Below, in pieces: positions 1 through 38,017 of a stretch of 38,017 bases of DNA (the first letter of the stretch is position 1; each line of letters starts with the position of its first letter). Below the pieces are notes generated by a model, which was not told where the DNA came from, made no database searches, and was given only the letters and a program-made list of their open reading frames with translations. Source of the stretch: Burkholderiales bacterium (GTDB lineage Bacteria; Pseudomonadota; Gammaproteobacteria; Burkholderiales; Burkholderiaceae_C); NCBI GenBank assembly GCA_019510465.1, contig JAEKKH010000052.1, forward strand, positions 1 through 38,017, written 5' to 3'. The position numbers and the translations under genes are program-made.

Positions 1-451
1 TGGCGGACGCGTCGGCCGGCGCGACGTCGCCGGTGCCGTCGCTGCGCCAGTCGGCGTCGAACGCGGCGCCGCCCGCGAAGCTCGACAGCGACAGCCCGGC
101 GACCGTGAACGCGAGCGGCACGTCGTTCGGGTAGGACACTCCGTCGACGGTGATGCGCCAGTAGAAGTCGAGCGTGCCGGAGCCGCTCTCGCGCACCACG
201 CGCGACTGGATGTCGCCCTGCGCGCCGGGGAACCCGTACATCGGATCGATCGGCGACGACCACGCCGTGGTGACGTCCGCCAGCACGCTGCCCGCCAGCG
301 ACGGATCGGCGGCGAGCGTCGTGCCCGGTTGCGCGACGGGCCCGCCGCCCGATGCGACCGGGACGGCGAGCGCCTCGCGTGCGCCGAGCAGGAGGATGAC
401 GGCGGCCACGGACAGCGCGACCGGGCGGAGGATGCGACGAGAGGGGGACAT
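1..451 (-). CDS. Secreted protein, N-terminal part (cut by left edge)
   Basis: The frame is open from an ATG at 451 to the left edge, giving the first 150 residues. The start is supported by AGGAG six bases upstream. The protein begins with a typical Sec signal peptide: basic MSPSRR, then a hydrophobic stretch (VALSVAAVILLLG), then a likely cleavage after REALA near residue 29. The mature part is rich in Gly, Ser, Asp and small residues, with phrases such as SSPIDPMYGFPGAQ and TLDFYWRITVDGVSYPNDVPL, which resemble a beta-rich extracellular domain. I do not recognise the family. The style would fit a PEP-CTERM-anchored protein, but the C terminus that would show the sorting signal lies outside the window. 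Confidence 0.75.
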   Translation of the reverse strand, partial: MSPSRRILRPVALSVAAVILLLGAREALAVPVASGGGPVAQPGTTLAADPSLAGSVLADVTTAWSSPIDPMYGFPGAQGDIQSRVVRESGSGTLDFYWRITVDGVSYPNDVPLAFTVAGLSLSSFAGGAAFDADWRSDGTGDVAPADASA

Positions 452-552
452 GCGGTCTCCTGGGCAGGCCGGGTGGCGGCGACCGGCCACTCTAGGCAGG
501 GCCGCGCCCGGTGCCCACCCCTAGCGCCGCGCCCCGCGCGGGCACGCCGATG

Positions 553-2070
553 TCAGGCGCCGCCGTCGTCCGCATCCGCGTGCGCGGGCGTGCCGACGTC
601 CTCGCGGATCTCCACCGGCTGCTCGCGCGGCTTCCAGTCCGGATCCCACTCGAACACCGCCATGCTCTCGACGTGCGCCGTGTGCGGGAACATGTTGACC
701 GCGCCGGCGGCCGTGCAGCGGTAGCCGGCCAGGTGCACCAGCAGCCCCGTGTCGCGCGCCAGCGTGGCCGGGTTGCAGCTCACGTAGACGATGCGCCTGG
801 GCGCCGTCCAGCCCTCGCGCGGGTTGGCCTTCAGGTCGGCCAGGGCCTTCGCGAGCGCGAACGCGCCCTCGCGTGGCGGGTCGACCAGCCACTTGTCGAC
901 CGTCCCGAGCGCGACCAGGTCGTCGGCGGTGATCTCGAACAGGTTGCGCGCCTCGAAGCGAGTGTGCTCCGAGACGCCGTTGAGCTTCGCGTTGTCGAGC
1001 GCGCGGTCGACCAGCGTCTGGCTGCCCTCGACGCCCAGCACCGACTTCGCCAGCGTGGCCAGCGGCAGCGTGAAATTGCCCAGGCCGCAGAACCAGTCGA
1101 TCACGGTCTCGTGCTTGCGGACGTCCAGCAGCCGCAGCGCACGCCCGACCAGCACCGTGTTGATCTGGTGGTTCACCTGCGTGAAGTCGGTCGGCTTGAA
1201 CGGCATGCGCACGCCGAACTCGGGCAGCGTGTAGGCCAGCTCGGCACCGCCGTCGTCATCCATCCGATGCACCGTGTCCGGGCCCTTGGGCTGCAGCCAC
1301 CATTGCACGCCATGCTCCTTGGCGAATGCGCGCAGCAGCGCGGCGTCGTGCGCGCTCACCGGCTCGAGGTGGCGCAGCACCAGCGCCGTGACCTGGTCGC
1401 CGACGGCCACCTCGACCTGCGGCAGCCGCTCGCGAGCCTCCATGGCCGCCACCAGGGCACGCAGCGGCATCAGGAGTCCGGAGATCGCCCGGGGCACGAC
1501 GTGGCACTCGCGCATGTCGGCCACGTAGCTCGACTTGCGCTCGTGGAAGCCCACCAGCACCGTGTTCTTCTTGGCCACCCAGCGCACCGACAGGCGCGCG
1601 CGCAGCCGGTAGCCCCAGGTCGGGCCCTCGATCGGGCGCAGCACGAGCTCGGGCCTGACCTTGCCCAGGTGCCACAGGTTGCTCTCCAGCACGCGCTGCT
1701 TCATGGCGACCTGCGCCTGCGGCGCGAGGTGCTGCATCTTGCAGCCGCCGCACGCGCCCGCGTGCAGGCCGAAATGCGGGCAGCGCGGCGTGACGCGCTG
1801 CGAGCTTTCCTTGCGCAGCGCGACCAGGTCGGCCTTCTCCCACTGCTTCTTGCGCTTGACGACCTTGACGCGCGCCTCCTCGCCCGGCAGCGCGCCGTCG
1901 ATGAAGACGACGATGCCCTCGCTGTTGTGCGCGATGCCCTGGGCATCGAGATCCATGCCGGTGACCTTCAGCCACTCGTTGTCCGAGACGCCCGGCGCGG
2001 GGCCGGCGTGGCGGTCGCGGCGATGACGGCGGCCGGACTTGCCGCCGGCGCCCTGTTGTTCGTTGCTCAT
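553..2070 (-). CDS. rlmD: 23S rRNA (uracil-1939-C5)-methyltransferase RlmD
   Basis: SAM-dependent enzyme that methylates U1939 of 23S rRNA; 505 residues, somewhat longer than the about 433 of E. coli RlmD because of a basic N-terminal tail ([11 protein letters not shown]) and longer loops. An N-terminal TRAM-like domain is followed by the iron-sulfur cysteine cluster [14 protein letters not shown]. Then come the SAM site [14 protein letters not shown], the motif VDPPREGAF and the catalytic-cysteine motif [12 protein letters not shown] near the C terminus. All key residues of the TrmA/RlmD family are visible. The start [10 protein letters not shown] is the first ATG of the frame; its ribosome binding site is weak. 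In many Burkholderiales rlmD lies near nlpD and rpoS. Here a chemotaxis gene and a TonB-like gene separate it from nlpD. Confidence 0.95.
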
Positions 2071-2097
2071 GCCACGATTATCGGTTCCGGAATGGAA

Positions 2098-2161
2098 TCG
2101 GCCCCGGGGCGTGAGGCGACCGGGGCCGAGGTCTTTCGGAACGGCGCCCCCCTCGGGGGCC
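2098..2161. terminator. Two GC-rich hairpins between MCP and rlmD
   Basis: A 10-bp perfect stem (2098-2107 with 2120-2129, TCGGCCCCGG) is followed by a second stem of six pairs around 2147-2160 (GCCCCC with GGGGGC). Both lie between the 3' end of the chemotaxis gene and the 5' end of rlmD. Neither is followed by a proper T-tract on either strand, so intrinsic termination is only a possibility. They could also act as attenuating structures in the rlmD leader. Confidence 0.35.
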
Positions 2162-2170
2162 CCGTCGGTC

Positions 2171-3718
2171 CTAGAGGCGGAAGACGGAAACGTCGGCGAC
2201 GAGGCGCTGGACCTGGGTGCTCATCGAATCGGCGGCCGCGGCCACTTCCTCGACCAGCGCCGCGTTCTGCTGCGTGACCTGGTCCATCTCCGTGACGGCC
2301 ACGTTCACGAGGTCGATGCCGGCGCTCTGCTCCACGGTCGCGGAGGTGATCTCCGACACGATGCCGGCCACGTGCTGCACGGAGCGCACGATCTGCGAGA
2401 TGGTCTCGGAGGCGATGTCCACGAGGTGCGTGCCCTCGTCGACCTTCTCGACCGACTCGGCGATCAGCGACTTGATCTCCTTGGCCGCCGTGGCGCTGCG
2501 TTGCGCCAGCGTGCGCACCTCGGTGGCCACGACGGCGAAGCCGCGGCCCTGCTCGCCTGCGCGCGCGGCTTCCACCGCGGCGTTCAGCGCCAGGATGTTG
2601 GTCTGGAACGCGATGCCGTCGATCACGCTGATGATGTCGGCGATCTTCCTGGACGACGTGGCGATGTCGCCCATCGTGCGCACGACCTTGCTGACGGCCT
2701 CGCCGCCCTGGTGCGCCTTGTCGGCGGCGTCGTTGGACAGCTGGCGCGCGTGCGTCGAGTTGCTCGCGCTCATCTTGACGGTGCTCGAGAGCTCGTCCAT
2801 CGACGAAGCCGTCTGCTGGATGCTGGAGGCCTGGCGCTCCGTGCGGTTGGACAGGTCGGCGTTGCCCGACGCGATCTGGGTGGCGGCGCTGGCCAGGCTG
2901 TCGCTGCCGTTGCGCACGCTGGAGACGACGCTGACCAGGCTCTCGGTCATGGCGGCCAGCGCCTTCAGCAACTGGCCCGTCTCGTCGGTGGAATGGGCGG
3001 TCACCTTGACGCTCAGGTCGCGGTTGGCGACGCGCCGGGCGATCTCCACGGCCTGCGAGATCGGGCGGGTGATCGAGCGCGTCACGGCCAGGCCGACGGC
3101 CGAGGCGAACACCAGCGCGATGATCGAGATGCCCAGCACGATGTTGCGCGTGTTGCCGTAGGCGTCCTCGGCGCTGGCGACGGCGGCGGCGGTCAGCTTC
3201 TCGTTGAGGGCGACCATCTCGTCGACGGCGGCCATCCACTTGGCCTGCGCCGGATTGGCCTTGTCGCCCAGCAGGCCGCGGGCGGGGAACTTGTGGTTCT
3301 CGAGGGCCATCTGCACCACCTGGTCGGCCAGCTCGCGCGCTTCCTTCTCGGTGGCGTCGATGTGGCCCAGGATGGTCTTCTTGCGAGCGTCGTTCTCGCC
3401 GGAGATCATCTTGGCCAGCTTGGCCTTGGCCGTCTCGTAGCTCTTGATGTCGGCCTTCAGCAGCTCGTTCTCGGCGGCCATTTCCTCGGGCTCCGAGACC
3501 ATCAGGATGTTGCGCACCCGCACCGCCTGCTGGGTCGCCGCGAGACGCAGCTGGTCGGCCAGCGCCGACTCCACGGCGATGCCGCCCGTCACCGCATTCA
3601 TGTCGTCGCGCATGGCGCTGGTGCGCGCCAGGGCGATGATCGACAGCGTCGCCAGCAGGGCCAGCACGATGCCGAACGCGAGGGCCAATCGCGCGCCGAT
3701 TTTCAGGTTGGTCAGCAT
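2171..3718 (-). CDS. Methyl-accepting chemotaxis protein
   Basis: Inner-membrane chemoreceptor of 515 residues. Residues 1-30 form the first membrane span ([21 protein letters not shown]). Residues about 35-185 are a periplasmic helical domain of the four-helix-bundle (4HB_MCP) type. A second span follows ([21 protein letters not shown]), then a HAMP domain starting at [15 protein letters not shown]. The cytoplasmic signalling bundle contains the highly conserved hairpin tip [37 protein letters not shown], which contacts CheA and CheW. There is no CheR-tethering pentapeptide at the C terminus (it ends DVSVFRL). No other chemotaxis gene is nearby, so the ligand cannot be inferred. The start is the only ATG close to the first span. 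Confidence 0.95.
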
Positions 3719-3765
3719 TTTGATTATCCGAAGTTGGCTGTTGATTTCGTGAATCGTCCCGGCCG

Positions 3766-3791
3766 GCTCCTGTCCCCCAACGGGCAGGAGC
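3766..3791. other. Hairpin in the MCP leader / tonB-like gene 3' region
   Basis: GCTCCTG at 3766-3772 pairs with CAGGAGC at 3785-3791, and an inner CCC pairs with GGG, giving a stable stem. It lies about 50 bases upstream of the chemoreceptor start and about 90 bases past the stop of the TonB-like gene. There is no T-run after it on the minus strand, so it is at best a weak terminator or an RNA-stability structure. Confidence 0.3.
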
Positions 3792-3878
3792 GGCCATCCC
3801 GGCGGTATCGCGGCCCGGGGTCCGGCGTTCCAGACCTCGCGTCGGGCGGCCCGGCGTCGCCGCCGGATGGAAGGCGGA

Positions 3879-4241
3879 TCAGTTCAGTTTCCAGACGAAC
3901 TCGGTCTTGATCCACTGCTGGGCCGGCTTGGAGTCGGCGGGCTGCGCCTTGTACGAGCACTCCATCAGGGCGCGCTGGGCGGCCGAGTCGAGCTTGCGGG
4001 AATGGCTGGAGGTCTCGATCTCGCTGTCGATGGCCTTGCCGTCCACGCCCACCAGGATGCGCAGGCCGGTCGTGCCCTGCTCGCCCTTGGCCAGCGAATC
4101 GCGCGGGTACTCCGGCGCGGCGCAGGTCTTGGCGTCTTGCACCCACTTGCCGTCGCCGGCGAGCGCGGCAACGCTGGCGAGCGCGCAGGCGATTCCGGCG
4201 AGGGCGCCACGGATCGTGGTCAGGCGTGCAATGCGGTTCAT
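3879..4241 (-). CDS. Small periplasmic TonB C-terminal-domain protein
   Basis: Protein of 120 residues consisting of a Sec signal peptide (residues 1-28, ending ASVAALA) and one TonB C-terminal fold. Diagnostic phrases are [38 protein letters not shown] and [18 protein letters not shown]. It lacks the membrane anchor and the proline-rich spacer of a real energy-transducing TonB, so it probably cannot couple ExbB/ExbD energy to a receptor. Two cysteines (about 40 and 95) could form a disulfide in the periplasm. The start has a strong AAGGAG eight bases upstream. Such stand-alone TonB-fold proteins are common in Burkholderiales, but their role is not established. Confidence 0.8.
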
Positions 4242-4904
4242 TCTTGGAACTCCTTCAGCGGGTCGAAATGAGAGGCTTGTCTCGTCCTGACAGGGTTTTC
4301 CGCCACAACGGCGCTCGCCTGACAGGGGTCATGGCCGGATTTCGGCCCCGCTCGCTCATTCTTGAGTGAATCCTTCACGCTAAACCGGGGATCAATGCGG
4401 CCAAACGAGGCCAGATCACGGCCTCGCCGGGGGGCTCCCCGACCAGAGCGGTGCGCCCGCCCGAAAGCGCTTGCACGGTGCTGCGGACGCGCCTGCACGC
4501 GTCGCGCGCGACCGCTGCCGGGCGTCGACGGCGAAGAACGCGGTTCATCACCGATGTGCGGGGAACCAGCCCTGGAGCGTGCGCCAGGCTGCCCTTGCCT
4601 GCGGCGCCTTGCCCGGCGCTGCGCGCCGGGTGTTCCTTTCGCGCAGGGTCTCCACGGCAGGCCGGCCGACGCCTCCGCTTTTGGAAGAGGCGCGTGCCTC
4701 GGCCCATCGCGGGCCTCGGCAGCCCCGGCGCCGCCCGAACGCTTCGAAGGAGGTGCTGGCACGCTACGAGGTGCTGACGCGCCGGCTGTACTTGTGCCAC
4801 TGCACGTCATCGCAGGGTGGATCGTTTTCGCCAGCGCGTGCCTGACGAGCAGCTGGACGAGCGAGCGACGCCAGCTCACGGGAACCCGGAAATCGGCGAT
4901 GACC
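4242..4904. other. Gene-free stretch between nlpD and the TonB-like gene
   Basis: About 660 bases without a convincing gene. Open frames exist on both strands (for example 4375-4800 minus), but their translations are Arg/Ala/Pro-rich low-complexity sequence with no recognisable domain, which is what random 70% GC DNA gives. A 7-bp hairpin (CCCGGCG at 4612-4618 with CGCCGGG at 4624-4630) and the repeat described at 4843-4912 lie inside. The part next to 4241 must hold the promoter of the TonB-like gene. This is where rpoS would be expected after nlpD, and I find no trace of it. Confidence 0.6.
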
Positions 4905-4912
4905 AAAAAAAA
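4843..4912. repeat. Dispersed intergenic repeat, copy 1
   Basis: Two blocks here recur at 22944-23039. Block A (4843-4863) is 21 bases identical to 23019-23039 in the same orientation, and the match extends imperfectly on both sides. Block B (4885-4912, including the A-run of the nlpD terminator) matches the reverse complement of 22944-22971 at 26 of 28 bases. In both places block B begins at the T-tract of a strong intrinsic terminator. The two blocks therefore have opposite relative orientations in the two copies. Confidence 0.7.
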
Positions 4913-4931
4913 CGCGCCTCGAGGGCGCGTT
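4905..4931 (-). terminator. Intrinsic terminator of the surE-pcm-nlpD operon
   Basis: Read on the minus strand, AACGCGCC and GGCGCGTT form an 8-bp perfect stem around the five-base loop CTCGA and run into eight T residues. It sits about 25 bases past the nlpD stop codon, so it closes the surE-pcm-nlpD transcript. Confidence 0.9.
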
Positions 4932-4956
4932 CTCATGGGGTGCGGGCGACGCTGCG

Positions 4957-5892
4957 TCAGCGCGGCGGCAGCAGGCGCGCCGGGTCGATCGGCTTGCCCT
5001 GCTTGCGGATCTCGAAGTGCAGCTGCACGCGATCGGCGTCGGTGGAGCCCATCTCGGCGATCTTCTGGCCGCGCTTGACGATCTGGTCTTCCTTGACGAG
5101 CAGCGTCTGGTTGTGCGCGTAGGCCGTCAGGTAGTTCGCGTTGTGCTTGACGATGACCAGGTTGCCGTAGCCTCGCAGGCCGGAGCCGGCGTAGACGACG
5201 CGGCCGTCGGCTGCCGCGTAGACCGGGTCGCCGGCCTTGCCGCCGATGGCCAGCCCCTTGGTCTTGGCATCGTCGAAGGGGGCGACCACCGGGCCGGCCG
5301 CCGGCCACGCCCAGGTCATGTCGTCGTCGCCCTCGCGCGCGGCCGCCGGCTGCGGCGTGGCGGCGCCGGTCAGCGGGACGGCGCTGCCGGAGGCGATCGC
5401 CGTCGACGCCGCCGTGGTGCCGCTGGCCCTGCCTTCGGGCTTGGACGGGATCGGCGGCAGCGGCTTGAACGTGGCCGCCCCCGACGCGGCGGCGGCCACG
5501 GTCGTGGTCGTGGTGCTGGTCGTCACGGTCGAGCCGGGCGGGACTTCGCCCGCCGGCGGCAGCACGCGCAGCACCTGGCCGACCTCCAGGTGATTCGGGT
5601 CGGTCAGGTTGTTCCAGCGCGCCAGGTCACGCCAGCTCTGGCCGGTGTCCATGCCGATCTTGGTGAGCATGTCGCCAGGCTGGACGGTGTAGGCGCCGGC
5701 GCGCGACTCGGCGGCAGGCAGCGGCTGGACCGCGGGCTTGGCCGCCTCCGCGGAGGGCGTCGGCGCCCGCACGGTGCGAGCCGAGTGATCTTCGACGGGT
5801 GCCTGATTCGGGGTCGCGCACCCGATCAAGGCCCAGGCGGACGCCACGCAAACCGTCGTCACGAGCGTTCGTCGTCCCCAGAGCGATGCCAT
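4957..5892 (-). CDS. nlpD: NlpD-like lipoprotein, LysM + M23 (amidase activator)
   Basis: Outer-membrane lipoprotein of 311 residues expected to activate a cell-wall amidase (AmiC in E. coli) at the division site. A lipoprotein signal ends at ALIGC (Cys 25). A LysM domain (YTVQPGDMLTKIGMDTGQSW through LEVGQVLRV) binds peptidoglycan. A Thr/Ala/Pro linker with a TTSTTTTTV run leads to a C-terminal LytM/M23 domain (GDPVYAAADGRVVYAGSGLR, GYGNLVIVKH, VQLHFEIRKQGKPIDP). The zinc-binding His and Asp at the start of M23 are absent (GLAIGG), as in E. coli NlpD, so it is probably catalytically dead. The ATG at 5892 has AGGGA upstream; an ATG at 5913 would overlap the pcm stop as ATGA and is a real alternative, adding seven residues. 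Confidence 0.92.
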   Translation of the reverse strand: MASLWGRRTLVTTVCVASAWALIGCATPNQAPVEDHSARTVRAPTPSAEAAKPAVQPLPAAESRAGAYTVQPGDMLTKIGMDTGQSWRDLARWNNLTDPNHLEVGQVLRVLPPAGEVPPGSTVTTSTTTTTVAAAASGAATFKPLPPIPSKPEGRASGTTAASTAIASGSAVPLTGAATPQPAAAREGDDDMTWAWPAAGPVVAPFDDAKTKGLAIGGKAGDPVYAAADGRVVYAGSGLRGYGNLVIVKHNANYLTAYAHNQTLLVKEDQIVKRGQKIAEMGSTDADRVQLHFEIRKQGKPIDPARLLPPR

Positions 5893-5909
5893 AGTTTCCC
5901 TGCGTTGTT

Positions 5910-6731
5910 TCATCCAATCCCTGATTTTAAGGGAACAAACGTCACCGTCTCGCCGATCTGGCGGACGAACCCATCCGGGGTCCGGTCGACGATGACCAGC
6001 GCCTGCCCGGCCAGGCCCGGCATGGCGGTCGGCGCGACCAGCCGGCCGCCGACGGCCAGCTGCTGCAGCCAGGCCTCGGGCACCGCCTCGCCGCCGGCCG
6101 CGGCCACGATGCTGTCGTACGGCGCGTTGGGCGGATGGCCCACGCGCCCGTCGCCGTGCACCAGGCGCACCCCGGGCACGCCGAGCGCGTCCAGGTGGCG
6201 CCGCGCCATGTGGTGCAGCGGCTGCAGGCGCTCGATCGAGATCACCGTCCGGGCGATGCGCGCGAGCAGTGCCGTCTGGTAGCCGCATCCGGTGCCGATC
6301 TCCAGCGTGCGGCCCAGGTGGCCGAGGCGGCTCGCGTTGGCGCCGTCGAACAGCCACTGCAGCTGGCGCGCGACGACCGACGGCTTGGAGATGGTCTGGC
6401 CCAGGCCGATCGGCAGGCTGGTGTCCTCGTAGGCCTGGATCGCGAGCGCGGTGTCCACGAAGCGATGGCGCGGCACGTTGGCGAACGCGTCCAGCAACGC
6501 CGGGCTGCGGATGCCTTCGGAGCGCAGGCGGGCCACCATGCGCTCGCGCATCGGCCCGTTGTCCAGGCCCAGGCCGGTGGGCACCACGTGCCGCGCGGCG
6601 TCCTGCGCCGCCTGGTGCAGCAACGCCTGCGGGCGCAGCGGGTTGCGCGCGGTGCCGCTGGGGGCCGCGGGGCGGGAGCCGCTCGACCACTGCGCCGGGA
6701 ACCGCTTGGCGCGCGGCGTGTCGCCGCTCAT
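5910..6731 (-). CDS. pcm: Protein-L-isoaspartate O-methyltransferase
   Basis: Repairs damaged proteins by methylating L-isoaspartyl residues with SAM. The 273 residues exceed the about 208 of E. coli Pcm, mainly through a 60-residue low-complexity N terminus (SSGSRPAAPSGTARNPLRPQ). The catalytic domain shows VPRHRFVD, ALAIQAYEDTSLPIGLGQT, ISKPSVVA, the SAM motif LEIGTGCGYQTALLARIA and VHGDGRVG. The start ATG at 6731 overlaps the stop of the bridging ORF (ATGA) and has GGGAGG seven bases upstream. The gene ends as ATGA with a possible nlpD start. It belongs to the surE-pcm-nlpD operon. Confidence 0.93.
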   Translation of the reverse strand: MSGDTPRAKRFPAQWSSGSRPAAPSGTARNPLRPQALLHQAAQDAARHVVPTGLGLDNGPMRERMVARLRSEGIRSPALLDAFANVPRHRFVDTALAIQAYEDTSLPIGLGQTISKPSVVARQLQWLFDGANASRLGHLGRTLEIGTGCGYQTALLARIARTVISIERLQPLHHMARRHLDALGVPGVRLVHGDGRVGHPPNAPYDSIVAAAGGEAVPEAWLQQLAVGGRLVAPTAMPGLAGQALVIVDRTPDGFVRQIGETVTFVPLKSGIG

Positions 6732-7042
6732 TGGCGCCCCTCCCGCGCCGGGTACGGCGCTCCGTCCCCCGAGGGGACCACGGGCCGGCTTGGGGCGGCC
6801 CGGCGCTCGTCCCGCGAACGCGACGACCCCTCCCGCGCCGGGTACGGCGCTCCGTCCCCCGAGGGGACCGCGGGCCGGCTTAGGGCGGCCCGGCGCTCGT
6901 CCCGCGAACGCGACGACCCCTCCCGCGCCGGGTACGGCGCTCCGTCCCCCGCGGGGACCGCGGGCCGGCTTGGGGCGGCCCGGCGCTCGTCCCGCAGACT
7001 CGACGACCGCTCCCGCGAACGGGTCGACACAGGATGTCTCAT
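6728..7042 (-). CDS. Bridging ORF between surE and pcm, three 30-residue repeats
   Basis: 104-codon frame whose ATG overlaps the surE stop (ATGA at 7039-7042) and whose stop overlaps the pcm start (ATGA at 6728-6731). After a 12-residue head ([12 protein letters not shown]) it holds three nearly identical 30-residue units of the form [15 protein letters not shown], then [15 protein letters not shown], then ends RQ. The last codons of the third unit (CGG GAG GGG) supply the GGGAGG ribosome binding site of pcm. The unit length (90 bp) keeps the frame open. The product is highly charged and low in complexity with no known domain. It may matter only because ribosomes translate through it to pcm. 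Whether a stable protein exists is unknown. Confidence 0.55.
6741..7010. repeat. Tandem repeat, 3 x 90 bp, inside the surE-pcm junction
   Basis: Three directly repeated 90-bp units begin at 6741, 6831 and 6921, each starting TCCCGCGCCGGGTACGGCG; they differ at only a few positions (for example CGAGGGGACCA, CGAGGGGACCG and CGCGGGGACCG), and a fragment of a fourth starts at 7011. Each unit contains a GTCCCC/GGGGAC or similar small hairpin. Near-identity of the units suggests recent expansion. Confidence 0.92.
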
Positions 7043-7812
7043 TGCACGCCCAGCCGCGACGACCAGCCCGCGAGATTCGCGTGGTCGGTGAGGTCGACCT
7101 GCAGCGGCGTGATCGACACGCGGCCGTTGGCGACGGCGTGGAAGTCGGTGCCCGCGCCGGCCTCGCGTGCGTCGCCCGCGGGACCGATCCAGTAGATGGT
7201 GTCGCCGCGCGGGTTCTTCTGGGCGATGACCGGCTCGCTGGCATGGCGCCGGCCCAGGCGCGTGGTGGCCCAGGGCAGCGCGTCGGTATCGGGCCGGTTC
7301 GGGAAGTTGACGTTCAGCAGCCACGGCGCGGCGCCCGGCCGGCCGAACGACGGGTCGGCGATGGCCGCCTGCACGACGCGGCGCGCGGCGCGCGCGGCGG
7401 CGTCGAGATTCGTCCAGCCCTTGTGCTTGAGCGAGAACGCGATCGCCGGCACGCCGAACAGGAAGCCTTCCATCGCCGCGGCCACGGTGCCCGAGTAGAG
7501 CGTGTCGTCGCCCATGTTCTCGCCGTTGTTGATCCCCGACAGCACGAGGTCGGGCCGGTGTTCGAGCAGGCCGGTCATGGCCACGTGCACGCAGTCGGAC
7601 GGCGTGCCGTTGACGACGCGGAAGCCGTCGGACGGGCCGCCCCTGGCCGCGAACACCGCCAGCGGCCGGTTCAACGTCAGCGAATTGGACATGCCGCTGG
7701 CGTTCTGCTCGGGCGCGACGACGTCGATCTCGCCCAGGCCGCGGCAGGCCTCGACGAGGGCGACGAGCCCGGGGGCGAGGTAGCCGTCGTCGTTGGCGAT
7801 GAGGATGCGCAT
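7039..7812 (-). CDS. surE: 5'/3'-nucleotidase SurE
   Basis: Metal-dependent nucleoside monophosphate phosphatase of the SurE family; 257 residues, the normal length. The start [16 protein letters not shown] carries the metal-binding Asp pair (8 and 9). The motifs [49 protein letters not shown] and TVAAAMEG follow as expected. It is the first gene of the surE-pcm-nlpD operon and is divergent from the quinone oxidoreductase, with only 99 bases between the two starts. The family is linked to stress survival and usually sits with pcm, nlpD and rpoS. Confidence 0.96.
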
Positions 7813-7911
7813 GGCCGCATTGTAGGCAGCGCGACAGCGTCGCCCCCGCGACTGCCGTGGCGCCGCGCCGTCCGTAAGATTGCCGGAACTTCAGAACCGG
7901 AAAGCGCTGTC

Positions 7912-8907
7912 ATGCAAGCCTGGATGTGTGAGACCCTGGATGGCCCCGCGGCCCTGCAATGGCGCGAGCGCCCCACCCCGGCGCCCGCGGCCGACGAGGT
8001 GCTGGTCGCGATCCACGCGGCCTCGCTGAACTTTCCCGACCTGCTGATCGTGCAGGGCAAGTACCAGATGCGCCCCGAGCTGCCGTTCGTCCCGGGCGCC
8101 GAATTCGCGGGCATCGTCGAGGCCGTGGGCAGCGGCGTCAAGCACCTGCGCCCCGGCATGCCGGTCGCGGCGCTCGGCGGCCACGGCGGGTTCGCGACGC
8201 ACGCCTGCGTGAAGGCGATGCAGGTGATGCCGCTGCCGCCCGGCTTCGCGCTGCGCGACGCCGCGGCGTTCGCGTTCACCTACGGCACGGCGCACCACGC
8301 GCTGGTCGATCGCGGCGCGCTGCAGGCGGGCGAGACGGTGCTCGTGCTGGGCGCGGCCGGCGGCGTCGGCACCGCGGCCATCCAGGTGGCCAAGGCCGCT
8401 GGCGCGAAGGTGATCGCCGCGGCCTCCACCGACGCCAAGTGCGCGCTGTGCACGCGCCTCGGCGCCGACGTGGCGATCAACTACTCGACCACCCCGCTGA
8501 AGGACGCGCTCAAGGCCGCCACCGGCGGCAAGGGCCCCGACGTCGTCTTCGACCCGGTGGGCGGCTCGCACGCCGAGCCGGCGTTCCGTGCGATCGCCTG
8601 GCGCGGCCGCTACCTCGTGATCGGCTTCGCCGAGGGCCAGATCCCGGCGCTGCCCTGGAACCTGCCGTTGCTCAAGGGCGCGTCCATCGTGGGCGTGTTC
8701 TGGGGCGACTTCGTGCGCCGGGAGCCGGCCGCCAACGCGCACATGCTCGGCGTGTTGGCCGCGCAATACGCCCGCGGGCAGATCAAGCCGGTGATCGACG
8801 AGATAATTCCCCTGTCCCGGCTCGCCGACGCGTACCATCGCCTCGAGAACCGACAGATCCTGGGCAAGCTCGTGATGGTGCCGGACGGCCTGCTGGCGGC
8901 GGACTAG
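7912..8907 (+). CDS. NADPH:quinone oxidoreductase, zinc-free MDR family
   Basis: Cytoplasmic NAD(P)H-dependent reductase of 331 residues. The N-terminal GroES-like domain shows SLNFPDLLIVQGKYQMRPEL and PFVPGAEFAGIVEAVGSGVK. The Rossmann domain shows VLVLGAAGGVGTAAIQVAKA, AGAKVIAAAS and VVFDPVGGS. The zinc ligands of alcohol dehydrogenases are missing, which places it with quinone oxidoreductase (QOR/CAA family) proteins, close to the NADPH:quinone oxidoreductase group common in Proteobacteria. The start (MQAWMCETLDG) fits the family N terminus; its ribosome binding site is weak. The natural substrate cannot be told from sequence. It stands alone and is divergent from surE. Confidence 0.9.
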   Translation: MQAWMCETLDGPAALQWRERPTPAPAADEVLVAIHAASLNFPDLLIVQGKYQMRPELPFVPGAEFAGIVEAVGSGVKHLRPGMPVAALGGHGGFATHACVKAMQVMPLPPGFALRDAAAFAFTYGTAHHALVDRGALQAGETVLVLGAAGGVGTAAIQVAKAAGAKVIAAASTDAKCALCTRLGADVAINYSTTPLKDALKAATGGKGPDVVFDPVGGSHAEPAFRAIAWRGRYLVIGFAEGQIPALPWNLPLLKGASIVGVFWGDFVRREPAANAHMLGVLAAQYARGQIKPVIDEIIPLSRLADAYHRLENRQILGKLVMVPDGLLAAD

Positions 8908-9090
8908 GGCTGTTCAAGGGCCCTGGACAAGACCCTTCGCCGCCGGCCCCAATAGGCAGTTCCCCCCATTCGGCTGCCCCGAAACGGGGGATGCGACGGA
9001 CCCCTTCGCTCGTTAGCATTCCGGGATCGCGCCCTATGAACGGGAGTCCATTCCGTCCGGCGACGACACAGGCAGGCAAAGGGGAACGAC

Positions 9091-9873
9091 ATGGCAGTCA
9101 AGGTTTTGATCCTCGAGGACAACCCCGCGGCGCGGGAATTCCTCGGACGCGTGGTGCGCGAGAGCTTCAGCGACACCATCACCATCGTCGAGGCGGGCGA
9201 TCTCGAGAGCGCACGGCGTGCGGTCCGCATCGCCGGCGGCGCCCAGGGGTACCACGGCGTCGATCCATTCAAGCTGATCCTGGTCGACCTCGAGTTGCCG
9301 GACGGCTCGGGCCTGGAACTGCTGGAGGAACTGCGCCAGTACCCGGCCACCAAGATCGTCACCACGCTGTACTCGGATGACGAACACCTGTTCCCGGCCC
9401 TGCAGTGCGGCGCCGACGGCTACCTGCTCAAGGAAGACCGCTTCGAGCTGCTGGTCGAGGAACTGCAGAAGATCGTGCGCGGCGAGCCGCCGCTGTCGCC
9501 GGCCATCGCGCGCCGGCTGCTGGGGCATTTCCGCACCCACGCGCGCACGTCGATGAACCGCCGCATCACCGACGAAGGCAACGGCGCCGCGCTGCGCGCT
9601 CCCGCGGCCGCCGGCACCTTCACGTCGTCGCTCGCGTTCGCCGCGCCGTCGCCGGTGGAGATCGAGCCGCCGCTGGACCTGCCCGCGCTCACGCCGCGCG
9701 AGGTGGAGGTGCTCACCTTCCTGAGCAAGGGCTTTACGATCAAGGAGATCGCGGCGCTCATGTCGATCAAGTGGTTCACGGTGAACGACCACATCAAGTC
9801 GATCTACCGCAAGCTCAACGTCTCCAGCCGCGCCGAAGCCGCGGTGCTGGCCAGCAAGCAAGGGCTCGTCTGA
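9091..9873 (+). CDS. NarL/LuxR-type response regulator
   Basis: Two-component response regulator of 260 residues. The receiver domain (about 1-125) is complete: acidic pocket LILEDN (Glu 9, Asp 10), phospho-acceptor Asp 66 in LILVDLELPDGSG, Thr 91/92 and Lys 114 in ADGYLLKED. A linker of about 65 residues precedes a C-terminal LuxR helix-turn-helix (LTPREVEVLTFLSKGFTIKE, IAALMSIKWFTVNDHIKSIY, RKLNVSSRAEA). The histidine kinase just downstream is the obvious partner, joined through a small bridging ORF. GGGGAACGAC precedes the start. The target genes are not evident from the window. Confidence 0.93.
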   Translation: MAVKVLILEDNPAAREFLGRVVRESFSDTITIVEAGDLESARRAVRIAGGAQGYHGVDPFKLILVDLELPDGSGLELLEELRQYPATKIVTTLYSDDEHLFPALQCGADGYLLKEDRFELLVEELQKIVRGEPPLSPAIARRLLGHFRTHARTSMNRRITDEGNGAALRAPAAAGTFTSSLAFAAPSPVEIEPPLDLPALTPREVEVLTFLSKGFTIKEIAALMSIKWFTVNDHIKSIYRKLNVSSRAEAAVLASKQGLV

Positions 9874-9875
9874 CA

Positions 9876-9926
9876 GTGTCTGCCCACGCGCGCGGCGCCG
9901 CGCGCTCACCGGGCCAGGCCCGATGA
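9876..9926 (+). CDS. Bridging mini-ORF between response regulator and kinase
   Basis: GTG-initiated frame of 16 codons (VSAHARGAARSPGQAR) that begins two bases after the regulator stop and ends with a TGA overlapping the kinase ATG as ATGA (9923-9926). It contains an 18-bp perfect palindrome, GCGCGCGGCGCCGCGCGC, at 9888-9905, which would fold near the kinase start. It resembles the other bridging ORFs of this window in position and in its MSA-like start, but its start does not overlap the upstream stop, so it is the weakest of them. Confidence 0.35.
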   Translation: MSAHARGAARSPGQAR

Positions 9927-12232
9927 GCCCAGGCCGCGTGCGCCCGATGGGCTGGCGCCGGCTGCTCCTGCTGCCGATCGCGCTGCTGGCCTCGCTGGCG
10001 GTGGTGCTGCTTGCCCGCACCATCGCCCAGACGCCCAACCTCGACGCCAACTGGCGCCTCGACGGCAACGGGCACCTCCAGCTGATCGCCACCGACCTGC
10101 CCTGGATGCGCCCGGCGCTGGGGCATTCGCTGGAGGTCATCGTCGCCCCCGGCATCGCGCCGCTGGTGGTCGACGGCCGGCGCGTCGCGAACTCCACCCG
10201 CTGGATCGCCAACGACGAGGAACGCTCCGCCGCGGCGGAGCAGCAGCGCCGGATGGCGCGCGTCCTCGAGGCCGGCACGCCGGTGCTGCTCGGGTTCACC
10301 GACCGCATGAATGCCCGGGTGCAGCCGCACCCGCGCGGCTACACGACGCTGGGCATCACCTTCTGGCTGCTGTGCGGCCTGGGCCTGGCGCTGGAGCTCG
10401 TGGGCGCGGTCGTCGTGCTCGTGCGCCAGGACGTGCAGACCCTGCTCTACGCGATCATGGCGCAATGCCAGGCCGCGCAGCTCCTGCTGGCCGCGGTCGA
10501 CGCCGTACCAGGCATGGGCAACATCTCGCTGCTGGGCGGCAACGAGGCGGCGCTGCGCATGTCGCTGGACGTCGTCACCTGCGCCGCCCTGCTCAATGCG
10601 ACGCTGCTGTATCCCACGCCGCTGCCGCCGCGGCGGCTGCTGTCCTGGCTGTCGTGGATCGCGGCCGTGGTCTTCACCACCGCGGCGCTGGCGTTCGATC
10701 TTCCGCAGGCCTGGTGGTGGTGCGAGGCGCTGTCGCTGAGCACCGGCCTGCTGGTGGTCGGCCTGCTGGGCTGGTCGTACCGCATCACGCCGCACCCCTA
10801 CGCCACCGTGATGCGACGCCTGAGCATCGTCACCACGGGCAGCCTCGCGCTGGTCACCATCGTCGTCGCGCTCAGCGACCGCATGCCCGGCGAGGTGCAG
10901 TCGCTGGTGACCGCGGTGCCGGTCATCTGGACCGTGTTCTTCGCGTCGCTGCTGCTGATGTCGCCGTTCCTCGCGCGCTCGCAGCACATGATGCGCGAGT
11001 TCGCCATGCTGGCCGGCGTCAGCACGCTGGCGACCTCGGTCGACCTGCTGTTCGTCGCGGTGTTCTCGTTCAACCAGTTCGCGTCGATCACCACGTCGCT
11101 GTTCGTCGCGCTGGGCGTCTACGCGGCCTCGCGCCAGTGGCTGCTGGACCAGATGATCGGCGCCCGGGCCGTCACCACCGAGCGCCTGTTCGAGCACCTG
11201 CTGCGCATCGCGCGCAAGGTGGAGGAACAGCCCGAGCGCGCCGCCGACTGGCAGCTGGAGCTGTTCCACGCCGTGTTCCAGCCGCTGGTGGCGCGCCACG
11301 AGCCCGGCTTCACGCGCACCACGCGCTGGTACGAGGGCGGCGCGGGCCTCTTGGTGCCGCTGGCGGTCGAACCGCAGTCCGACGCGGCCTCCTCGCAGCT
11401 GGACGAAGGCGATCTGCCCGAGCCGCGCCTGATCGTGCTGCGATTCGCCGAGCGCGGCAAGCGCCTGTTCACCGCCGAGGACGCGCGCCTGGCCGACCGC
11501 ATCGTCGAACAACTGCGCCGCGCCGTCGCGCACGACCGCGCCATCGAGCAGGGCCGCAGCGAGGAGCGCGGCCGCATCGCGCAGGACCTGCACGACGACA
11601 TCGGCGCGCGCCTGCTGACGCTGATGTACAAGGCGCCCAACGCGGAGATGGAGGACTACGTCCGCCACACGCTGCAGGACCTGAAGACGCTCACGCGCGG
11701 CCTCGCGGCCACCAGCCACTACCTGTCGCACTCGGCCGGCGAATGGAAGGCGGACATCGCGCAGCGTCTCGCGCCCACCGGCTGCACGCTGGAATGGTCG
11801 TTCGAGCAGGACACCGAGATCCAGCTGAACGTCGTGCAGTGGTCGGGCCTGACCCGCATCCTGCGCGAACTGGTGAGCAACATCATCGCCCACGCCAAGG
11901 CCACGCACGCCTCGATCCACGGCGAGCTGCGCGATGGCGTGCTCGCGCTCACGGTCACCGACAACGGCGTGGGCGGCACGCCCAAGGACTGGTCGACCGG
12001 CCTGGGCCTGGGCGGCATCCGCAAGCGTGTGCGCATGCTGGGCGGCACGATCGCCTGGCAGCAGAACGAGCCCGAGGGCGTGCGCTGCGACGTCAGCGTT
12101 CCGCTGGCGGCGCCGTCGACGCCGTCGGTTCCTTCGACGCCGACCGTGCCGCTGAAGCCGCCGGTGCCTGCCATGCCGTCGCCGCGGGCGCCGACGGCGC
12201 CGTCCACGTCGCCCGGCGCAGCCGCGGGCTGA
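9923..12232 (+). CDS. Multi-span sensor histidine kinase (HisKA_3 type)
   Basis: Membrane kinase of 769 residues. One N-terminal span (LLLLPIALLASLAVVLLA) is followed by a periplasmic segment of about 100 residues. Then comes a run of six or seven spans (from TLGITFWLLCGLGLALELVG to about residue 400). A cytoplasmic GAF-like region (about 420-550) leads into the HisKA_3 box ERGRIAQDLHDDIGARLL with phospho-acceptor His 557. The ATPase motifs are RELVSNIIAHAKATHA (Asn 653), DNGVGG (680) and GLGLGGIRKRVRMLGG. The usual fold ends near Leu 728 (CDVSVPL). The remaining 41 residues are a Pro/Ser/Thr-rich tail (STPSVPSTPTVPLKPPVP) that runs antisense into the neighbouring dehydrogenase gene. It pairs with the response regulator upstream. 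The signal is unknown. Confidence 0.92.
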   Translation: MSPGRVRPMGWRRLLLLPIALLASLAVVLLARTIAQTPNLDANWRLDGNGHLQLIATDLPWMRPALGHSLEVIVAPGIAPLVVDGRRVANSTRWIANDEERSAAAEQQRRMARVLEAGTPVLLGFTDRMNARVQPHPRGYTTLGITFWLLCGLGLALELVGAVVVLVRQDVQTLLYAIMAQCQAAQLLLAAVDAVPGMGNISLLGGNEAALRMSLDVVTCAALLNATLLYPTPLPPRRLLSWLSWIAAVVFTTAALAFDLPQAWWWCEALSLSTGLLVVGLLGWSYRITPHPYATVMRRLSIVTTGSLALVTIVVALSDRMPGEVQSLVTAVPVIWTVFFASLLLMSPFLARSQHMMREFAMLAGVSTLATSVDLLFVAVFSFNQFASITTSLFVALGVYAASRQWLLDQMIGARAVTTERLFEHLLRIARKVEEQPERAADWQLELFHAVFQPLVARHEPGFTRTTRWYEGGAGLLVPLAVEPQSDAASSQLDEGDLPEPRLIVLRFAERGKRLFTAEDARLADRIVEQLRRAVAHDRAIEQGRSEERGRIAQDLHDDIGARLLTLMYKAPNAEMEDYVRHTLQDLKTLTRGLAATSHYLSHSAGEWKADIAQRLAPTGCTLEWSFEQDTEIQLNVVQWSGLTRILRELVSNIIAHAKATHASIHGELRDGVLALTVTDNGVGGTPKDWSTGLGLGGIRKRVRMLGGTIAWQQNEPEGVRCDVSVPLAAPSTPSVPSTPTVPLKPPVPAMPSPRAPTAPSTSPGAAAG

Positions 12233-13742
12233 CGCGATAGCGCTCGCCGCGGTAGAACGCGTCGAGCGCGTCGAGCAGGCGCACCGTGGCCGCTGCGCCC
12301 ACCTGCGCGAGCCACGCGAACGGGCCGGCCGGATAGTTGACGCCCAGAGTCATCGCGGCGTCCGCGCCGGCGACGTCGCACACGCCCTGCTCCACCGCGT
12401 CGCTGGCCTCGTTGACCAGCATGGCGATCGTGCGCGCGACCACCAGGCCCGGCACGTCGGCCATGCGCTGCGGCAGCCAGCCCAGCGCGCGCAGCACCTC
12501 GGCGACCTGCGCCGCGAAGTCGTCCGAGGCCTGCGCCGCGACGGTCCACGCGAGCGGCACGACCGGCGTTGCCGCGCCCGCGGCCGCGGGCCCCACCGGC
12601 CAGTCGAACAGGGCCACGTCGTGCACGCCGAGCGTGTTCGCGCACTCCGTGGCGCAGCGACCGTCGGTGCAGAGCAACCAGCCATCGCCGATGCGCAGGC
12701 GGATCCCGCCGCCCTCGCCGGCGGCCTCGCGCGTGAACCCCAGGCCCGAGCCCGCGAGGCGCGAGGCCAGCAGATCCGCGACCGGCCCCTCGCCATGCAG
12801 CACCAGCGGCACGGCCGGCAGCGTCGGCGCCGCGGCCTCGCCGTCGGCCGTCTTCGCAGCGCCATCGGGATAGCGGTAGAAGCCGCGGCCGGACTTGCGG
12901 CCCAGCAGGCCGCCGTCGACCATCTCGCGCTGCACCAGCGAGGGCTGGTAGCGCTTGTCGTAGAAGTTGGCCTCGTAGACCGATTGCGTGACGGCGAAGT
13001 TGGTGTCGTGGCCGATCAGGTCCATCAGCTCGCACGGCCCCATGCGGAAGCCCGCGCCGCGCACGCAGGCATCGAGCACCGCGGGCGTGGCCGCCTGCTC
13101 CTGCAGCAGCGCCAGCGTCTCGGCGTAGAACGGCCGCGCGATGCGGTTGACGATGAAGCCGGGCGTCGACTTCGTGTGCACCGCCGTCTTGCCCCAGTCG
13201 GCCGCCAGCATCGCGATGGCGTCGGCCACCGCCGGTTCCGTGGCCAGGCCCGAGACGACCTCGACCAGGCGCATCAGCGGCACCGGGTTGAAGAAATGCA
13301 TGCCCACCACGCGGCCGGGCAGCTCCAGCCCGCGCGCGACCGCGGTGATCGACAGCGACGACGTGTTCGACGCCAGCACGCAGTCGTGCGCCACGATGGC
13401 CTCGAGATCACGCATCAGCGCCTGCTTGACCGCCAGGTTCTCGACGATCGCCTCGATCACGAGCGCGGCGTCGCGCAACGCGTCCAGCGACGCCGCGACG
13501 GACAGGCGGCCGCGCGCCGCGGCCACGTCCTCGGGCGTCAGCTTGCCCTTGTCGGCAAGCCTGGCGAGCGTGGCGCCGAGCTGCTCGGCGGCCGCCGCCG
13601 CGGCACCCTCGCGGACATCGTACAAATGCACGGGATGCCCGGCCAGCAGCGCGACCTGCACGATGCCGATGCCCATCACGCCGGCGCCGATGACGGCGAC
13701 GGGACGATTGCGGAACAGGTTGGTTGGAGTCATGGCCGCCAT
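12093..13742 (-). CDS. paaH: 3-hydroxyacyl-CoA dehydrogenase (PaaH-like)
   Basis: NAD-dependent oxidation of a 3-hydroxyacyl-CoA, as in fatty-acid or phenylacetate (3-hydroxyadipyl-CoA) degradation. Of 549 residues, the NAD domain has VIGAGVMGIGIVQVALLAGH and the motifs SNTSSLSITAVA and GMHFFNPVPLMRLVEVVSG (catalytic His). Two C-terminal 3HCDH domains follow (TPGFIVNRIARPFYAETL, LIGHDTNFAVTQSVYEANF, and a second copy ending NYPAGPFAWLAQVG). The family normally ends near YRVSPRLRR, about residue 510. Here about 38 Ala/Ser/Pro-rich residues follow, antisense to the kinase tail. No other paa gene is in view, so the substrate is open. A start at 13733 (MTPTNLF) is equally possible. Confidence 0.88.
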   Translation of the reverse strand: MAAMTPTNLFRNRPVAVIGAGVMGIGIVQVALLAGHPVHLYDVREGAAAAAAEQLGATLARLADKGKLTPEDVAAARGRLSVAASLDALRDAALVIEAIVENLAVKQALMRDLEAIVAHDCVLASNTSSLSITAVARGLELPGRVVGMHFFNPVPLMRLVEVVSGLATEPAVADAIAMLAADWGKTAVHTKSTPGFIVNRIARPFYAETLALLQEQAATPAVLDACVRGAGFRMGPCELMDLIGHDTNFAVTQSVYEANFYDKRYQPSLVQREMVDGGLLGRKSGRGFYRYPDGAAKTADGEAAAPTLPAVPLVLHGEGPVADLLASRLAGSGLGFTREAAGEGGGIRLRIGDGWLLCTDGRCATECANTLGVHDVALFDWPVGPAAAGAATPVVPLAWTVAAQASDDFAAQVAEVLRALGWLPQRMADVPGLVVARTIAMLVNEASDAVEQGVCDVAGADAAMTLGVNYPAGPFAWLAQVGAAATVRLLDALDAFYRGERYRVSPRLRRATWTAPSAPAATAWQAPAASAARSASKEPTASTAPPAER

Positions 13743-14008
13743 TTTCCGTTATGGCTGGCGTCAGGCTGCGGAAGGGGTCGGCTTCGACAATTCCCGTGGT
13801 CGCGATTCCCGCGGCCCTTTTCCGCCCGCGTGGCCGCGTCTCACGCGGTGTCGGGTCGATACGAGCGTCCAAGCCTCCCTGTGGACGCCACGCCGATCCG
13901 ACGGGTGGACCTTCTCTTTCCCACGCATACCGCGGTTAGAAACCGAACCGGTCGTCCCGCCCTGGCACACTGGGGCTGGCGCACTCCCGCGCCGCCCTGG
14001 CCCTGCCG

Positions 14009-14186
14009 ATGCCCGACGACCTGTCCGACCCCTCCGTCTCCGATGACGAACCCAGCGCCGCGCAGGCGGCCGCGAACGCGCGCGCCCTGCGCGGCGCCGC
14101 GAAGCTGGCCGTCGAGGCGACGACGGGGCTGACCGATCTCGTCGAGGCCGTGCATGCGCGCGTCGCCACGCTGCCGCGTCACGCGC
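14009..14186 (+). pseudogene. Out-of-frame N terminus of the alpha/beta hydrolase gene
   Basis: From the ATG at 14009 this frame reads MPDDLSDPSVSDDEPSAAQA, then ANARALRGAAKLAVEATTG, LTDLVEAVHARVATLP, which looks like the normal N-terminal region of a Burkholderiales family of hydrolases. It then passes into nonsense (RHARRRRQRRHAA) just where the next frame takes over with VTRAVGGSVDTLLPVLAPLL. The two frames differ by one base (mod 3). I infer a frameshift, probably with a short deletion, near 14165-14190. It may be a real mutation or an assembly error. Confidence 0.55.
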
Positions 14187-15194
14187 GCCGTCGGCGGCAG
14201 CGTCGACACGCTGCTGCCGGTGCTCGCGCCGCTGCTGGCACCGGGCGGCGCGGCGCCTGCGCTGCCCTCGCCCGAACGCGAGGCGGTGCTCGCCGCGCTC
14301 AACGGCGTCCTGGGCGATCGCCTGGCGCGCACGGCCAACCCGCTCGCCATTGGCATGGCGCTGCGGCGCGACGGCCGCGCGCTCGTCCTGCGGCGCGACG
14401 CGCTGGCCGCGGCACTGCCCGACGCCGGCGAACGGGTGCTGGTGCTCGTCCACGGCCTGTGCATGAACGACCTGCAATGGCGACGCGACGGCCACGACCA
14501 CGGCGCCGCGCTCGCCGCCGCGCTCGGCTTCACGCCGCTGTACCTGCACTACCCCAGCGGGCTGCACGTGTCGACCAACGGGCGCGCACTGGCGAACCTG
14601 CTCGAGCAACTGCTCGCGCAATGGCCGCGGCCGATCGCGCGCTTCGCGATCGTCGGCCACAGCATGGGCGGCCTCGTCGCGCGCAGCGCGCTGCACTACG
14701 GCCGCGCGGCGGGCCGGCACTGGGTCGACCGGCTCGACGACTTCGCCTGCCTGGGCACGCCGCACCACGGCGCACCGCTGGAGCGTGCCGGCCAGGGCCT
14801 GCACATGCTGCTCGACGCCACGCCCTACGCCGGGCCGTTCGGCCGCCTCGCCAAGCTGCGCAGCGCCGGCATCACCGATCTGCGGCACGGCAGCGTCGTC
14901 GACGAGGACTGGCTGAACGCCGACCGCTTCGAGAGCGCCACCGACCGCCGCCAGCCCGTGCCGCTGCCCACGGGCCCGCGCTGCTTCGCGCTGGCGGGCA
15001 CGCTGGCCGGCGCGGGCAAGGCGCTCGGCGACGGGCTCGTGCCCCTGGCGAGCGCGCTCGGCAAGCATCGGCTCGCGCGGCGCACGCTCGGGTTTGCGCC
15101 GTCCCACCAGCGCGTGGTGGCGGACACCAACCACCTGCAGCTGTTGTCCAGCGCCGCGGTGTTCGAGCAGTTGCGCGCCTGGCTGAGGCACTAG
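14154..15194 (+). CDS. Alpha/beta hydrolase (lipase/PGAP1-like), probably frameshifted near start
   Basis: The frame encodes a serine hydrolase core. It has the oxyanion segment VLVLVHGLCMNDLQW, the nucleophile elbow IVGHSMGGLVARSA (Ser 170 counting from 14154), the following LGTPHHGAPLERAGQGLHML, DGLVPLASALG with a candidate acid, and a late His in ADTNHLQLL. TPHHGAPLE is typical of lipase/PGAP1-like esterases acting on lipids or esters. The first ten residues from the ATG at 14154 (MRASPRCRVT) look like read-in from another frame, and the true N terminus seems to lie at 14009 in a different frame. The gene ends in a shared CTAG with the convergent peroxiredoxin gene (stops overlap by four bases). 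Confidence 0.7.
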   Translation: MRASPRCRVTRAVGGSVDTLLPVLAPLLAPGGAAPALPSPEREAVLAALNGVLGDRLARTANPLAIGMALRRDGRALVLRRDALAAALPDAGERVLVLVHGLCMNDLQWRRDGHDHGAALAAALGFTPLYLHYPSGLHVSTNGRALANLLEQLLAQWPRPIARFAIVGHSMGGLVARSALHYGRAAGRHWVDRLDDFACLGTPHHGAPLERAGQGLHMLLDATPYAGPFGRLAKLRSAGITDLRHGSVVDEDWLNADRFESATDRRQPVPLPTGPRCFALAGTLAGAGKALGDGLVPLASALGKHRLARRTLGFAPSHQRVVADTNHLQLLSSAAVFEQLRAWLRH

Positions 15195-15970
15195 CGCCGG
15201 CGCGACGCGAGCCAGGCCAGCGTCGCCTCCGAATCGCCCACCAGCCGGCCGTTGACGAACACCTGCGGCACCGTCTGCGCGCCCGCGATCGCCCGCAGCG
15301 CGCGCGAGCGCTGCAGCGGCGGCAGCGAGATGTCGGTGTAGGCGATGCCCGCTTCCTGCAGCGCCGACTTGGTGCGCGCGCAGAACGGGCAGCCCTCGCG
15401 GCTGAACATCGCGACCTCGTCCGGCAGCCTCGCCGACGGGTCCAGGTAGCGCAGCATCGTGTCGGCGTCGGACACCTCGAACGGGTCGCCCGGCTTGTCC
15501 GGCTCGACGAACAGCTTCTCGATGACGCCGTCGCGCACCAGCATCGAGTAGCGCCACGAGCGCGCGCCGAAGTTGAGGTCGCTCTTGTCCACGAGCATGC
15601 CCATCCCGCGCGTGAACGCGGCGTTGCCGTCGGGCAGCAGGCGCACCTTGCTGGCCGCCTCCTCCTGGCCCCACTGCGCCATCACGAACGGGTCGTTGAC
15701 CGCGACACAGACGATCTCGTCGATGCCGCGCTTCTCGAATTCCGGCGCCAGTTCCTCGTAGCGCGGCAGATGCACCGTCGAGCACGTCGGCGTGAACGCA
15801 CCCGGCAGCGCGAAGACGATCACGTTGCGGCCCCCGAAGATCTTCGCCGTGTTCGTCTCCTCCCAGTCGGCGCCGCGACGCAGCTTGAAGGTGACATCAG
15901 GCACGCGGTCGCCCGCCTTGCGGGCATTCGCGGCGGGGCCGGTGCCCAGGTCGCAGTGATCGGTGGTCAT
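15191..15970 (-). CDS. Peroxiredoxin-glutaredoxin fusion (Prx5-Grx hybrid)
   Basis: Glutathione-dependent hydroperoxide reductase of 259 residues. The Prx5/AhpC-TSA domain (about 15-170) has the peroxidatic motif LPGAFTPTCSTVHLP with Cys 63 and WRYSMLVRDGVIEKLFVEPD. A short linker leads to a glutaredoxin domain with the dithiol site REGCPFCARTK, the cis-proline TVPQVFVNGRLVGDSE and the usual length. The order and length match the PGdx hybrid of Haemophilus and many Proteobacteria, in which the glutaredoxin half recycles the peroxidase with glutathione. The start at 15970 has GGAG six bases upstream; longer in-frame starts lack this. Divergent from the MFS gene. No OxyR gene is visible nearby. 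Confidence 0.94.
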   Translation of the reverse strand: MTTDHCDLGTGPAANARKAGDRVPDVTFKLRRGADWEETNTAKIFGGRNVIVFALPGAFTPTCSTVHLPRYEELAPEFEKRGIDEIVCVAVNDPFVMAQWGQEEAASKVRLLPDGNAAFTRGMGMLVDKSDLNFGARSWRYSMLVRDGVIEKLFVEPDKPGDPFEVSDADTMLRYLDPSARLPDEVAMFSREGCPFCARTKSALQEAGIAYTDISLPPLQRSRALRAIAGAQTVPQVFVNGRLVGDSEATLAWLASRRR

Positions 15971-16101
15971 GCGCAGCTCCTTCGCTTGACGGACCGCTGC
16001 GCGCGGCAAGACGCATGCCGCCGAGGCCGGTTCACATGCCGAACCGAAGGGTGCACCGCCCCAAGACCCGCCGCGGGCAAGGATTGCTGCAACGCAGCAC
16101 A

Positions 16102-17373
16102 ATGGGTGGAACCGTTTCCGCGCCTGCCGCTTCCCCGATGAGTTCCGCTTCGCCCGCCCTCGATTCCGCCGTCCCGGTGCGCCTTGCCGCCGACCGCGAG
16201 CGCCATTTCTGGCCCGCCGTGTGGGCCCTGGGCGTCGGCAGCTTCGCGATCGGCACCGGCGAGTTCGTGATCATGGGCCTGCTGCCCGAGGTCGCGCGCG
16301 ATCTCGGCGTCACCATCCCGCAGGCGGGCCACGTCATCACGGCGTACGCGCTCGGCGTGGTGGTGGGCGCGCCGGTGCTGGCGGTGCTGGCCGCCAACTG
16401 GCCGCGGCGCGCGCTGCTGATCGCACTGATGGCGCTGTTCGCCGCCGGCAACTTCGCCAGCGCGCTGGCGCCCGGCTACGTGCTGATGAACGTGATGCGC
16501 CTGCTCACCGGCCTGCCGCACGGCACGTACTTCGGCGTCGCCGCGCTGATGGCGGCGTCCCTGGCTCCGCCGGGCCGGCGCGCCGGCGCCGTCGGCCTCG
16601 TGATGTCGGGCCTGACCAGCGCCACACTCGCCGGCGTGCCGCTGGCCGCCTGGCTGGGCCAGCACCTCGGCTGGCGCGCCGCGTTCGTGCTGGTGGGCGC
16701 CATCGCCGTGCTGGCCATCGTGCTGATCCACCGCGGCGTGCCCGACGACCCGGCCCCGCACGGCGCGAGCCCGCTGCGCGAGCTCGGCGCGCTGGCGCAC
16801 ACGCAGGTCTGGTTGACGCTGGGCATCGCAGCGATCGGCTTCGGCGGCATGTTCGCCGTCTTCAGCTACGTCAAGCCCTTGCTCACCGAGGTCACCGGCC
16901 TGCCGCTGGACGGCGTGCCGCTGGTGCTGGCGCTGTTCGGCGCGGGCATGGTCGGCGGCAACCTGGCCGGCGCGCGGCTGGCCGACAAGGCATTGATGCC
17001 CACCATCGGCGGGCTGCTTGCATGGAGCGCGCTCGTGCTGGGCGCGATCCCGTTCACCGCGCCGTACACCGTCGCCATCTGCATCAACGTCTTCCTGCTC
17101 GGCACGGTCGTCGCGCTCGGGCCGGCGCTGCAGATCCGGCTGATGGACACCGCCGGCGACGCGCAGACGCTGGCCGCGGCGCTGAACCACTCGGCGTTCA
17201 ACGTGGCCAACGCGCTCGGCGCCTGGCTGGGCGGCGTGGCGATCGCATCGGGCCTGGGCTGGACGTCCACCGGGCCCGTGGGCGTGCTGCTGGCCTTCGG
17301 CGGCCTCGTGGTGTTTGCGGTGTCGCTGCGGGTGCGTCGGCGCATGCGGGCGCGGGGCGCGGCGCACGCCTGA
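16102..17373 (+). CDS. MFS transporter, DHA1 / AraJ-YdhP-like exporter
   Basis: Inner-membrane secondary transporter of 423 residues with about 12 spans. The first span, WALGVGSFAIGTGEFVIMGL, then LLPEVARDLGVTIPQAGHVI, and the motif-A region after the second span (NWPRRALLIALM) fit the drug/arabinose efflux branch (DHA1, AraJ/YdhP/PbuE-like). The TGEFVIMGLLP phrase is diagnostic for that group. Substrate unknown; candidates in the family include sugars, purines and drugs. The N terminus before HFWPAVW is disordered. The start may be 16102 (chosen), 16138 or as early as 16015; none has a good ribosome binding site. Divergent from the peroxiredoxin fusion. Confidence 0.87.
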   Translation: MGGTVSAPAASPMSSASPALDSAVPVRLAADRERHFWPAVWALGVGSFAIGTGEFVIMGLLPEVARDLGVTIPQAGHVITAYALGVVVGAPVLAVLAANWPRRALLIALMALFAAGNFASALAPGYVLMNVMRLLTGLPHGTYFGVAALMAASLAPPGRRAGAVGLVMSGLTSATLAGVPLAAWLGQHLGWRAAFVLVGAIAVLAIVLIHRGVPDDPAPHGASPLRELGALAHTQVWLTLGIAAIGFGGMFAVFSYVKPLLTEVTGLPLDGVPLVLALFGAGMVGGNLAGARLADKALMPTIGGLLAWSALVLGAIPFTAPYTVAICINVFLLGTVVALGPALQIRLMDTAGDAQTLAAALNHSAFNVANALGAWLGGVAIASGLGWTSTGPVGVLLAFGGLVVFAVSLRVRRRMRARGAAHA

Positions 17374-17414
17374 CGTCGCTCGTGGCGGCCGTCGACCATC
17401 CGCCCCCCCCCGAT

Positions 17415-17906
17415 CTACAGTCGACGCTCGCGCCGCTTGCGGGCCGGCTGTGCCACTTCGCGATCCAGCCATGTGAGGAACTTCGCCACCTCGGCGTCCG
17501 TCGACTTTGCCAGCACCCGGGCGGCGCCGTCGGACGAGATGCGCCACGTCATGGGGTCGCCCAGTTCGCGGCACTGGCCGGGCACGAGGCGCAGCAGCAC
17601 GGCCTCGGCGGGCAGCGCGGCGATCTTGCGCACGTCGGCGGTGGCGATCCAGCAGCGGGCGTCGGCATCGACGTGAATGTCCATCGAGCGGCCGCGGAAC
17701 TCGTAGTAGCGCCCGGCGCGGTCGCGCAGCGCCAGGTGCCGGGCGTGCCGTGGCAGCGAGGTCATGATCTCGACCAGCGGCCGGCCGAAGATCGCGAGGA
17801 TGGGGGCGCCGAAGACCAGGCCGAACGGTCCGTACCAATGCCAGCCGGCGTACAGCACGGCCGCCGACAGGGCGATGCCGAACGCGATGTCGACGGCCAG
17901 CTTCAT
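17415..17906 (-). CDS. Membrane-anchored protein of unknown function
   Basis: 163 residues. The N terminus carries one or two hydrophobic helices (IAFGIALSAAVLYAGWHW and FGLVFGAPILAIFG), with a predicted cytoplasmic remainder rich in charged residues. That part includes HLALRDRAGRYYEFRGRSMD, VDADARCWIATADVRKIAAL and a basic C terminus (ARKRRERRL). I do not recognise a named family, although the composition and codon use look like a genuine gene. Its start overlaps the stop of the epimerase gene by four bases (ATGA), so the two are translationally coupled and probably co-expressed. Confidence 0.75.
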   Translation of the reverse strand: MKLAVDIAFGIALSAAVLYAGWHWYGPFGLVFGAPILAIFGRPLVEIMTSLPRHARHLALRDRAGRYYEFRGRSMDIHVDADARCWIATADVRKIAALPAEAVLLRLVPGQCRELGDPMTWRISSDGAARVLAKSTDAEVAKFLTWLDREVAQPARKRRERRL

Positions 17907-18952
17907 CGCTTGACCAGCCCCAGGCGCACGAGGCTCTCGGCGGTCGCGACGATGGCGTCGTCGGCCGTGCGCGGCGCCCAGCCCAGCACGCGCCGCGCCT
18001 TGTCGCTGGTGGCGTTCTTGCGCTTGCCCAGCTCGGGCACGATCTGGCCGACGGACTTGTCGACCAGCGCCACGACGCGCAGCAGCCAGTCGGGCAGCTC
18101 GCGCGACGGCACGCGGCGCGCCGCCTGGCCCATGCGCTGCCTGAGCACGAGCGCCATGTCGCGCAGCGAGAGGAAGTCGCCGGCCACGGCCAGGAAACGC
18201 TCGCCGGCGGCCTCGGGGTGGGTCATCGCCTTGAGGTGCAGGTCCGCGACGTCGCGCACGTCCACCGCGCCGAAGGTGATGCGCGGCAGCCCGGGCAGCG
18301 CGCCGTCCAGCATGCGCTTGATGATCTCGATGGAGGTGGAGAAGTCGGCCCCGAGCGCCGGCCCGAAGACGCCCACCGGGTTCACGACCGCCAGCTCCAT
18401 GTCGCCGCCCTCGCGGCCCATGAAGCTCCAGGCGGCGCGCTCGGCCAGCGTCTTGGACTTGACGTAGGCCGTCAGGCCGCCGCCGTCGAGGTTGGTCCAG
18501 TCGCTCTCGTCGAAGGGGCGCTCCAGCGGCGGATGGCCGTAGCCGACCGCCGCGAAGGACGACGTCTGCACGACGCGCTTCACGCCCGCGCCGCGGGACG
18601 CGCGCAGCACGCGCAGCGCGCCCTCGCGCGCGGGCACGACCAGCTCATCCTCGTGCTTGGGCACGTCGACCGGGAACGGCGAGGCCACGTGCAGCACATA
18701 GTCGCAGCCGGCGGCGGCCTCGTCCCAGCCGGCGTCGGCGGTCAGGTCGGCGGCGGCGAACGCGAGCCGGTCGCCGGCGTCGGCGCCCGCCGATCGCAAC
18801 GTGGCGCGCACCTCGGGCTCGCGCTGGAGCGATCGCACCGTGGTGCGCACCCGGTAGCCCGCGGCGAGCAGCTGCACGATGCAGTGCGTGGCGATGAAGC
18901 CCGAACCGCCGGTGACGAGGACGAGGGCTGGACGAGCGTCGTTCATGATCAT
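17903..18952 (-). CDS. NAD(P)-dependent epimerase / dihydroflavonol reductase-like
   Basis: Extended short-chain dehydrogenase of 349 residues. The nucleotide site is VLVTGGSGFIATHCIVQLLA. The strand-3 Asp region is LAFAAADLTADAGWDEAAAG, followed by CDYVLHVASPFP. The catalytic Tyr-Lys pair is in AYVKSKTLAE and the Ser pair in VVQTSSFAAVGYG. NPVGVFGPALG is typical of dihydroflavonol-4-reductase-like proteins that act on aldehydes or ketones. Bacterial members have broad, mostly uncharacterised substrates. The start is either 18952 (MIMND) or 18946 (MND). It is the first gene of a two-gene unit with the membrane protein at 17415-17906. Confidence 0.88.
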   Translation of the reverse strand: MIMNDARPALVLVTGGSGFIATHCIVQLLAAGYRVRTTVRSLQREPEVRATLRSAGADAGDRLAFAAADLTADAGWDEAAAGCDYVLHVASPFPVDVPKHEDELVVPAREGALRVLRASRGAGVKRVVQTSSFAAVGYGHPPLERPFDESDWTNLDGGGLTAYVKSKTLAERAAWSFMGREGGDMELAVVNPVGVFGPALGADFSTSIEIIKRMLDGALPGLPRITFGAVDVRDVADLHLKAMTHPEAAGERFLAVAGDFLSLRDMALVLRQRMGQAARRVPSRELPDWLLRVVALVDKSVGQIVPELGKRKNATSDKARRVLGWAPRTADDAIVATAESLVRLGLVKR

Positions 18953-19053
18953 GGGCGGCGTTGCGGGCCTCGATTGTGCCGCGTGCGGCCGCGCCGAACC
19001 CGCCGGCCCGGGCGTCATCCGCGGCGCCTCGACGGGCGCCGTGGCGGCGCGAC

Positions 19054-19581
19054 TCAGAAGTGGAGTTCGGCGCGCAACCCGGCGTTGACGCTGTGCGCCT
19101 GCGTGAACGAGGACACCTCGGCGCCCAGCGACCAGCGGCGCCCGAGGCGGTATATCGCGGCCAGGCTCACCATCGGGCTCATCTTGTCCAGGGAGTCGTC
19201 ATGCCCCGTCCCGTTGCCCAGTTCCTCGGAGAATTTCACGAGGCCCAGGCCGCCGACCAGGCGCCAGCGTTCACCCAGGGGCAAGGTCGCCAGCGCGCGC
19301 GCGCCGACCGCGTAGTTGAACTCGCGGTCGTCCGCCTTCAGGCCGCCTTCTCGCATGAACAGGAGGCTGAAGTTGGCCAGCGCCTCGACCGACCACGTGT
19401 GGTCGAAATCGTAGCCCATCGAGACCTGGGCGACCGGTTCCGTGTTCTTGTGGTCCTGCTCCGTGCCGAACTGGAAGCCGAAACGCCAGTGGGTCGGGAC
19501 GGCCTCGTTCCCGGACTGGGCGGCGGCGGTCAACGAGGCACCGGCCAGGACGGCGGCGGCGAGCATGCGGATCTTGTTCAT
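19054..19581 (-). CDS. Small outer-membrane beta-barrel protein (OmpW-like fold)
   Basis: 175 residues with a Sec signal peptide (MLAAAVLAGASLTAAAQS) and an alternating hydrophobic pattern of about eight strands, ending in a terminal Phe (LRAELHF), the BAM recognition signature of outer-membrane proteins. Phrases such as VAQVSMGYDFDHTWSVEALA, ARALATLPLGERWRLVGGLG and SLAAIYRLGRRWSLGAEVSS are typical of small porin-like or OmpW/OmpX-type barrels. GGGAG five bases upstream supports the start. The function is unknown. Divergent from the TonB-dependent receptor. Confidence 0.82.
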   Translation of the reverse strand: MNKIRMLAAAVLAGASLTAAAQSGNEAVPTHWRFGFQFGTEQDHKNTEPVAQVSMGYDFDHTWSVEALANFSLLFMREGGLKADDREFNYAVGARALATLPLGERWRLVGGLGLVKFSEELGNGTGHDDSLDKMSPMVSLAAIYRLGRRWSLGAEVSSFTQAHSVNAGLRAELHF

Positions 19582-20022
19582 TGGACTCCCTGTGATGGGG
19601 AGCGATTCTCGCCGCCCTTCGTCATCGGGCCGTGAATGGATGAGTCGGGCATTCCCTGATGCCGACGAAGGCGTCCGGCCATCGATGCGCCGGGCCCGGC
19701 GAGCCGCGCGGACGGTCGCCTGATGCCTAAAGAGACTCGCCGCCCCTCTCGTCCGAGACTTCTCGCGGTCGCGTCCGATCGATAGATTTTGTTCACTGCG
19801 CTGATGGCGTCGACGACGCCGCGACTCATTTCCTGGCGGGACGCGGGGTGGGATGGCGTCGCGGCGGACCAGGGGCGGATGGATACCCCGGCAGGCATGC
19901 CGGGCGGTCCGTCGCCGGCCGATCGCGACGTCACCGACGAAGGCCCGGGCGCGATCCCGGCGATCCGCTGGCGGACGGAGGTCACGAGCCTCCAGGGCCG
20001 GCTCACTCACACATCACATCCA
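19582..20022. other. Divergent intergenic region, barrel gene / TonB receptor
   Basis: 441 bases between two divergent outer-membrane-protein genes. The frame of the receptor is open upstream to 19789, but the translation there (PRLISWRDAGWDGVAADQG) is not signal-peptide-like, so I treat the stretch as promoter and leader DNA. It has an A/T-richer segment near 19780-19800 (CGATAGATTTTGTTCAC) that could hold a promoter. I see no Fur box or clear operator. Confidence 0.45.
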
Positions 20023-22878
20023 ATGAACACGACCACCACCTTCCCGAGAACCACGCTCTGCAGTTGCCTCCTCGGCGCATGGGGCGCCCTGGCCTCGCTC
20101 ACCCCATCGCTCGCGCAGGCGCAGGCGTCCGCGCCGGACACGGGTGTCGTGCAGCGCGTGGAGATCACGGGCTCGTCGATCAAGCGGGTCGATGCCGAGA
20201 CCGCCCTGCCGGTGCAGACCGTGACGCGCGAGCAGATCGAGAAGCTCGGCGTCACGAACACCGAGCAGCTGCTGCAGAACATCTCCGCGAACTCGTCGGC
20301 CGGCGGCATGACCTCCGTGCAGAACGCCGGCCAGTCGACCTATGGCGAGGCCACCGCCAGCCTGCGCGGCCTCGGCTCGCAACGCACCCTGGTGCTCGTC
20401 AACGGCCGCCGCATCGCCAACTACGCGACCGACGGCACGGCCGTCGACATCAACTCGATCCCGCTGTCCGCCATCGATCGCGTGGAAGTGCTCAAGGACG
20501 GCGCCTCGGGCGTGTACGGCTCGGACGCCGTCGCCGGCGTCATCAACTTCATCCTGCGCAAGGATTTCCACGGCGTCGAGGCGACCGCCTATTACGGCAA
20601 GCCGACCACCGCGGGCGGCGGCAAGAGCGGCAAGTTCGGCCTGGTCGCAGGCTTCGGCGACCTGAACACCGATCACGTCGCCGCCATGTTCTCGCTGGAC
20701 GTCGCGCACGATGCGTCCATCCAGGGCTACCAGCGCAAGTACGCGAACCGTGCGTGGAGCGACGACGGCCTGTTCGACACCAGCGCGACGGCCACGGGCG
20801 CGATCCGGACCTTCGACCCGACCATCCTGACCTCGCTGAACCAGGGCAAGGCGATCTTCGCGGACGGCAGCGGCATCGGCAACATCCTGGGCCCGACGAG
20901 CTCGACCAGCACGGCCAACAACTGCTCGGCCAACGGCATGTCGTTCGACGTCAACCTCAACACCTGCCGCTACAACCCGTCGCCGTACGTCCCGCTGACG
21001 CCCGACGTGACACGCGTCAACGTCGCGGGCACCCTGCGCGGCCGCATCGACGACGACAACGAATGGTTCGCGGAAGTGTTCGCGTCGCACGCCAAGACCA
21101 TCATCAGCGAACAGGCGTCGCCCTACAGCGCGTCCTTCCTCGCGACCGATCCGCTGTTCCACAAGATCGGCGTCGACCCGGTGATCGTCATCAACCCCTC
21201 GAGCCCCTACTACCCGGCCAGCTACATCGCGGCATCCAACCATCCCGAAGTGCTGACGAGCTGCGCCGGCGGCCCCTGCCCCGTGACGGTCAGCTACCGC
21301 GCCCTGGACGGCGGCGGCCGCCTGCACACGGACAACTCGACGCTGTACCACCTCGCGACCGGGCTGAGCGGCACCCTCAAGGATTGGGACTACGACGCGT
21401 CCTACAGCCGCAACGAGAGCGTGGTGGCCGAAACCACGCAGCGGGGCTACCAGAATCAGTCGCAGCTGGTGGAGCTGCTCAGCGGCAACGACGCGTTCAA
21501 TCCCTTCGTGGCCCAGCAGTCGCCCGCGCTCGCCGCCCAGATCATGGCGACGAACTACAACGGCAGCATCATCAAGTCGTCGCTGACGACCGATTCGGTC
21601 GACCTCAAGGTGCAGCACGAACTGGCCAAGCTGGCGGGCGGCCCGCTGGCGTTCGCCGCGGGCGTGACCCTGCGCCGGGAAGCCATCGATCTGCGGCCGA
21701 GCGCGGCCTACCAGAGCGGCGATGTCGCCGGCTACGGCGCGGCGGTCCTGCCTTTCGCGGCCTCGCGCAACTCGCATTCGATCTACGGAGAACTGGACGC
21801 GCCCTTCCTGAAGTCGCTCGAAGCCGACCTGTCGGTGCGCAACGACCACTATCCGAACGCCTCCTCGACCAACCCGAAGCTGAGCCTGAAGTTCAGGCCG
21901 CTCGATCAGATCGCGTTCCGCGGCGCCGTCGGCACGGGCTTCCGCGAGCCCTCGCTGCCCGAGCTGGACACCCCCCTCGCGCCGGCCACGACGAACATCT
22001 TCACCGACCCCGTCACGCACGTGCCGGGCCAGTTCAACGAGCAGGTCGGCGGCAATCCGGACCTGGTGCCGGAGAAGTCGAAGCAGTTCTCGCTGGGCAC
22101 GATCGTGGAGCCGGTCAAGGGCCTGTCGGCCAGCGTCGACTACTACCACGTGAAGATCGACCACGCGATCATCGCCCTCGACGCGCAGACGGTGGTGAAC
22201 CTGGCGGCCGCGGGCAACCCGGTGTACGCGCCGCTGGTCACCCGTGACAGCTCCGGCAACATCACCAACATCATCGCCAACAACGTCAACAGCGGCGGCG
22301 TCGTGACCGCGGGCGTCGACGTCGACGTGCGCTGGACGGGCCTGCGCACCGCGGTGGGCCAGTTCGGCGCCGAGCTGGCCGGCACCTGGATCCAGAAGTA
22401 CGACCTGACGACGATCGACGGCAGCGTCCAGCACAGCGTCGGACGCACGACGGATCCGACCGACTCCGCCATCAACGCGGTCACCAACGGCGGCATGATC
22501 TTCCGCTGGAAGCATGCGCTGACCGTGAACTGGAAGAACGGCCCCTATGGCCTGGCGCTGACGCAGAACTACCAGTCGAGCTACCGCGACGCACCGCCCG
22601 CGATCGACGATTGCGACCCCAGCGACTACACGGCGCCCGACGCGCCGCCGGCGGTCTGCAGCACCGGTCGCCGCGTCTCGGCCTTCGCGACGTACGACCT
22701 GCAAGGCGAGTACGGCGGCGTGAAGAACATGTCCTTCAGGCTCGGGCTGAAGAACATGTTCAATCGCCAGCCGCCCACGGTCACCACCAACGGCACGTAC
22801 TTCCAGACGGGCTATGACCCGACCTACTACGATCCGCACGGCCGCTTCGTCTACGGCTCCGTGACCTACAAGTTCTGA
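20023..22878 (+). CDS. TonB-dependent outer-membrane receptor
   Basis: Active outer-membrane importer of 951 residues. A signal peptide (ending LAQAQA, about residue 31) is followed by a TonB-box-like stretch ([20 protein letters not shown]). Next is the plug domain ([82 protein letters not shown]). The long barrel ends [16 protein letters not shown], with the terminal Phe expected for BAM. The type with large barrel and the sequence [16 protein letters not shown] is found in receptors for oligosaccharides, peptides or complex nutrients as well as siderophores. The substrate is not evident. The start [10 protein letters not shown] is chosen because the signal peptide follows it directly. Its transcript is ended by the terminator at 22917. 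Confidence 0.93.
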
Positions 22879-22916
22879 CCCCAAAGGTTGATCGAGAGGC
22901 TGCTCTTGATCTTGGC

Positions 22917-22951
22917 AGAGGCGGACTCCTGAATCCGCCTCTCTTTTTTTT
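22917..22951 (+). terminator. Intrinsic terminator of the TonB-dependent receptor gene
   Basis: AGAGGCGGA (22917-22925) pairs perfectly with TCCGCCTCT (22934-22942), giving nine base pairs with an eight-base loop. It is followed by C and eight T residues. It lies 38 bases after the receptor stop. Confidence 0.93.
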
Positions 22952-23039
22952 GCTCATCGCCGATTCCCGGGGCGCCCGGGGTTCACAGGCGGGTCGCTTG
23001 AACCGCCAGCGGGTGCCATGACGAGCAGCTGGACGAGCG
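22944..23039. repeat. Dispersed intergenic repeat, copy 2
   Basis: The 28 bases from the T-tract onward (22944-22971) match the reverse complement of 4885-4912 at 26 positions. The 21 bases at 23019-23039 are identical to 4843-4863 in the same orientation. The spacer between the blocks (about 47 bases) contains an imperfect hairpin (GGCGG...CCGCC, 22998-23017) not present in copy 1. Confidence 0.7.
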
Positions 23040-23088
23040 CATGACGCAAGCGCGACGCGGCACCGCGCGTGTTTCGCCCGCGCGGCGC

Positions 23089-23793
23089 TCAGCTCGAGAT
23101 CGCGCCGATCTCGATGATGCCCCGCGCGATGCCGATGACGACGGCGTGCGTCCGGTCGGACGCGTGCAGCTTGCCGAGGATCCGCTTGACGTAGTTCTTC
23201 ACGGTGCCCTCCGTCGTGGACAGCTCGAACGCGATCTCCTTGTTCGCCTTGCCGGCGGCGACCAGCTCGAGCACCTGGACCTCGCGCGCCTTGAGCTCTT
23301 CTTCCGCACGGCTCTGCATCCACTCGATGGCGGCTTCGCCGTCGATGAAGCGTCGGCCGGACGCGACCGCGCGGATGGCCTGGGCCAGGGCCACGCGCAC
23401 GTTCGACGACAGCAGGCAGCCCTGCGCGCCGGCGTCGATCGCCCGGCGCGTGCGCGCGTCGCCGCTTCGCGGGGCGATGACGATCACGCGCGCCGATGGG
23501 ACGAGGGCCCGCAGCCGGGCGATCGCGCGGACGCTGCCGTGGCCCGACAGCTCGGTGCCCATCAGCACCACCGCGGGCAGGAAACTCGTGACGTGGACGG
23601 CCTCGAAGTCGTCGCTGCCGACCTCGCCCACCAGCGCCATGTCGTCCTCGGCGGCCAGCAGCGCGCGGATGCCTTCATGGATCAAGGGATCATCGCCGAC
23701 CGACAGCACGCGGATCGGCATCGACGCATGCGACTCGCAGGAGGCCAGCATGCGTGCGGAGGGGAGTTCATGCGAAAGGCTGTTGGCGAACAT
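23089..23793 (-). CDS. LuxR-type regulator with degenerate receiver domain
   Basis: A C-terminal LuxR/NarL helix-turn-helix (LKAREVQVLELVAAGKANKE, IAFELSTTEGTVKNYVKRIL, GKLHASDRTHAVV) is joined to a receiver-like domain. The receiver retains the fold (IRVLSVGDDPLIHEGIRALL) but has lost key residues. The phospho-acceptor position reads VVLMGTELSGHG, so Gly replaces Asp; the usual Thr/Ser is in VIVIAPRSGD; and the conserved Lys is replaced (CLLSSN). It is probably not phosphorylated. The start at 23793 (MFANSLSHE) has GGAG ten bases upstream. A start at 23721 (MPIRVL, 210 residues) would give the usual family length and is an alternative. No cognate kinase is adjacent. Its A/T-richer upstream region (23890-24000) probably carries the promoter. 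Confidence 0.82.
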   Translation of the reverse strand: MFANSLSHELPSARMLASCESHASMPIRVLSVGDDPLIHEGIRALLAAEDDMALVGEVGSDDFEAVHVTSFLPAVVLMGTELSGHGSVRAIARLRALVPSARVIVIAPRSGDARTRRAIDAGAQGCLLSSNVRVALAQAIRAVASGRRFIDGEAAIEWMQSRAEEELKAREVQVLELVAAGKANKEIAFELSTTEGTVKNYVKRILGKLHASDRTHAVVIGIARGIIEIGAISS

Positions 23794-24003
23794 CGTGAGT
23801 TGCTCCAGGCGCAGGGCCGCGGCCATCGGACTCGAATCGCACAGTGACGACGCCTGTCGAGCAGGCGCCCGCCGTGCCGCATGGCGACATGGAGGTCACA
23901 TTAGAGCGCGATCCACAGTCAAAAGGGAACCACATTTGTCCAAATTCAAGGTATCACTTGCTGTCCTGAAGCTTTCAAGAAAGGGTCCGTCGTGGGTTCG
24001 ACC

Positions 24004-25428
24004 TCAAGGCAGCGCCCGCAGGCAGTCGCCCAGGATCCTCGTCGCCTCCTCGATCTGGCTCGGGAACAGGCCGGCGAAGCCGAGCAGCAGTCCGGGCCTG
24101 GGCGGCGGCACGCGGTAATAGGGATGGACGGGATGGAGTCCGAGCCCACGCAGCCGCGCGGATGCGACGAGGCGATCCACCCGCGCCGCGTCGAAGCCCG
24201 GCAACCAGCCGACGACGTGCATGCCCAGCTGCGAATCGTCGGCCTCGATGCGTCCCGCGGCGTGGCGTGCCAGTCCACCAAGCAACGAGGAACGCCGACG
24301 CCGCAGCTCGAGCACCGTCGCGCCGAGATGGCGCTCGAAGGCACCGCGCTTGAACAGCAGGTGCATCGCCGCCTGCTCGATGGCGGGACAGCCGAGGTCT
24401 TCCAGCATCTTGGCGCGGATGAAGTCCTTGCGCAGGCCTGCCGGGCACACGACGTAGGCCAGGCGCAGCGAGGGGAACATCATCTTCGAGAAGCTGCCCA
24501 CGTAGATCACCCGGTCGCCGGTGTCCAGCGACCGCAGCGCCGCGATCGGCGTGGCGCTGTAGCTCAGCTCGCCGTCGTAGTCGTCCTCGAAGATCCAGCT
24601 CGAGTTCTCCTCGGCGAAGCGCAGCAGCTGCCGGCGGCGGCGCAGGGACATCGTCAGGCCGGCGGGGAACTGGTGGGACGGCGTCACGTGCACGAGCCGG
24701 GCCTGGCGCGGCAGCTCGTCGACGACCAGGCCCTCGTCGTCGGTGCGCACGCCCACGACGTCGGCGCCATGGGCGCGCAGGGCGTGCGAAGCCAGTTCGT
24801 AGCACGGGTCTTCCATCGCCGCCATGGCGCCCACGTCGAGCAGGACCCGCGCCGACAGCGACAGCGCCTGCTGCGTCCCGCCGACGACGACGATGTCGCG
24901 CGGATCCGCCACGACGCCGCGCCAGGTCGCGAGGAAGCGGGCGATGGCCTCGCGCAGCTCGGGCAGGCCCTGCGGATGGGGATAGCCGGTGCTGGTGGTC
25001 GCCGCCGCCGTCGCCAGCGCCGTGCTCCACGCGCTGACCAGCTTCGTGTTGACCAGTGGTGCGCCGTACTGCAGGTCGTAGCGCAGGCCGGCCCCGCCGC
25101 CGCCGAGCGTGATGGGCGGCAGGTCGCGCAGCCGCGCCGCGAACGCCGACTGCGCCTCGACGCGCCGCGGCGACGCGACGGGCACCTGGCTGAGCGGCAC
25201 GTCGTTGACGTAGGTGCCCGAGCCTTCACGCATGACGCCCAGCCGTTCGATGCGCAGCTGCTCGTAGGCGCGCAGGACCGTGTTGCGCGACAACCCCAGG
25301 TTCTCGGACAGCATGCGCGTGGACGGCAGCTTGCTGCCCGACAGGAGCTGGCCGCTGCGGATCGCCAGTCGCAGCGAACGCGCGAGCTGTTCGTGCTTCG
25401 GGCCCTTGTTGTCTAGTTGCAGGTGCAT
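24004..25428 (-). CDS. MocR/PdxR-type regulator (GntR HTH + aminotransferase fold)
   Basis: 474 residues. The N-terminal winged helix of GntR type (LARSLRLAIRSGQLLSGSKL, PSTRMLSENLGLSRNTVLRA, YEQLRIERLG) is followed by a class I aminotransferase-like domain. The PLP-binding Lys is in YVGSFSKMMFPSLRLAYVV. Supporting motifs are STGYPHPQGLPELREAIARF, EDPCYELA, TPSHQFPAGLTMSL and EDDYDGELSYSA. Family members bind PLP or an amino-acid derivative and control pyridoxal, GABA, taurine or similar pathways. Neither the ligand nor the target is shown here. I take the start at 25428 (MHLQLDN) because it directly precedes the HTH and leaves the 25473-25486 palindrome in the promoter; 25497 is the longer alternative. 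Confidence 0.87.
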   Translation of the reverse strand: MHLQLDNKGPKHEQLARSLRLAIRSGQLLSGSKLPSTRMLSENLGLSRNTVLRAYEQLRIERLGVMREGSGTYVNDVPLSQVPVASPRRVEAQSAFAARLRDLPPITLGGGGAGLRYDLQYGAPLVNTKLVSAWSTALATAAATTSTGYPHPQGLPELREAIARFLATWRGVVADPRDIVVVGGTQQALSLSARVLLDVGAMAAMEDPCYELASHALRAHGADVVGVRTDDEGLVVDELPRQARLVHVTPSHQFPAGLTMSLRRRRQLLRFAEENSSWIFEDDYDGELSYSATPIAALRSLDTGDRVIYVGSFSKMMFPSLRLAYVVCPAGLRKDFIRAKMLEDLGCPAIEQAAMHLLFKRGAFERHLGATVLELRRRRSSLLGGLARHAAGRIEADDSQLGMHVVGWLPGFDAARVDRLVASARLRGLGLHPVHPYYRVPPPRPGLLLGFAGLFPSQIEEATRILGDCLRALP

Positions 25429-25472
25429 CTGGTCGTCCGCTCCGCGCCACGGGGTGATGACGAATCTAGCAA

Positions 25473-25486
25473 TACCGGCTCCGGTA
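25473..25486. promoter_or_regulatory. 14-bp inverted repeat upstream of the MocR-type gene
   Basis: TACCGGCTCCGGTA has two perfect six-base arms around CT. It lies 45-58 bases upstream of the preferred regulator start, a position suited to autoregulation, and just upstream of a possible -10 (TAGATT on the minus strand). Whether it is bound is not known. Confidence 0.35.
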
Positions 25487-25588
25487 CGCGCCGCCATTGC
25501 GACGAACAGCGGCTTTCCAGTGCCTGCCGGCGGCTGGAACGCGCCCAGTTGCGGGTCGCCGAGGCCATGGCGCCGGCGCCGCGAGCGC

Positions 25589-25978
25589 CTATCGGCACGG
25601 CGAACCGTGCATTGCGCAGGCGCCCATCCCCGCGTCGAGGTTGGCCATGATGATCAGCGAGCCGAACACCACCAGCGCCACGACGAACACGCCGAAGGCC
25701 AGCGCCAGGATGGTGTTGGTGCTCTCCGGGCCGCTGGACACGTGCAGGAAGAACACGAGGTGCACCCCCATCTGCCCGATCGCCAGGGCCGCCAGCAGCA
25801 CCGGCACGCCCGGTCCCCACACGAGCTGCGTGCCGGCGGCCCAGAAAGACGCCAGCGTCAGCAGCACGGACGCGCCCAGGCCCATCAGCGCCTTGACCAC
25901 GCCGCTCTTCCAGTCAGGCGACTGCCCCGGCTGCTCATGGCCGCCCGACTGCTCGTGGCGCTCGTCCCTTTCATCCAT
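25589..25978 (-). CDS. cyoD: Cytochrome o ubiquinol oxidase subunit IV
   Basis: Small subunit of the bo3-type terminal oxidase; 129 residues with a charged N-terminal tail (MDERDERHEQSGGHEQPGQS) and three spans. These are VVKALMGLGASVLLTLASFW, GVPVLLAALAIGQMGVHLVF and ILALAFGVFVVALVVFGSLI. The phrase AIGQMGVHLVFFLHV is characteristic of CyoD. The start overlaps the cyoC stop by one base (TGATG). It is the last gene of the cyo cluster; no cyoE (heme O synthase) follows. Confidence 0.93.
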   Translation of the reverse strand: MDERDERHEQSGGHEQPGQSPDWKSGVVKALMGLGASVLLTLASFWAAGTQLVWGPGVPVLLAALAIGQMGVHLVFFLHVSSGPESTNTILALAFGVFVVALVVFGSLIIMANLDAGMGACAMHGSPCR

Positions 25979-26598
25979 CAGCGTGCTCCCAGGTAGACGA
26001 TGGTGAACACGCCGATCCAGACGATGTCCAGCGCGTGCCAGAACAGGCTGAAGCAGGCCAGGCGGCACAGCACCATCGGTCGCCAGCCCAGGCTGAAGAC
26101 CTGCGCCAACATCACGACGAGCCAGGCGAGGCCGGCGGCGACGTGCAGGCCATGCAGGCCCACCAGCGCGAAGAAGGCGGACAGGAACGCGCTGCGCTGT
26201 GGCACGGCGCCGCGCGCCAGCATGGCGCCGAACTCGCCGAGCTCCAGCGCGAGGAAGGCCGCTCCCAGCGCGAACGTCGCCACGGCGCACAGCACCATCA
26301 GCGCACGGCGGCGCAGCTCGGTGGCCACGGACATCATCGCGCAGGCGAAGCTCGAGAACAGCAGGCAGCCGGTCTCGGCCAGCACGTGTGCGCGGTCGAA
26401 CAGCTGCGCGCCGCGCGGGCCGCCCGCATCGCGGCCCGCGAGCACCGCGTAGGCCGCGAAGAACGCCGAGAACACGATGATGTCGCTGAGCAGGAACAGC
26501 CAGAAGCCGTAGCTGATGATCACCTTGCGTGGCGACGCGCCGCGTTCGGACACCGGCACCCCGGCCTCGCGCACATCCGCGGGCGCGACGGCGTTCAT
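25978..26598 (-). CDS. cyoC: Cytochrome o ubiquinol oxidase subunit III
   Basis: 206 residues with five spans: YGFWLFLLSDIIVFSAFFAA, ETGCLLFSSFACAMMSVA, LMVLCAVATFALGAAFLALE, FFALVGLHGLHVAAGLAWLV and CFSLFWHALDIVWIGVFTIV. LHGLHVAAGL and FWHALDIVWI are the conserved heme-copper oxidase subunit III motifs. The gene overlaps cyoD and is preceded by a chain of three mini-ORFs from cyoB, the last ending TGATG on the cyoC start. GGAG lies eight bases before the start. Confidence 0.94.
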   Translation of the reverse strand: MNAVAPADVREAGVPVSERGASPRKVIISYGFWLFLLSDIIVFSAFFAAYAVLAGRDAGGPRGAQLFDRAHVLAETGCLLFSSFACAMMSVATELRRRALMVLCAVATFALGAAFLALELGEFGAMLARGAVPQRSAFLSAFFALVGLHGLHVAAGLAWLVVMLAQVFSLGWRPMVLCRLACFSLFWHALDIVWIGVFTIVYLGAR

Positions 26599-26660
26599 CA
26601 GGCAGGCTCCGCGCGGCGCGCCGCGGTCGATTCGCCCCTGGTGCGGCCGTGCGGGCTCAT
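26598..26660 (-). CDS. Bridging mini-ORF 3 between cyoB and cyoC
   Basis: 20-codon frame (MSPHGRTRGESTAARRAEPA) whose ATG overlaps the stop of mini-ORF 2 (ATGA) and whose TGA overlaps the cyoC ATG (TGATG). It is a diverged relative of mini-ORFs 1 and 2: it keeps MS at the start and AARRAE at the end, and the GCGGAG of RRAE gives cyoC its ribosome binding site. Confidence 0.5.
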   Translation of the reverse strand: MSPHGRTRGESTAARRAEPA

Positions 26661-26725
26661 GAGGCGACCTCCGCCCTACGGGCTGCGGCGCGAGCGCCCT
26701 TCGGAGTGGCCGGGCGTGCGCTCAT
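26657..26725 (-). CDS. Bridging mini-ORF 2 between cyoB and cyoC
   Basis: 22-codon frame beginning [10 protein letters not shown] and ending AARRAEVAS. Its ATG overlaps the stop of mini-ORF 1 and its stop overlaps the start of mini-ORF 3, both as ATGA. Its GCGGAGGTC (Ala-Glu-Val) places GGAGGT six bases before the next start. It is the second copy of the 65-bp tandem unit. Confidence 0.55.
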   Translation of the reverse strand: MSARPATPKGARAAARRAEVAS

Positions 26726-26790
26726 AAGGCAACCTCCGCCCTACGGGCTGCGGCGCGAGCGCCCTTCGGAGCGGCCGGGCGTGCGCTCAT
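26722..26790 (-). CDS. Bridging mini-ORF 1 between cyoB and cyoC
   Basis: 22-codon frame beginning [10 protein letters not shown] and ending AARRAEVAL. Its ATG overlaps the cyoB stop (ATGA, 26787-26790), preceded by a G-run that could serve as ribosome binding site. Its stop overlaps the start of mini-ORF 2. Two amino-acid differences separate the products of copies 1 and 2. The peptide is Arg/Ala-rich and may have no function beyond coupling translation. Confidence 0.55.
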
Positions 26791-28751
26791 GCACGCGCCC
26801 CCCGTTCGAAGGCGGCGACGCGGGCGGGGTCGATCTCCACCTCGCGGTCGGTGCGCCAGGCGCGCACGAGGCAGGCCGCCACGATGCAGGCCAGCGCGCC
26901 CCAGGCCATCCACGCGATGTGCCACACGGCGCCGAAGCCCGCGAAGAACGCGAAGAACGCCACCACGACGCCCAGCGGCGTGGGCCGCGGCATGTGCAGC
27001 GGCCTGGCGCCCTCGCCGTCGGCCGGCTTCAGCACGCCGGCCTGGCTGCGCTTGGCCTCCCAGAACGCGTCGATGCCGTCGACCTGCGGCAGCGCCGCGA
27101 AGTTCCAGGCGGGCGGCGGCGACGGTGTGGCCCACTCGAGCGTGCGGCCGTCCCACGGGTCGCCGGTGGCGTCACGCAGGCGCTCGCGCTGCCGGATGCT
27201 CGCGAACAGCTGCGCCAGCATCAGCACGATGCCGGCGAGGATGAGCAGCGCCCCGGCGAAGGCGACGATCATCAACGGCTGCCACTGCGTCTGCGGATAG
27301 TGCTGCATGCGGCGCGTCGCGCCGGCCAGGCCCAGCACGTACAGCGGCATGAACGCGAGCAGGAAGCCGACGAACCAGCACCAGAACGACGCCACGCCCA
27401 GGCCGCGATGCAGGCGGAAGCCGAACGCCTTGGGGAACCAGTAGTTGTAGCCCGCGAAGGCGCCGAACAGCACGCCCGGAATGATCACGTTGTGGAAGTG
27501 CGCGACGAGGAACTGGCTGTTGTGCAGCTGGAAGTCGGCCGGCGGGATGGCCAGCAGCACGCCGGTGGCGCCGCCGATGACGAACAGCAGCATGAAGCCG
27601 ATGGCCCACATCAGCGGCAGCTCGAAGCGCAGCGTGCCGCCGTACATCGTGAACAGCCAGTTGAAGATCTTGACGCCGGTGGGGATCGCGATGACCGACG
27701 TGGCGATGCCGAAGAACGCGTTGACATCCGCGCCGGCGCCCATCGTGAAGAAGTGGTGCAGCCAGACCATGAACGAGACGATGCAGATCCCCATCGTCGC
27801 CGCCGCCATCGAGCGGTAGCCGAACAGGCGCTTGCCCGAGAAGGTGGGAAACACCTCCGAGTAGATGCCGAAGGCGGGCAACACCAGGATGTAGACCTCC
27901 GGATGGCCCCAGGCCCAGATGAGGTTGACGTACATCATCATGTTGCCGCCGGCGTCGTTGGTGAAGAAGTGGAAGCCGAGGTAGCGGTCCAGCGCCAGCA
28001 TGGCCAGCGAGCCGGTGAGGATGGGAAAGGCCGCGATGATCAGCAGGTTCGACGCCAGCGCCGTCCAGGTGAAGATGGGCATGCGCCCGTAGCCCATCCC
28101 GGGGGTGCGCATCTTCAGGATGGTGGTGGTCAGGTTGATGCCCGACAGCAGCGTGCCCACGCCGGAGATCTGCAGCGACCACAGCCAGTAGTCGACCCCC
28201 ACGCCGGGCGAGTACGCGAGCTCGGACAGCGGCGGATAGGCCAGCCAGCCCGTGCGCGCGAATTCGCCCACCACCAGCGACACGTTGATCAGCAGCGCGC
28301 CGGCGGCGGTCAGCCAGAAGCTCACCGAGTTCATCACCGGGAACGCGACGTCGCGGGCGCCGATCTGCAGCGGCACGACGAAGTTCATCAGGCCGACCAT
28401 GAAGGCCATGCCCACGAAGAAGATCATGATGGTGCCGTGCGCGGAGAAGACCTGGTCGAAATGCGACGGCGGCAGATACCCCCGGGCGTTCCCCGCGGCC
28501 AGCGCCAGCTGCGAGCGCATCATCAGCGCATCGGCGAAGCCGCGCACCAGCATCACGATCGCCAGCAACACGTACATCACGCCGATGCGCTTGTGGTCGG
28601 TGCTGGTGATCCACTCGCGCCACAGGACGGGCCCCCAGCCCTTGAGCACGACCAGGGCCAGCACGGCCAGCAGGGCCAGCACCACGACGGCGCCGGAGAC
28701 CAGCGGGATGGGTTCGTGCAGGGGGATCGCGTCCCAGCTCAGGTTGCCCAC
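26787..28751 (-). CDS. cyoB: Cytochrome o ubiquinol oxidase subunit I
   Basis: Catalytic subunit of the proton-pumping ubiquinol oxidase; 654 residues, close to E. coli CyoB (663), with about 15 spans. Visible ligands and channel motifs: [20 protein letters not shown] (low-spin heme His), [20 protein letters not shown] (CuB His and cross-linked Tyr), WLHHFFTMG (CuB His pair), [20 protein letters not shown] (heme His pair). The start is GTG ([17 protein letters not shown]), three bases after the cyoA stop, with GGGAGG seven bases upstream inside the cyoA end. The extra C-terminal spans typical of CyoB are present. Electrons go from ubiquinol to oxygen at the inner membrane. Confidence 0.97.
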
Positions 28752-28754
28752 CGG

Positions 28755-29654
28755 TCAGCCTCCCATCGCCGGCATCGTCGTCGCGGCCGGCGCCTTCGAC
28801 GTGTCGGCAAGAATCGTCTCGAACAGGGCGGGCGCCACGGGCGCGTAGGTCGCCGCCGCGGCGGCCACGCCGGGGCGCGCGAGCGCCGCGTAGTGCGCGG
28901 CGTCGAGCGGCTGCGCGCCGCTGCGCACGCCGGCCAGCCAGCGCGCGAAGTCGTCCGGCGGCAGGGCGACCGCGTCGAAGCGCATGTCGGAGAAGCCGTC
29001 GCCGCTGAAATTGGCCGACAGGCCGGCGTACGTGCCGGGGTGCTCGGCCAGCAGGTGCAGCGTCGTCGTCATGCCGCCCATCGTGTAGATCTGCGAGCCC
29101 AGCTGCGGCACGAAGAAGCTGTTCATGACGCTGGCCGACGTCAGCCGCAAGCGCAGGGGCGTGCCTGCAGGAACGACCATCCGGTTGACGCTCGCGACGC
29201 CGAGGTCTGGATAGATGAACAGCCACTTCCAGTCCAGCGACACCACCTGCACCGTCAACGGCGGGTTGCGCGAGGCCACCGGCCGCGCCGGATCGAGGTC
29301 GTGCGAGCCGATCCACGCGATGCCGCCGAGGAACAGGATCACCAGCGCCGGGATGGACCACACCGTGACCTCGATCGCCCCGGAGTACGCCCAGTCCGGA
29401 TCGCGCCTCGCGCGGCGGTTCCCGGCCCGGAACCACCACGCGAACACGAGCGTCAGCACGATCACCGGCACGATCACGGCCAGCATGATGACCGTGGCGT
29501 TCAACAGGATCGTGCGCTCGGCGGCGGCGATCGGCCCGTGCGGGTCGAGCACGCCTTGCTGCCAGGGGGCGACGCTGGGCAAGAGTGGGTCCTCGGTGGC
29601 TGTCGATGGCGTGCCGTCGAGCGACGGCCTCGCAACCGCTCCGATGGGCAACAA
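28755..29654 (-). CDS. cyoA: Cytochrome o ubiquinol oxidase subunit II
   Basis: 299 residues from a TTG at 29654. Two spans (ATVIMLAVIVPVIVLTLVFA, VTVWSIPALVILFLGGIAWI) anchor a periplasmic cupredoxin-like domain. CyoA signatures are VVSLDWKWLFIYPDLGVASV, TSASVMNSFFVPQLGSQIYT and LLAEHPGTYAGLSANFSGDG. The CuA ligands of cytochrome c oxidases are absent, so the donor is ubiquinol. The N terminus is odd: no ATG is found in frame before the first span, and the lipoprotein signal and Cys of E. coli CyoA are missing before VLDPHGPIAAAE. The start is therefore uncertain (TTG at 29654 or a GTG further in). Confidence 0.88.
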   Translation of the reverse strand: MLPIGAVARPSLDGTPSTATEDPLLPSVAPWQQGVLDPHGPIAAAERTILLNATVIMLAVIVPVIVLTLVFAWWFRAGNRRARRDPDWAYSGAIEVTVWSIPALVILFLGGIAWIGSHDLDPARPVASRNPPLTVQVVSLDWKWLFIYPDLGVASVNRMVVPAGTPLRLRLTSASVMNSFFVPQLGSQIYTMGGMTTTLHLLAEHPGTYAGLSANFSGDGFSDMRFDAVALPPDDFARWLAGVRSGAQPLDAAHYAALARPGVAAAAATYAPVAPALFETILADTSKAPAATTMPAMGG

Positions 29655-29698
29655 TCGGGCCCACCGGCGCCGCGCGGCGCCCCGCCATCGAAGGCCGC

Positions 29699-30169
29699 AT
29701 GCCCGTGAACCTGTCCACCGAATGGTCCTGGCGATTCGGCGTGATGCCGCAGCCCTGGTTTTCCGTGTTCGCGGCGCTCGTCGCCTGCGCGCTGCTGTGC
29801 GTCGCCGTCGTCTCCACCCTGCGCACTGCCGAATTCGACGCCGGTGCGCTGCGGACGACCGCCACCGTGCTCGCCGCCGGCAACGGCGGCCCGATGACGC
29901 GGCCCGTCGCGCAGTTCACCGATGCGAACGGCCACGCCTGGCGCGTGCGCTTCCGCGTCCGCAGCAATCCGCCGGCGCACCATGCCGGCGAGCAGGTGGG
30001 CGTGCGCTACCACCTCGAGGACCCGGCGGACGCGCGCTTCGACACCTTCCTCGAGCGGCGTTTCCTCGCGCTGCTGAGCGGCGTCCTGAGCCTGCCGTTC
30101 TTCCTGATGTCGTGGCTGGCGTGGCGGTTCAGGCGGCGATTGTTCCGGCAGGCCACGCGAGGCGATTGA
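29699..30169 (+). CDS. DUF3592-type membrane protein
   Basis: 156 residues: an N-terminal span (PWFSVFAALVACALLCVAVV), a central beta-rich part (ALRTTATVLAAGNGGPMTRP, VAQFTDANGHAWRVRFRVRS, GEQVGVRYHLEDPADARFDT) and a C-terminal span (FLALLSGVLSLPFFLMSWLA) before a basic tail. This layout and the VRYHLEDPADARFD phrase match DUF3592 proteins, whose function is unknown. It is divergent from cyoA with only about 44 bases between the starts, and convergent with phnN (10 bases between the stops). Confidence 0.78.
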   Translation: MPVNLSTEWSWRFGVMPQPWFSVFAALVACALLCVAVVSTLRTAEFDAGALRTTATVLAAGNGGPMTRPVAQFTDANGHAWRVRFRVRSNPPAHHAGEQVGVRYHLEDPADARFDTFLERRFLALLSGVLSLPFFLMSWLAWRFRRRLFRQATRGD

Positions 30170-30179
30170 CCGCGCGCGC

Positions 30180-30758
30180 TCAGGCTTCGTCGCGGCGCAT
30201 CGCGTCCCACCAGCGCGACAGCGCCGCGACGCACTCGCCGAGATCACCGTCGTTGACGAGGCTCAGGTCGGCGTGGACGGGCCCGGCGAACGCGCGCGCC
30301 AGGCGGGCGTCGCGGGCGGCCGCGTCCTCGCGCCCGCGGGCGGCCAGGCGTGACGCGAGCAGGTCCGCGGGCGCGCTCACGGAGACGACGCGCACGCCCG
30401 GCGCCTGGGTGCGCAACACGCCCAGGTGGGCCCGCGAACCGTTGAGCACCACCCAGCGGCCATCGGCCAGGGGCGCGAGTTCGCTGCGGCGCACGCCGTA
30501 GTCCAGGCCGTGCGCGCGCCACCACGTGGCGAGCACGCCGCGACCGCGCAGGTCGGCGAAGTCGCCGGGCGTGACCGCCTCGTGCGGTTCGGAGCCGTCC
30601 GGCGCGCGGGTGATCACGCGCCGCGCGACGGCGGGTGCCGCCCGGCCCAGCGACGCGTGCCAGCCGCGCAGCACGCTGTCCTTGCCCGCGCCCGACGGCC
30701 CCACCACGACGATCAGCCGCTGCGCTCCCGCGATGGTCGGCAGCCCGATCCCGCTCAT
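30180..30758 (-). CDS. phnN: Ribose 1,5-bisphosphate phosphokinase PhnN
   Basis: ATP-dependent conversion of ribose 1,5-bisphosphate to PRPP, the last step of the C-P lyase route. The 192 residues fit the family. The P-loop LIVVVGPSGAGKDSVLRGWH is followed by RRVITRAPDGSEPHEAVTPG (as in PhnN and guanylate kinase-like folds) and GRWVVLNGSRAHLG. The start overlaps the stop of the DUF1045 gene (ATGA). It lies on the phnF side of the locus, not in the phnG-M operon. Confidence 0.93.
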   Translation of the reverse strand: MSGIGLPTIAGAQRLIVVVGPSGAGKDSVLRGWHASLGRAAPAVARRVITRAPDGSEPHEAVTPGDFADLRGRGVLATWWRAHGLDYGVRRSELAPLADGRWVVLNGSRAHLGVLRTQAPGVRVVSVSAPADLLASRLAARGREDAAARDARLARAFAGPVHADLSLVNDGDLGECVAALSRWWDAMRRDEA

Positions 30759-31495
30759 CGCGCGAAGTCGAAACGGCGCGCGAGGCGGAAGTCCGCGCCC
30801 GGCGCGTCCTCGACGAACAACGCGACGCCGTCGCAGCGCAGCGGCGATGCGAGCGCGGCGGCGAACTCGCGGCGCGCCGCGTCGAGCAGGTCGTCGCGCA
30901 GCCGTTCGCCCTGCGTATCGGCCGGCAACGGATCGCTGAGCGTCATGTGGAAGCGCCACTGCTCGAAGACGTGCGCGTAGCCCCAGCGCGCGACGTTCTC
31001 CCGCCGAGGCCCGTCGAGCGCCGCGGCCTGCCGGCGCACGGTCTCGTCGGCCGAGGCCGGCCGGCGGAACTCGTCGAACAGGCGCACGCAGTCGTCGGCC
31101 AGGTCGCGCAGCGGCTGGCCGGTCGCGGTTGCGCCGGCCTCGAGGGGCCTCAGCGCGAGGAAATCGCCCAGCGTCGCGACGTGCAGGGCCGGCATCGCGA
31201 ACGGCGTGCGCTCGTCGACGAAGTGCGACACCGCCGCCAGCAGCTGCGACCGCGACAGTCCCTCGCGCAGCGCGAACGGCGGCTTGAGCGTGGCGTGGAA
31301 GCCGTAGCGGCGCGGACCGGCGCGATGCGCGCCGCCCCCGTCGCTCGCGCCGGACTCCGGGTCGCGGCCCAGCCAGCGGCATCCGGCCGTCCACAACGGA
31401 TGATGCGCGGCGGGCGCGAAGTACAGCGCGTAGCGCGCGCCTCCGCGCTCGTGGGCGCCGGCATGGGCGCCGTCGGACGACCCGGCGCCGCTCAC
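30755..31495 (-). CDS. DUF1045 protein, 2H-phosphoesterase-like, phn-linked
   Basis: 246 residues starting at a GTG, 12 bases after the phnF stop. RYALYFAPAAHHPLWTAGCR, WLGRDP is the DUF1045 signature. Two His-x-Thr motifs, GFHATLKPPFAL and RFHMTLSDPL, are spaced as in 2H phosphoesterases, which open cyclic phosphodiesters. DUF1045 genes are regular members of phn clusters in Proteobacteria. The C-P lyase product is a 1,2-cyclic phosphate that PhnP opens in E. coli. No phnP is visible here, so this protein may do that step (inference). Coupled to phnN by an ATGA overlap. Confidence 0.85.
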   Translation of the reverse strand: MSGAGSSDGAHAGAHERGGARYALYFAPAAHHPLWTAGCRWLGRDPESGASDGGGAHRAGPRRYGFHATLKPPFALREGLSRSQLLAAVSHFVDERTPFAMPALHVATLGDFLALRPLEAGATATGQPLRDLADDCVRLFDEFRRPASADETVRRQAAALDGPRRENVARWGYAHVFEQWRFHMTLSDPLPADTQGERLRDDLLDAARREFAAALASPLRCDGVALFVEDAPGADFRLARRFDFAR

Positions 31496-31507
31496 GGGAC
31501 GACCCGC

Positions 31508-32272
31508 TCATGCGAGCGCGTCCGGTTCGACCACGAGCTGCACCGCGTCGGCAGCGAACAGCGTGCTGCCCGTCTCGACCGGCACGCCGGCGCGATCGAC
31601 GTTGACGTACTGCACGACGAGCACCGGCTGCGACATCGGACGCGCCAGCGCGTCGGCCTCGGCCTGCGTCGGCAGGCGGGTCGATACCACGCTGCGCGAG
31701 CGCGTGTAGTCGGCCACGCCGAGCTCGGCGAGCGCGCGCGTGATGCTGCCGTGGCGCGCGACGGGCGCGGCGATGTCGGCCAGGCGCGGGCAAGGAAACG
31801 CCGCGGTGGACAAGCCCACGCGGCGGCCGCGCACCGACGAGCGGGTCTCCAGCACCACCACCTTGGCGCGCGCGGGTAGCTTCAAGGCGTCGGCCCACTC
31901 GCCGGCCGGCAGCACCGCGTGCGACAGCAGCTCGCGGCCGGCCGTCTCGCCCGTGCGCGCCAGGTTCTCGCTCAGGCGCGTCCGGCGCCGCAGGGCGTAG
32001 TCCAGCACGAGCTCGCGCACGAAGGTGCCGCAGCCCTGGCGCACGTTCAGGTGGCCCTCGCGCACCAGCGCCTGCACGGCCTGGCGCAACGTGTGGCGGT
32101 TGACGCCGAAGCGCTCGGCCAGCGCCGTCTCGTTGGGCAGCCGCTCGCCGGGCGCGACCCGGCCGGCGAGGATGTCGGCGCGCAGCTGCGCGGCGATCGC
32201 CTGCCAGCGCGCGACCGTGGCGTCGTTCACGTCGAGCGGCGAGGGAGCCGCAGCGTTGTCGTCCTTGAGCAT
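31508..32272 (-). CDS. phnF: PhnF-type GntR/HutC transcription regulator
   Basis: 254 residues. The N-terminal GntR winged helix is QLRADILAGRVAPGERLPNE, TALAERFGVNRHTLRQAVQA, LVREGHLNVRQGCGTFV. It is followed by a UTRA ligand domain (DYALRRRTRLSENLARTGET, with LLSHAVLPA and ending VVQYVNVDRAGVPVETGST). The text matches PhnF, which controls phn genes in response to phosphonate-related or phosphate-derived ligands. It is divergent from phnG with an 80-base gap containing a palindrome. It probably represses both sides of the locus. DUF1045 and phnN follow in the same unit. Confidence 0.92.
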   Translation of the reverse strand: MLKDDNAAAPSPLDVNDATVARWQAIAAQLRADILAGRVAPGERLPNETALAERFGVNRHTLRQAVQALVREGHLNVRQGCGTFVRELVLDYALRRRTRLSENLARTGETAGRELLSHAVLPAGEWADALKLPARAKVVVLETRSSVRGRRVGLSTAAFPCPRLADIAAPVARHGSITRALAELGVADYTRSRSVVSTRLPTQAEADALARPMSQPVLVVQYVNVDRAGVPVETGSTLFAADAVQLVVEPDALA

Positions 32273-32332
32273 GTCGTCACCGGAAGGTCAAGAAACTGTC
32301 ATCGGGTCTGCCGATACTGGCACGCATCTTCA

Positions 32333-32346
32333 GTCATCTAGATGAC
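32333..32346. promoter_or_regulatory. Candidate PhnF operator palindrome
   Basis: GTCATCTAGATGAC is a perfect 14-bp palindrome in the 80-base gap between the divergent phnF and phnG. The GT...TA...AC layout fits sites bound by HutC/GntR-type regulators. It ends only six bases before the phnG ATG, so bound protein would block transcript elongation or cover the phnG initiation region. A possible -10 (GATACT, near 32312) lies upstream. Confidence 0.55.
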
Positions 32347-32352
32347 GTCACC

Positions 32353-32829
32353 ATGACCGACACCGATCCGGACCCCGCCGCAGGCGCCCGCCAATGCTGG
32401 CTGGCCGTGCTGGCGCACGCGCCGCGCGCCCTGCTCGAGCAGCATGCCGCGGCGCTGCCGACGACCGGCTTCACCCGGCTGCGCGCGCCCGAGATCGGAC
32501 TGACGATGGTACGCGCCCGCATCGGCAACCAGGGCGACCGGTTCAACCTCGGCGACGCCACGGTCACGCGCTGCGTCGTGCGCCACGTCGGCGCGGACGG
32601 CCGCGTCGCGGCCGGCGTCGGGTACGTGCTGGGCCGCGACGAGGCGCGCGCCGAATGGGTGGCGCGTCTCGACGCGCTGCTGCAGCAGCCAGCGCAGCAC
32701 GACGCGCTGATGCGCGGCGTCGTCGCACCGCTCGCGGCCGAGATCGCGCGCCTGCGCGTCGCCGCCGCGGCGCGCACCGCGAGCTCGCGCGTCGCGTTCG
32801 ACACGCTGGCCTCGGCGAGCACCCCATGA
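32353..32829 (+). CDS. phnG: C-P lyase subunit PhnG
   Basis: Part of the PhnGHIJ core that moves the phosphonate onto ribose-triphosphate. 158 residues. Family phrases visible: QCWLAVLAHAPRALLEQHAA, GFTRLRAPEIGLTMVRARIG, QGDRFNLGDATVTRCVVRHV and GVGYVLGRDEARAEWVARLD. The ATG at 32353 follows the operator-like palindrome directly and has no clear ribosome binding site, which is unusual for the first gene of an operon. It ends in an ATGA with a 14-codon mini-ORF that leads to phnH. Confidence 0.95.
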   Translation: MTDTDPDPAAGARQCWLAVLAHAPRALLEQHAAALPTTGFTRLRAPEIGLTMVRARIGNQGDRFNLGDATVTRCVVRHVGADGRVAAGVGYVLGRDEARAEWVARLDALLQQPAQHDALMRGVVAPLAAEIARLRVAAAARTASSRVAFDTLASASTP

Positions 32830-32870
32830 GCGCGCGCCCGAACGCGGCCCCTGCGGAGGTGTCCCGATGA
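32826..32870 (+). CDS. Bridging mini-ORF between phnG and phnH
   Basis: 14-codon frame (MSARPNAAPAEVSR). Its ATG overlaps the phnG stop (ATGA, 32826-32829) and its TGA overlaps the phnH start (ATGA, 32867-32870). GCGGAGGTG (Ala-Glu-Val) places GGAGGT six bases before phnH. It shares the MSARP start and the AEV end with the cyo mini-ORFs although the loci are unrelated. Confidence 0.5.
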   Translation: MSARPNAAPAEVSR

Positions 32871-33511
32871 CCGCCCTGCTCGCCCGCATGGGCGCCGGCT
32901 TCGCCGATCCGGTGCATGGCGCCCAGCAGACCTTTCGCGCGCTGCTGCGGGCGATGTCCGAACCCGGACGCGTGCTGCCGCTGCCCGCGGCGGCGATCGC
33001 CGGCCTCGAGGACGCCGGCGCCGAGCCGCATCCGCCGCTCGGCGTCGCGCTCGCCGCGACCCTGCTGACGCTGCTCGACGCCGACACGCCCGTGCACCTG
33101 GCCGGTGGCCTCGACACCGCCGACGCGCGGGCCTGGCTGCGCTTCCACACCGGCGCCCGCGCGCTGCCGCAGGCCACCGCGATGACGGTGGCGCTGGCGC
33201 GCGATGTCGACGCGACGCTGTGGCGTGCGCTCGATCCCGGCACGGACGACGCGCCGCAAGCCGGCGCCACGCTGTTCGTGCAGGTGGACGCGCTGTCCGA
33301 GCAGCCGCTGCCCGGGGCGGTCGCGCTCAAGCTGCGCGGCGCCGGCATCGAGACCTCGCGCGACCTCGCCGTCGCCGGCCTGCCTCCTGCGTTCTGGCGC
33401 TGGCGCACGGCCCTGCGCGCCGAGTTGCCGCGCGGCATCGACCTCGTGCTCGCCTGTGACGCGCGTGTCGCCGCGGTCCCCCGCAGCACCCACGTCGACA
33501 GCGAGGGCTGA
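32867..33511 (+). CDS. phnH: C-P lyase subunit PhnH
   Basis: 214 residues, the usual size (E. coli 194). The family signature is GFADPVHGAQQTFRALLRAM and SEPGRVLPLP. The middle and end read TLLDADTPVHLAGGLDTADA, RAWLRFHTGA, VALKLRGAGIETSRDLAVAG and LPPAFWRWRTALRAELPRGI. PhnH forms the homodimer at the centre of the C-P lyase core. The start overlaps the mini-ORF stop; phnI begins one base after its stop. Confidence 0.95.
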   Translation: MTALLARMGAGFADPVHGAQQTFRALLRAMSEPGRVLPLPAAAIAGLEDAGAEPHPPLGVALAATLLTLLDADTPVHLAGGLDTADARAWLRFHTGARALPQATAMTVALARDVDATLWRALDPGTDDAPQAGATLFVQVDALSEQPLPGAVALKLRGAGIETSRDLAVAGLPPAFWRWRTALRAELPRGIDLVLACDARVAAVPRSTHVDSEG

Positions 33512-33512
33512 G

Positions 33513-34616
33513 ATGTACATCGCGGTCAAAGGCGGCGAACACGCCATCGAGGCCTCGCGCCGGCTGCTCGCCGCGGCGCGGCGCGGCGACACGGCCTTGC
33601 CCGAGCTGGCGGTCGCGCAGATCGAGCAGCAGATGGGCCTGCTGGTGGGCCGCGTGATGGCGGAGGCTTCGCTGTACGACCCGCCGCTGGCCGCGCTGGC
33701 GCTGCGCCAGGCCTGCGGCGACGCCATCGAGGCCGCGTTCCTGCTGCGCGCGTATCGCACGACGCTGCCGCGCTTCGCGTACAGCGAGCCGGTGGACACG
33801 GAGCGCATGCGCGTCGATCGCCGCGTCTGCGCGATCTTCAAGGACCTGCCCGGCGGCCAGCTGCTGGGCCCGACCTTCGACTACACGCAGCGCCTGCTGG
33901 ACTTCGCGGCCCAGGCCGGCGAGCCAGAGGCCATCGGCGGCGCAGGGAGCGTCGACGTCGAGGCGGTTCCCAACGCGTTGTCGCAACTGGCGCGCGAAGG
34001 ACTGGTCGAACCGTGCGAGCCGTCCGACGGCGATCCCGAGCCGCCGGACATCACGCGCGACCCGCCCGCCTATCCGCTGCCGCGTGCCGGCTGGCTGCAG
34101 ATGCTCGCGCGCGCCGACGAGGGCTGGGTGCTGGGCATGGGCTACTCGACGCAGCGCGGGTACGCGCACACGCACCCGTTCGCGGGTGACCTGCGTTCGG
34201 GCCGGGTGGAGGTGGAGCTGGTGCCCGACGAGCTCGACTTCGCGATCGCGATCGGCGAGGTCGAGCTCACCGAGTGCCAGATGATCAACCAGTTCGTCGG
34301 CAGCGCCGAGGTCGCCCCCGTGTTCACGCGCGGCCAGGGCCTCGTCTTCGGACGCGGCGAGCGCAAGGCGATCGCGATGTCGCTGGTCGACCGCGCGCTG
34401 CGCGCCGCGGAGTTCGGCGAGGAGGCGGCCAGCCCCGCGCAGCAGCAGGAGTTCGCGCTGCCGCAGGGCGACAGCGTCGAGGCCTCGGGCTTCGTGCAGC
34501 ACCTGAAGCTGCCGCACTACGTGACCTTCGAGTCCGAGCTGCAGCTCATCCGCAAGCTGCGCGAGGACGTGCATGCGCGGGCGGTCGATGCCGCGCGCGA
34601 AGGAGAACCGGAATGA
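33513..34616 (+). CDS. phnI: C-P lyase subunit PhnI
   Basis: 367 residues (E. coli 354). PhnI is the nucleosidase that, with PhnG, H and L, joins phosphonate to the ribose of ATP. Visible family motifs: MYIAVKGGEHAIEASRRLLA, QIEQQMGLLVGRVMAEASLY, AFLLRAYRTTLPRFAYSEP, RVCAIFKDLPGGQLLGPTFD, GMGYSTQRGYAHTHPFAGDL, RSGRVEVEL and ECQMINQFVGSAEVAPVFTR. AAGGAG near its end (REGEP codons) serves the ATG that overlaps its stop, which here starts a 37-codon mini-ORF, not phnJ. Confidence 0.97.
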   Translation: MYIAVKGGEHAIEASRRLLAAARRGDTALPELAVAQIEQQMGLLVGRVMAEASLYDPPLAALALRQACGDAIEAAFLLRAYRTTLPRFAYSEPVDTERMRVDRRVCAIFKDLPGGQLLGPTFDYTQRLLDFAAQAGEPEAIGGAGSVDVEAVPNALSQLAREGLVEPCEPSDGDPEPPDITRDPPAYPLPRAGWLQMLARADEGWVLGMGYSTQRGYAHTHPFAGDLRSGRVEVELVPDELDFAIAIGEVELTECQMINQFVGSAEVAPVFTRGQGLVFGRGERKAIAMSLVDRALRAAEFGEEAASPAQQQEFALPQGDSVEASGFVQHLKLPHYVTFESELQLIRKLREDVHARAVDAAREGEPE

Positions 34617-34726
34617 CGAACGAAGGGCGCAAGCGCGCGGCCGCCGCGCGCGGCCGCTCCGGAGCAAGGCCGCGCGCCCCCTCGGGGGGCTGGCATCGGT
34701 ACTCCGATGACTGGGGGCTCACATGA
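34613..34726 (+). CDS. Bridging ORF between phnI and phnJ
   Basis: 37-codon frame. The ATG overlaps the phnI stop (ATGA, 34613-34616), with AAGGAG seven bases upstream; the TGA overlaps the phnJ start (ATGA, 34723-34726). The product starts MTNEGRKRAAAARGRSGARP and ends SDDWGLT. It holds GC-rich palindromic sequence (GCGGCCGC twice, at 34638-34666, and CCCCCTCGGGGGG at 34677-34689). A GGGGG five bases before phnJ is a poor ribosome binding site, so coupling through this ORF may matter for phnJ expression. Confidence 0.5.
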   Translation: MTNEGRKRAAAARGRSGARPRAPSGGWHRYSDDWGLT

Positions 34727-35565
34727 TTGTTGGGTACAACTTCGCCTATCTCGACGAACGGACCAAGAAGATGATCCGCCGCGCCCTGCTCAAGGCCGTG
34801 GCGATCCCCGGCCACCAGGTGCCGTTCGGCTCGCGCGAGATGCCGCTGGCCTACGGCTGGGGCACTGGCGGCATCCAGGTGACGGCGGCGGTGATCGGCC
34901 GCGACGACGTGCTCAAGGTGATCGACCAGGGCAGCGACGACACCACCAATGCCGTCAACATCCGCCAGTTCTTCGCGCGCACGACGGGCGTGCGCACCAC
35001 CACGCGCACCCGCGAGGCGACGCTGATCCAGACGCGCCATCGCATCCCCGAGACGCCGCTCGTCGACGGCCAGGTGCTCGTCTACCAGGTACCCCAGCCG
35101 GAGCCGCTCTACCGGCTGGAGGCGCGCCGCGCCGAGACGGCCAAGCTGCACGCGGCGGAGGAATACGGCCTGATCAATGTCAAGCTGTACGAGGATCTCG
35201 CGCAGTGGGGCCGCGTCGAGACGAGCTACGACTATCCCGTGAAGGTGGACGGCCGCTACGTGATGTCGCCCTCGCCGATCCCCGCGTTCGACAACCCGAA
35301 GATGCACAGGAGCCCCGCGCTGCAGCTGTTCGGCGCGGGCCGCGAGAAGCGTCTCTACGCGATCCCGCCGCACACCGACGTGCGCAGCCTCGACTTCGAG
35401 GATCACCCGTTCCACGTCGAGCCGCACGGCCACGCCTGCGAGCGCTGCGGCGACCGCACGAGCTTCCTGGACGAGGTCGCCGACGCCCAGGGCCGCGTGC
35501 GCTGGACATGCTCGGACAGCGACTGGTGCGCCGACCGCGTCGACCGAGGACAGCGCCATGAGTGA
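34723..35565 (+). CDS. phnJ: Radical-SAM C-P lyase PhnJ
   Basis: Breaks the carbon-phosphorus bond of ribose-phosphonate, releasing alkane and the 1,2-cyclic phosphate. 280 residues, as in E. coli. The start MIVGYNFAYLDERTKKMIRR is conserved, with VPFGSREMPLAYGWGTGGIQ and the SAM/substrate region ARTTGVRTTTRTREATLIQT. The Cys residues for the 4Fe-4S cluster are in HACERCG and WTCSDSDWC, matching the CxxC...CxxxxxC spacing of PhnJ. The gene overlaps phnK by eight bases. Confidence 0.97.
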   Translation: MIVGYNFAYLDERTKKMIRRALLKAVAIPGHQVPFGSREMPLAYGWGTGGIQVTAAVIGRDDVLKVIDQGSDDTTNAVNIRQFFARTTGVRTTTRTREATLIQTRHRIPETPLVDGQVLVYQVPQPEPLYRLEARRAETAKLHAAEEYGLINVKLYEDLAQWGRVETSYDYPVKVDGRYVMSPSPIPAFDNPKMHRSPALQLFGAGREKRLYAIPPHTDVRSLDFEDHPFHVEPHGHACERCGDRTSFLDEVADAQGRVRWTCSDSDWCADRVDRGQRHE

Positions 35566-36343
35566 CCCCCTGCTGCGCGTGCGCGGCCTCTCCCACCGCT
35601 TCGCCAGCGCGCGAGACGAGCGCTTCGCGGTGCGCGATGCCGACCTCGACCTGTTCCCGGGCGAAGTCGTGGCCATCGTGGGGGAATCGGGCTCCGGCAA
35701 GTCGACGCTGCTCCACTGCATCGCCGGCCGCATCGCGCCGACCCGCGGCCAGGTGCATTACCGCGACGCCAGCGACCGCTGGCTCGACGTGCACGCGCTC
35801 ACCGAGCGTCAGCAGCGCGTGCTCGCCCGCACCGAGTGGGGCTTCGTCGAGCAGAACGCGAGCGACGGCCTGCGGCTGGACGTCAGCGCCGGCGCGAACA
35901 TCGGCGAGCGGCTCATGGGCCAGGGCGAACGTCACTACGGCCGGTTGCGCGCGACGGCGCAGCGCTGGATGGAGCGGGTCGAGCTCGACACCGCGCGCAT
36001 CGACGACTCCCCACGCGCGTTCTCGGGCGGCATGCGCCAGCGCCTGCAGATCGCGCGCAACCTTGTCACGCGGCCGCGGCTGGTGTTGCTGGACGAGCCG
36101 ACCTCGGGCCTGGACGTCTCCGTTCAAGCGCGCCTGCTCGATCTGATGCGCACCCTGACCACGCGCATGCACCTGTGCGCCCTGATCGTCACTCACGACC
36201 TCGGCGTGGCGCGCCTGCTGGCGCAGCGCACGCTGGTGATGCGCCACGGGCTGGTGGTCGAGCAGGGCCTCACGGACCGCGTGCTCGACGACCCGCGACA
36301 TCCCTACACGCAACTGCTGGTCTCATCGGTGGTGACGCCATGA
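35558..36343 (+). CDS. phnK: C-P lyase ABC-type ATPase PhnK
   Basis: 261 residues; ATPase that binds the PhnGHIJ core. Walker A is VAIVGESGSGKSTLLHCIAG, the signature FSGGMRQRLQIARNLVTR, Walker B LVLLDEPTSGLDVSVQARLL and the switch His IVTHDLGVARLL. The C-terminal RHPYTQLLVSS is shared with oligopeptide-type ABC ATPases, a known relative of PhnK. It is joined to phnL by an ATGA overlap. Confidence 0.96.
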   Translation: MSDPLLRVRGLSHRFASARDERFAVRDADLDLFPGEVVAIVGESGSGKSTLLHCIAGRIAPTRGQVHYRDASDRWLDVHALTERQQRVLARTEWGFVEQNASDGLRLDVSAGANIGERLMGQGERHYGRLRATAQRWMERVELDTARIDDSPRAFSGGMRQRLQIARNLVTRPRLVLLDEPTSGLDVSVQARLLDLMRTLTTRMHLCALIVTHDLGVARLLAQRTLVMRHGLVVEQGLTDRVLDDPRHPYTQLLVSSVVTP

Positions 36344-37104
36344 ACGGGCATGAAGACGGGGCCGCCTCGATGGGCGAAGGCGCGCCGCCGCGCCTGTGCG
36401 TGCGCGGCCTCGCCAAGCACTTCACGCTGCACCTGCGCGGCGGCGCGCGGCTGCAGGTGCTGCAGGACACCGCGTTCGACGTGCGCGCCGGCGAGTGCGT
36501 CGCGCTGGCGGGAGCCTCCGGCCGCGGCAAGTCGACGCTGGTCAAGTGCCTGTTCGGCAGCTACGGCAGCGACGCGGGCAGCCTGCACTTCGAGTCGTCG
36601 GCCGGCCCGGTCGACATCGCGACCGCCACGCCGCAGCGCCTGCTGGCACTGCGCCGCCGCGACATCGCCTACGTCAGCCAGTTCCTGCGCGCCGTGCCGC
36701 GCGTGCCCGCGCTGGACGTCGTCGCCCAGCGGCTGGTCGATGCCGACCCGTTGCCGCCGTCGGACGATCTGGACGACGCCACGCATGCCCGGTGCATGGC
36801 GGCGGCGCGCGACGTCGCCCGCGGCCTGTTCGCGCGGCTGAACCTGCCGCCCGCGCTTTGGGACCTGCCGCCGGCCACGTTCTCGGGCGGCGAGCAGCAA
36901 CGTGTCAACATCGCGCGTGGCTTCGTGCAGCCGGCGCGCCTGCTGCTGCTGGACGAGCCCACCGCCTCGCTGGACGCGGCCAACCGCCGCGTCGTCATCG
37001 AGCTCATCCACGAGGCCAAGGCGCAGGGCGCGGCCGTCGTGGGGATCTTCCATGACGAGGAAGTGCGCGACGCCGTCGCGGACCGCCGCGTCGAACTGGG
37101 TTGA
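36340..37104 (+). CDS. phnL: C-P lyase ABC-type ATPase PhnL
   Basis: 254 residues; works with PhnG, H and I to form ribose-triphosphate phosphonate. Walker A is LAGASGRGKSTLVKCLFGSY, preceded by the PhnL start phrase LCVRGLAKHFTLHLRGG. The signature is FSGGEQQRVNIARGFVQPAR and Walker B LLLLDEPTASLDAANRRVVI, with the switch His GIFHDEEVRDAVADR. YVSQFLRAVPRVPALDVVAQ is typical for PhnL. An N-terminal extension of about 20 residues precedes the conserved part. The start at 36340 overlaps the phnK stop. Confidence 0.96.
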   Translation: MNGHEDGAASMGEGAPPRLCVRGLAKHFTLHLRGGARLQVLQDTAFDVRAGECVALAGASGRGKSTLVKCLFGSYGSDAGSLHFESSAGPVDIATATPQRLLALRRRDIAYVSQFLRAVPRVPALDVVAQRLVDADPLPPSDDLDDATHARCMAAARDVARGLFARLNLPPALWDLPPATFSGGEQQRVNIARGFVQPARLLLLDEPTASLDAANRRVVIELIHEAKAQGAAVVGIFHDEEVRDAVADRRVELG

Positions 37105-37114
37105 AGGCTTGCGC

Positions 37115-38017
37115 CATGAACGACATCGTCCTCACCAACGCCCGCGTCGTGCTCGGCCACGAGACGATCCATGGACACGTCCTGGTGCGCGACGGGCGCA
37201 TCGCCGCCGTCGCCAGCGGCCCGACGGCCGTGCCGTTCGCGCAGGACCTGCGGGGCGACTACCTGCTGCCCGGGCTGGTGGAGATGCACACCGACAACCT
37301 CGAGCGCCACGTGATGCCGCGCCCCAAGGTGAGCTTCCCGATGCAGGCCGCCGTGCAGGCCCATGACGGCGAGGTGGCGTCCGCGGGCATCACCACGGTG
37401 CTGGACGCCATCGGCGTGGGCGATCCGTACGACGAAGGCTTCCGCTCGCGCGACCAGGGCGAGCTGCTGCGCGTGCTGGACCGCCTGGACGACGCCGGCG
37501 CCCTGCGCGCCGACCATCACATCCACGTGCGCGCCGAGTTGCCGGCGCCGAACGCGCTGGCGCTGTTCGAGCCGTTCCAGCGCCATCGCCGGCTGCGGTT
37601 GATCTCCCTGATGGACCACACGCCCGGCCAGCGCCAATGGACCGACATCGCGCATGCCCGCACCTACTACACCGGCAAGAAGGGCTGGAGCAACGACAAG
37701 TTCGCCGCCGAGATGCGCGCCGCGCCGGAGCGCCAGGCAGCGTATGCGGCGCCGCACCGCCGGTGGTTCGCCGAGTTCGCGCGCGAGCATGGCGTGGCGC
37801 TGGCCACGCATGACGACACCACGGTGGCGCACGTCGACGAGGCGCTCGCGCTGGGCGCCGTGATGAGCGAGTTCCCCACCAGCCTCGCGGCCGCGCGCCA
37901 TGCGCGCGCCTGCGGGCTCGCGACCATCGCCGGCGCGCCCAACGTCGTGCGCGGCGGCTCGCACTCGGGCAACGTGGCCGCCATGGACCTGGCCCGCGAA
38001 GGCGTGCTGGACGTGCT
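37115..38017 (+). CDS. phnM: PhnM triphosphate hydrolase (cut by right edge)
   Basis: The first 301 residues of the amidohydrolase that removes pyrophosphate from ribose-triphosphate phosphonate. Metal-binding motifs: LPGLVEMHTDNLERHVMPRP, ITTVLDAIGVGDPYDEGFRS, DHHIHVRAELP, LISLMDHTPGQRQW and ALATHDDTTVAHVDEALALG. The late motif ANVVRGGSHSG-like (APNVVRGGSHSGNVAAMDLA) is present. It begins 11 bases after phnL, so it belongs to the same operon; the remaining C terminus and any following gene lie outside the window. Confidence 0.97.

Follow-up and report, generated by a model that had tools for sequence, protein, structure and literature searches.

We identify a short dispersed repeat, here called family 1, whose main seat, going by the placement of its copies, is the overlapping stop/start (DTGA) junctions of operons. 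It is most probably a small, non-autonomous mobile element of the MIRU kind, which would expand in tandem and would be tolerated at coupled operon junctions because a micro-ORF that it carries relays ribosomes. The window, i.e. the whole 38,017-nucleotide stretch of DNA analyzed, comprises positions 1-38,017 of contig JAEKKH010000052.1 (assembly GCA_019510465.1, Burkholderiales bacterium, Burkholderiaceae_C). The host is a soil bacterium and its genome has been assigned to Scleromatobacter.

The initial annotation had proposed that ORFs of a single family bridge five junctions of this window. Four of these (surE-pcm, cyoB-cyoC, phnG-phnH and phnI-phnJ) are inserts missing in at least one congener, whereas the regulator-kinase ORF (9876..9926, plus strand) was ruled out as a member: its GTG start lies 3' of the upstream stop, and the congener genomes labeled G139 and G201 carry an unrelated, ordinary native spacer of 49 nt at this junction. 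The cyoB-cyoC junction (26598-26790, minus strand) is bridged as claimed, not by a single ORF but by a chain of three (22, 22 and 20 aa) linked by ATGA: 1) unit 1 (26726..26790, 65 bp), whose ATG overlaps the cyoB stop; 2) unit 2 (26661..26725, 65 bp); 3) a diverged unit 3 (26599..26660, 62 bp), which ends in a stop overlapping the start of cyoC at 26598. The CyoC match of the last gene scores below the curated cut-off. On the same strand of unit 1, hairpin 1 (26756..26789, TGAGCGC...GCGCTCG) takes in the TG of the start codon, hairpin 2 (26738..26748) reads GCCC-GTA-GGGC, and a Shine-Dalgarno-like GGAGG (26733..26737), assigned from sequence, lies 7 nt 5' of the next ATGA. The 41-bp phnG-phnH insert (32826..32866, plus strand; micro-ORF 32826-32870, encoding MSARPNAAPAEVSR followed by the stop) looks by eye like a family-1 unit with an internal 24 bp lost, and its junction is uninserted in G139 and G201. 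The surE-pcm junction holds a 311-bp family-2 insert (6732..7042, minus strand), absent in G139, G201 and a third congener, G200, with a single ORF of 104 aa (6728-7042) spanning a 3x90-bp tandem; at phnI-phnJ there is a 110-bp family-3 insert (34613..34722, plus strand; ORF 34613-34726, 37 aa), absent in G139 and G201. The inserts do belong to shared families, but the four fall into three of them; with the native spacer at the fifth locus, the idea of one family throughout was ruled out.

The sharing of sequence by unrelated operons is stronger than first claimed: the genome contains 43 occurrences of ATGAGCGCNCGCCCG and none of its reversed control. A unit-pair query recovered 52 matches in this genome, and 55 of 200 genomes of the family, this one included, match the repeat. 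Locating the units with a hidden Markov model, we examined 41 family-1 arrays in the Scleromatobacter genome, made of one to five tandem units of 65 or 62 bp. A typical unit is an ORF of 20-22 codons with an ATGA start, the stop of which overlaps the next ATGA with GGAGG just 5' of it; the order of elements is ATGA, hairpin 1, a short stretch, hairpin 2, GGAGG, about 7 nt, and then the ATGA or GTGA with which the following unit or gene opens. Unit lengths leave a remainder of 2 on division by three in 97 of 112 units, of 0 in 13 and of 1 in two, counted over copies that are not independent (there are tandem copies, and one site is present twice, as array sites L055 and L213) and with ends placed at the DTGA nearest the expected end, a rule that cuts L228 and L031 short. 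Rfam returned no match at the gathering score for eight loci, and one query against phages no match.

Thirty-six of the 41 arrays start at the TGA closing an upstream coding frame and run in the direction of that gene; the five failing this test are L024, L027, L031, which sits at a contig end, L033 and one in L040. Likewise, 36 of the 41 are followed on their own strand by a coding sequence, while the other five (L011, L013, L019, L023 and L027) have none after them, and hence a downstream start is not required. Of 35 testable arrays, 27 carry a relay of overlapping ORFs that reaches the downstream frame coupled and six one that ends as an in-frame fusion, with one array breaking the relay and one ending in the wrong frame. 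In shifted controls a coupled end was reached in 28.8% (1 nt inserted) and 31.9% (2 nt inserted); by the looser measure of merely reaching the downstream frame, 33/35 compares with 79% and 51% in these controls. Both the unit lengths and the relay count thus bear out the proposal that the inserts mostly preserve the overlaps. Placement is similar at 28 of 32 sites in relatives; two Variovorax plasmids carry the unit at the start of a gene whose listed upstream neighbor is on the opposite strand, the gene table there being incomplete.

That small inserts of shared families had entered stop/start junctions, and that relatives should retain empty sites, had also been suggested, and the congeners agree: for 20 of the 21 selected sites there is a congener junction without the insert. 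Over 49 comparisons, which leave out three regulator-kinase rows, the insert is lacking in 40 (one being a paralogue within the same genome), 18 show a bare overlap of exactly -4 nt, and a further five have one unit of different sequence. Forty congener stretches were compared, those left out including L039 in G200 and G201 and L025 in G200. From these junctions we infer that the change was an insertion into pre-existing sites.

Examination of the two hairpins, picked out by eye with two-sided changes counted afterwards, gave a covariation score of 0.210, as against 0.100 for shuffles (none of 500 reached it) and at most 0.116 when slid. Hairpin 2, which adjoins the Shine-Dalgarno sequence, covaries clearly (32 of the 35 two-sided changes), and hairpin 1, which encloses the start codon, weakly (the other three). 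Neither the number of pairs changed on both sides nor the number of pair types exceeds the shuffles, of which 203/500 and 333/500 respectively reach them, and a best-stem search on the hairpins had no control. One unit folded alone did no better than its shuffles (z 0.14), and RNAalifold predicted just two pairs, recovering neither hairpin.

We propose that a ribosome finishing the upstream gene at its TGA would open hairpin 1 and initiate on the overlapping ATG, translate the micro-ORF for some 20 codons, terminate at the following TGA and, aided by the GGAGG, reinitiate at that overlap. The insert would leave the operon coupled because ribosomes are relayed through the micro-ORF; arrays would grow by tandem duplication, and a mobiliser would spread the repeat. 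Families 2 and 3, with 32 and 37 matches in the genome, are separate repeats that would have the same outcome at the window's other junctions. They look less bound to junctions than family 1, judging from a rough script that chose the best-scoring DTGA and start, and no placement count was therefore taken from it.

REP/BIME elements and their RAYT transposases offer another route. These elements are non-autonomous, hairpin-forming and present in many copies, as is family 1, though of its units' palindromes hairpin 2 is clear and hairpin 1 weak. Family 1 might be a palindromic repeat of this type that a RAYT (Y1_Tnp) mobilizes; its seat at junctions would then reflect only a TGA-containing target and harmlessness there, and the micro-ORF would be devoid of any role. 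The hairpins, one clearly covarying, the presence of one to three Y1_Tnp genes in each of the four genomes of the genus, and the arrays at the ends of genes with no gene after them are consistent with this. Nevertheless, family-1 units are direct tandem repeats set at stop/start overlaps in the upstream gene's direction, carry a micro-ORF with GGAGG 5' of the next start, and mostly preserve phase; moreover, the eight Y1_Tnp loci of about 3 kb contained no significant unit (the two hits there had E values of just 0.86 and 0.88). A Y1_Tnp gene adjoining units, and hence a mobiliser, was not found at these loci, and we regard this route as rather doubtful. Spread without any transposase, by microhomology recombination or gene conversion among the many ATGAGC gene starts, would account for first junctions being nearly always ATGA and end junctions ATGA or GTGA, and for copies being more alike inside arrays (0.926, 30 pairs) than between them (0.868). 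We consider it unlikely, given that the covarying hairpin hints at structure being recognized and that several targets begin with ATGACC, ATGAAC or GTGA instead of ATGAGC.

That the micro-ORFs are genes for functional small proteins is very improbable. The frames are open and preceded by GGAGG, and copies within the genome encode similar peptides, but substitutions show no constraint by codon position, either in 43 units of this genome (0.079, 0.044 and 0.061 at the three positions) or in 21 from relatives (0.199, 0.196 and 0.226), third-position changes not being in excess. Aligned with the 65-bp form, the 62-bp form shows gaps at two places (1+2; by eye three single gaps), which alter the middle of the peptide yet keep the phase, and fused forms occur. 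A peptide function was set aside on the even substitutions: the phase of the insert is kept, the peptide sequence apparently not.

The bridging topology by itself, initially taken as improbable, is near chance at this GC content. A sample of 20 contigs picked by number (138,899 bases) contained 54 co-oriented pairs, of which four are bridged; all four are among the 36 with spacers of at least 20 nt, and one is bridged by a unit array. Shuffled spacers were bridged in 470 of 7,200 trials (6.5%), and the sample is not clearly above this. The window has six bridged pairs out of 20, two of them apparently spurious, and five out of the 12 with spacers of at least 20 nt, against 512/2,400 shuffles (21%); none of 24 co-oriented pairs in the congeners' syntenic stretches is bridged. 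Topology was accordingly dropped as a diagnostic test. Chance open frames in GC-rich spacers suit the shuffle rate, the regulator-kinase ORF and three of the four bridged pairs of the sample, but as an account of family 1 they are scarcely credible, refuted by the repeats themselves, one 65-bp sequence recurring at dozens of unrelated junctions.

The closest known counterpart of the relay-bearing repeat proposed here is the mycobacterial interspersed repetitive unit (MIRU), reportedly due to Supply et al. in 1997. MIRUs occur as tandem copies oriented as transcription at DTGA insertion sites. They are described as short, apparently mobile repeats that insert at start codons and contain an ORF coupled to the gene there at -4 nt spacing (PMC12548453). 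Family 1 resembles them in being a short dispersed repeat of variable tandem number, in its internal ORF with -4 stop/start overlaps upstream and downstream, and in its apparent seating in pre-existing DTGA/start sites. It differs in its occurrence in Betaproteobacteria rather than mycobacteria, its chains of up to five coupled units, its sequence dialects in many genera, and its covarying hairpin, whereas MIRUs, to our knowledge, are said to lack dyad symmetry. We therefore liken family 1 to MIRUs in its probable working, by organization and not by sequence homology, and do not file it as a MIRU. Synthetic bicistronic designs, according to the same source (PMC12548453), likewise use a short coupled leader ORF to bring the ribosome to the next gene. 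As proposed for family 1, a short ORF delivers the ribosome onward, but such designs are engineered, single and not mobile.

In the literature we found no junction-seated relay repeat reported for this bacterial group; a similar arrangement is already known from mycobacteria, and the repeat described here would be a variant of it in the Burkholderiaceae_C family. More tentatively, and as a possibility that may well not hold, family 1 could be a mobile element that targets the stop/start overlap itself, a structured, self-coupling relay cassette independent of MIRUs and family-wide with one dialect per lineage, whose unit number tunes operon output. Elements settled in coupled junctions may be more widespread than mycobacteria, perhaps convergently, and this may be a way of life for selfish DNA inside dense operons. 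The arrays of one to five units, together with the uninserted alleles in congeners and at a paralogous junction of the same genome, would provide material for counting termination-reinitiation steps per ribosome.

The bridging topology by itself is hardly above chance. With genes called by a simple codon model trained on eight long ORFs of the window (3,373 codons; some of these ORFs are possibly not genes), the 54 co-oriented pairs on 20 contigs chosen by number (138,899 bases) divide into 11 direct overlaps, four bridged pairs, one of which is a repeat-unit array, and 39 uncoupled pairs. Spacers were shuffled for pairs separated by at least 20 nt: 4 of the 36 such pairs in this sample are bridged as against 470 of 7,200 shuffled trials (6.5%), and 5 of 12 in the window as against 512 of 2,400 (21%). 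Over all window pairs 6 of 20 are bridged, two of them apparently spuriously, and none of 24 is in the syntenic stretches of congeners. Given these counts, the proposal of the initial annotation that small ORFs retaining both overlaps recur at operon junctions is, as worded, not clearly supported by the scan against a shuffled control that it had suggested, run here on the 20 contigs and the window. Read directly in the sequence, four of its five ORFs do bridge; the regulator-kinase ORF starts with GTG and makes no contact with the upstream stop, and its spacer is native in the congeners G139 and G201. The cyoB-cyoC bridge (26598-26790, minus strand) consists of three chained ORFs rather than one, with a relay of 22, 22 and 20 aa preceding CyoC (206 aa). 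The window inserts measure 41, 110, 311 and 192 (65+65+62) bp. The names surE, pcm, cyoB, phnG and phnH were assigned from NCBIfam matches above cut-off and cyoC from one below its own cut-off; PhnI and PhnJ had no NCBIfam match and are named from context, the best relative of PhnJ (92%) lying on NZ_JAJLJH010000003.1.

The real signal is a repeat, not the topology. Across the 5.28 Mb genome (516 contigs, the window being G000:C87) the 15-mer ATGAGCGCNCGCCCG occurs 43 times, its reversed control not at all, and the 136-bp unit pair has 52 matches. An HMM built from the matches to this repeat (family 1) recovered 80 units in 44 arrays from the fetched loci, most units being spaced at 65 or 62 bp, with the consensus ATGAGCGCACGCCCGGCCGCTCCGAAGGGCGCTCGCACCGCAGCCCGCAGGGCGGAGGTTGCCTC followed by ATGA. 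Both lengths leave 2 when divided by 3, so that a micro-ORF beginning at one ATG can end at the TGA contained in the following ATGA. Loci L002 and L004 hold four micro-ORFs each, and at L017 four family-1 frames are followed by a 14-aa family-2 frame and then the gene. Family 2 is a 90-bp GC-rich tandem repeat (6737-7017, at surE-pcm; 32 matches in the genome), whose leader ATGAGACATCCYGTGTCGACCCG also stands behind the family-1 arrays at L017 and L036. Family 3, a CGCGCGCCCCCTCGGGGGGCTGG-type repeat (34613-34722, at phnI-phnJ), has 37 matches in the genome; by a rough test several of its sites lie off stop/start junctions. The window further contains an inverted pair of 28-nt sequences that include an A/T run, at 4885-4912 and, 18 kb away, at 22944-22971; the two are 93% complementary, and each lies near a similar 33-nt stretch (4843-4875 and 23019-23051).

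Setting aside three arrays that were duplicates or cut at contig ends, 41 family-1 arrays were examined for their placement. The first DTGA stop/start overlap is the stop of an upstream coding frame in 36, and same-strand coding sequence likewise lies downstream of 36. The codon-score test found no upstream stop at L024, L027, L033 and one array in L040, with L031 sitting at a contig end, and no downstream gene at L011, L013, L019, L023 and L027. At L013, L019 and L023 the array starts at a gene's stop with no coding sequence beyond by codon score; a downstream start is therefore dispensable for insertion. Among the 35 arrays testable at the downstream frame, 27 are coupled, six fused in frame, one broken and one in the wrong frame, and random insertion of 1 or 2 nt reduced coupled outcomes to 28.8% and 31.9%. 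By the looser measure of reaching the downstream frame at all, the figures are 33 of 35 versus 79% and 51% in these controls.

Flanks were joined from 20 arrays picked for clean flanks, 17 of which were searched in the four genomes of the genus; 40 stretches were fetched, and the window's own four insert sites were added. This gave 49 junction comparisons, one with a same-genome paralogue, of which 40 have no insert, five one unit each of about 62 bp that differs in sequence (L005, L026 and cyo in G201; L008 and L038 in G139), one an insert that resembles a unit but is longer (L036 in G139), and three another spacer (L036 in G200; L037 in G139 and G201). At least one uninserted counterpart exists for 20 of 21 sites, L036 being the sole exception. 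The exact -4 overlap is seen in 18 of the 49; among the other uninserted junctions some are offset, partly from late-aligning N-termini, and some contain a short spacer, of 11, 14 or 26 nt at L021 and of 1 or 5 nt at phnI-phnJ. For the same-genome L021 paralogue the aligned upstream protein is 98% identical. As bare junctions are the commoner state, the inserts were probably gained rather than lost. In G200 the regulator-kinase spacer, which in G139 and G201 is native, contains a family-1-like unit (L221, G200:C22).

Within the family, 55 of 200 genomes contain a match (E 1e-3, own genome counted, four candidates scored per genome). The relatives supplied 33 arrays, mostly best matches, at 32 different sites, as one site is represented by two arrays. 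By the same codon score, whose model comes from another genus, the array starts at the stop of an upstream coding frame at 28 of these sites; no such stop was found at L054, L056, L072 and L215. Across the order, 399 genomes searched at E 1e-6 yielded six with a match, all within the family and one being the own genome; absence elsewhere is weakly tested because only two candidates were scored per genome. Ungapped 65-bp copies have a likeness of 0.926 within arrays, 0.870 within the genome, 0.815 to four units of G139 and 0.700 when compared with 13 units from other genera. The unit is also present on plasmid records of Variovorax (three) and Diaphorobacter (one); the copies of Variovorax sp. 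SRS16 and PBL-E5 abut an alpha/beta hydrolase gene at its start and are absent from the listed features, the listed upstream neighbour being on the opposite strand. One query against phages and an Rfam search of eight loci returned no match.

The length of 112 units, related copies rather than independent samples, leaves 2 modulo 3 in 97, 0 in 13 and 1 in two; phase 0 can still deliver ribosomes via fusion, and phase 1 cannot. Substitutions are evenly spread across codon positions, which suggests that the conserved property is not the peptide. A best-stem search, run with no control, gave for hairpin 2, beside GGAGG, the forms GCCC-GCA-GGGC, GTGC-GAA-GCAC, GGCC-GCA-GGCC and GCGC-GCA-GCGC across lineages, and for hairpin 1, at the unit start, TGAGCGCC pairing with GGCGCTCG in many units and TGAGCCCC/GGGGCTCG, ATGAGCGC/GCGCTCAT and GTGAGCGC/GCGCTCAC in single examples. 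A two-hairpin structure named by eye, imposed on 38 units, leaves 86.6% of cells paired. Its covariation score is 0.210 versus 0.100 shuffled (0 of 500 shuffles reach 0.210), and sliding it gives 0.116 or less; hairpin 2 accounts for 32 of 35 two-sided changes and hairpin 1 for three. Neither the count of pairs changed on both sides (four; reached by 203 of 500 shuffles) nor that of further pair types (10; reached by 333 of 500) exceeds the shuffles. One unit folded by itself does no better than its shuffles, and RNAalifold predicted two pairs, neither hairpin among them.

In the literature searched, mostly without subscription papers, no report of such an element was recognised outside mycobacteria or in this host group, which is weak evidence of novelty. 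Genes of the Y1_Tnp (RAYT-type) kind number one to three in each of the four genomes of the genus (L263-L270). According to a review (J Bacteriol 2025, PMC12548453, citing Supply 1997), mycobacterial interspersed repetitive units (MIRUs) are apparently mobile and insert at start codons, the MIRU ORF being coupled at -4 nt spacing to the gene at the insertion site. Judged by that account, family 1 is of the same kind and is, by analogy, a MIRU-like element; it differs in host group, in the covarying hairpin 2 and in forming chains. It would presumably have a mobiliser, and we infer that its micro-ORFs function as a relay.
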